Source of the DNA: Halocaridina rubra
Lineage: Eukaryota > Arthropoda > Malacostraca > Decapoda > Atyidae
Length of the DNA stretch: 64,000 bases
Assembly: GCA_037179515.1 (NCBI GenBank)
Contig: JAXCGZ010009856.1
Span: 1-64,000, forward strand
Direction: 5' to 3'
Shown here: in pieces, positions 1-64,000 of the stretch
How positions within the stretch are numbered: position 1 is the stretch's first letter
How the letters are laid out: the number at the start of each line of letters is the position of its first letter
Position numbers and translations under genes: made by a program
The notes under the pieces: model-generated
The model's input: only the letters and a program-made list of their open reading frames with translations
Databases searched by the model: none
What the model was told of the DNA's origin: nothing

Positions 1-10
1 CCTTACCCAT

Positions 11-283
11 GGCTTCATTTTAGCATTTAATTCAATTCCCAGTCTCATTCGGGCCATGAAATAATCTAATAAGCACATTACATATGTGAAAACATGAATC
101 ATTTCTTACCCCGACCGGGACTCGAACCTAGGACTTGTGATTACTAAGTCAAGGCACTACCACTACACCACAGAAGGTTAAAAGGAATCCAGCCTTATAA
201 CTTATATCTGCTATTCTTAGGAATGAACGCATTCTAACTGAATGCCACTATGTTCATATTACAGATTCCCCAACCTCACTCGC
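11..283 (-). repeat. First complete monomer in the window
   Basis: This 273-bp copy follows ten bases (ccttacccat) belonging to the end of the previous monomer. Those ten bases match a distinctive 'aagccttacccatgg' junction variant seen again at 20102, 26669, 31314, 50981, 56441 and 62724. Diagnostic changes are 'cccagtctc', 'aatctaataag', 'catttcttacc' and 'gacttgtgatt'. Confidence 0.95.
107..177 (-). pseudogene. tRNA-like segment of the first monomer
   Basis: The 71-nt length, A box and B box are all intact. The D stem has G-T-G-C in place of G-C-G-C because the CpG of 'ggcgctacc' is changed to CA ('ggcactacc'); the pair remains possible as G:U. The hairpin arm reads GACTTG rather than GACTTA, costing one pair in the displaced anticodon stem. 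Confidence 0.8.
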
Positions 284-2010
284 GGCTTCATTTTAGCATT
301 TAATTCAATTCCCAATCTCATTCGGGCCATAAAATAATCTGCTAAGCACATTACATATGTGAAAACATGAATCATTTTTTACCCCGACTGGGACTCGAAC
401 CTAGGACTTAAGATAACTAAGTCAAGGCGCTACCACTACACCACAGAGGGTTAAAAGGAATCCAACCTTGTAGCTTATATCTGCTATACTTAGGAATAAC
501 AGCATTCTAATTGAATGCCACTGTGCTCATATTACAGATTCCCCAACCTCACTCGTGGCTTTATTTTAGCATTTAATTCAATTCCAATCTCATTCGAGCT
601 ATAAAATAATCTATTAAGCACATTTCATATGTGAAAACATGAATCATTTTTTACCCCTACCGGGACTCGATCCTAGTACTTATGATTACTAAGTCAAGGC
701 GCTACCACTACACCACAGAAGGTTAAAAGGAATCCAACCTTATAGCTTATATATGCTATACTTAGGAATGAACGCATTCTAACTGAATGCCACTATGTTC
801 ATATTACAGATTTCCCAACCTCACTCGTGGCTTCATTTTAGCATTTAATTCAATTCCCAATCTCATTCGGGCCATGAAATAATCTATTAAGCACATTACA
901 TAAGTGAAAACATGAATCATATTTTACCCCGACGGGGACTCGAACCTAGGACTTGTGATTACTAAGTCAAGGCACTACCACTACACCATAGAAGGTTAAA
1001 AGGAATCCAACCTTATAGCTTATATCTGTTATACTTAGGAATGAATGCATTCTAACTAAATGCCACTATAATCATAATACAGATTCCCCAACCTCACTCG
1101 TGGCTTCATTTTAGCATTTAAGTCAATTCCCAAGCTCATTCGGGCCATGAAATAATCTATTAAGCAAATTACATATGTGAAAACATGAAATATTTTTTAC
1201 ACCGACCGGGACTCGAACCTAGGATTTATGATTACTAAGTCAAGGCACTACCACTACACCACAGAAGCTTAAAATTAATCCAACCTTATAATTTATATCT
1301 GCTATACTTAGGAATGGACGCATTCTAACTGAATGCCACTATAATGCTCATATTACAGATTCCCCAACCTCACTCGTGGCTTCATTTTAGCATTTAATTC
1401 AATTCCCAATCTCATTCGGGCCATGAAATAATCTATTAAGCACATTACATATGTGAAAACATGAATCATTTTTCACCCCGACCGGGACTCGAACCTAGAA
1501 CTTATGATTACTAAGTCAAGGCACTACCACTACACCACAGAAGCTTAAAAGGAATCCAACCTTATAGCTTATATCTGCTATACTTAGGAAGAAACGCATT
1601 CTAACTGAATGCCACTATGTTCATATTACAAATTCCCCAACCTCACTCATGGCATCATTTTAGCATTTAATTCAATTCCAAATCTCATTCGGGCCATGAA
1701 ATAATCTGTTAAGCACATTACATATGTGAAAACATGAATCATTTTTTACTTCGACCGGGACTCGAACCTAGGACTTATGATTACTAAGTCAAGGCGCTAC
1801 CACTACACCACAGAAGGTTAAAAGGAATCCAACCTTATAGCTTATATCTGCTATACTTAGGAATGAACGCATTCTAACTGAATGCCACTATGTTCATATT
1901 ACAGATTCCCCAACCTCACTCATGGCTTCATTTTAGCATTTAATTCAATTCCCAATCTCATTCGGACCATGAAATAATCTATTAAGCACATTACATATGT
2001 GAAAACATGA
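278..2010. repeat. Higher-order block, first copy of the ~25-monomer pair
   Basis: An ordered series of marked monomers runs as follows: 'cgcggc', then 'ctttatt' with 'catttcat', 'cataagtg' with 'catagaagg', 'atttaagtc' with 'caaattac', 'tcacc' with 'tagaactt', 'ggaagaaacg', 'catggcatc' with 'ttacttcg', and 'cggaccatg'. The same order reappears from 7112, offset 6834-6835 bp. The two copies are clearly diverged. Confidence 0.8.
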
Positions 2011-3657
2011 ATCATATTTTACCCCGACCGGGACTCGAACCTAGGACTTATGATTACTAAGTCAAGGCGCTAACACTACACCTTAGAAGGTTAAAAGGAA
2101 TCCAACCTTATAGCTTTTATCTGCTATACTTAGGAATGACCGCATTCTAACTGAATGCCACTATGTTCATATTACAGATTCCCCAACCTCACTCGTGGCT
2201 TCATTTTAGCATTTAATTCAATTCCCAATCTCATTCAGGCCATGAAATAATCTAATAAGCACATTACATATATGAAAACATGAATCGTTTTTAACCCTGA
2301 CAGGGACTCGAACCTAGGACTTATGATTGCTAAGTCAAGGCGCTACCACTACACCAGAGAAGGTTAAAAGGAATCCAACCTTATAACTTATATCTGCTAT
2401 ACTTAGGAATGAACGCATTCTAACTGAATGCCACTATGTTCATATTACAGATTCCCCAACCTCATTCGTGTCTTCATTTTAGCATATAATTCAATTCCCA
2501 ATCTCATTCGGTCCATGAAGTAATCTATTAAGTACATTACATATGTGAAAACATGAATCATTTTTTACCCCGACCGGGACTCGAACCTACGACTTATGAT
2601 TACTAAGTCAAGGCGCTACCACTACACCACAGAAGGTTAAAAGGAATCAAACATTATAGCTAATATCTGCTATACTTAGGAATGAACGCATTCTAACTGA
2701 AGGCCACTATGTTCATATTACAGATTCCCCAACCTCACTCGTGGCTTCATTTTAGCATTTAATTCAATTCCCAATCTCATTCGGGCCATGAAATAATCTA
2801 TTAAGCACAATACATATGTGAAAACATGAATCATTTTTTACTCCGACCGGAACTCGAACCTAGGACTTATGATTACTAAGTCAAGGCGCTACCACTACAC
2901 CACAGAAGGTTAAAAGGAATCCAACCTGATAGCTTATATCTGCTATACTTAGGAATGAACGCATTCTAACTGAATGCCACTATGTTCATATTACAGATTC
3001 CCCAACCTCACTCGTGGCTTCATTTTAGCATTTAATTCAATTCCCATTCTCATTCGGGCCATGAAATAATCTATTAAGCACATTACATATGTGAAAACAT
3101 GAATCATTTTTTACCCCGACCGGGTCTCGAAACTAGGACTTATGATTACTAAGTCAAGGCGCTACCACTACACCACAGAAGGTTAAAAGGAATCCAACCT
3201 TATAGCTTATATCTGCTATACTTAGGAATGAACGCATTCAAACTGAATGCCACTATGTTCATATTACAGATACCCCAACCTCACTCGTGGCTTCATTTTA
3301 GCATTTAATTCAATTCCCAATCTCATTCGGGCCATGAAATAATCTATTAAGCACATTACATATATGAAAACATGAATTGTTTTTTACCCCGACCGGGACT
3401 CGAATCTAGGACTTATGATTACTAAGTCAAGGCGCTACCACTACACCACAGAAGGTTAAAAGGAATCCAACCTAAAAGCTTACATCTGCTATACTTAGGA
3501 ATGAACGCATTCTAACTGAATGCCACTATGTTCATATTACAGATTCCCCAAACTAACTCGTGGCTTCATTTTAGCATTTAATTCAATTCCCAATCTCATT
3601 CGGGCCATGAAATAATCTATTAAGCACATTACATATGTGAAAACATGAATCATTTTT

Positions 3658-3728
3658 TACCAAAACCGATAGTCAAACCTAGGGCTTACGATTACTAAGT
3701 CAAGGCGCTACCACTACACCACAGAAGG
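3658..3728 (-). pseudogene. tRNA-like segment with destroyed B box
   Basis: The A box is intact, but the plus-strand B-box region reads 'gatagtcaaacc', so the minus strand has GGTTTGACTATC instead of GGTTCGAGTCC. The 3' acceptor half also carries the CAAAACC variant. This copy should not recruit TFIIIC through its B box and shows that individual monomers decay freely. Confidence 0.8.
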
Positions 3729-6700
3729 TTAAAAGGAATCCAACCTTGTAGCTTATATCTGCTATACTTAGGAATGAATGCATTCTAACTGAATGCCACT
3801 ATGTTCATATTACAGATTCCCCAACCTCACTCGTGGCTTCATTTTAGCATTTAATTCAATTCCCAATCTCATTCGATCCATGAAATAATCTATTAAGCAC
3901 ATTACATATATGAAAACATGAATCATTTTTTACCCCAACCGGACTCGAACCTAGGACTTATGATTACTAAGCCAAGGCGCTACCACTAAACCACAGAAGG
4001 TTAAAAGGAATCCAACCTTATAGCTTATATCTGCTATACTTAGGAATGAACGCATTCTAACTGAATGCCACTATGTTCATATTACAGATTCCCCAACATC
4101 ACTCGTGGCTTCATTTTAGCATTTAATTCAATTCCCAATCTCATTCGGGCCATGAAATAATCTATTAAGCACATTACATATGTGAAAACATGAATCATTT
4201 CTTACCCTGACCGGGACTAGAACCTAGTACTTATGATTACTAAGTCAAGGCGCTACCACTACACCACAGAAGCTTAAAAGGAATCCAACCTTATAGCTTA
4301 TATCTGCTATACTTAGGAATGAACGCATTCAAACTGAATGCCACTATGTTCATATTACAGATGCCCCAACCTCACTCGTGGCTTCATTTTAGCATTTAAT
4401 TCAATTCCCAATCTCATGCGGGCCATGAAATAATCTATAAAGCACATTACATATGTGAAAACATGTATCATTTTTCACCCCGACCGGGACTCGAACCTAG
4501 GACTTATGATTACTAAGTCAAGGCACTACCACTACACCACAGAAGCTTAAAAGGAATCCAACCTTATAGCTTATATCTGCTATACTTAGGAATGAACGCA
4601 TTCTAACTGAATGCCACTATAATGTTCATATTACAGATTCCCCAACCTCATTCGTGGCTTCATTTTAGCATTTAATTCAATTCCCAATCTCATTCGGGCC
4701 ATGAAATGATCTATTAAGCACAATACATATGTGAAAACATGAATCATTTCTTACCCCGACCGGGACTCGAACCTAGGACTTATGATTACTAAGTCAAGGC
4801 GCTACCACTACACCACAGAAGGTTAAAAGGAATCCAACCTTATAGCTTATATCTGCTATACTTAGGAATGAATGCATTCTAACTGAATGCCACTATGTTC
4901 ATATTACAGATTCCCCAACCTCACTCGTGGTTTCATTTTAGCATTTAATTCAATTCCCAATCTCATTCGGGCCATGAAATAATCTATTAAGCACATTACA
5001 TATGTGAAAACATGAATCATTTTTTACCCCGACCGTGACTCGAACCTAGGACTTATGATTACTAAGTGAAGGCGCTACCACTACACCACAGAAGGTTAAA
5101 AGGAATCCAACATTATAGCTTGTATCTGCTATACTTAGGAATGAACGCATTCTAACTGAATACCACTATGTTGATATTACAGATTCCCCAACCTCACTCG
5201 TGGCTTCATTTTAGCATTTAATTCAATTCCCAATCTCATTCGGGCCATGAAATAATCTATTAAGCACAGTACATATGTGAAAACATGAATCATTTTTTAC
5301 CCCAACCGGGACTCGAATCTAGGACTTATGATTACTAAGTCAAGGCACTACCACTACACCACAGAAGGTTAAAAGGAATCCAACCTTATAGCTTATATCT
5401 GCTATACTTAGGAATGAACGCATTCTAACTGAATGCCACAATAATGTTCATATTAGAGATTCCTCAACCTCACTCGTGGCTTCATTTTAGCATTTAATTC
5501 AATTCCCAATCTCATTCGGGCCATGAAATAATCTATTAAGCACATTACATATATAGAAACATGAATCGTTTTTTACCCCGACTGGTACTCGAACCTAGGA
5601 CTTATGATTACTAAGTCAAGGCGCTACCACCACACCACAGAAGGTTAAAAGGAATCCAACCTTATAGCTTATATCTGCTATACTTAGGAATGAATGCATT
5701 CTAACTGAATGCCACTATGTTCATATTACAGATTCCCCAACCTCACTCGTGGTTTCATTTTAGCATTTAATTCAATTCCCAATCTCATTCGGGCCATGAA
5801 ATAATCTATTAAGCACATTACATATGTGAAAACATGAATCATTTTTTACCCCGACCAGGACTCGAACCTAGGACTTATGATTACTAAGTCAAGGCGCTAC
5901 CACTACACCACAGAAGGTTAAAAGGAATTCAACATTATAGCTTGTATCTGCTATACTTAGGAATGAAAGCATTCTAACTGAATACCACTATGTTGATATT
6001 ACAGATTCCCCAACCTCACTCGTGGCTTCATTTTAGCATTTAATTCAATTCCCAATCTCATTCGGGCAATGAAATAATCTATTAAGCACAGTACATATGT
6101 GAAAACATGAATCATTTTTTACCCCGACCGGGACTCGTACCTAGAACTTATGATTACTAAGTCAAGGCGCTACCACTACACCACAGAAGGTTAAAAGGAA
6201 TCCAACCTTATAGCTTATATCTGCTATACTTAGGAATGAACGCATTCTAACTGAATGCCACATTAATGTTCATATTAGAGATTCTTCAACTTCACTCTTG
6301 GCTTCATTTTAGCATTTAATTCAATTCCCAATCTCATTCGGGCCATGAAATAATCTATTAAGCACATTACATATATTGAAACATGAATCGTTCTTTACCC
6401 CGACCGGGACTCGAACCTAGGACTTATGATTACTAAGTCAAGGCGCTACCACCACACTACAGAAGGTTAAAAGGAATCCAACCTTATAGCTTACATCTGC
6501 TATACTTAGGAATGAACGCATTCTAACTGAATGCCACTTTGTTCATATTACAGATTCCCCAAACTAACTCGTGGCTTCATTTTAGCATTTAATTCAATTC
6601 CCAATCTCATTCGGGCCATGAAATAATCTATTATGCACATTACATATGTGAAAACATGAATCATATTTTACCCCAACCGGGACTCGAACCTAGGGCTTAT

Positions 6701-7111
6701 GATTACTAAGTCAAGGTGCTACCACTACACCACAGAAGGTTAAAAGGAATCCAACCTAAAAGCTTATATCTGCTATACTTAGGAATGAACGCATTCTAAC
6801 TGAATGCCACTATGTTCATATTACAGATTCCCCAACCTCACTCGTGGCTTCATTTTAGCATTTAATTCCATTCCCAATCTCATTCGGGCCATGAAATAAT
6901 CTATTAAGCACATTACATATGTGAAAACATGAATCATTTTTTACCCCAACCGGGACTCGAACCTAGGGCTTATGATTACTAAGTCAAGGCGCTACCACTG
7001 CACCACAGAAGGTTAAAAGGAATCCAACCTTATAGCTTATATCTGCTATACTTAGGAATGAACGCATTCTAACTGAATGCCACTATGTTCATATTACAGA
7101 TTCCCCAACCT

Positions 7112-8845
7112 CACTCGCGGCTTCATTTTAGCATTTAATTCAATTCCCATTCTCATTCGGGCCATAAAATAATCTGTTAAGCACATTACATATGTGAAAA
7201 CATGAATCATTTTTTACCCCGACTGGGACTCGAACCTAGGACTTATGATTACTAAGTCAAGGCGCTACCACAACACAACAAAAGGTTAAAAGGAATCCAA
7301 CCTTGTAGCTTATATCTGCTATACTTAGGAATAACCGCATTCTAATTGAATGCCACTGTGTTCATATTACAGATTCCCCAACCTCACTCGTGGCTTTATT
7401 TTAGCATTTAATTCAATTCCAATCTCATTCGAGCCATAAAATAATCTATTAAGCACATTTCATATGTGAAAACATGAATCATTTTTTACCCCGACCGGGA
7501 CTCGAACCTAGGACTTATGATTACTAAGTCAAGGCGCTACCACTACACCACAGAAGGTTAAAAGGAATCCAACCTTATAGCTTATATATGCTATACTTAG
7601 GAATGAACGCATTCTAACTGAATGCCACTATGTTCATATTACAGATTTCCCAACCTCACTCGTGGCTTCATTTTAGCATTTAATTCAATTCCCAATCTCA
7701 TTCGGGCCATGAAATAATCTATTAAGCACATTACATAAGTGAAAACATGAATCATATTTTACCCCGACGGGGACTCGAACCTAGGACTTGTGATTACTAA
7801 TTCAAGGCGCTACCACTACACCATAGAAGGTTAAAAGGAATCCAACCTTATAGCTTATATCTGTTATACTTAGGAATGAATGCATTCTAACTAAATGCCA
7901 CTATGTTCATAATACAGATTCCCCAACCTCACTCGTGGCTTCATTTTAGCATTTAAGTCAATTCCCAATCTCATTCGGTCCATGAAATAATCTATTAAGC
8001 AAATTATATATGTGAAAACATGAAATATTTTTTTCACCGACTGGGACTCGAACCTAGGATTTATGATTACTAAGTCAAGGCACTACCACTACACCACAGA
8101 AGCTTAAAAGGAATCCAACCTTATAATTTATATCTGCTATACTTAGGAATGAACGCATTCCAACTGAATGCCACTATAATGTTCATATTACAGATTCCCC
8201 AACCTCACTCGTGGCTTCATTTTAGCATTTAATTCAATTCCCAATCTCATTCAGGCCATGAAATAATCTTTTAAGCACATTACATATGTGAAAACATGAA
8301 TCATTTTTCACCCCGACCGGGACTCGAACCTAGAACTTATGATTACTAAGTCAAGGCACTACCACTACACCACAGAAGCTTAAAAGGAATCCAACCTTAT
8401 AGCTTATATCTGCTATACTTAGGAAGAAACGCATTCTAACTGAATGCCACTATGTTCATATTACAGATTCCCCAACCTCACTCATGGCATCATTTTAGCA
8501 TTTAATTCAATTCCCAATCTCATTCGGGCCATGAAATAATCTATTAAGCACATTACATATGTGAAAACATGAATCATTTTTTACTTCGACCGGGACTCGA
8601 ACCTAGGACTTATGATTACTAAGTCAAGGCGCTACCACTACACCACAGAAGGTTAAAAGGAATCCAACCTTATAGCTTATATCTGCTATACTTAGGAATG
8701 AACGCATTCTAACTGAATGCCACTATGTTCATATTACAGATTCCCCAACCTCACTCGTGGCTTCATTTTAGCATTTAATTCAATTCCCAATCTTCTTCGG
8801 ACCATGAAATAATCTATTAAGCACATTACATATGTGAAAACATGA
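7112..8845. repeat. Higher-order block, second copy of the ~25-monomer pair
   Basis: The marker order is the same as in 278-2010. The 'cgcggc' marker lies exactly 6834 bp after its partner. Beyond about 8.8 kb the offset grows by one monomer: the 'aaccctgacaggg' marker at 9392 pairs with 2285, 7107 bp away, showing gain or loss of one whole unit. Confidence 0.8.
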
Positions 8846-8854
8846 ATTATTTTT

Positions 8855-8924
8855 TACCCCGACCGGGACTCAACCTAGGACTTATGATTACAAAGTGAAG
8901 GCGCTACCACTACACCACAGAAGG
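8855..8924 (-). pseudogene. tRNA-like segment with one-base T-loop deletion
   Basis: The plus strand reads 'gggactcaacctagg', one base short of 'gggactcgaacctagg'. The minus-strand B box becomes GGTTGAGTCC and loses the CpG. The segment is 70 nt instead of 71. The same copy also has 'tacaaagtgaagg' in the anticodon-arm region, which breaks the hairpin. Confidence 0.8.
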
Positions 8925-11287
8925 TTAAAAGGAATCCAACCTTATAGCTTATATCTGCTATACTTAGGAATGAACGCATTCTAACTGAATGCCACTATGT
9001 TCATATTACAGATTCCCCAACCTCACTCGTGGCTTCATTTTAGCATTTAATTCAATTCCCAATCTCATTCGGGCCATGAAATAATCTATTAAGCACATTA
9101 CATATGTGAAAACATGAATCATATTTTACCCCAACCGGGACTCGAACCTAGGACTTATGATTACTAAGTCAGGGCGCTAACACTACACCACAGAAGGTTA
9201 AAAGGAATCCAACCTTATAGCTTATATCTGCTATACTTAGGAATGAACGCATTCTAACTGAATGCCACTATGTTCATATTACAGATTCCCCAACCTCACT
9301 CGTGGCTTCATTTTAGCATTTAATTCAATTCCCAATCTCATTCGGGCCATGAAATAATCTAATAAGCACATTACATATATGAAAACATGAATCGTTTTTA
9401 ACCCTGACAGGGACTCGAACCTAGGACTTATGATTACTAAGTCAAGGCGCTACCACTACACCACAGAAGGTTAAAAGGAATCCAACCTTATAACTTATAT
9501 CTGCTATACTTAGGAATGAACGCATTCTAACTGAATGCCACTATGTTCATATTACAGATTCCCCAACCTCATTCGTGGCTTCATTTTAGCATTTAATTCA
9601 ATTCCCAATCTCATTCGGTCCATGAAGTAATCTATTAAGTACATTACATATGTGAAAACATGATTCATTTTTTACCCCGACCGGGACTCGAACCTAGGAC
9701 TTATGATTACTAAGTCAAGGCGCTACCACTACACCACAGAAGGTTAAAAGGAATCAAACATTATAGCTTATATCTGCTATACTTAGGAATGAACGCATTC
9801 TAACTGAATGCCACTATGTTCATATTACAGATTCCCCAACCTCACTCGTGGCTTCATTTTAGCATTTAATTCAATTCCCAATCTCATTCGGGCCATGAAA
9901 TAATCTATTAAGCACATTACATAAGTGAAAACATGAATCATTTTTTACCCCGACCGGGACTCGAACCTAGGACTTATGATTACTAAGTCAAGGCACTACC
10001 ACTATACCACATAATGTTAGAAGGAATCCAACCTTATAGCTTATATCTGCTATACTTTGGAATGAACGCATTCTAACTGAATGCCACTGTGTTCATATTA
10101 CAGATTCCCCAACCTCACTCGTGGCTTCATTTTAGCATTTAATTCAATTCCCAATCTCATTCGGGCCATGAAATAATCTATTAAGCACATTACATATGTG
10201 AAAACATGAATAATTTTTTACCCCGACCGGGACTCAAACCTAAGACTTATGATTACTAAGTCAAGGCGCTACCACTACACCACAGAAGGTTAAAATGAAT
10301 CCAACCTTATAGCTTATATCTGCTATACTTAGGAATGAACGCATCCTAACTGAATGCCACTATGTTAATATTACAGATACCCCAACCTCACTCGTGGCTT
10401 CTTTTTAGCATTTAATTCAATTCCCAATCTCATTTGGGCCATGAAATAATCTATTAAGCACATTACATATGTGAAAACATGAATCATTTTTTACCCCGAC
10501 CGGGACTCGAACCTAGGACTTATGATTACTAAGTCAAAGCACTACCACTACACCACAGAAGGTTAAAAGGAATCCAACCTTATAGCTTATATCTGCTATA
10601 CTTAGGAATGAATGCATTCTAACTGATGGCCACTATGTTCATATTACAGATTCCCCAACCTCACTCGTGGCTTCATTTTAGCATTTAATTCAATTCCCAA
10701 TCTCATTCGGGCCATGAAATAATCTATTAAGCACAATACATATGTGAAAACATGAATCATTTTTTACCCCGACCTGGTACTCGAACCTAAGACTTATGAT
10801 TACTAAGTCAAGGCGCTACCACTACACCACAGAAGGTTAAAAGGAATCCAACCTTATAGCTTATATCTGTTATACTTAGGAATGAATGCATTCTAACTGA
10901 ATGCCACTATGTTCATATTACAGATTCCCCAGCCTCACTCATGGCTTCATTTTAGCTTTTAAGTCAATTCCCAATCTCATTCGTTCCATGAAATAATCTA
11001 TTAAGCAAATTACATATGTGAAAACATGAAATATTTTTTACACCGACCGGGACTCGAAGCTAGGACTTATGATTACTACGTCAATGCACTACCACTACAC
11101 CACAGAAGCTTAAAAGAAATCCAACCTTATAACTTATATCTGCTATACTTAGGAATGAACGCATTCTAACTGAATGCCACTATAATGTTCATATTACAGA
11201 TTTCCCAACCTCACTCGTGGCTTCATTTTAGCATTTAATTCAATTCCCAATCTCATTCGGGTCATGAAATAATCTATTAAGCACATT

Positions 11288-11295
11288 ACATATGT
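11288..11295. repeat. ACATATGT palindrome in the monomer body
   Basis: This perfect 8-bp palindrome is present in most monomers. Variants 'acatatat', 'acataagt' and 'actaatat' mark subfamilies. No specific binding protein can be named from the sequence. Confidence 0.7.
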
Positions 11296-11296
11296 G

Positions 11297-11300
11297 AAAA
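11297..11300 (-). terminator. TTTT tract, candidate Pol III terminator
   Basis: The first run of four T on the minus strand after the tRNA-like segment lies 15 nt past its last base. A transcript from position 1 of the tRNA-like part to the end of this tract would be 89 nt. The matching 'gaaaac' on the plus strand is kept in nearly all monomers. Four T is the minimal eukaryotic Pol III terminator, so read-through is possible. Confidence 0.5.
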
Positions 11301-11325
11301 CATGAATCATTTTTTACCCCGACCG

Positions 11326-11336
11326 GGACTCGAACC
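11326..11336 (-). promoter_or_regulatory. Pol III B box (GGTTCGAGTCC)
   Basis: The minus-strand GGTTCGAGTCC matches the B-box core GWTCRANNC, the main TFIIIC contact in tRNA and SINE promoters. It lies 31 bp downstream of the A box, within the usual tRNA spacing. The plus-strand form 'ggactcgaacc' is the most constant part of the monomer across the window. It is lost or altered in scattered copies, for example near 3671, 8866, 10231 and 54376. Confidence 0.85.
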
Positions 11337-11339
11337 TAG

Positions 11340-11358
11340 GACTTATGATTACTAAGTC
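11340..11358. repeat. Perfect hairpin at the displaced anticodon arm
   Basis: GACTTATGATTACTAAGTC contains the inverted repeat GACTTA/TAAGTC (6 bp, 7-nt loop). It recurs in most monomers and is the strongest short stem in the unit. Subfamily changes such as 'gacttg', 'gaatta' and 'gggctta' weaken one arm. Confidence 0.85.
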
Positions 11359-11367
11359 AAGGCGCTA

Positions 11368-11378
11368 CCACTACACCA
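11368..11378 (-). promoter_or_regulatory. Pol III A box (TGGTGTAGTGG)
   Basis: The minus-strand sequence TGGTGTAGTGG fits the type 2 internal promoter A-box consensus TRGYNNARNNG at every position. The plus strand shows it as 'ccactacacca'. The motif recurs in most monomers. Occasional damaged copies occur, for example around 5628, 6449 and 19444 ('ccaccacacca'), 7271 ('ccacaacacaa') and 46225 ('cctctacacca'). Function is inferred from the motif only. Confidence 0.82.
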
Positions 11379-11381
11379 CAG

Positions 11382-11404
11382 AAGGTTAAAAGGAATCCAA
11401 CCTT
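11382..11404. repeat. Second hairpin AAGGTT/AACCTT
   Basis: AAGGTT, an 11-nt loop (AAAAGGAATCC) and AACCTT form a perfect 6-bp stem. It lies immediately upstream of, and partly overlaps, the 5' end of the tRNA-like segment on the minus strand. A common subfamily has AAGCTT in the first arm, which replaces one G:C with a C-C mismatch. Another has 'aacctaaaag', which shortens the second arm. Confidence 0.7.
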
Positions 11405-12582
11405 ATAGCTTATATCAGCTATACTTAGGAATGAACGCATCCTAACTGAATGCCACTATGTTCATATTACAGATTCCCCAACCTCACTCGTGACTTCATT
11501 TTAGCATTTAATTTAATTTAAATCTCATTCGGGCCATGAAATAATCTATTAGGCACATTACATATGTGAAAACATGATTCATTTTTTACCCGGATCGGTA
11601 CTCGAACATAGGACTTATGATTACTAAGTCAAGACGCTACCACTATACCACAGAAGGTTAAAAAGAATCCAACCTTATAGCTTATATCTGCTATACTTAG
11701 GAATGAATGCATTCTAATTGAATACCACTATGTTTATATTACAGATTCCCCAGCCTCACTCGTTGCTTCATTTTAGCATTTAATTCAATTCCCAATCTCA
11801 TTCGGGTCATGAAATAATCTATTAAGCACATTACATATGTGAAAACATGAATCATTTTTTACCCCGACCGGGACTCGAACCTAGGACTTATGATTACTAA
11901 GTCAAGGCGCTACCACTACACCACAGAAGGTTAAAAGGAATCCAACCTTATAGCTTATATCAGCTATACTTAGGAATGAACGCATCCTAACTGAATGCCA
12001 CTATGTTCATATTACAGATTCCCCAACCTCGCTCATGGCATCATTTTAGCATTTAATTTAATTCCCAATCTCATTCGGGCCATGAAATAATCTATTAAGC
12101 ACATTACATATATGAAAACATGAATTGTTTTTTACCCCGACCGGGACTCGAACCTAGGAATTATGATTACTAAGTAAAGGCGCTACCACTACACCACAGA
12201 AGGTTAAAAGGAATCCAACCTAAAAGCTTACATCTGCTATCCTTAGGAATGAACGCATTCTAACTGAATGCCACTATGTTCATATTACAGATTCCCCAAA
12301 CTAACTCGTGGCTTCATTTTAGCATTTAATTCAATTCCCAATCTCATTCGGGCCATGAAATAATCTATTAAGCACATTACATATGTGAAAACATGAATCA
12401 TATTTTACCCCGACCGGGACTCGAACCTAGGACTTATGATTACTAAGTCAAGGCGCTAACACTACACCACAGAAGGTTAAAAGGAATCCAACCTTATAGC
12501 TTATATCTGCTATACTTAGGAATGACCGCATTCTAACTGAATGCCACTATGTTCATATTACAGATTCCCCAACCTCACTCGT

Positions 12583-13003
12583 GGCTTCATTTTAGCATTT
12601 AATTCAATTCCCAATCTCATTCGATCCATGAAATAATCTATTAAGCACATTACATATGTGAAAACATGAATCATTTTTTACCCCAACCGGACTCGAACCT
12701 AGGACTTATGATTACTAAGCCAAGGCGCTACCACTACACCACAGAAGGTTAAAAGGAATCCAACCTTATAGCTTATATCTGTCTATTAAGCACATTACAT
12801 ATGTGAAAACATGAATCATTTTTTACCCCGACCGGGACTCGAACCTAGGACTTATGATTACTAAGTCAAGGCGCTACCACTACACCACAGAAGCTTAAAA
12901 GGAATCCAACCTTATAGCTTATATCGGCTATACTTAGGAATGAACGCATCCTAACTGAATGCCACTATAATGTTCATATTACAGATTCCACAACCTCAAT
13001 CGT
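12583..13003. repeat. Monomer pair with a 127-bp internal deletion
   Basis: Two phase markers are 421 bp apart instead of about 548. At 12779-12784 the sequence passes directly from 'ttatatctg' to 'tctattaag', skipping about 127 bases that normally run from 'ctatacttagg' to 'gaaataa'. The short monomer is therefore about 146 bp. The deletion removes body sequence only; the tRNA-like segments on both sides are kept. It is the only deletion of this size I found. Confidence 0.92.
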
Positions 13004-13599
13004 GGCTTCATTTTAGCATTTAATTCAATTCCCAATCTCATTCGGGTCATGGAATAATCTCTTAAGCACATTACATATGTGAAAACATGAATCTTTTTTA
13101 CCCAGACCAGGACTCGAACCTAGGACTTATGATTACTAAGTCAAGGCACTACCACTACACCACAGAAGGTTAGAAGGAATCCAACCTTATAGCTTATATC
13201 TGTTATACTTAGGAATGAATGCATTCTAACTGAATGCCACTATGTTCATATTACAGATTCCCCAACCTCACTCGTGGCTTCATTTTAGCATTTAATTCAA
13301 TTCCCAATCTCATTCGATCCATGAAATAATCTATTAAGCACATTACATATGTGAAAACATGAATCATTTTTTACCCCAACCGGACTCGAACTTAGGACTT
13401 ATGATTACTAAGCCAAGGCGCTACCACTACACCACAGAAGGTTAAAAGGAATCCAACCTTATAGCTTATATCTGCTATACTTAGGAATGAACGCATTCTA
13501 AATGAATGCCACTATGTTCATATTACAGATTCCCCAACCTCACTCGTGGCTTCATTTTAGCATTTAATTCAATTCCCAATCTCATTCGGGCCATGAAAT

Positions 13600-16500
13600 A
13601 ATCTATTAAGCACATTACATAAGTAAAAACATGAATCATATTTTACCCCGACCGGGACTCGAACGTAGGACTTGTGATTACTAAGTCAAGGCGCTACCAC
13701 TACACCATAGAAGGTTAAAAGGAATCCAACCTTATAGCTTATATCTGTTATACTTAGGAATGAATGCATTCTAGCTAAATGCAACTATGTTCATAATACA
13801 GATTCCCCAACCTCACTCGTGGCTTCATTTTAGCATTTAAGTCAATTCCCAATCTCATTCAGGCCATGAAATAATCTATTAAGCAAATTACATATGTGAA
13901 AACATGAAATATTTTTTACACCGACCGGGACTCGAACCTAGGACTTATGATTACTAAGTCAAGGCACTACCACTACACCACAGAAGCTTAAAAGGAATCC
14001 AACCTTATAATTTACATCTGCTATACTTAGGAATGAACGCATTCTAACTGAATGCCACAATAATGTTCATATTACAGATTCCCCAACCTCACTCGTGGCT
14101 TCATTTTAGCATTTAATTCAATTCCCAATCTCATTCGGGCAATGAAATAATCTATTAAGCACATTACATTTGTGAAAACATGAATAATTTTTCACCCCGA
14201 CCGGGACTCGAACCTAGAACTTATGATTACTAAGTCAAGGCACTACCACTACACCACAGAAGCTTAAATGGAATCCAACCTTATAGCTTATATCTGCTAT
14301 ACTAAGGAAGAAACGCATTCTAACTGAATGCCACTATGTTCATATTACAGATTCCCCAACCTCACTCATGGCATCATTTTAGCATTTAATTCAATTCCCA
14401 ATCTCATTCGGGCCATGAAATAATCTATTAAGCACATTACCTATGTGAAAACATGAATCATTTTTTACTTCGACCGGGACTCGAACCTAGGACTTATGAT
14501 TACTAAGTCAAGGCGCTACCACTACACCACAGAAGGTTAAAAGGAATCCAACCTTATAGCTTATATCTGCTATACTTAGGAATGAACGCATTCTAACTGA
14601 ATACCACTATGTTTATATTACAGATTCCCCAGCCTCACTCGTTGCTTCATTTTAGCATTTAATTCAATTCCCAATCTCATTCGGGCCATGAAATAATCTA
14701 TTAAGGACATTACATATGTGAAAACATGAATCATTTTTCACCCCGACTGGGACACGAACCTAGGACTTATGATTACTAAGTCAAGGCACTACCACTACAC
14801 CACAGAAGCTTAAAAGGAATCCAACCTTATAGCTTATATCTGCTATACTTAGGAATGAACTCATTCTAATTGAATGCCACTATGTTCATATTACAGATTC
14901 CCCAACCTCGCTCATGGCATCACTTTAGCATTTAATTTAATTCCCAATCTCATTCGGGCCATGAAATAATCTATTAAGCACATTACATATATGAAAACAT
15001 GAATTGTTTTTTACCCCGACCGGGACTCGAACCTAGGACTTATGATTACTAAGTCAAGGCGCTACCACTACACCACAGAAGGTGAAAAGGAATCCAACCT
15101 AAAAGCTTACATCTGCTATACTTAGGAATGAACGCATTCTAACTGAATGCCATTATGTTAATATTACAGATTCCCCAAACTAACTCGTGGCTTCATTTTA
15201 GCATTTAATTCGATTCCCAATCTCATTCGGGCCATGAAATAATCTATTAAGCACATTACATATGTGAAAACATGAATCATATTTTACCCCGACCGGGACT
15301 CGAACCTAGGACTTATGATTACTAAGTCAAGGCGCTAACACTACACCACAGAAGGTTAAAAGGAATCCAACCTTATAGCTTATATCTGCTATACTTAGGA
15401 ATGACCGCATTCTAACTGAATGCCACTATGTTCATATTAGAGATTCCCCAACCTCACTCGTGGCTTCAATTTAGCATTTAATTCAATTCCCAATCTCATT
15501 CGGGCCATGACACAATCTAATAAGCACATTACATATATGAAAACATGAATAGTTTTTAACCCTGACAGGGACTCGAACCTAGGACTTATGATTACTAAGT
15601 CAAGGCGCTACCACTACACCACAGAAGGTTAAAAGGAATCCAACCTTATAACTTATATCTGCTATACTTAGGAATGAACGCATTCTAACTGAATGCCACT
15701 ATGTTCATATTACAGATTCCCCAACCTCATTCGTGGCTTCATTTTAGCATTTAATTCAATTCCCAATCTCATTCGGGTCATGAAGTAATCTATTAAGTAC
15801 ATTACATATGTGAAAACATGAATCAGTTTTTACCCCGACCGGGACTCGAACCTAGGACTTATGATTACTAAGTCAAGGCGCTACCACTACACCACAGAAG
15901 GTTAAAAGGAATCCAACCTTAAAGCTTATTTCTGCTATACTTAGGAATGAACGCATTCTAACTGAATGCCACTATGTTCATATTACAGATTCACCAACCT
16001 CACTCGTGGCTTCTTTTTAGCATTTAATTCAATTCCCAATCTCATTCGGGCCATGAAATAATCTATTAGGCACATTACATATGTGAAAACATGAATCATT
16101 TTTTACCAAAACCGGGACTCGAACCTAGGGCTTATGATTACTAAGTCAAGGCGCTACCACTACACCACAGAAGGTTAAAAGGAAAACAACCTTGTAGCTT
16201 ATATCTGCTATACTTAGGAATGAACGCATTCTAACTGATTGCCACTATGTTCATATTACAGATTCCCCAACCTCTCTCGTGGCTTCATTTTAGCATTATT
16301 TCAATTCCCAATCTCATTCGATCCATGAAATAATCTATTAAGCACATTACATATGTGAAAACATGAGTCATTTTTTACCCCAACCGGACTCGAACCTAGG
16401 ACTTATGATTACTAAGCCAAGGCGCTACCACTACACCACAGAAGCTTAAAAGGAATCCAACCTTATAGCTTATATCTGCTATACTTTGGAATGAACGCAT

Positions 16501-16672
16501 TCTAACTGAATGCCACTATGTTCATATTACAGATTCCCCAACCTCACTCGTGGCTTCATTTTAGCATTTAATTCAATTCCCAATCTCATTCGGGCCATGA
16601 AATAATCTATTAAGCACATTACATATGTGAAAACATGAATCATTTCTTACCCTGACCGGGACTCGAACCTAG
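13600..16672. repeat. Long-range duplicated segment, left copy
   Basis: This segment matches 44760-47832 at a constant offset of 31160 bp. Private markers shared only by the pair include 'aagtaaaaac' (13621 and 44781) and 'ccatgacac' (15505 and 46665). A one-base loss near 16296 ('tagcattatttc') shifts the offset to 31161. Confidence 0.85.
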
Positions 16673-16770
16673 TACTTATGATTACTAAGTCAAGGCGCTA
16701 CCACTATACCACAGAAGGTTAAAAGGAATCCAACCTTATAGCTTATATCTGCTATACTTAGGAATGAACG

Positions 16771-17864
16771 CATTCAAACTGAATGCCACTATGTTCATAT
16801 TACAGATTCCCCAACCTCACTCGTGGCTTCATTTTAGCATTTAATTCAATTCCCAATCTCATTCGGGACATGAAATAATCTATTAAGCACATTACATATG
16901 TGAAAACATGTATCATTTTTTACACGGACCGGGACTCGAACCTAGGACTTATGATTACTAAGTCAAGGCACTACCACTACACCACAGAAGCTTAAAAGGA
17001 ATCCAACCTTATAGCTTATATCTGCTATACTTAGGAATGAACGCATTCTAACTGAATGCCACAATAATGTTCATATTACAGATTCCCCAACCTCATTTGT
17101 GGCTTCATTTTATCATTTATTTCAATTCCCAATCTCATTCGGGCCATGAAATGATCTATTAAGCACAATACATATGTGAAAACATGAATCATTTCTTACC
17201 CCGACCGGGACTCGAACCTAGGACTTATGATTATTAAGTCAAGGCGCTACCACTACACCACAGAAGGTTAAAAGGAATCCAACCTTATAGCTTATATCTG
17301 CTATACTTAGGAATGAATGCATTCTAACTGAATGCCACTATGTTCATATTACAGATTCCCCAACCTCACTCTTGGTTTCATTTTAGCATCTAATTCAATT
17401 CCCAATCTCATTCGGGCAATGAAATAATCTATTAAGCACATTACATATGTGAAAACATGAATCATTTTTTACCCCGACCGGGACTCGAACCTAGGACTTA
17501 TGATTACTAAGTCAAGGCGCTACCACTACACCACAGAAGGTTAAAAGGAATCCAACATTATAGCTTGTATCTGCTATACTTAGGAATGAATGCATTCTAA
17601 CTGAATGCCACTATGTTGATATTACAGATTCCCCAACCTCACTCGTGGCTTCATTTTAGCATTTAATTCATTTCCAATCTCATTCGTGCCATGAAATAAT
17701 CTATTAAGCACATTACATATGTGAAAACATGAATCATTTTTTACCCCGACCGGGACTCGTACCTAGGACTTATGATTACTAAGTCAAGGCGCTACCACTA
17801 CACCACAGAAGGTTAAAAGGAATCCAACCTTATAGCTTATATCTGCTATACTTAGGAATGAACG
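16771..17864. repeat. Four-monomer duplication, left copy
   Basis: Three independent markers ('cattcaaact', 'tacacgg', 'acaataatg') all recur 1094 bp later. That is four monomers plus the net of one 3-bp gain and one 1-bp loss. Confidence 0.85.
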
Positions 17865-18620
17865 CATTCAAACTGAATGCCACTATGTTCATATTACAGA
17901 TTCCCCAACCTCACTCGTGGCTTCATTTTAGCATTTAATTCAATTCCCAATCTCATTCGGGACATGAAATAATCTATTAAGCACATTACATATGTGAAAA
18001 CATGTATCATTTTTTACACGGACCGGGACTCGAACCTAGGACTTATGATTACTAAGTCAAGGCACTACCACTACACCACAGAAGCTTAAAAGGAATCAAA
18101 CCTTATAGCTTATATCTGCTATACTTAGGAATGAACGCATTCTAACTGAATGCCACAATAATGTTCATATTACAGATTCCCCAACCTCATTCGTGGCTTC
18201 ATTTTAGCATTTATTTCAATTCCCAATCTCATTCGGGCCATGAAATGATCTATTAAGCACAATACATATGTGAAAACATGAATCATTTCTTACCCCGACC
18301 GGGACTCGAACCTAGGACTTATGATTATTAAGTCAAGGCGCTACCACTACACCACAGAAGGTTAAAAGGAATCCAACCTTATAGCTTATATCTGCTATAC
18401 TTAGGAATGAATGCATTCTATCTGAATGCCACTATGTTCATATTACAGATTCCCCAACCTCACTCGTGGTTTCATTTTAGCATTTAATTCAATTCCCAAT
18501 CTCATTCGGGCCATGAAATAATCTATTAATCACATTACATATGTGAAAACATGAATCATTTTTTACACCGACCGGGACTCGAACCTAGGACTTATGATTA
18601 CTAAGTCAAGGCGCTACCAC
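17865..18620. repeat. Four-monomer duplication, right (partial) copy
   Basis: This follows the left copy directly at offset 1094 bp and carries the same private variants. It then runs into a further two-monomer duplication. Confidence 0.8.
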
Positions 18621-19014
18621 TACACCACAGAAGCTTAAAAGGAATCAAACCTTATAGCTTATATCTGCTATACTTAGGAATGAACGCATTCTAACTGAAT
18701 GCCACAATAATGTTCATATTACAGATTCCCCAACCTCATTCGTGGCTTCATTTTAGCATTTAATTCAATTCCCAATCTCATTCGGGCCATGAAATAATCT
18801 ATTAATCACATTACATATGTGAAAACATGAATCATTTCTTACCCCGACCGGGACTCGAACCTAGGACTTATGATTATTAAGTCAAGGCGCTACCACTACA
18901 CCACAGAAGGTTAAAAGGAATCCAACCTTATAGCTTATATCTGCTATACTTAGGAATGAATGCATTCTATCTGAATGCCACTATGTTCATATTACAGATT
19001 CCCCAACTTCACTC
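18066..19014. repeat. Two-monomer duplication nested at 18-19 kb
   Basis: The rare variants 'aatcaaacc' (18094, 18643), 'gattatta' (18323, 18872) and 'tgcattctat' (18412, 18961) each recur after exactly 549 bp, two monomers plus the 3-bp gain. Matching ends where 'ggtttcatt' faces 'ggcttcatt'. Confidence 0.88.
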
Positions 19015-22000
19015 GTGGCTTCATTTTAGCATTTAATTCAATTCCCAATCTCATTCGGGCCATGAAATAATCTATTAAGCACATTACATATGTGAAAACA
19101 TGAATCATTTTTTACCCCGACCGGGGCTAGTACCTAGGACTTATGATTACTAAGTCAAGGCGCTACCACTACACCACAGAAGGTTAAAAGGAATCCAACC
19201 TTATAGCTTATATCTGCTATACTTAGGAATGAACGCATTCTAACTGAATGCCACAATAATGTTCATATTAGAGATTCCTCAACCTCACTCGTGGCTTCAT
19301 TTTAGCATTTAATTCAATTCCCAATCTCATTCGGGCCATGAAATAATCTATTAAGCACATTACATATATAGAAACATGAATCGTTTTCTACCCCGACCGG
19401 GACTCGAACCTAGGACTTATGATTACTAAGTCAAGGCGCTACCACCACACCACAGAAGGTTAAAAGGAATCCAACCTTATAGCTTACATCTGCTATACTT
19501 AGGAATGAACGCATTCTAACTGAATGCCACTTTGTTCATATTACAGATTCCCCAAACTAACTCGTGGCTTCATTTTAGCATTTAATTCAATTCCCAATCT
19601 CATTCGGGCCATGAAATAATCTATTAGGCACATTACATATGTGAAAACATGAATCATATTTTACCCCAACCGGGACTCGAACATAGGGCTTATGATTACT
19701 AAGTCAAGGCGCTACCACTACACCACAGAAGGTTAAAAGGAATTCAACGTTGTAGCTTATATCTCCTATACTTAGGAATGAACGCATTCTAACTGAATGC
19801 CACTATGTTCATATTACAGATTCCCCAGCCTCACTCGTGGCATCATTTTAGCATTTAATTCCATTCCCAATCTCATTCGGGCCATGAAATAATCTATTAA
19901 GCACATTACATATGTGAAAACATGAATCATTTTTTACCCCAACCGGGATTCGAACCTAGGACTTATGATTACTAAGTCAAGGCGCTACCACTACACCACA
20001 GAAGGTTAAAAGGAATCCAACCTTATAGCTTATATCTGCTATACTTAGGAATGAACGCATTCTAACTGAATGCCACTATGTTCTTATTACAGATTCCAAA
20101 GCCTTACCCATGGCTTCATTTTAGCATTTAATTCAATTCCCAATCTCATTCGGGCCATGAAATAATCTGTTAAGCACATTACATATGTGAAAACATGAAT
20201 CATTTTTTACCCCGACCGGGACTCGAACCTAGGACTTATGATTACTAAGTCAAGGCACTACCACTACACCACAGAAGCTTAAAAGGAATCCAACCTTATA
20301 GCTTATATCGTCTATACTTAGGAATGAACGCATCCTAACTGAATGTCACTATAATGTTCATATTACAGATTCCCCAACCTCAATCGTGGCTTCATTTTAG
20401 CATTTAATTCAATTCCCAATCTCATTCGGGTCATGGAATAATCTATTAAGCACATTACATATGTGAAAACATGAATCGTTTTTTACCCCGACCGGGACTC
20501 GAACCTAGGACTTATGATTACTAAGTCAAGGCACTACCACTACACCACAGAAGGTTAAAAGGAATCCAACCTTATAGCTTATATCTGCTATACTTAGGAA
20601 TGAACGCATTCTAACTGAAGGCCACTATGTTCATATTACAGTTTCCCCAACCTCACTCGTGGCTTCATTTTAGCATTTAATTCAATTCCCAATCTCATTC
20701 GGGCCATGAAATAATCTATTAAGCACAATACATATGAGAAAACATGAATAATTTTTTACCCCAACCGGAAGTCGAACCTAGGGCTTATGATTACTAAGTC
20801 AAGGCGCTACCACTACACCACAGAAGGTTAAAAGGAATCCAACCTTATAGCTTATATCTGTTATACTTAGGAATGAATGCATTCTAACTGAATGCCACTA
20901 TGTTCATATTACAGATTCCCCAACCTCACTCGTGGCTTCATTTTAGCTTTTAAGGCAATTCCCAATCTCATTTGGGAAATGAAATAATCTATTAAGCAAA
21001 TTACATATGTGAAAACAAGAAATATTTTTTACACAGACCAGGACTCGAACCTAGGACTTATGATTACTACGTCAAGGCAATACCACTACACCACAGAAGT
21101 TTAAAAGGAATCCAACCTTATAACTTATATCTGCTATACTTAGGAATGAACGCATTCTAACTGAATGCCACTATAATGTTCATATTACAGATTTCCCAAC
21201 CTCACTCGTGGCTTCATTTTAGCATTTAATTCAATTCCCAATCTCATTCGGGCCATGAAATAATCTATTAAGCACATTACATATGTGAAAACATGAATCA
21301 TTTTTTACCCCGACCGGGGCTCGAACCTAGAACTTATGATTACTAAGTCAAGGCACTACCACTAGACCACAGAATGTTAAAAGGAATCCAACCTTATAGC
21401 TTATATCTGCTATACTTAGGAATGAACGCATTCTAACTGAATGCCACTATGTTCATATTACAGATTCCCCAACCTCACTCGTGGTATCATTTTAGCATTT
21501 AATTCAATTCCCAATCTCATTCGGGCCATGAAATAATCTATTAAGCACATTACATATGTGAAAACATGAATCATTTTTTACCCCGACCGGGACTCGAACC
21601 TAGGACTTATGATTACTAAGTCAAGGCGCTACCACTACACCATAGAAGGTTAAAAGGAATTCAACCTTATAGCTTATATCTGCTATACTTAGGAATGAAC
21701 GCACCCTAACTGAATGCCACTATGTTCATATTACAGATTCCCCAACCTCACTCGTGACTTCATTTTAGCATTTAATTTAATTCCAATCTCATTCGGGCCA
21801 TGAAATAATCTATTAAGCACATTACATATGTGAAAACATGATTCAGTTTTTACCCGGATCGGTACTCGAACATAGGACTTATGATTACTAAGTCAAGACG
21901 CTACCACTATACCACAGAAGGTTAAAAAGAATCCAACCTTATAGCTTATATCTGCAATACTTAGGAATGAATGCATTCTAACTGAATACCACTATGTTTA

Positions 22001-22062
22001 TATTACAGATTCCCAAGCCTCACTCGTTGCTTCATTTTAGCATTTAATTCAATTCCCAATCT

Positions 22063-23156
22063 CATTCAGGCCATGAAATAATCTATTAAGCACATTACAT
22101 ATGTGAAAACATGAATCATTTTTCACCCCGACCGGGACACGAACCTAGGACTTATGATTACTAAGTCAAGGCACTACCACTACACCACAGAAGCTTAAAA
22201 GGAATCCAACCTTATAGCTTATATCTGCTATACTTAGGAATGAACTCATTCTAACTGAATGCCACTATGTTCATATTACAGGTTCCCCAACCTCGCTCAT
22301 GGCATCATTTTAGCATTTAATTTAATTCCCAATCTCACTCGGGCCATGAAATAATCTATTAAGCACATTACATATATGAAAACATGAATTGTTTTTTACC
22401 CCGACCGGGACTCGAACCTAGGAATTATGATTACTAAGTCAAGGCGCTACCACTACACCACAGAAGGTTAAAAGGAATCCAACCTAAAAGCTTACATCTG
22501 CTATACTTAGGAATGAACGCATTCTAACTGCATGCCACTATGTTCATATTACAGATTCCCCAAACTAACTCGTGGCTTCATTTTAGCATTTAATTCAATT
22601 CCCAATCTCATTCGGGCCATGAAATAATCTATTAAGCACATTACATATGTGAAAACTTGAATCATATTTTACCCCAACCGGGACTCGAACCTAGGACTTA
22701 TGATTACTAAGTCAAGGCGCTAACACTACACCACAGAAGGTTAAAAGGAATCCAACCTTATAGCTTATATCTGCTATACTTAGGAATGAACGCATTCTAA
22801 CTGAATGCCACTATGTTGATATTACAGATTCCCCAACCTCACTCGTGGCTTCATTTTAGCATTTAATTCAATTCCCAATCTCATTCGGGCCATGAAATAA
22901 TCTAATAAGCACATTACATATATGAAAACATGAATCGTTTTTAACCCTGACAGGGACTCGAACCTAGGACTTATGATTACTAAGTCAAGGCGCTACCACT
23001 ACACCACAGAAGGTTAAAAGGAATCCAACCTTATAACTTATATCTGCTATACTTAGGAATGAACGCATTCTAACTGAATGCCACTATGTTCATATGTTAC
23101 AGATTCCCCAATCTCATTCGTGGCTTCATTTTAGCATTTAATTCAATTCCCAATCT
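22063..23156. repeat. Recent four-monomer tandem duplication, copy 1
   Basis: This 1094-bp unit is followed immediately by a near-identical second copy. Shared private changes are 'ctgcatgcc', 'gaaaacttg' with 'ccccaacc', and the two-base gain 'catatgttac' at 23091. Confidence 0.92.
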
Positions 23157-24250
23157 CATTCAGGCCATGAAATAATCTATTAAGCACATTACATATGTGA
23201 AAACATGAATCATTTTTCACCCCGACCGGGACACGAACCTAGGACTTATGATTACTAAGTCAAGGCACTACCACTACACCACAGAAGCGTAAAAGGAATC
23301 CAACCTTATAGCTTATATCTGCTATACTTAGGAATGAACTCATTCTAACTGAATGCCACTATGTTCATATTACAGATTCCCCAACCTCGCTCATGGCATC
23401 ATTTTAGCATTTAATTTAATTCCCAATCTCACTCGGGCCATGAAATAATCTATTAAGCACATTACATATATGAAAACATGAATTGTTTTTTACCCCGACC
23501 GGGACTCGAACCTAGGAATTATGATTACTAAGTCAAGGCGCTACCACTACACCACAGAAGGTTAAAAGGAATCCAACCTAAAAGCTTACATCTGCTATAC
23601 TTAGGAATGAACGCATTCTAACTGCATGCCACTATGTTCATATAACAGATTCCCCAAACTAACTCGTGGCTTCATTTTAGCATTTAATTCAATTCCCAAT
23701 CTCATTCGGGCCATGAAATAATCTATTAAGCACATTACATATGTGAAAACTTGAATCATATTTTACCCCAACCGGGACTCGAACCTAGGACTTATGATTA
23801 CTAAGTCAAGGCGCTAACACTACACCACAGAAGGTTAAAAGGAATCCAACCTTATAGCTTATATCTGCTATACTTAGGAATGAACGCATTCTAACTGAAT
23901 GCCACTATGTTGATATTACAGATTCCCCAACCTCACTCGTGGCTTCATTTTAGCATTTAATTCAATTCCCAATCTCATTCGGGCCATGAAATAATCTAAT
24001 AAGCACATTACATATATGAAAACATGAATCGTTTTTAACCCTGACAGGGACTCGAACCTAGGACTTATGATTACTAAGTCAAGGCGCTACCACTACACCA
24101 CAGAAGGTTAAAAGGAATCCAACCTTATAACTTATATCTGCTATACTTAGGAATGAACGCATTCTAACTGAATGCCACTATGTTCATATGTTACAGATTC
24201 CCCAATCTCATTCGTGGCTTCATTTTAGCATTTAATTCAATTCCCAATCT
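23157..24250. repeat. Recent four-monomer tandem duplication, copy 2
   Basis: It repeats 22063-23156, including the two-base gain (24185), which accounts for the unit being 1094 rather than 1092 bp. Only a handful of differences separate the copies, for example 'aagcgtaaaagg' at about 23287 and 'cataacag' at about 23643. Confidence 0.92.
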
Positions 24251-24588
24251 CATTCGGGCCATGAAGTAATCTATTAAGTACATTACATATGTGAAAACAT
24301 GAATCATTTTTTACCCCTACCGGGACTCGAACCTAGGACTTATGATTACTAAGTCAAGGCGCTACCACTACACCAGAGAAGTTTAAAAGGAATCCAACCT
24401 TATAGCTTATATCTGCTATACTTAGGAATGAATGCATTCTAACTGAATGCCACTATGTTCATATTACAGATTCCCCAACCTCACTCGTGGCTTCATTTTA
24501 GCATTTAATTCAATTCCCAATCTCATTCGGGACATGAAATAATCTATTAGGCACATTACATATGTGAAAACATGAATCATTTTTTACC

Positions 24589-24592
24589 AAAA
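24589..24592 (-). terminator. Internal TTTT created in the CAAAACC subfamily
   Basis: In this subfamily the acceptor 3' half 'ccccgacc' is replaced by 'caaaacc', so the minus strand runs CCCGGTTTTGG directly after the T arm. A four-T run just behind the B box would be expected to stop Pol III about 20 nt before the usual TTTT, and it also removes acceptor pairing. The same change recurs near 16108, 28688, 29771, 33334, 34416, 36608, 40438, 43985, 47262, 49447, 52451, 53546 (five T) and 60366. Confidence 0.55.
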
Positions 24593-24745
24593 CCGGGACT
24601 CGAACCTAGGGCTTATGTTTACTAAGTCAAGGCACTACCACTACACCACAGAAGGTTAAAAGGAATCCAACCTTGTAGCTTATATCTGCTATACTTATTA
24701 ATGAACGCATTCTAACTGAATGCCACTATGTTCATATTACAGATT

Positions 24746-25209
24746 CCCCAATCTCATTCGTGGCTTCATTTTAGCATTTAATTCAATTCCCAATCTCATT
24801 CGGGCCATGAAATAATCTATTAAGCACATTACATATGTGAAAACATGTATCATTTTTTACACGGACCGGGACTCGAACCTAGGACTTATGATTACTAAGT
24901 CAAGGCACTACCACTACACCACAGAAGGTTAAAAGGAATCCAACCTTATAGCTTATATCTGCCATACTTAGGAATGAACGCATTCTAACTGAATGCCACT
25001 ATAATGTTCATATTACAGATTCCCCAATCTCATTCGTGGCTTCATTTTAGCATTTAATTCAATTCCCAATCTCATTCGGGCCATGAAATAATCTATTAAG
25101 CACATTACATATGTGAAAACATGTATCATTTTTTACACGGACCGGGACTCGAACCTAGGACTTATGATTACTAAGTCAAGGCACTACCACTACACCACAG
25201 AAGGTTAAA
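24746..25209. repeat. Single-monomer tandem duplication
   Basis: The stretch beginning 'ccccaatctcattcgtgg' and running through 'tgtatcattttttacacgg' occurs at 24746 and again at 25022 (276 bp). Agreement stops at about 25209, where the second copy changes to 'aaaaagaatcc'. Confidence 0.82.
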
Positions 25210-25952
25210 AAGAATCCAACCTTATAGCTTATATCTGCTATACTTAGGAATGAATGCATTCTAACTGAATACCACTATGTTTATATTACAGATTCCCCAG
25301 CCTCACTCGTTGCTTCATTTTAGCATTTAATTCAATTCCCAATCTCATTCAGGCCATGAAATAATCTATTAAGCACATTACATATGTGAAAACATGAATC
25401 ATTTTTTACCCCGACCGGGACTCGTACCTAGGACTTATGATTACTAAGCCAAGGCGCTACCACTACACCACAGAAGGTTAAAAGGAATCCAACCTTATAG
25501 CTTATATCTGCTATACTTAGGAATGAACTCATTCTAACTGAATGCCACTAAGTTCATATTACAGATTCCCCAACCTCACTCGTGGCTTCATTTTAGCATT
25601 TAATTCAATTCCCAATCTCATTCGGGCCATGAAATAATCTATTAAGCACATTACTAATATGAAAACATGAATCATTTCTTACCCTGACAGGGACTCGAAC
25701 CTAGTACTCATGATTACTAAGTCAAGGCACTACCACTACACCACAGAAGGTTAAAAGGAATCCAACCTTATAGCTTATATCTGCTATACTTAGGAATGAA
25801 CGCATTCAAACTGAATGCCACTATGTTCATATTACAGATGCCCCAACCTCACTCGTGGCTTCATTTTAGCATTTAATTCAATTCCCAATCTCATTCGGGC
25901 CATGAAATAATCTATTAAGCACATTACATATGTGAAAACATGTATCATTTTT

Positions 25953-28900
25953 TACACGGACCGGGACTCGAACCTAGGACTTATGATTACTAAGTCAAGG
26001 CACTACCACTACACCACAGAAGGTTAAAAGGAATCCAACCTTATAGCTTATATCTGCCATACTTAGGAATGAACGCATTCTAACTGAATGCCACTATAAT
26101 GTTCATATTACAGATTCCCCAACCTCATTCGTGGCTTCATTTTAGCATTTATTTCAATTCCCAATCTCATTCGGGCCATGAAATGATCTATTAAGTACAA
26201 TACATATGTGAAAACATGAATCATTTCTTACCCCGACCGTTACTCGAACCTAGGACTTATGATTACTAAGTCAAGGCGCTACCACTACACCACAGAAGGT
26301 TAAAAGGAATCCAACCTTATAGCTTATATCTGCTATACTTAGGAATGAATGCATTCTAACTGAATGCCACTATGTTCATATGACAGATTCCCCAACCTCA
26401 CTCGTGGTTTCATTTTAGCATTTAATTCAATTCCCAATCTCACTCGGGCCATGAAATAATCTATTAAGCACATTACATATGTGAAAACATGAATCATTTT
26501 TTACCCCGCCCGGAACTCGAACCTAGGACTTGTGATTACTATGTCAAGGCGCTACCACTACACCACAGAAGGTTAAAAGGAATCCAACCTTATAGCTTAT
26601 ATCTGCTATACTTAGGAATGAACGCATTTTAACTGAATGCCACTATGTTCATATTACAGATTCCAAAGCCTTACCCATGGCTTCATTTTAGCATTTAATT
26701 CAATTCCCAATCTCATTCGGGCCATGAAATAATCTGTTAAGCACATTACATATGTGAAAAAATGAATCATTTCTTACCCCGACCGGGACTCGAACCTAGG
26801 ACTTATGATTACTAAGTCAAGGCACTACCACTACACCACAGAAGGTTAAAAGGAATCCAACCTTATAGCTTATATCTGCTATACTTTGGAATGAACGCAT
26901 TCTAACTGAATGCCACTATGTTCATATTACAGATTCCCCAACCTCACTAGCGGCTTCATTTTAGCATTTAATTCAATTCCCATTCTCATTCGGGCCATAA
27001 AATAATCTGTTAAGCACATTACATATGTGAAAACATGAATCATTTTTTACCCCGACTGGGACTCGAACATAGGACTTATGATTACTAAGTCAAGGCGCTA
27101 CCACTACACCACAGAAGGTTAAAAGGAATCCAACCTTGTAGCTTATATCTGCTATACTTAGGAATAACCGCATTCTAATTGAATGCCACTGTGTTCATAT
27201 TACATATTCCCCAACCTCACTCGTGGCTTCATTTTAGCATTTAATTCAATTCCAATCTCATTCGAGCCATAAAATAATCTATTAAGCACATTTCATATGT
27301 GAAAACATGAATCATTTTTTACCCCGACTGGGACTCGAACCTAGGACTTATGATTACTAAGTCAAAGCGCTACCACTACACCACAGAAGGTTAAAAGGAA
27401 TCCAACCTTATAGCTTATATATGCTATACTTAGGAATGAACGCATTCTAACTGAATGCCACTATGTTCATATTACAGATTTCCCAACCTCAATCGTGGCT
27501 TCATTTTAGCATTTAATTCAATTCCCAATCTCATTCGGGCCATGAAATAATCTATTAAGCACATTACATAAGTGAAAACATGAATCATATTTTACCCCGA
27601 CCGGGACTCGAACCTAGGACTTGTGATTACTAAGTCAATGCGCTACCACTACACCATAGAAGGTTAAAAGGAATCCAACCTTATAGCTTATATCTGTTAT
27701 ACTTAGGAATGAATGCATTCTAACTAAATGCAACTATGTTCATAATACAGATTCCCCAACCTCACTCGTGGCTTCATTTTAGCATTTAAGTCAATTCCCA
27801 ATCTCATTCGGGCCATGAAATAATCTATTAAGCAAATTACATATGTGAAAACATGAAATATTTTTTACACCGACCGGGACTCGAACCTAGGACTTATGAT
27901 TACTAAGTCAAGGCACTACCACTACACCACAGAAGCTTAAAAGGAATCCAACCTTATAATTTACATCTGCTATACTTAGGAATGAACGCATTCTAACTGA
28001 ATGCCACTATAATGTTCATATTACAGATTCCCCAACCTCACTCGTGGTTTCATTTTAGCATTTAATTCAATTCCCAATCTCATTCGGGCCATGAAATAAT
28101 CTATTAAGCACATTACATATGTGAAAACATGAATCATTTTTCACCCCGACCGGGACTCGAACCTAGAACTTATGATTACTAAGTCAAGGCACTACCACTA
28201 CACCACAGAAGCTTAAAAGGAATCCAACCTTATAGCTTATATCTGCTATACTTAGGAAGAAACGCATTCTAACTGAATGCCACTATGTTCATATTACAGA
28301 TTCCCCAACCTCACTCATGGCATCATTTTAGCATTTAATTCAATTCCCAATCTCATTCGGGCCATGAAATAATCTATTAAGCACATTACATATGTGAAAA
28401 CATGAATCATTTTTCACTTCGACCGGGACTCGAACCTAGGACTTATGATTACTAAATCAAGGCGCTACCACTACACCACAGAAGGTTAAAAGGAATCCAA
28501 CCTTATAGCTTATATCTGCTATACTTAGGAATGAATGCATTCTAACTGAATACCACTATGTTTATATTACAGATTCCCCAGCCTCACTCGTTGCTTCATT
28601 TTAGCATTTAATTCAATTCCCAATCTCATTCGGGCCATGAAATAATCTATTAAGCACATTACATATGTGAAAACATGAATCATTTTTTACCAAAACCGGG
28701 ACTCGAACCTAGGGCTTTTGATTACTAAGTCAAGGCTCTACCACTACACCACAAAAGGTTAAAAGGAATCCAACCTAAAAGCTTACATCTGCTATACTTA
28801 GGAATGAACGCATTCTAACTGAATGCCACTATGTTCATATTACAGATTCCCCAAACTAACTCGTGGCTTCATTTTAGCATTTAATTCAATTCCCAATCTC

Positions 28901-30597
28901 ATTCGGGCCATGAAATAATCTATTAAGCACATTACATATGTGAAAACATGAATCATATTTTACCCCGACCGGGACTCGAACCTAGGACTTATGATTACTA
29001 AGTCAAGGCGCTAACACTACACCACAGAAGGTTAAAAGGAATCCAACCTTATAGCTTATATCTGCTATACTTAGGAATGACCGCATTCTAACTGAATGCC
29101 ACTATGTTCATATTACAGATTCCCCAACCTCACTCGTGGCTTCATTTTAGCATTTAATTCAATTCCCAATCTCATTCGGGCCATGAAACAATCTATTAAG
29201 CACATTACATATATGAAAACATGAATCGTTTTTAACCCTGACAGGGACTCGAACCTAGGACTTATGATTACTAAGTCAAGGCGCTACCACTACACCACAG
29301 AAGGTTAAAAGGAATCCAACCTTATAACTTATATCTGCTATACTTAGGAATGAACGCATTCTAACTGAATGCCACTATGTTCATATTACAGATTCCCCAA
29401 CCTCATTCGTGGCTTCATTTTAGCATTTAATTCAATTCCCAATCTCATTCGGGCCATGAAGTAATCTATTAAGTACATTACATATGTGAAAACATGAATC
29501 ATTTTTTACCCCGACCGGGACGCGAACCTAGGACTTATGATTACTAAGTCAAGGCGCTACCACTACACCACAGAAGGTTAAAAGGAATCCAACCTTATAG
29601 CTTATTTCTGCTATACTTAGGAATGAACGCATTCTAACTGAATGCCACTATGTTCATATTACAGATTCCCCAACCTCACTCGTGGCTCCATTTTAGCATT
29701 TAATTCAATTCCCAATCTCATTCGGGCCATGAAATAATCTATTAGGCACATTACATATGTGAAAACATGAATCATTTTTTACCAAAACCGGGACTCGAAC
29801 CTAGGGCTTATGATTACTAAGTCAAGGCGCTACCACTACACCACAGAAGGTTAAAAGGAAGACAACCTTGTATCTTATATCTGCTATACTTAGGAATGAA
29901 CGCATTCTAACTGAATGCCACTATGTTCATATTACAGATTCCCCAACCTCACTCGTGCCTTCATTTTAGTATTTAATTCAATTCCCAATCTCATTCGATC
30001 CATGAAATAATCTATTAAGCACATTACATATGTGAAAACATGAATCATTTTTTATCCCAACCGGACTCGAACCTAGGACTTATGATTACTAAGTCAAGGC
30101 GCTACCACTACACCACAGAAGCTTAAAAGGAATCCAACCTTATAGCTTATATCTGCTATACTTAGGAATGAACGCATTCTAACTGAATGCCACTATGTTC
30201 ATATTACAGATTCCCCAACCTCACTCGTGGCTTCATTTTAGCATTTAATTCAATTCCCAATCTCATTCGGGCCATGAAATAATCTATTAAGCACATTACA
30301 TATGTGAAAACATGAATCATATCTTACCCTGACCGGGACTCGAACCTAGTACTTATGATTACTAAGTCAAGGCGCTACCACTACACCACAGAAGGTTAAA
30401 AGGAATCCAACCTTATAGCTTATATCTGCTATACTTAGGAATGAATGCATTCAAACTGAATGCCACTATGTTCATATTACAGATTCCCCAACCTCACTCC
30501 TGGCTTCATTTTAGCATTTAATTCAATTCCCAATCTCATTCGGGACATGAAATAATCTATTAAGCACATTACATATGTGAAAACATGTATCATTTTT
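25953..30597. repeat. 17-monomer higher-order unit, copy 1 (4645 bp)
   Basis: Markers at 25953 (tacacgg), 26056 (tgccat), 26669 (ccttaccc), 26946 (actagcgg), 27163 (aataaccg), 27784 (atttaag) and 29226 (tcgttttt) all recur exactly 4645 bp later. A constant offset across the whole unit means no net indel between the copies. The few differences are mostly single substitutions. Confidence 0.95.
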
Positions 30598-33500
30598 TAC
30601 ACGGACCGGGACTCGAACCTAGGACTTATGATTACTAAGTCAAGGCACTACCACTACACCACAGAAGGTTAAAAGGAATCCAACCTTATAGCTTATATCT
30701 GCCATACTTAGGAATGAACGCATTCTAACTGAATGCCACTATAATGTTCATATTACAGATTCCCCAACCTCATTCGTGGCTTCATTTTAGCATTTATTTC
30801 AATTCCCAATCTCATTCGGGCCATGAAATGATCTATTAAGTACAATACATATGTGAAAACATGAATCATTTCTTACCCCGACCGGGACTCGAACCTAGGA
30901 CTTATGATTACTAAGTCAAGGCGCTTCCACTACACCACAGAAGGTTAAAAGGAATCCAACCTTATAGCTTATATCTGCTATACTTAGGAATGAATGCATT
31001 CTAACTGAATGCCACTATGTTCATATGACAGATTCCCCAACCTCACTCGTGGTTTCATTTTAGCATTTAATTCAATTCCCAATCTCACTCGGGCCATGAA
31101 ATAATCTATTAAGCACATTACATATGTGAATACATGAATCATTTTTTACCCCGCCCGGAACTCGAACCTAGGACTTGTGATTACTAAGTCAAGGCGCTAC
31201 CACTACACCACAGAAGCTTAAAAGGAATCCAACCTTATAGCTTATATCTGCTATACTTAGGAATGAACGCATTTTAACTGAATGCCACTATGTTCATATT
31301 ACAGATTCCAAAGCCTTACCCATGGCTTCATTTTAGCATTTAATTCAATTCCCAATCTCATTCGGATAATGAAATAATCTATTAAGCACATTACATATGT
31401 GAAAACATGAATCATTTCTTACCCCGACCGGGACTCGAACCTAGGACTTATGATTACTAAGTCAAGGCACTACCACTACACCACAGAAGGTTAAAAGGAA
31501 TCCAACCTTATAGCTTATATCTGCTATACTTAGGAATGAACGCATTCTAACTGAATGCCACTATGTTCATATTACAGATTCCCCAACCTCACTAGCGGCT
31601 TCATTTTAGCATTTAATTCAATTCCCATTCTCATTCGGGCCATAAAATAATCTGTTAAGCACATTACATATGTGAAAACATGAATCATTTTTTACCCCGA
31701 CTGGGACTCGAACATAGGACTTATGATTACTAAGTCAAGGCGCTACCACTACACCACAGAAGGTTAAAAGGAATCCAACCTTGCAGCTTATATCTGCTAT
31801 ACTTAGGAATAACCGCATTCTAATTGAATGCCACTGTGTTCATATTACAGATTCCCCAACCTCACTCGTGGCTTCATTTTAGCATTTAATTCAATTCCAA
31901 TCTCATTCGAGCCATAAAATAATCTATTAAGCACATTTCATATGTGAAAACATGAATCATTTTTTACCCCGTCTGGGACTCGAACCTAGGACTTATGATT
32001 ACTAAGTCAAGGCGCTACCACTACACCACAGAAGGTTAAAAGGAATCCAACCTTATAGCTTATATATGCTATACTTAGGAATGAACGCATTCTAACTGAA
32101 TGCCACTATGTTCATATTACAGATTTCCCAACCTCACTCGTGGCTTCATTTTAGCATTTAATTCAATTCCCAATCTCATTCGGGCCATGAAATAATCTAT
32201 TAAGCACATTACATAAGTGAAAACATGAATCATATTTTACCCCGACCGGGACTCGAACCTAGGACTTGTGATTACTAAGTCAAGGCGCTACCACTACACC
32301 ATAGAAGGTTAAAAGGAATCCAACCTTATAGCTTATATCTGTTATACTTAGGAATGAATGCATTCTAACTAAATGCAACTATGTTCATAATACAGATTCC
32401 CCAACCTCACTCGTGGCTTCATTTTAGCATTTAAGTCAATTCCCAATCTCATTCGGGCCATGAAATAATCTATTAAGCAAATTACATATGTGAAAACATG
32501 AAATATTTTTTACACCGACCGGGACTCGAACCTAGGACTTATGATTACTAAGTCAAGGCACTACCACTACACCACAGAAGCTTAAAAGGAATCCAACCTT
32601 ATAATTTACATCTGCTATACTTAGGAATGAACGCATTCTAACTGAATGCCACTATAATGTTCATATTACAGATTCCCCAACCTCACTCGTGGTTTCATTT
32701 TAGCATTTAATTCAATTCCCAATCTCATTCGGGCCATGAAATAATCTATTAAGCACATTACATATGTGAAAACTTGAATCATTTTTCACCCCGACCGGGA
32801 CTCGAACCTAGAACTTATGATTACTAAGTCAAGGCACTACCACTACACCACAGAAGCTTAAAAGGAATCCAACCTTATAGCTTATATCTGCTATACTTAG
32901 GAAGAAACGCATTCTAACTGAATGCCACTATGTTCATATTACAGATTCCCCAACCTCACTCATGGCATCATTTTAGCATTTAATTCAATTCCCAATCTCA
33001 TTCGGGCCATGAAATAATCTATTAAGCACATTACATATGTGAAAACATGAATCATTTTTTACTTCGACCGGGACTCGAACCTAGGACTTATGATTACTAA
33101 ATCAAGGCGCTACCACTACACCACAGAAGGTTAAAAGGAATCCAACCTTATAGCTTATATCTGCTATACTTAGGAATGAATGCATTCTAACTGAATACCA
33201 CTATGTTTATATTACAGATTCCTCAGCCTCACTCGTTGCTTCATTTTAGCATTTAATTCAATTCCCAATCTCATTCGGGCCATGAAATAATCTATTAAGC
33301 ACATTACATATGTGAAAACATGAATCATTTTTTACCAAAACCGGGACTCGAACCTAGGGCTTATGATTACTAAGTCAAGGCGCTACAACTACACCACAAA
33401 AGGTTAAAAGGAATCCAACCTAAAAGCTTACATCTGCTATACTTAGGAATGAACGCATTCTAACTGAATGCCACTATGTTCATATTACAGATTCCCCAAA

Positions 33501-35242
33501 CTAACTCGTGGCTTCATTTTAGCATTTAATTCAATTCCCAATCTCATTCGGGCCATGAAATAATCTATTAAGCACATTACATATGTGAAAACATGAATCA
33601 TATTTTACCCCGACCGGGACTCGAACCTAGGACTTATGATTACTAAGTCAAGGCGCTAACACTACACCACAGAAGGTTAAAAGGAATCCAACCTTATAGC
33701 TTATATCTGCTATACTTAGGAATGACCGCATTCTAACTGAATGCCACTATGTTCATATTACAGATTCCCCAACCTCACTCGTGGCTTCATTTTAGCATTT
33801 AATTCAATTCCCAATCTCATTCGGGCCATGAAACAATCTAATAAGCACATTACATATATGAAAACATGAATCGTTTTTAACCCTGACAGGGACTCGAACC
33901 TAGGACTTATGATTACTAAGTCAAGGCGCTACCACTACACCACAGAAGGTTAAAAGGAATCCAACCTTATAACTTATATCTGCTATACTTAGGAATGAAC
34001 GCATTCTAACTGAATGCCACTATGTTCATATTACAGATTCCCCAACCTCATTCGTGGCTTCATTTTAGCATTTAATTCAATTCCCAATCTCATTCGGGCC
34101 ATGAAGTAATCTATTAAGTACATTACATATGTGAAAACATGAATCATTTTTTACCCCGACCGGGACGCGAACCTAGGACTTATGATTACTAAGTCAAGGC
34201 GCTACCACTACACCACAGAAGGTTAAAAGGAATCCAACCTTATAGCTTATTTCTGCTATACTTAGGAATGAACGCATTCTAACTGAATGCCACTATGTTC
34301 ATATTACAGATTCCCCAACCTCACTCGTGGCTTCATTTTAGCATTTAATTCAATTCCCAATCTCATTCGGGCCATGAAATAATCTATTAGGCACATTACA
34401 TATGTGAAAACATGAATCATTTTTTACCAAAACCGGGACTCGAACCTAGGGCTTATGATTACTAAGCCAAGGCGCTACCACTACACCACAGAAGGTTAAA
34501 AGGAAGACAACCTTGTATCTTATATCTGCTATACTTAGGAATGAACGCATTCTAACTGAATGCCACTATGTTCATATTACAGATTCCCCAACCTCACTCG
34601 TGGCTTCATTTTAGTATTTAATTCAATTCCCAATCTCATTCGATCCATGAAATAATCTATTAAGCACATTACATATGTGAAAACATGAATCATTTTTTAT
34701 CCCAACCGGACTCGAACCTAGGACTTATGATTACTAAGTCAAGGCCCTACCACTACACCACAGAAGCTTAAAAGGAATCCAACCTTATAGCTTATATCTG
34801 CTATACTTAGGAATGAACGCATTCTAACTGAATGCCACTATGTTCATATTACAGATTCCCCAACCTCACTCGTGGCTTCATTTTAGCATTTAATTCAATT
34901 CCCAATCTCATTCGGGCCATGAAATAATCTATTAAGCACATTACATATGTGAAAACATGAATCATATCTTACCCTGACCGGGACTCGAACCTAGTACTTA
35001 TGATTACTAAGTCAAGGCGCTACCAATACACCACAGAAGGTTAAAAGGAATCCAACCTTATAGCTTATATCTGCTATACTTAGGAATGAATGCATTCAAA
35101 CTGAATGCCACTATGTTCATATTACAGATTCCCCAACCTCACTCGTGGCTTCATTTTAGCATTTAATTCAATTCCCAATCTCATTCGGGACATGAAATAA
35201 TCTATTAAGCACATTACATATGTGAAAACATGTATCATTTTT
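30598..35242. repeat. 17-monomer higher-order unit, copy 2 (4645 bp)
   Basis: This directly follows copy 1 and matches it along its length. Matching continues only to about 35300; there 'gaaggtt' and 'tgccatac' in copy 1's continuation face 'gaagctt' and 'tgctatac'. Confidence 0.95.
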
Positions 35243-37979
35243 TACACGGACCGGGACTCGAACCTAGGACTTATGATTACTAAGTCAAGGCACTACCACT
35301 ACACCACAGAAGCTTAAAAGGAATCCAACCTTATAGCTTATATCTGCTATACTTAGGAATGAACTCATTCTAACTGAATGCCACTATGTTCATATTACAG
35401 ATTCCCCAACCTCGCTCATGGCATCATTTTAGCATTTAATTTAATTCCCAATCTCATTCGGGCCATGAAATAATCTATTAAGCACATTACATATATGAAA
35501 ACATGAATTGTTTTTTACCCCGACCGGGACTCGAACCTAGGAATTATGATTACTAAGTCAAGGCGCTACCACTACACCACAAAAGGTTAAAAGGAATCCA
35601 ACCTAAAAGCTTACATCTGCTATACTTAGGAATGAACGCATTCTAACTGAATGCCACTATGTTCATATTACAGATTCCCCAAACTAACTCGTGGCTTCAT
35701 TTTAGCATTTAATTCAATTCCCAATCTCGTTCGGGCCATGAAATAATCTATTAAGCACATTACATATGTGAAAACATGAATCATATTTTACCACGACCGG
35801 GACTCGAACCTAGGACTTATGATTACTAAGTCAAGGCGCTAACACTACACCACAGAAGGTTAAAAGGAATCCAACCTTATAGCTTATATCGGCTATACTT
35901 AGGAATGACCGCATTCTAACTGAATGCCACTATGTTGATATTACAGATTCCCCAACCTCACTCGTGGCTTCATTTTAGCATTTAATTCAATTCCCAATCT
36001 CATTCGGGCCATGAAATAATCTAATAAGCACATTACATATGTGAAAACATGAATCGTTTTTAACCCTGACAAGGACTCGAACCTAGGACTTATGATTACT
36101 AAGTCAAGGCGCTACCACTACACCACAGAAGGTTAAAAGGAATCCAACCTTATAACTTATATCTGCTATACTTAGAAATGAACGCATTCTAACTGAATGC
36201 CACTATGTTCATATTACAGATTCCCCAATCTCATTCGTGGCTTCATTTTAGCATTTAATTCAGTTCCCAATCTCATTCGGGCCACGAAGTAATCTATTAA
36301 GTACATTACATATGTGAAAACATGAATCATTTTTTACCCCTACCGGGACTCGAACCTAGGACTTATGATTACTAAGTCAAGGCGCTACCACTACACCACA
36401 GAAGGTTAAAAGGAATCCAACCTTATAGCTTATATCTGCTATACTTAGGAATGAACGCATTCTAACTGAATGCCACTATGTTCATATTACAGATTCCCCA
36501 ACCTCACTCGTGGCTTCATTTTAGCATTTAATTCAATTCCCAATCTCATTCGGGACATGAAATAATCTATTAGGCACATTACATATGTGAAAACATGAAT
36601 CATTTTTTACCAAAACCGGGACTCGAACCTAGGGCTAATGATTACTAAGTCAAGGCCCTACCACTACACCACAGAAGGTTAAAAGGAATCCAACCTTGTA
36701 GCTTATATCTGCTATACTTAGGAATGAACGCATTCTAACTGAATGCCACTATGTTCATATTACAGATTCCCCAATCTCATTCGTGGCTTCATTTTAGCAT
36801 TTAATTCAATTCCCAATCTCATTCGATCCATGAAATAATCTATTAAGCACATTACATATGTGAAAACATGAATCATTTTTTACCCCTACCGGGACTCGAA
36901 CCTAGGACTTGTGATTACTAAGTCAAGGCGCTACCACTACACCATAGAAGGTTAAAAGGAATCCAACCTTATAGCTTATATCTGTTATACTTAGGAATGA
37001 ATGCATTCTAACTAAATGCAACTTTGTTCATAATACACATTCCCCAACCTCACTCGTGGCTTCATTTTAGCATTTAAGTCAATTCCCAATCTCATTCGGG
37101 CCATGAAATAATCTCTTAAGCACAATACATATGTGAAAACATGAATCATTTTTTACCCCGACCTGGTACTCGAACCTAGGACTTATGATTACTAAGTCAA
37201 GGCACTACCACTACACCACAGAAGCTTGAAAGGAATCCAACCTTATAATTTACATCTGCTATACTTAGGAATGAACGCATTCTAACTGAATGCCACTATA
37301 ATGTTCATATTACAGATTCCCCAACCTCACTCGTGGTTTCATTTTAGCATTTAATTCAATTCCCAATCTCATTCGGGCCATGAAATAATCTATTAAGCAC
37401 AATACATATGTGAAAACATGAATCATTTTTTACCCCGACCTGGTACTCGAACCTAGGACTTATGATTACTAAGTCAAGGCGCTACCACTACACCACTGAA
37501 GGTTAAAAGGAATCCAACCTTATAGCTTATATCTGTTATACTTAGGAATGAATGCATTCTAACTGATGGCCACTATGTTCATATTACAGATTCCCCAACC
37601 TCACTCGTGGCTTCATTTTAGCATTTAATTCAATTCCCAATCTCATTCGGGCCATGAAATAATCTATTAAGCACAATACATATGTGAAAACATGAATCAT
37701 TTTTTACCCCGACCTGGTACTCGAACCTAGGACTTATGATTACTAAGTCAAGGCGCTACCACTACACCACAGAAGGTTAAAAGGAATCCAACCTTATAGC
37801 TTATATCTGTTATACTTAGGAATGAATGCATTCTAACTGAATGCCACTATGTTCATATTACAGATTCCCCAGCCTCACTCGTGGCTTCATTTTAGCTTTT
37901 AAATCAATTCCCAATCTCATTCGGGCCATGAAATAATCTATTAAGCAAATTACATATGTGAAACCATGAAATTTTTTTT

Positions 37980-40900
37980 ACACCGACTGGGACTCGAACC
38001 TAGGACTTATGATTACTACGTCAATGCACTACCACTACACCACAGAAGCTTAAAAGAAATCCAACCTTATAACTTATATCTGCTATACTTAGGAATGAAC
38101 GCATTCTAACTGAATGCCACTATAATGTTCATATTACAGATTTCCCAACCTCACTCGTGGCTTCATTTTAGCATTTAATTCAACTCCCAATCTCATACGG
38201 GCCATGAAATAATCTATTAAGCACATTACATATGTGAAAACATGAATCATTTTTTACCCCGACTGGGACTCGAACCTAGGACTTATGATTACTAAGTCAA
38301 GGCACTACCACTAGACCACAGAATGTTAAAAGGAATCCAACCTTCTAGCTTATATCTGCTATACTTATGAATGAACGCATTCTAACTGAATGCCACTATG
38401 TTCATATTACAGATTTCCCAACCTCACTCGTGGTTTCATTTTAGCATTTAATTCAATTCCCAATCTCATTCGGGTCATGAAATAATCTATTAAGCACATT
38501 ACATATGTGAAAACATGAATCATTTTTTACCCCGACCGGGACTCGAACCTAGGACTTATGATTACTAAGTCAAGGCGCTACCACTACTCCACAGAAGGTT
38601 AAAAGGAATCCAACCTTATAGCTTATATCAGCTATACTTAGGAATGAACGCATCCTAACTGAATGCCACTATGTTCATATTACAGATTCCCCAACCTCAC
38701 TCGTGACTTCATTTTAGCATTTAATTTAATTCCAATCTCATTCGGGCCATGAAATAATCTATTAAGCACATTACATATGTGAAAACATGATTCATTTTTT
38801 ACTCGGATCGGTACTCGAACATAGGACTTATGATTACTAAGTCAAGACGCTACCACTATACCACAGAAGGTTAAAAAGAATCCAACCTTATAGCTTATAT
38901 CTGCTATACTTAGGAATGAATGCATTCTAACTGAATACCACTATGTTTATATTACAGATTCCCCAGTCTCACTCGTTGCTTCATTTTAGCATTTAATTCA
39001 ATTCCCAATCTCATTCGGGCCATGAAATAATCTATTAAGGACATTACATATGTGAAAACATGAATCATTTTTCACCCCGACTGGGACACGAACCTAGGAC
39101 TTATGATTACTAAGCCAAGGCACTACCACTACACCACAGAAGCTTAAAAGGAATCCAACCTTATAGCTTATATCTGCTATACTTAGGAATGAACTCATTC
39201 TAACTGAATGCCACTATGTTCATATTACAGATTCCCCAACCTCGCTCATGGCATCATTTTAGCATTTAATTTAATTCCCAATCTCATTCGGGCCATGAAA
39301 TAATCTATTAAGCACATTACATATATGAAAACATGAATTGTTTTTTACCCCGACCGGGACTCGAACCTAGGAATTATGATTACTAAGTCAAGGCGCTACC
39401 ACTACACCACAGAAGGTTAAAAGGAATCCAACCTAAAAGCTTACATCTGCTATCCTTAGGAATGAACGCATTCTAACTGAATGCCACTATGTTCATATTA
39501 CAGATTCCCCAAACTAACTCGTGGCTTCATTTTAGCATTTAATTCAATTCCCAATCTCATTCGGGCCATGAAATAATCTATTAAGCACATTACATATGTG
39601 AAAACATGAATCATATTTTACCCCGACCGGGACTCGAACCTAGGACTTATGATTACTAAGTCAAGGCGCTAACACTACACCACAGAAGGTTAAAAGGAAT
39701 CCAACCTTATAGCTTATATCTGCTATACTTAGGAATGACCGCATTCTAACTGAATGCCACTATGTTCATATTACAGATTCCCCAACCTCACTCGTGGCTT
39801 CATTTTAGCATTTAATTCAATTCCCAATCTCATTCGGGGCATGAAATAATCGAATAAGCACATTACATATATGAAAACATGAATCGTTTTTAACCCTGAC
39901 AGGGACTCGAACCTAGGGCTTATGATTACTAAGTCAAGGCGCTACCACTACACCACAGAAGGTTAAAAGGAATCCAACCTTATAACTTATATCTGCTATA
40001 CTTAGGAATGAACGCATTCTAACTGAATGCCACTATGTTCATATTACAGATTCCCCAACCTCATTCGTGGCTTCATTTTAGCATTTAATTCAATTCCCAA
40101 TCTCATTCGGGCCATGAAGTAATCTATTAAGTACATTACATATGTGAAAACATGAATCATTTTTTACCCCTACCGGGACTCGAACCTAGGACTTATGATT
40201 ACTAAGTCAAGGCGCTACCACTACACCACAGAAGGTTAAAAGGAATCCAACCTTATAGCTTATATCTGCTATACTTAGGAATGAACGCATTCTAACTGAA
40301 TGCCACTATGTTCATATTACAGATTCCCCAACCTCACTCGTGGCTTCATTTTAGCATTTAATTCAATTCCTAATCTCATTCGGGACATGAAATAATCTAT
40401 TAGGCACATTACATATGTGAAAACATGAATCATTTTTTACCAAAACCGGGACTCGAACCTAGGGCTTATGATTACTAAGTCAAGGCGCTACCACTACACC
40501 ACAGAAGGTTAAAAGGAATCCAACCTTGTAGCTTATATCTGCTATACTTAGGAATGAACGCATTCTAACTGAATGCCACTGTTCTTATTACAAATTCCCC
40601 AACCTCACTCGTGGCTTCATTTTAGCATTTAATTCAATTCCCAATCTCATTAGATCCATGAAATAATCTATTAAGCACATTACATATGTGAAAACATGAA
40701 TCATTTTTTACCCCGACCGGACTCGAACCTAGGACTTATGATTACTAAGCCAAAGCGCTACCACTACACCACAGAAGGTTAAAAGGAATCCAACCTTATA
40801 GCTTATATCTGCTATACTTAGGAATGAACGCATTCTAACTGAATGCCACTATGTTCATATTACAGATTCCCCAACCTCACTCGTGGCTTCATTTTAGCAT

Positions 40901-41800
40901 TTAATTCAATTCCCAATCTCATTCGGGCCATGAAATAATCTATTAAGCACATTACATATGTGAAAACATGAATAATTTTTTACCCCGACCGGGACTCAAA
41001 CCTAAGACTTATGATTACTAAGTCAAGGCGCTACCACTACACCACAGAAGGTTAAAAGGAATCCAACCTTATAGCTTATATCTGCTATACTTAGGAATGA
41101 ACGCATCCTAACTGAATGCCACTATGTTAATATTACAGATACCCCAACCTCACTCGTGGCTTCATTTTAGCATTTAATTCAATTCCCAATCTCATTTGGG
41201 CCATGAAATAATCTATTAAGCACATTACATATGTGAAAACATGAATCATTTTTTACCCCGACCGGGACTCGAACCTAGGACTTATGATTACTAAGTCAAG
41301 GCACTACCACTACACCACAGAAGGTTAAAAGGAATCCAACCTTATAGCTTATATCTGCTATACTTAGGAATGAACGCATTCTAACTGAAGGCCACTATGT
41401 TCATATTACAGATTCCCCAACCTCACTCGTGGCTTCATTTCAGCATATAATTCAATTCCCAATCTCATTCGGGCCATGAAATAATCTATTAAGCACAATA
41501 CATATGTGAAAACATGAATCATTTTTTACCCCGACCGGAACTCGAACCTAGGACTTATGATTACTAAGTCAAGGCGCTACCACTACACCACAGAAGGTTA
41601 GAAGGAATCCAACCTTATAGCTTATATCTGTTATACTTAGGAATGAATGCATTCTAACTGAATGCCACTATGTTCATATTACAGATTCCCCAGCCTCACT
41701 CGTGGCTTCATTTTAGCTTTTAAGTCAATTCCCAATCTCATTCGGGCCATGAAATAATCTATTAAGCAAATTACATATGTGAAAACATGAAATATTTTTT
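37980..41800. repeat. 14-monomer higher-order unit (3821 bp)
   Basis: 'acaccg' at 37980 and 41801, and 'cggatcggta' at 38804 and 42625, share an offset of 3821 bp. The 'ctagaccacagaatg' monomer and the 'aaggacatt' with 'gggacacg' monomer also recur in order. Confidence 0.85.
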
Positions 41801-43385
41801 ACACCGACCGGGACTCGAACATAGGACTTATGATTACTACGTCAAGGCACTACCACTACACCACAGAAGCTTAAAAGGAATCCAACCTTATAACTTATAT
41901 CTGCTATACTTAGGAATGAACGCATTCTAACTGAATGCCACTATAATGTTCATATTACAGATTTCCCAACCTCACTCGTGGCTTCATTAGAGCATTTAAT
42001 TCAATTCCCAATCTCATTCGGGCCATGAAATAATCTATTAAGCACATTACATATGTGAAAACATGAATCATTTTTCACCCCGACCGGGACTCGAACCTAG
42101 GACTTATGATTACTAAGTCAAGGCACTACCACTAGACCACAGAATGTTAAAAGGAATCCAACCTTATAGCTTATATCTTCTATACTTAGGAATGAACGCA
42201 TTCTAACTGAATGCCACTATGTTCATATTACAGATTCCCCAACCTCACTCGTGGTTTCATTTTAGCATTTAATTCAATTCCCAATCTCATTCGGGCCATG
42301 AAATAATCTATTAAGCACATTACATATGTGAAAACATGAATCATTTTTTACCCCGACCGGGACTCGAACCTAGGACTTATGATTACTAAGTCAAGGCGCT
42401 ACCACTACACCACAGAAGGTTAAAAGGAATCCAAACTTATAGCTTATATCTGCTATACTTAGGAATGAACGCATCCTAACTGAATGCCACTATGTTCATA
42501 TTACAGATTCCCCAACCTCACTCGTGACTTCATTTTAGCATTTAATTTAATTCCAACCTCATTCGGGCCATGAAATAATCTATTAAGCACATTACATATG
42601 TGAAAACATGATTCATTTTTTACCCGGATCGGTACTCGAACATAGGACTTATGATTACTAAGTCAAGACGCTACCACTATACCACAGAAGGTTAAAAAGA
42701 ATCCAACCTTATAGCTTATATCTGCTATACTTAGGAATGAATGCATTCTAACTGAATACCACTATGTTTATATTACAGATTCCCCAGCCTCACTCGTTGC
42801 TTCATTTTAGCATTTAATTAAATTCCCAATCTCATTCGGGCCATGAAATAATCTATTAAGGACATTACATATGTGAAAACATGAATCATTTTTCACCCCG
42901 ACCGGGACACGAACCTAGGACTTATGATTACTAAGTCAAGGCACTACCACTACACCACAGAAGCTTAAAAGGAATCCAACCTTATAGCTTATATCTGCTA
43001 TACTTAGGAATGAACTCATTCTAACTGAATGCCACTATTTTCATATTACAGATTCCCCAACCTCGCTCATGGCATCATTTTAGCATTTAATTTAATTCCC
43101 AATCTCATTCGGGCCATGAAATAATCTATTAAGCACATTACATATATGAAAACATGAATTGTTTTTTACCCCGACAGGGACTCGAACCTAGGAATTATGA
43201 TTACTAAGTCAAGGCGCTACCACTACACCACAGAAGGTTAAAAGGAATCCAACCTAAAAGCTTACATCTGCTATACTTAGGAATGAACGCATTCTAACTG
43301 AATCCCACTATGTTCATATTACATATTCCCCAAACTAACTCGTGGCTTCATTTTAGCATTTAATTCAATTCCCAATCTCATTCGG
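41801..43385. repeat. 14-monomer higher-order unit, partial second copy
   Basis: It is collinear with 37980-39564. At about 43385 the expected 'catattttacc' monomer is missing and the 'ctgacaggg' monomer follows directly, so one unit was lost or a junction formed. Confidence 0.8.
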
Positions 43386-44759
43386 GACATGAAATAATCT
43401 TATAAGCACATTACATATATGAAAGCATGAATCGTTTTTAACCCTGACAGGGACTCGAACCTAGGACTTATGATTACTAAGTCAAGGCGCTACCAATACA
43501 CCACAGAAGGTTAAAAGGAATCCAACCTTATAACTTATATCTGCTATACTTAGGAATGAACGCATTCTAACTGAATGCCACTATGTTCATATTACAGATT
43601 CCCCAACCTCATTCGTGTCTTCATTTTAGCATTTAATTCAATTCCCAATCTCATTCGGGCCATGAAGTAATCTATTAAGTACATTACATATGTGAAAACA
43701 TGAATAATTTTTTACCCCTACCGGGACTCGAACCTAGGACTTATGATTACTAAGTCAAGGCGCTACCACTACACCACAGAAGGTTAAAAGGAATCCAACC
43801 TTATAGCTTATATCTGCTATACTTAGGAACGAACGCATTCTAACTGAATGCCACTATGTTCATATTACAGATTCCCCAACCTCACTCGTGGCTTCATTTT
43901 AGCATTTAATTCAAAACCCAATCTCATTCGGGACATGAAATAATCTATTAGGCACATTACATATGTGAAAACATGAATCATTTTTTACCAAAACCGGGAC
44001 TCGAACCTAGAGCTTATGATTACTAAGTCAAGGCGCTACCACTACACCACAGAAGGTTAAAAGGAATCCAACCTTGTAGCTTATATCTGCTATACTTAGG
44101 AATGAACGCATTCTAACTGAATGCCACTATGTTCATATTACAGATTCCCCAACCTCACTCGTGGCTTCATTTTAGCATTTAATTCAATTCCCAATCTCAT
44201 TCGATCCATGAAATAATCTATTAAGCACATTACATATGTGAAAACATGAATCATTTTTTACCCCAACCGGACTCGAACCTAGGACTTATGATTACTAAGC
44301 CAAGGCGCTACCACTACACCACAGAAGGTTAAAAGGAATCCAACCTTATAGCTTATATCTGCTATACTTAGGAATGAACGCATTCTAACTGAATGCCACT
44401 ATGTTCATATTACAGATTCCCCAACCTCACTCGTGGCTTCATTTTAGCATTTAATTCAATTCCCAATCTCATTCGGGCCATGAAATAATCTTTTAAGCAC
44501 ATTACTAATATGAAAACATGAATCATTTCTTACCCTGACCGGGACTCGAACCTAGTACTTATGATTACTAAGTCAAGGCGCTACCACTACACCACAGAAG
44601 CTGAAAAGGAATCCAACCTTATAGCTTATATCTGCTATACTTAGGAATGAACGCATTCAAACTGAATGCCACTATGTTCATATTACAGATTCCCCAACCT
44701 CACTCGTGGCTTCATTTTAGCATTTAATTCAATTCCCAATCTCATTCGGGCCATGAAAT

Positions 44760-47700
44760 AATCTATTAAGCACATTACATAAGTAAAAACATGAATCATA
44801 TTTTACCCCGACCGGGACTCGAACCTAGGACTTGTGATTACTAAGTCAAGGCGCTACCACTACACCATAGAATGTTAAAAGGAATCCAACCTTATAGCTT
44901 ATATCTGTTATACTTAGGAATGAATGCATTCTAACTAAATGCAACTATGTTCATAATACAGATTCCCCAACCTCACTCGTGGCTTCATTTTAGCATTTAA
45001 GTCAATTCCCAATCTCATTCAGGCCATGAAATAATCTATTAAGCAAATTACATATGTTAAAACATGAAATATTTTTTACACCGACCGGGACTCGAACCTA
45101 GGACTTATGATTACTAAGTCAAGGCACTACCACTACACCACAGAAGCTTAAAAGGAATCCAACCTTATAATTTACATCTGCTATACTTAGGAATGAACGC
45201 ATTCTAACTGAATGCCACTATAATGTTCATATTACAGATTCCCCAACCTCACTCGTGGCTTCATTTTAGCATTTAATTCAATTCCCAATCTCATTCGGGC
45301 AATGAAATAATCTATTAAGCACATTACATATGTGAAAACATGAATCATTTTTCACCCCGACCGGGACTCGAACCTAGAACTTATGATTACTAAGTCAAGG
45401 CACTACCACTACACCACAGAAGCTTAAATGGAATCCAACATTATAGCTTATATCTGCTATACTAAGGAAGAAACGCATTCTAACTGAATGCCACTATGTT
45501 CATATTACAGATTCCCCAACCTCACTCATGGCATCATTTTAGCATTTAATTCAATTCCCAATCTCATTCGGGCCATGAAATAATCTATTAAGCACATTAC
45601 ATATGTGAAAACATGAATCATTTTTTACTTCGACCGGGACTCGAACCTAGGACTTATGATTACTAAGTCAAGGCGCTACCACTACACCACAGAAGGTTAA
45701 AAGGAATCCAACCTTATAGCTTATATCTGCTATACTTAGGAATGAACGCATTCTAACTGAATACCACTATGTTTATACTACAGATTCCCCAGCCTCACTC
45801 GTTGCCTCATTTTAGCATTTAATTCAATTCCCAATCTCATTCGGGCCATGAAATAATCTATTAAGGACATTACATATGTGAAAACATGAATCATTTTTCA
45901 CCCCGACTGGGACACGAACCTAGGACTTATGATTACTAAGTCAAGGCACTACCACTACACCACAGAAGCTTAAAAGGAATCCAACCTTATTGCTTATATC
46001 TGCTATACTTAGGAATGAACTCATTCTAATTGAATGCCACTATGTTCATATTACAGATTTCCCAACCTCGCTCATGGCATCACTTTAGCATTTAATTTAA
46101 TTCCCAATCTCATTCGGGCCATGAAATAATCTATTAAGCACATTACATATATGAAAACATGAATTGTTTTTTACCCCGACCGGGACTCGAACCTAGGACT
46201 TATGATTACTAAGTCAAGGCGCTACCTCTACACCACAGAAGGTGAAAAGGAATCCAACCTAAAAGTTTACATCTGCTATACTTAGGAATGAACGCATTCT
46301 AACTGAATGCCATTATGTTAATATTACAGATTCCCCAAACTAACTCGTGGCTTCATTTTAGCATTTATTTCAATTCCCAATCTCATTCGGGCCATGAAAT
46401 AATCTATTAAGCACATTACATATGTGAAAACATGAATCATATTTTACCCCGACAGGGACTCGAACCTAGGACTTATGATTACTAAGTCAAGGCGCTAACA
46501 CTACACCACAGAAGGTTAAAAGGAATCCAACCTTATAGCTTATATCTGCTATACTTAGGAATGACCGCATTCTAACTGAATGCCACTATGTTCATATTAC
46601 AGATTCCCCAACCTCACTCGTGGCTTCAATTTAGCATTTAATTCAATTCCCAATCTCATTCGGGCCATGACACAATCTAATAAGCACATTACATATATGA
46701 AAACATGAATAGTTTTTAACCCTGACAGGGACTCGAACCTAGGACTTATGATTACTAAGTCAAGGCGCTACCACTACACCACAGAAAGTTAAAAGGAATC
46801 CAACCTTATAACTTATATCTGCTATACTTAGGAATGAACGCATTCTAACTGAATGCCACTATGTTCATATTACAGATTCCCCAACCTCATTCGTGGCTTC
46901 ATTTTAGCATTTAATTCAATTCCCAATCTCATTCGGGCCATGAAGTAATCTATTAAGTACATTACATATGTGAAAACATGAATCAGTTTTTACCCCGACC
47001 GGGACTCGAACCTAGGACTTATGATTACTAAGTCAAGGCGCTACCACTACACCACAGAAGGTTAAAAGGAATCCAACCCTAAAGCTTATTTCTGCTATAC
47101 TTAGGAATGAACGCATTCTACCTGAATGCCACTATGTTCATATTACAGATTCACCAACCTCACTCGTGGCTTCTTTTTAGCATTTAATTCAATTCCCAAT
47201 CTCATTCGGGCCATGAAATAATCTATTAGGCACATTACATATGTGAAAACATGAATCATTTTTTACCAAAACCGGGACTCGAACCTAGGGCTTATGATTA
47301 CTAAGTCAAGGCGCTACCACTACACCACAGAAGGTTAAAAGGAAAACAACGTTGTAGCTTATATCTGCTATACTTAGGAATGAACGCATTCTAACTGATT
47401 GCCACTATGTTCATATTACAGATTCCCCAACCTCTCTCGTGGCTTCATTTTAGCATTTAATTCAATTCCCAATCTCATTCGATCCATGAAATAATCTATT
47501 AAACACATTACATATGTGAAAACATGAGTCATTTTTTACCCCAACCGGACTCGAACCTAGGACTTATGATTACTAAGCCAAGGCGCTACCACTACACCAC
47601 AGAAGCTTAAAAGGAATCCAACCTTATAGCTTATATCTGCTATACTTTGGAATGAACGCATTCTAACTGAATGCCACTATGTTCATATTACAGATTCCCC

Positions 47701-47855
47701 AACCTCACTCGTGGCTTCATTTTAGCATTTAATTCAATTCCCAATCTCATTCGGGCCATGAAATAATCTATTAAGCACATTACATATGTGAAAACATGAA
47801 TCATTTCTTACCCTGACCGGGACTCGAACCTAGTACTTATGATTACTAAGTCAAG
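44760..47855. repeat. Long-range duplicated segment, right copy
   Basis: This is the partner of 13600-16672. Collinearity ends at about 47855, where the sequence changes within one tRNA-like segment to the 'caagacgctacc' subfamily, so the edge is a recombination junction inside a monomer. Confidence 0.85.
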
Positions 47856-50800
47856 ACGCTACCACTATACCACAGAAGGTTAAAAAGAATCCAACCTTAT
47901 AGCTTATATCTGCTATACTTAGGAATGAATGCATTCTAACTGAATACCACTATGTTTATATTACAGATTCCCCAGCCTCACTCGTTGCTTCATTTTAGCA
48001 TTTAATTCAATTCCCAATCTCATTCAGGCCATGAAATAATCTATTAAGGACATTACATATGTGAAAACTTGAATCATTTTTCACCCCGACCGGGACACGA
48101 ACCTAGGACTTATGATTACTAAGTCAAGGCACTACCACTACACCACAGAAGCTTAAAAGGAATCCAACCTTATAGCTTATATCTGCTATACTTAGGAATG
48201 AACTCATTCTAACTGAATGCCACTATGTTCATATTACAGATTCCCCAACCTCGCTCATGGCATCATTTTAGCATTTAATTTAATTCCCAATCTCATTCGG
48301 GCCATGAAATAATCTATTAAGCACATTACATATATGAAAACATGAATTGTTTTTTACCCCGACCGGGACTCGAACCTAGGAATTATGATTACTAAGTCAA
48401 GGCGCTAACACTACACCACAGAAGGTTAAAAGGAATCCAACCTAAAATCTTACATCTGCTATACTTAGGAATGAACGCATTCTAACTGAATGCCACTATG
48501 TTCATATTACAGATTCCCCAAACTAACTCGTGGCTTCATTTTAGCATTTAATTCAATTCCCAATCTCATTCGGGCCATGAAATAATCTATTAAGCACATT
48601 ACATATGTGAAAACATGAATCATATTTTACCCCAACCGGGACTCGAACCTAGGACTTATGATTACTAAGTCAAGGCGCTAACACTACACCACAGAAGGTT
48701 AAAAGGAATCCAACCTTATAGCTTATATCTGCTATACTTAGGAATGAACGCATTCTAACTGAATGCCACTATGTTGATATTACAGATTCCCCAACCTCAC
48801 TCGTGGCTTCATTTTAGCATTTAATTCAATTCCCAATCTTATTCGGGCCATGAAATAATCTAATAAGCACATTACATATATGAAAACATGAATCGTTTTT
48901 AACCCTGACAGGGACTCGAACCTAGGACTTATGATTACTAAGTCAAGGCGCTACCACTACACCACAGAAGGTTAAAAGGAATCCAACCTTATAGCTTATA
49001 TCTGCTATACTTAGGAATGAACGCATTCTAACTGAATGCCACTATGTTCATATTACAGATTCCCCAATCTCATTCGTGGCTTCATTTTAGCATTTAATTC
49101 AATTCCCAATCTCATTCGGGCCATGAAGTAATCTATTAAGTACATTACATATGTGAAAACATGAATCATTTTTTACCCCTACCGGGACTCGAACCTAGGA
49201 CTTATGATTACTAAGTCAAGGCGCTACCACTACATCACAGAAGTTTAAAAGGAATCCAACCTTATAGCTTATATCTGCTATACTTAGGAATGAACGCATT
49301 CTAACTGAATGCCACTATGTTCATATTACAGATTCCCCAACCTCACTCGTGGCTTCATTTTAGCATTTAATTCAATTCCCAATCTCATTCGGGACATGAA
49401 ATAATCTATTAGGCACATTACATATGTGAAAACATGAATCATTTTTTACCAAAACCGGGACTCGAACCTAGGGCTTATGTTTACTAAGTCAAGGCACTAC
49501 CACTACACCACAGAAGGTTAAAAGGAATCCAACCTTGTAGCTTATATCTGCTATACTTATTAATGAACGCATTCTAACTGAATGCCACTATGTTCATATT
49601 ACAGATTCCCCAATCTCATTCGTGGATTCATTTTAGCATTTAATTCAATTCCCAATCTCATTCGATCCATGAAATAATCTATTAAGCACATTACATATGT
49701 GAAAACATGAATAATTTTTTACCCCAACCGGACTCGAACCTAGGACTTATGATTACTAAGCCAAGGCGCTACCACTACACCACAGAAGGTTAAAAGGAAT
49801 CCAACCTTATAGCTTATATCTGCTATACTTAGGAATGAACGCATTCTAACTGAATGCCACTATGTTCATATTACAGATTCCCCAACCTCACTCGTGGCTT
49901 CATTTTAGCATTTAATTCAATTCCCAATCTCATTCGGGCCATGAAATAATCTATTAAGCACATTACTAATATGAAAACATGAATCATTTCTTACCCTGAC
50001 CGGGACTCGAACCTAGTACTCATGATTACTAAGTCAAGGCGCTACCACTACACCACAGAAGGTTAAAAGGAATCCAACCTTATAGCTTATATCTGCTATA
50101 CTTAGGAATGAACGCATTCAAACTGAATGCCACTATGTTCATATTACAGATGCCCCAACCTCACTCGTGGCTTCATTTTAGCATTTAATTCAATTCCCAA
50201 TCTCATTCGGGCCATGAAATAATCTAATAAGCACATTACATATGTGAAAACATGTATCATTTTTTACACGGACCGGGACTCGAACCTAGGACTTATGATT
50301 ACTAAGTCAAGGCACTACCACTACACCACAGAAGGTTAAAAGGAATCCAACCTTATAGCTTATATCTGCCATACTTAGGAATGAACGCATTCTAACTGAA
50401 TGCCACTATAATGTTCATATTACAGATTCCCCAACCTCATTCGTGGCTTCATTTTAGCATTTATTTCAATTCCCAATCTCATTCGGGCCATGAAATGATC
50501 TATTAAGCACAATACATATGTGAAAACATGAATCATTTCTTACCCCGACCGGGACTCGACCCTAGGACTTATGATTACTAAGTCAAGGCGCTACCACTAC
50601 ACCACAGAAGGTTAAAAGGAATCCAACCTTATAGCTTATATCTGCTATACTTAGGAATGAATGCATTCTAACTGAATGCCACTATGTTCATATTACAGAT
50701 TCCCCAATCTCACAGGTGGTTTCATTTTAGCATTTAATTCAATTCCCAATCTCATTCGGGCAATGAAATAATCTATTAAGCACATTACATATGTGAAAAC

Positions 50801-53759
50801 ATGAATCATTTTTTACCCCGCCCGGAACTCGAACCTAGGACTTGTGATTACTAAGTCAAGGCGTTACCACTACACCACAGAAGGTTAAAAGGAATCCAAC
50901 CTTATAGCTTATATCTGCTATACTTAGGAATGAATGCATTCTAACTGAATGCCACTATGTTCATATTACAGATTCTAAAGCCTTACCCATGGCTTCATTT
51001 TATCATTTAATTCAATTCCCAATCTCATTCGGGCCATGAAATAATCTGTTAAGCACATTACATATGTGAAAACATGAATCATTTCTTACCCCGACCGGGA
51101 CTCGAACCTAGGACTTATGATTACTAAGTCAAGGCACTACCACTACACCACAGAAGGTTAAAAGGAATCCAACCTTATAGCTTATATCTGCTATACTTAG
51201 GAATGAACGCATTCTAACTGAATGCCACTATGTTCATAATACAGATTCCCCAACCTCACTAGCGGCTTCATTTTAGCATTTAATTCAATTCCCAATCTCA
51301 TTCGGGCCATAAAATAATCTGTTAAGCACATTACATATGTGAAAACATGAATCATTTTTTACCCCGACTGGGACTCGAACCTAGGACTTATGATTACTAA
51401 ATCAAGGCGCTACCACTACACCACAGAAGGTTAAAAGGAATCCAACATTATAGCTTGTATCTGCTATACTTAGGAATGAATGCATTCTAACTGAATGCCA
51501 CTATGTTGATATTACAGATTTCCCAACCTCACTCGTGGCTTTATTTTAGCATTTAATTCAATTCCAATCTCATTCGAGCCATAAAATAATCTATTAAGCA
51601 CATTTCATATGTGAAAACATGAATCATTTTTTACCCCGACCGGGACTCGAACCTAGGACTTATGATTACTAAGTCAAGGCGCTACCACTACACCACAGAA
51701 GGTTAAAAGGAATCCAACCTTATAGCTTATATATGCTATACCTAGGAATGAACGCATTCTAACTGAATGCCACTATGTTCATATTACAGATTTCTCAACC
51801 TCACTCGTGGCTTCATTTTAGCATTTAATTCAATTCCCAATCTCATTCGCGCCATGAAATAATCTATTAAGCACATTACATAAGTGAAAACATGAATCAT
51901 ATTTTACCCCGACCGGGACTCGAACCTAGGACTTGTGATTACTAAGTCAAGGCGCTACCACTACACCATAGAAGGTTAAAAGGAATCCAACCTTATAGCT
52001 TATATCTGTTATACTTAGGAATGAATGCATTCTAACTAAATGCAACTATGTTCATAATACAGATTCCCCAACCTCACTCGTGGCTTCATTTTAGCATTTA
52101 AGTCAATTCCCAATCTCATTCGGGCCATGAAATAATCTATTAAGCACATTACATATGTGAAAACATGAATCATTTTTTACTTCGACCGGGACTCGAACCT
52201 AGGACTTATGATTACTAAATCAAGGCGCTACCACTACACCACAGAAGGTTAAAAGGAATCCAACCTTATAGCTTATATCTGCTATACTTAGGAATGAATG
52301 CATTCTAACTGAATACCACTATGTTTATATTACAGATTCCCCAGCCTCACTCGTTGCTTCATTTTAGCATTTAATTCAATTCCCAATCTCATTCGGGCCA
52401 TGAAATAATCTATTAACCACATTACATATGTGAAAACATGAATTATTTTTTACCAAAACCGGGACTCGAACCTAGGGCTTATGATTACTAAGTCAAGGCG
52501 CTACCACTACACCACAAAAGGTTAAAAGGAATCCAACGTAAAAGCTTACATCTGCTATACTTAGGAATGAACGCATTCTAACTGAATGCCACTATGTTCA
52601 TATTACAGATTCCCCAAACTAACTCGTGGCTTCATTTTAGCATTTAATTCAATTCCCAATCTCATTCGGGCCATGAAATAATCTATTAAGCACATTACAT
52701 ATGTGAAAACATGAATCATATTTTACCCCGACCGGGACTCGAACCTAGGACTTATGATTACTAAGTCAAGGCGCTAACACTACACCACAGAAGGTTAAAA
52801 GGAATCCAACCTTATAGCTTATATCTGCTATACTTAGGAATGACCGCATTCTAACTGAATGCCACTATGTTCATATTACAGATTCCCCAAACTCACTCGT
52901 GGCTTCATTTTAGCATTTAATTCAATTCCCAATCTCATTCGGGCCATGAAACAATCTAATAAGCACATTACATATATGAAAACATGAATCGTTTTTAACC
53001 CTGACAGGGACTCGAACCTAAGACTTATGATTACTAAGTCAAGGCGCTACCACTACACCACAGAAGGTTAAAAGGAATCCAACCTTATAACTTATATCTG
53101 CTATACTTAGAAATGAACGCATTCTAACTGAATGCCACTATGTTCATATTACAGATTCCCTAACCTCATTCGTGGCTTCATTTTAGCATTTAATTCAATT
53201 CCCAATCTCATTCGGGCCATGAAGTAATCTATTAAGTATATTACATATGTGAAAACATGAATCATTTTTTACCCCGACCGGTACGCGAACCTAGGACTTA
53301 TGATTACTAAGTCAAGGCGCTACCACTACACCACAGAAGGTTAAAAGGAATCCAACCTTATAGCTTATTTCTGCTATACTTAGGAATGAACGCATTCTAA
53401 CTGAATGCCACTATGTTCATATTACAGATTCCCCAACCTCACTCGTGGCTTCATTTTAGCATTTAATTCAATTCCCAATCTCATTCGGGCCATGAAATAA
53501 TCTATTAGGCACATTACATATGTGAAAACATGAATCATTTTTTTACAAAAACCGGGACTCGAACCTAGGGCTTATGATTACTAAGTCAAGGCGCTACCAC
53601 TACACCACAGAAGGTTAAAAGGAAGACAACCTTGTATCTTATATCTGCTATACTTAGGAATGAACGCATTCTAACTGAATGCCACTATGTTCATATTACA
53701 GATTCCCCAACCTCACTCGTGGCTTCATTTTAGCATTTAATTCAATTCCCAATCTCATT

Positions 53760-55550
53760 CGATCCATGAAATAATCTATTAAGCATATTACATATGTGAA
53801 AACATGAATCATTTTTTACCCCAACCGGACTCGAACCTAGGACTTATGATTACTAAGTCAAGGCGCTACCACTACACCACAGAAGCTTAAAAGGAATCCA
53901 ACCTTATAGCTTATATCTGCTATACTTAGGAATGAACGCATTCTAACTGAATGCCACTATGTTCATATTACAGATTCCCCAACCTCACTCGTGGCTTCAT
54001 TTTAGCATTTAATTCAATTCCCAATCTCATTCGGGCCATGAAATAATCTATTAAGCACATTACATATGTGAAAACATGAATCATTTCTTACCCTGACTGG
54101 GACTCGAACCTAGTACTTATGATTACTAAGTCAAGGCGTTACCACTACACCACAGAAGGTTAAAAGGAATCCAACCTTATAGCTTATATCTGCTATACTT
54201 AGGAATGAACGCATTCAAACTGAATGCCACTATGTTCATATTACAGATTCCCCAACCTCACTCGTGGCTTCATTTTAGCATTTAATTCAATTCCCAATCT
54301 CATTCGGGACATGAAATAATCTATTAAGCACATTACATATATGAAAACATAAATTGTTTTTTACCCCGACCGGGACTTGAACCTAGGAATTATGATTACT
54401 AAGTCAAGGCACTACCACTACACCACAGAAGCTTAAAAGGAATCCAACCTTATAGCTTATATCTGCTATACTTAGGAATGAACTCATTCTAACTGAATGC
54501 CACTATGTTCATATTACAGATTCCCCAACCTCGCTCATGGCATCATTTTAGCATTTAATTTAATTCCCAATCTCATTCGGGCCATGAAATAATCTATTAA
54601 GCACATTACATATATGAAAACATAAATTGTTTTTTACCCCGACCGGGACTTGAACCTAGGAATTATGATTACTAAGTCAAGGCGCTACCACTACACCACA
54701 GAAGGTTAAAAGGAATCCAACCAAAAAGCTTACATCTGCTATACTTAGAAATGAACGCATTCTAACTGAATGCCACTATGTTCATATTACAGATTCCCCA
54801 AACTAACTCGTGGCTTCATTTTAGCATTTAATTCAATTCCCAATCTCGTTCGGGCCATGAAATAATCTTAAGCACATTACATATGTGAAAACATGAATCA
54901 TATTTTACCCCGACAGGGACTCGAACCTAGGACTTATGATTACTAAGTCAAGGCGCTAACACTACACCACAGAAGGTTAAAAGGAATCCAACCTTATAGC
55001 TTATATCTGCTATACTTAGGAATGACCGCATTCTAACTGAATGCCACTATGTTGATATTACAGATTCCCCAACCTCACTCGTGGCTTCATTTTAGCATTT
55101 AATTCAATTCCCAATCTCATTCGGGCCATGAAATAATTTAATAAGCACATTACATATATGAAAACATGAATCGTTTTTAACTCTGACAAGGACTCGAACC
55201 TAGGACTTATGATTACTAAGTCAAGGCGCTACCACTACACCACAGAATGTTAAAAGGAATCCAACCTTATAACTTATATCTGCTATACTTAGAAATGAAC
55301 GCATTCTAACTGAATGCCACTATGTTCATATTACAGATTCCCCAATCTCATTCGTGGCTTCATTTTAGCATTTAATTCAGTTCCCAATCTCATTCGGGCC
55401 ATGAAGTAATCTATTAAGTACATTACATATGTGAAAACATGAATCATTTTTTACCCCTACCGGGACTCGAACCTAGGACTTATGATTACTAAGTCAAGGC
55501 GCTACCACTACACCACAGAAGGTTAAAAGGAATCCAACCTTATAGCTTAT
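53760..55550. repeat. 17-monomer-offset segment, left copy
   Basis: 'aagcatatta' (53781 and 58423), the shortened 'aataatctta' (54861 and 59503) and 'attcag' (55375 and 60017) all give an offset of 4642 bp. Only the patch at 54310-54410 breaks the match. Confidence 0.85.
54310..54410. repeat. Short conversion-like patch
   Basis: The private changes 'aacataaattg' and 'gggacttgaacc' occur at 54341 and 54614, exactly one monomer apart. The partner of this place at offset 4642 (about 58950-59050) has different sequence ('tgtatc', 'acacggac'). The bounds are the recipient-specific base at 54309 and the one at 54411. Confidence 0.72.
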
Positions 55551-57953
55551 ATCTGCTATACTTAGGAATGAACGCATTCAAACTGAATGCCAGTATGTTC
55601 ATATTACAGATGCCCCAACCTCACTCGTGGCTTCATTTTAGCATTTAATTCAATTCCCAATCTCATTCGGGCCATGAAATAATCTAATAAGCACATTACA
55701 TATGTGAAAACATGTATCATTTTTTACACGGACCGGGACTCGAACCTAGGACTTATGATTACTAAGTCAAGGCACTACCACTACACCACAGAAGCTTAAA
55801 ATGAATCCAACCTTATATCTTATACCTGCTATACTTAGAAATGAACGCATTCTAACTGAATGCCACTATAATGTTCATATTACAGATTCCCCAACCTCAT
55901 TCGTGGCTTAATTTTAGCATTTATTTCAATTCCCAATCTCATTCGGGCCATGAAATGATCTATTAAGCACAATACATATGTGAAAACATGAATCATTTCT
56001 TACCCCGACCGGGACTCGAACCTAGGACTTATGATTACTAAGTCAAGGCGCTACCACTACACCACAGAAGGTTAAAAGGAATCCAACCTTATAGCTTATA
56101 TCTGCTATACTTAGGAATGAATGCATTCTAACTGAATGCCAGTATGTTCATATTACAGATTCCCCAACCTCACTCGTGGTTTCATTTTAGCATTTAATTC
56201 AATTCCCAATCTCATTCGGGCCATGAAATAATCTATTAAGGACATTACATATGTGAAAACATGAATCATTTTTTACCCCGACCGGGACTCGAACCTAGGA
56301 CTTGTGATTACTAAGTCATGGCACTACCACTACACCACAGAAGGTTAAAAGGAATCCAACCTTATAGCTTATATCTGCTATACTTAGGAATGAACGCATT
56401 CTAACTGAATGCCACTATGTTCATATTACAGATTCCAAAGCCTTACCCATGGCTTCATTTTAGCATTTAATTCAATTCCCAATCTCATTCGGGCCATGAA
56501 ATAATCTGTTAAGGACATTACATATGTGAAAACATGAATCATTTCTTACCCCGACCGGGACTCGAACCTAGGACTTATGATTACTAAGTCAAGGCACTAC
56601 CACTACACCACAGAAGGTTAAAAGGAATCCAACCTTATAGCTTATATCTGCTATACTTAGGAATGAACGCATTCTAACTGAATGCCACTATGTTCATATT
56701 ACAGATTCCCCAACCTCACTAGCGGCTTCATTTTAGCATTTAATTCAATTCCCATTCTCATTCGGGCCATAAAATAATCTGTTAAGCACATTACATATGT
56801 GAAAACATGAATCATTTTTTACCCCGACTGGGATTCGAACCTAGGACTTATGATTACTAAGTCAAGGCGCTACCACTACACCACAGAAGGTTAAAAGGAA
56901 TCCAATCTTGTAGCTTATATCTGCTATACTTAGAAATAACGGCATTCTAATTGAATGCCACTGTGTTCATATTACAGATTTCCCAACCTCACTCGTGGCT
57001 TTATTTTAGCATTTAATTCAATTCCAATCTCATTCGAGCCATAAAATAATCTATTAAGCACATTTCATATGTGAAAACATGAATCATTTTTTACCCCTAC
57101 CGGGACTCGAACCTAGGACTTATGATTACTAAGTCAAGGCGCTACCACTACACCACAGAAGGTTAAAAGGAATCCAACCTTATAGCTTATATATGCTATA
57201 CTTAGGAATGAACGCATTCTAACTGAATGCCACTATGTTCATATTACAGATTTCCCAACCTCACTCGTGGCTTCATTTTAGCATTTAATTCAATTCCCAA
57301 TCTCATTCGGGCCATGAAATAATCTATTAAGCACATTACATATATGAAAACATGAATCATATTTTACCCCGACCGGGACTCGAGCCTAGGACTTGTGATT
57401 ACTAAGTCAAGGCGCTACCACTACACCATAGAAGGTTAAAAGGAATCCAACCTTATAGCTTATATCTGTTATACTTAGGAATGAATGCATTCTAACTAAA
57501 TGCAACTATGTTCATAATACAGATTCCCCAACCTCACTCGTGGCTTCATTTTAGCATTTAAGTCAATTCCCAATCTCATTCGGGCCATGAAATAATCTAT
57601 TAAGCAAATTACATATGTGAAAACATGAAATATTTTTTACACCGACCGGGACTCGAACCTAGGACTAATGATTACTAAGTCAAGGCACTACCACTACACC
57701 ACAGAAGCTTAAAAGGAATCCAACCTTATAATTTACATCTGCTATACTTAGGAATGAACGCATTCTAACTGAATGCCACTATAATGTTCATATTACAGAT
57801 TCCCCAACCTCACTCGTGGTTTCATTTTAGCATTTAATTCAATTCCCAATCTTATTCGGGCCATGAAATAATCTATTAAGCACATTACATATGTGAAAAC
57901 ATGAATCATTTTTCACCCCGACCGGGACTCGAACCTAGAACTTATGATTACTA

Positions 57954-58287
57954 AGTCAAGGCGCTACCACTACACCACAGAAGGTTAAAAGGAATCCAAT
58001 CTTGTAGCTTATATCTGCTATACTTAGAAATAACGGCATTCTAATTGAATGCCACTGTGTTCATATTACAGATTTCCCAACCTCACTCGTGGCTTTATTT
58101 TAGCATTTAATTCAATTCCAATCTCATTCGAGCCATAAAATAATCTATTAAGCACATTTCATATGTGAAAACATGAATCATTTTTTACCCCTACCGGGAC
58201 TCGAACCTAGGACTTATGATTACTAAGTCAAGGCGCTACCACTACACCACAGAAGGTTAAAAGGAATCCAACCTTATAGCTTATATC
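57954..58287. repeat. 1.2-monomer patch copied from 56860-57193
   Basis: The rare string 'tccaatcttgtag' with 'aataacggc' occurs at 56901 and again at 57995, 1094 bp on, with 'ctttattttagc' and 'catttcat' following in both. The flanks belong to other subfamilies. Confidence 0.8.
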
Positions 58288-58399
58288 TGCTATACTTAGG
58301 AAGAAACGCATTCTAACTGAATGCCACTATGTTCATATTACAGATTCCCCAACCTCACTCATGGCATCATTTTAGCATTTAATTCAATTCCCAATCTCA

Positions 58400-60200
58400 T
58401 TCGAGCCATGAAATAATCTATTAAGCATATTACATATGTGAAAACATGAATCATTTTTTACCCCAACCGGACTCGAACCTAGGACTTATGATTACTAAGT
58501 CAAGGCGCTACCACAACACCACAGAAGCTTAAAAGGAATCCAACCTTATAGCTTATATCTGCTATACTTAGGAATGAACGCATTCTAACTGAATGCCACT
58601 ATGTTCATATTACAGATTCCCCAACCTCACTCGTGGCTTCATTTTAGCATTTAATTCAATTCCCAATCTCATTCGGGCCATGAAATAATCTATTAAGCAC
58701 ATTACATATGTGAAAACATGAATCATTTCTTACCCTGACTGGGACTCGAACCTAGTACTTATGATTACTAAGTCAAGGCGCTACCACTACACCACAGAAG
58801 GTTAAAAGGAATCCAACCTTATAGCTTATATCTGCTATACTTAGGAATGAACGCATTCAAACTGAATGCCACTATGTTCATATTACAGATTCCCCAACCT
58901 CACTCGTGGCTTCATTTTAGCATTTAATTCAATTCCCAATCTCATTCGGGACATGAAATAATCTATTAAGCACATTACATATGTGAAAACATGTATCATT
59001 TTTTACACGGACAGGGACTCGAACCTAGGACTTATGATTACTAAGTCAATGCACTACCACTACACCACAGAAGCTTAAAAGGAATCCAACCTTATAGCTT
59101 ATATCTGCTATACTTAGGAATGAACTCATTCTAACTGAATGCCACTATGTTCATATTACAGATTCCCCAACCTCGCTCATGGCATCATTTTAGCATTTAA
59201 TTTAATTCCCAATCTCATTCGGGCCATGAAATAATCTATTAAGCACATTACATATATGAAAACATGAATTGTTTTTTACCCCGACCGGGACTCGAACCTA
59301 GGAATTATGATTACTAAGTCAAGGCGCTACCACTACACCACAGAAGGTTAAAAGGAATCCAACCAAAAAGCTTACATCTGCTATACTTAGGAATGAACGC
59401 ATTCTAACTGAATGCCACTATGTTCATATTACAGATTCCCCAAACTAACTCGTGGCTTCATTTTAGCATTTAATTCAATTCCCAATCTCGTTCGGGCCAT
59501 GAAATAATCTTAAGCACATTACATATGTGAAAACATGAATCATATTTTACCCCGACCGGGACTCGAACCTAGGACTTATGATTACTAGGTCAAGGCGCTA
59601 ACACTACACCACAGAAGGTTAAAAGGAATCCAACCTTATAGCTTATATCTGCTATACTTAGGAATGACCGCATTCTAACTGAATGCCACTATGTTGATAT
59701 TACAGATTCCCCAACCTCACTCGTGGCTTCATTTTAGCATTTAATTCAATTCCCAATCTTATTCGGGCCATGAAATAATCTAATAAGCACATTACATATA
59801 TGAAAACATGAATCGTTTTTAACTCTGACAAGGACTCGAACCTAGGACTTATGATTACTAAGTCAAGGCGCTACCACTACACCACAGAAGGTTAAAAGGA
59901 ATCCAACCTTATAACTTATATCTGCTATACTTAGAAATGAACGCATTCTAACTGAATGCCACTATGTTCATATTACAGATTCCCCAATCTCATTCGTGGC
60001 TTCATTTTAGCATTTAATTCAGTTCCCAATCTCATTCGGGCCATGAAGTAATCTATTAAGTACATTACATATGTGAAAACATGAATCATTTTTTACCCCT
60101 ACCGGGACTCGAACCTAGGACTTATGATTACTAAGTCAAGGCGCTACCACTACACCACAGAAGGTTAAAAGGAATCCAACCTTATAGCTTATATCTGCTA
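58400..60200. repeat. 17-monomer-offset segment, right copy
   Basis: Partner of 53760-55550. It begins abruptly at about 58395 after a 'ggaagaaacg' and 'catggcatc' monomer and ends at about 60200, where 'attctaactg' replaces 'attcaaactg'. Confidence 0.82.
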
Positions 60201-63200
60201 TACTTAGGAATGAACGCATTCTAACTGAATGCCACTATGTTCATATTACAGATTCCCCAACCTCACTCGTGGCTTCATTTTAGCATTTAATTCAATTCCC
60301 AATCTCATTCGGGACATGAAATAATCTATTAGGCACATTACATATGTGAAAACATGAATCATTTTTTACCAAAACCGGGACTCGAACCTAGGGCTAATGA
60401 TTACTAAGTCAAGGCACTACCACTACACCACAGAAGGTTAAAAGGAATCCAACCTTGTAGCTTATATCTGCTATACTTAGGAATGAACGCATTCTAACTG
60501 AATGCCACTATGTTCATATTACAGATTCCCCAATCTCATTCGTGGCTTCATTTTAGCATTTAATTCAATTCCCAATCTCATTCGATCCATGAAATAATCT
60601 ATTAAGCACATTACATATGTGAAAACATGAATCATTTTTTACCCCTACCGGGACTCGAACCTAGGACTTATGATTACTAAGTCAAGGCGCTACCACTACA
60701 CCACAGAAGGTTAAAAGGAATCCAACCTTATAGCTTATATGTGCTATGCTTAGGAATGAACGCATTCTAACTGAATGCCACTATGTTCATATTACAGATT
60801 TCCCAACCTCACTCGTGGCTTCATTTTAGCATTTAATTCAATTCCCAATCTCATTCGGGCCATGAAATAATCTATTAAGCACATTACATAAGTGAAAACA
60901 TGAATCATATTTTACCCCGACCGGGACTCGAACCTAGGACTTGTGATTACTAAGTCAAGGCGCTGCTACTACACCATAGAAGGTTAAAAGGAATCCAACC
61001 TTATAGCTTATATCTGTTATACTTAGGAATGAATGCATTCTAACTAAATGCAACTTTGTTCATAATACAGATTCCCCAACCTCACTCGTGGCTTCATTTT
61101 AGCATTTAAGTCAATTCCCAATCTCATTCGGGCCATGAAATAATCTATTAAGCAAATTACATATGTGAAAACATGAAATATTTTTTACACCGACCGGGAC
61201 TCGAACCTAGGACTTATGATTACTAAGTCAAGGCACTACCACTACACCACAGAAGCTTAAAAGGAATCCAGCCTTATAATTTACATCTGCTATACTTAGG
61301 AATGAACGCATTCTAACTGAATGCCACTATAATGTTCATATTACAGATTCCCCAACCTCACTCGTGGTTTCATTTTAGCATTTAATTCAATTCCCAATCT
61401 CATTCGGGCCATGAAATAATCTATTAAGCACATTACATATGAGAAAACATGAATCATTTTTCACCCCGACCGGGACTCGAACCTAGAACTTATGATTACT
61501 AAGTCAAGGCACTACCACTACACCACAGAAGCTTAAAAGGAATCCAACCTTATAGCCTATATCTGCTATACTTAGGAAGAAACGCATTCTAACTGAATGC
61601 CACTATGTTCATATTACAGATTCCCCAACCTCACTCATGGCATCATTTTAGCATTTAATTCAATTCCCAATCTCATTCGGGCCATGAAATAATCTATTAA
61701 GCACATTACTAATATGAAAACATGAATCATTTCTTACCCTGACCGGGACTCGCACCTAGTACTTATGATTACTAAGTCAAGGCGCTACCACTACACCACA
61801 GAAGGTTAAAAGGAATCCAACCTTATAGCTTATATCTGCTATACTTAGGAATGAACGCATTCAAACTGAATGCCAGTATGTTCATATTACAGATGCCCCA
61901 ACCTCACTCGTGGCTTCATTTTAGCATTTAATTCAATTCCCAATCTCATTCTGGCCATGAAATAATCTAATAAGCACATTACATATGTGAAAACATGTAT
62001 CATTTTTTACACGGACCGGGACTCGAACCTAGGACTTATAATTACTAAGTCAAGGCACTACCACTACACCACAGAAGCTTAAAAGGAATCCAACCTTATA
62101 TCTTATATCTGCTATACTTAGGAATGAATGCATTCTAACTGAATGCCACTATAATGTTCATATTACAGATTCCCCAACCTCATTCGTGGCTTCATTTTAG
62201 CATTTATTTCAATTCCCAATCTCATTCGGGCCATGAAATGATCTATTAAGCACAATACATATGTGAAAACATGAATCATTTCTTACCCCGACCGGGACTC
62301 GAACCTAGGACTTATGATTACTAAGTCAAGGCGCTACCACTACACCACAGAAGGTTAAAAGGAATCCAACCTTATAGCTTATATCTGCTATACTTAGGAA
62401 TGAATGCATTCTAACTGAATGCCACTATGTTCATATTACAGATTCCCCAACCTCACTCGTGGTTTCATTTTAGCATTTAATTCAATTCCCAATCTCATTC
62501 GGGCCATGAAATAATCTATTAAGGACATTACATATGTGAAAACATGAATCATTTTTTACCCCGACCGGGACTCGAACCTAGGACTTGTGATTACTAAGTC
62601 AAGGCACTACCACTACACCACAGAAGGTTAAAAGGAATCCAACCTTATAGCTTATATCTGCTATACTTAGGAATGAACGCATTCTAACTGAATGCCACTA
62701 TGTTCATATTACAGATTCCAAAGCCTTACCCATGGCTTCATTTTAGCATTTAATTCAATTCCCAATCTCATTCGGGCCATGAAATAATCTGCTAAGGACA
62801 TTACATATGTGAAAACATGAATCATTTCTTACCCCGACCGGGACTCGAACCTAGGACTTATGATTACTAAGTCAAGGCACTACCACTACACCACAGAAGG
62901 TTAAAAGGAATCCAACCTTATAGCTTATATCTGCTATACTTAGGAATGAACGCATTCTAACTGAATGCCACTATGTTCATATTACAGATTCCCCAACCTC
63001 ACTAGCGGCTTCATTTTAGCATTTAATTCAATTCCCATTCTCATTCGGGCCATAAAATAATCTGTTAAGCACATTACATATGTGAAAACATGAATCATTT
63101 TTTACCCCGACTGGGATTCGAACCTAGGACTTATGATTACTAAGTCAAGGCGCTACCACTACACCACAGAAGGTTAAAAGGAATCCAATCTTGTAGCTTA

Positions 63201-63823
63201 TATCTGCTATACTTAGAAATAACGGCATTCTAATTGAATGCCACTGTGTTCATATTACAGATTTCCCAACCTCACTCGTGGCTTTATTTTAGCATTTAAT
63301 TCAATTCCAATCTCATTCGAGCCATAAAATAATCTATTAAGCACATTTCATATGTGAAAACATGAATCATTTTTTACCCTTACCGGGACTCGAACCTAGG
63401 ACTTATGATTACTAAGTCAAGGCGCTACCACTACACCACAGAAGGTTAAAAGGAATCCAACCTTATAGCTTATATATGCTATACTTAGGAATGAACGCAT
63501 TCTAACTGAATGCCACTATGTTCATATTACAGATTTCCCAACCTCACTCGTGGCTTCATTTTAGCATTTAATTCAATTCCCAATCTCATTCGGGCCATGA
63601 AATAATCTATTAAGCACATTACATATATGAAAACATGAATCATATTTTACCCCGACCGGGACTCGAGCCTAGGACTTGTGATTACTAAGTCAAGGCGCTA
63701 CCACTACACCATAGAAGGTTAAAAGGAATCCAACCTTATAGCTTATATCTGTTATACTTAGGAATGAATGCATTCTAACTAAATGCAACTATGTTCATAA
63801 TACAGATTCCCCAACCTCACTCG

Positions 63824-64000
63824 TGGCTTCATTTTAGCATTTAAGTCAATTCCCAATCTCATTCGGGCCATGAAATAATCTATTAAGCAAATTACATATG
63901 TGAAAACATGAAATATTTTTTACACCGACCGGGACTCGAACCTAGGACTTATGATTACTAAGTCAAGGCACTACCACTACACCACAGAAGCTTAAAAGGA
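63824..64000 (-). repeat. Partial monomer at the right edge
   Basis: This is the first 177 bp of a 'atttaagtc' and 'caaattac' subfamily monomer, cut by the window end within 'cttaaaagga'. The array continues beyond the window. Confidence 0.97.
63921..63991 (-). pseudogene. Last tRNA-like segment in the window
   Basis: This is a complete 71-nt copy with intact A and B boxes. Its acceptor ends read GCTTCTG and TCGGTGT because it belongs to the 'aagctt' and 'acaccg' subfamilies. The host monomer starts at 63824 and is cut by the window edge after 177 bp. Confidence 0.8.

Follow-up and report, generated by a model that had tools for sequence, protein, structure and literature searches.

The 273-bp monomer that fills a 64,000-nt stretch of the Halocaridina rubra genome (hereafter the window) may be the building block of a SINE-like retroelement that is dispersed and non-autonomous, that inserts in (TA)n tracts and that has, in some copies, grown into satellites. 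We give this reading a probability of about 0.5. The anatomy of the dispersed copies is reported as observed; from it we infer that they moved by way of RNA. The reading of the repeat was changed by these (AT)n-bounded copies, which lie outside the single window.

The window (positions 1 to 64000) is one uninterrupted head-to-tail array of the 273-bp satellite, with the tRNA-sense strand on the minus strand and no other DNA inside. It holds 235 units: 232 full units (96.7% identity to the consensus), two clipped at the window ends and one truncated unit (12787-12947, minus strand) with 112 bp missing. The lowest identity of any 273-bp stretch is 91.9%. Blocks of units have been duplicated within the array at distances of 17 and 23 places. 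In the 18-unit block at 30449-35366 (minus strand), 17 units show no more than 4 base differences from the one lying 17 places on (copy at approximately 25804-30721). The units of the 6-unit block at 62132-63771 (minus strand) show 2 differences or fewer from those lying 23 places on (approximately 55849-57488). The window contains no open frames of 80 aa and no match, at up to one mismatch, to the CENP-B-box motif (TTCGNNNNANNCGGG). Searches for the repeat gave no match in viral contigs and GTDB genomes (exact patterns), plasmids or phages. GATTC was considered as a SINE-like target-site duplication inside the monomer and rejected (chance 0.54).

The unit includes a tRNA-like segment at consensus positions 53-123 (0-based), which in an example unit occupies 107-177 on the minus strand. 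On the same strand of this unit, the A box (TGGTGTAGTGG) lies at 160-170, the B box (GGTTCGAGTCC), 31 bp from it, at 118-128 and a TTTT, the candidate Pol III terminator, at 89-92. Unit position 137 (1-based), the end point of the dispersed copies, corresponds to window base 94, directly before GTTTT. The exact A box occurs 195 times on the minus strand of the window and the exact B box 178 times, with no plus-strand occurrence of either; 144 of the 195 A boxes have an exact B box exactly 31 away. The first-pass annotation, which held that most monomers carry both boxes on the minus strand, was right for each box taken singly: the exact A box is found in 192 of the 232 full units and the exact B box in 168. 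Its figure of about 234 same-strand candidate sites was too high, as both exact boxes are present in only 136 units (151 with looser box definitions). The TTTT, 14 bases past the tRNA part, is kept in 226 of 232 units. The tandem unit thus has A and B boxes at tRNA spacing, as in satellites with a tRNA-derived Pol III promoter, and a tRNA-related head, as in a SINE.

A covariance search and a comparison with shuffled sequences, both suggested in that annotation, agree with its description of a tRNA-derived segment whose boxes are ordered, oriented and spaced as in a tRNA. Rfam gave 17 matches in the window at E-values up to 10, all to RF00005, on the minus strand and over the full 71 positions. 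The best of them (36881-36951, minus strand) scores 24.9 bits against a gathering cut-off of 29, and so no match in the window reaches the gathering score; the best unit scored alone against the tRNA covariance model has an E-value of 0.0035. ARAGORN was run on the 232 units and, as a control, on 1,000 dinucleotide shuffles. At default stringency it called one unit (51360-51431, minus strand, without a valid anticodon) and no shuffles. Relaxing the stringency to 95%, 90%, 85% and 80% gave 72, 156, 180 and 190 units compared with 0, 2, 21 and 91 shuffles, respectively. Because the units are near copies of one another, the result at 90% counts as a single observation and not as 156. When the unit was aligned with 20 of the at least 46 host tRNA genes (several isotypes being absent from those 20), the top score was 21 for Trp(CCA), followed by 20 for Val(TAC); 300 shuffles reached a maximum of 6. 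Thr(AGT), which came first as parent in a comparison with vertebrate-type tRNAs, scored only 8 among the host genes. The predicted unit RNA does not fold better than its shuffles (z = +0.54; 141 of 200 shuffles equal or better). The tRNA likeness of the unit is real but decayed, and above chance. A putative tRNA origin is supported by Rfam, ARAGORN and the host tRNA alignment.

The 1.18-Gb host genome contains hemocyanin sequences (11 matches), one frame of which scores 770 bits against 6l8s and 759 bits against 1hc1, both decapod proteins, but 300 bits or less against the other chains, as expected of a decapod. A plant origin was rejected, as a search for chlorophyll a/b-binding proteins gave no match; CpG and CHG contexts separated plant from animal only weakly (CG versus CHH, p = 0.028; CHG, p = 0.66) and were set aside. 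Pattern counts in this genome correspond to approximately 48,000 units. The tRNA 3' part continues into GTTTTCACAT at 45,033 sites genome-wide (control: 0) and runs directly into (AT)n at position 137 at a further 2,954 (up to 2 mismatches in 43; reversed-pattern control: 0). Thousands of copies therefore have a common 3' end, as expected of a SINE, and the ends are spread over many contigs among the 100 matches listed of the 2,954. From these 100, 24 loci were picked (L050-L073), containing 26 copies, 15 of them with both ends visible. The search preselected the end at 137 and its (AT)n, but not the opposite end, the (AT)n next to that end or the inversion. In 14 of the 15 complete copies, two runs of units lie head to head, one ending at 137 and the other at 157-170, so that one arm extends approximately 20-33 bp beyond the other. 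In all 15, (AT)n lies no more than 45 bp away on each side; of the background 45-bp stretches, 641 of 5,209 hold (AT)5 (12.3%). Copies as short as 145 and 194 bp retain both ends, and the inner joints of the inverted copies vary. These dispersed copies, then, have two recurrent ends, (AT)n flanks and a single inversion with a varying inner joint. Because of the inversion and the variable joints, they differ from typical SINE copies, which are one unit long and have a defined 5' end close to where the tRNA part begins, and target-site duplications are unreadable because (AT)n would hide them. All microRNA matches were below gathering, and many fell at head-to-head joints or in (AT)n; they were rejected as hairpin artefacts.

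An earlier set of loci, chosen irrespective of ends, has the same end points: 27 of the 34 array ends read adjoin (AT)n, and 25 of these 27 are at 137 or 157-170 as judged by eye. Several loci deviate from the common design, which counts against a retroelement. L069 is the one complete copy without an inversion. In the earlier set, both ends of a copy in L019 are at 137; L012, which also has one end of the 157-170 type, and L024 each have a 5' end at (TA)n; L020 has two ends of the 157-170 type facing one another; and in L013, L015 and L016 an arm halts at unrelated DNA.

The second recurrent end falls in a patch of the unit that varies between loci (consensus 156-181; 49-74 in the window, minus strand). 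This patch holds 13 of the 31 locus-variable columns, a number reached in any 26-bp window by none of 20000 random draws. At 157-170 it is mostly uniform inside one locus and distinct between groups of loci. An end-specific cap at the second end was considered and rejected; the end variants also occur in array interiors.

The model that we favor for these observations runs as follows. The element would be transcribed from a tRNA-derived type 2 Pol III promoter, and the moving form would be RNA. Each insertion in a (TA)n tract would consist of short tandem runs, with few exceptions two of them head to head, of which one stops at unit position 137, directly before the GTTTT Pol III stop, and the other at 157-170. 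The end at 137 would be set by Pol III termination, and the head-to-head form could result from twin priming of one multi-unit RNA at both nicked ends of the (TA)n target. Another element, such as a Penelope-like element or a LINE, presumably supplies the enzymes. Unequal exchange would then expand some copies into long arrays, of which the window is one, and any binding of TFIIIC by the arrays would be a by-product. Approximately 155 bases per unit lie upstream of the tRNA part and outside a simple TTTT-terminated Pol III transcript; a multi-unit RNA would thus need read-through or another promoter. A stricter version, which we put forward tentatively and at somewhat less than even odds, is that of a ribozyme-less, tRNA-promoted element whose transposing form is the multi-unit RNA, with priming from both (TA)n strands fixing the unequal ends and the head-to-head core in one step and each insertion seeding a satellite.

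Penelope-like elements include a GIY-YIG component and are characterized by tandem or inverted terminal repeats, a short one-sided extension and frequent partial copies. The extension may resemble the unequal ends seen here in 14 of 15 copies, but no reverse transcriptase was seen inside the dispersed copies read. The host genome has at least 27 GIY-YIG coding copies (150 of 589 candidates scored), one of them with a 715-aa open frame. Comparison of the unit with two of these 27 loci gave no convincing match (best 27 bp, E-value: 0.65) and revealed no autonomous partner with the same ends as the copies.

Spread at the DNA level is another way to account for the dispersed copies. Satellite circles or broken arrays would enter fragile (AT)n by microhomology, and repair of a hairpin or cruciform would produce the head-to-head form. 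The targets suit this explanation, as (AT)n is common (12.3% of background stretches, as above) and prone to breakage, and so do the inner joints, which overlap by 1-6 bp in 9 of 14 inverted copies (chance level not computed), and the predominance of a single patch variant within most loci. However, random breakage predicts scattered ends, and 14 of 15 complete copies, even at 145-194 bp, repeat a single pair of end zones with one zone on each side; we consider spread by DNA alone unlikely. A DNA transposon of the foldback or terminal-inverted-repeat type, carrying tandem units inside and using TA targets, would have the inverted arms, TA-rich targets and variable interior of these copies, but its ends should not be unequal in 14 of 15, and this makes it improbable. 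It is scarcely credible that the repeat is a plain satellite whose dispersed copies were created by misassembly at (AT)n gaps. N runs do occur in 8 of the 20 stretches L009-L028, several beside arrays or (AT)n, but complete copies are also found in contigs of 75.6-270 kb, within 2.2-kb stretches free of N (L058-L061, L063 and L066-L068), and misassembly would not yield an identical pair of unequal ends.

The remaining alternative, proposed by the first-pass annotation, is that the array is maintained as a TFIIIC platform, as a boundary or as a source of short Pol III RNAs in heterochromatin. As noted, 136 of 232 units have the boxes correctly ordered and spaced, and nearly all retain the TTTT. 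In addition, the A and B boxes together rank 8 of 273 in conservation in the window after correction for base composition and CpG, and 224 of 232 units retain the CpG of the B box, compared with 140-219 for six other CpGs. The raw values, however, are not elevated: among 273 equal-length windows, the ranks in the window units are 45 for the A box and 150 for the B box, and conservation of the tRNA segment is a little below that of the remainder (96.2% versus 96.9%). In 70 units of short arrays, the raw ranks are 46 for the A box and 220 of 273 for the B box. The corrected signal was not replicated in 337 units from 20 other stretches aligned to the same consensus (A and B rank 147). The two boxes decay independently of each other, since both are intact in 136 units where chance would give 139 (p = 0.33), and there is no upkeep of stem pairing (3,578 paired cells, shuffle mean 3,582). 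As the boxes are not reproducibly conserved above the rest of the unit, the result on which the annotation itself had said it would abandon the idea, the platform fails and we regard it as very improbable. An ETC-like platform implies selection on the boxes beyond that on the rest of the unit, and none was detected. The missing excess of box conservation is also an observation against a retroelement.

Tandem repeats with Pol III features have been described in amphibians: PolIII/TAN of newts (approximately 360 nt, with in vitro transcription reported), OAX/satellite I of Xenopus, Rana/polIII (approximately 250 nt) and Hy/polIII of Hydromantes (approximately 200 nt), the tRNA origin of the last being called questionable (in the part of PMC10702118 used here). 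Those of Hydromantes and Xenopus are also tabulated in the part of PMC9659126 used. Like the present repeat, all are built of tandem units a few hundred bases long that include a tRNA-like segment, but their hosts are amphibians and not decapods. That part of PMC10702118 describes no copies that lie head to head between (AT)n flanks and have two fixed ends; the literature compared concerned tRNA-derived and Pol III satellites, 273-bp satellites and TFIIIC. The same portion of PMC10702118 deals with squamate satellites in which, as is proposed here, a tRNA-headed SINE gave rise to tandem repeats and longer arrays, homogenized within loci. In most squamate arrays the terminal unit is longer than the others and can be matched to the SINE as far as the SINE terminus, whereas no single-unit founder SINE is present among the copies read here, of which 14 of the 15 complete ones are head to head.

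The unit has no Rfam ribozyme match and, on either consensus strand, no CTGANGA core (the hammerhead motif). It therefore differs from the metazoan non-LTR retrozymes, which are defined by a hammerhead ribozyme, and its promoter is tRNA-like; according to the excerpt of PMC7229834 used, retrozymes are low-GC tandem repeats of approximately 300 bp that occur as dimers to large multimers, in crustaceans among other animals, and the repeat is like them in being short, dispersed, tandem and low in GC. With ETC loci and the tRNA/TFIIIC boundaries of fission yeast, as covered by the portions of PMC2040200 and PMC4502379 consulted, it shares clustered B-box-type sites, but here these are candidates predicted from sequence and bear no sign of box selection.

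These observations bear on how a satellite family disperses and founds new arrays. If the stricter version given above is true, one element family would do both, and would have founded approximately 1% of the genome of this decapod. Caution is needed in interpreting A and B boxes in a satellite, which may be left over from mobility and need not indicate a function in TFIIIC binding. Seeding, spread and homogenization may be traceable step by step in this genome, where long arrays coexist with many short seeds whose ends are fixed and where a fast-varying patch at one of those ends divides the loci into groups.

The 273-bp unit carries a tRNA-like segment at about consensus positions 53-124, on the minus strand. 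The first-pass annotation had stated that most monomers have A and B boxes on this strand, and this is confirmed: an exact A box is present in 192 of the 232 full units of the window, an exact B box in 168 and both in 136. TTTT, a candidate Pol III terminator, is found in 226/232 units. The tRNA shape claimed for the segment holds only as a likeness above that of shuffled sequence. ARAGORN at 90% stringency reports a tRNA in 156/232 units against 2/1,000 shuffled units, and an Rfam search of the window at E≤10 gives 17 matches, every one to tRNA and none to another family, the best of which (24.9 bits; E-value for that unit alone: 0.0035) lies below the cut-off of 29. Aligned with 20 host tRNA genes, out of 46 listed, the segment has a best score of 21, to Trp(CCA), and a mean of 12.2. 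The mean among those 20 genes is 16.0 and the maximum in 300 shuffles is 6, so the segment is tRNA-like, somewhat less so than real tRNAs among themselves. Decay of the tRNA fold shows in its pairs, with 47/232 units forming acceptor pair 53-122, 13/232 pair 58-117 and 6/232 T-stem pair 101-113, and folding of the RNA is no better than that of shuffles. The promoter part is preserved better than the tRNA fold.

A test proposed in the first-pass annotation was whether the boxes are more conserved than the monomer body, which is not reproducibly the case. Among 273 equal-length windows of the unit, raw conservation places the A box at rank 45 and the B box at rank 150, and the tRNA segment is 96.2% conserved against 96.9% outside it. 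After correction for base and CpG content, A+B is at rank 8 and the B-box core at rank 7 of the 273, a hint of selection on the boxes in the window. This signal is not repeated in 337 full units of 20 other stretches, where the corrected ranks are 147 and 73 (raw: A 183, B 150); these units were scored against the window's consensus, so that a difference fixed between loci is counted as a change. In short-array units (n = 70), A has raw rank 46 and B raw rank 220. The integrity of the two boxes is not coupled (both intact in 136 units, 139 expected; p = 0.33) and joint maintenance of paired bases in the segment is not seen. Columns that vary between loci number 3/71 in the tRNA segment versus 28/202 elsewhere (p = 0.03; p = 0.29 without one variable patch). 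Selection on the A and B boxes is not demonstrated by these comparisons. The B-box CpG (consensus 106) is kept in 224/232 units of the window, the other six CpGs in 140-219; in the other stretches both of its bases are kept at 97-98%, matched by some other CpG bases.

Copies of the unit are dispersed through the host assembly (1.18 Gb in 21,031 contigs, fragmented and (AT)n-rich). This assembly gives 11 hemocyanin matches and no chlorophyll a/b-binding match. Two PDB hemocyanins, both from decapods, match one of its hemocyanin frames at 770 and 759 bits, with the next entry at 300, and by this evidence the host is a decapod crustacean. A 43-base end pattern, in which the 3' part of the tRNA-like segment is followed by (AT)n directly after GATTCAT (position 137), has 2,954 matches genome-wide at ≤2 mismatches, and its reversed control has none. 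The array-type pattern, with the same start running on into GTTTTCACAT, has 45,033 (control: 0). Both patterns together (47,987 × 273 bp) amount to about 13 Mb or 1.1% of the genome, with about 16 units per 137-type end; these counts leave out units diverged by more than two mismatches and are lower bounds. Position 137 directly precedes GTTTT and lies one base ahead of TTTT.

Fifteen complete copies form the basis for describing how the dispersed copies are built. They come from 24 end-pattern loci, namely the first eight listed (L050-L057) and 16 picked along 100 listed exact matches (L058-L073). These loci hold 26 copies; 11 that run off the stretch or adjoin N were excluded, among them L052 822-1136, which has the same head-to-head design. 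Fourteen of the 15 complete copies consist of a head-to-head pair of unit runs. The ends of both runs face outward in the tRNA sense, at 137 in one run and at 157-170 in its partner. In the exception, L069, a single run starts at position 174 and stops at 137. Each of the 15 copies is flanked on either side by (AT)n within 45 bp; the figure for background 45-bp stretches is 641/5,209 (12.3%). The search selected for the 137 end with its (AT)n and not for the second end, the inversion or the second (AT)n. Inner joints occupy many positions, with an overlap of 1-6 bp in 9/14 inverted copies, and complete copies are 145-2,028 bp long, the upper bound being set by the fetched stretch. Rfam microRNA models match the joints of four loci (L060, L061, L063 and L066) below gathering scores; these matches are taken as palindrome artefacts.

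The same ends recur in a set of 20 stretches (L009-L028) that was not end-selected. The set surrounds places among the 40 best-scored of the 735 candidates that a 61-base tRNA query gave. Read by eye, 27 of their 34 array ends adjoin (AT)n, 13 at 137, 12 at 157-170 and two elsewhere; the remaining seven are at N, a locus end, an inner break or unrelated DNA. Departures are L019, in which one copy has two 137 ends, L012, where a direct copy has its 5' end at (TA)n, and L020, in which a pair of 157-170 ends face one another across (AT)n. Five stretches (L009, L014, L018, L021 and L026) are long one-orientation runs with no end in view, as in the window. In L016, about 1.2 kb of unrelated DNA (7379-8567), possibly an inserted element, separates two array pieces of the same orientation. 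Long (AT)n tracts are very common in the 20 stretches, with 72 of ≥40 bp in 157 kb when arrays and flanks are counted in. An AT satellite is known from crabs.

Consensus differences across 21 loci (the 20 stretches and the window) occupy 31 columns, 13 of which fall within 156-181, spanning the second end; 13 in any 26-bp window occurred in 0/20,000 random draws. Inside most loci the patch is close to uniform; some loci contributed no more than 1-4 units to this count. The arrays thus have the look of local expansions from one or a few founders. For example, 36 units of L014 have the type CTTAATTGGTTA, which L012 and L022 share, and 26 units of L009 have CTTATCTGATTA. Types are common to several loci, L012 and L019 are mixed, and the window's AATAG type occurs in 0/293 interior units of the 20 stretches. 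An end-specific cap at the second end is ruled out, since the end variants occur in array interiors too.

The window itself is a single satellite with no other DNA interposed and no open frame of 80 aa. It holds 235 units: 232 full, two incomplete at the edges of the window and one truncated (12787-12947), which lacks 112 bp and has the array continuing at either side. Full units average 96.7% identity to the consensus (range 92.7-99.3%; n = 232) and measure 273 bp in 170 cases, 276 bp in 26 and 272 bp in 23. The commonest insertion, seen in 20 units, adds 3 bp close to position 251; the 276-bp units, most of which have it, are spread along the array. In one block 17/18 units have ≤4 differences to their counterpart 17 places further, and in a second, six units have ≤2 differences to units 23 places further. 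These block duplications are a mark of recent unequal exchange.

The most likely origin of the copies, judged from sequence, is twin-primed insertion of RNA at (TA)n with later array expansion. Reverse transcription would act on one several-unit RNA, primed from both nicked strands of the (TA)n target. Such twin priming is known from LINEs, and the two fixed unequal ends, the outward orientation, the single variable inversion and the (AT)n on both sides fit it. The 137 end would be the site where Pol III stops, and the 157-170 end lies within the AT-rich stretch just past that stop. Long arrays like the window would grow afterwards through unequal exchange. The weak point is the template: with a terminator in each unit, an RNA of several units would need read-through or another promoter. 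The main rival is a DNA-only route, microhomology insertion into fragile (AT)n, which accounts for the homogeneity within loci but leaves the two fixed ends unexplained.

Under twin-primed insertion, the enzymes would be supplied from elsewhere. GIY-YIG is part of Penelope-like elements, and GIY-YIG coding copies are found in at least 27 places in the host genome (L074, L075 and 25 further), one with a 715-aa open frame; these repeated copies are candidate Penelope-like retroelements. L075 also has a separate 385-aa reverse-transcriptase-like frame, read by eye. Neither of the two loci read, L074 and L075, gave a link to the unit. Whatever concerns transcription, TFIIIC, movement and partner enzymes we infer throughout.

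A tRNA-promoter satellite is an already known kind of repeat. In the parts of the sources consulted, tandem repeats of tRNA-like segments with a Pol III promoter are described from amphibians (PMC10702118, PMC9659126), SINE-derived satellites from squamates (PMC10702118) and arrays derived from a SINE tail from frog subtelomeres (PMC10794172). Metazoan retrozymes, as described in the part consulted, are short tandem repeats carrying a hammerhead ribozyme (PMC7229834); the present unit is similar in size and GC, but no hammerhead ribozyme was found in it. The unit works like a satellite-seeding SINE or retrozyme, and for formal membership of either at least one defining feature is lacking or unsettled. 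A literature search, which was not aimed at dispersed copies, brought up no repeat that combines a tRNA-promoted tandem unit and copies that are head-to-head, flanked by (AT)n and bounded by two fixed ends.
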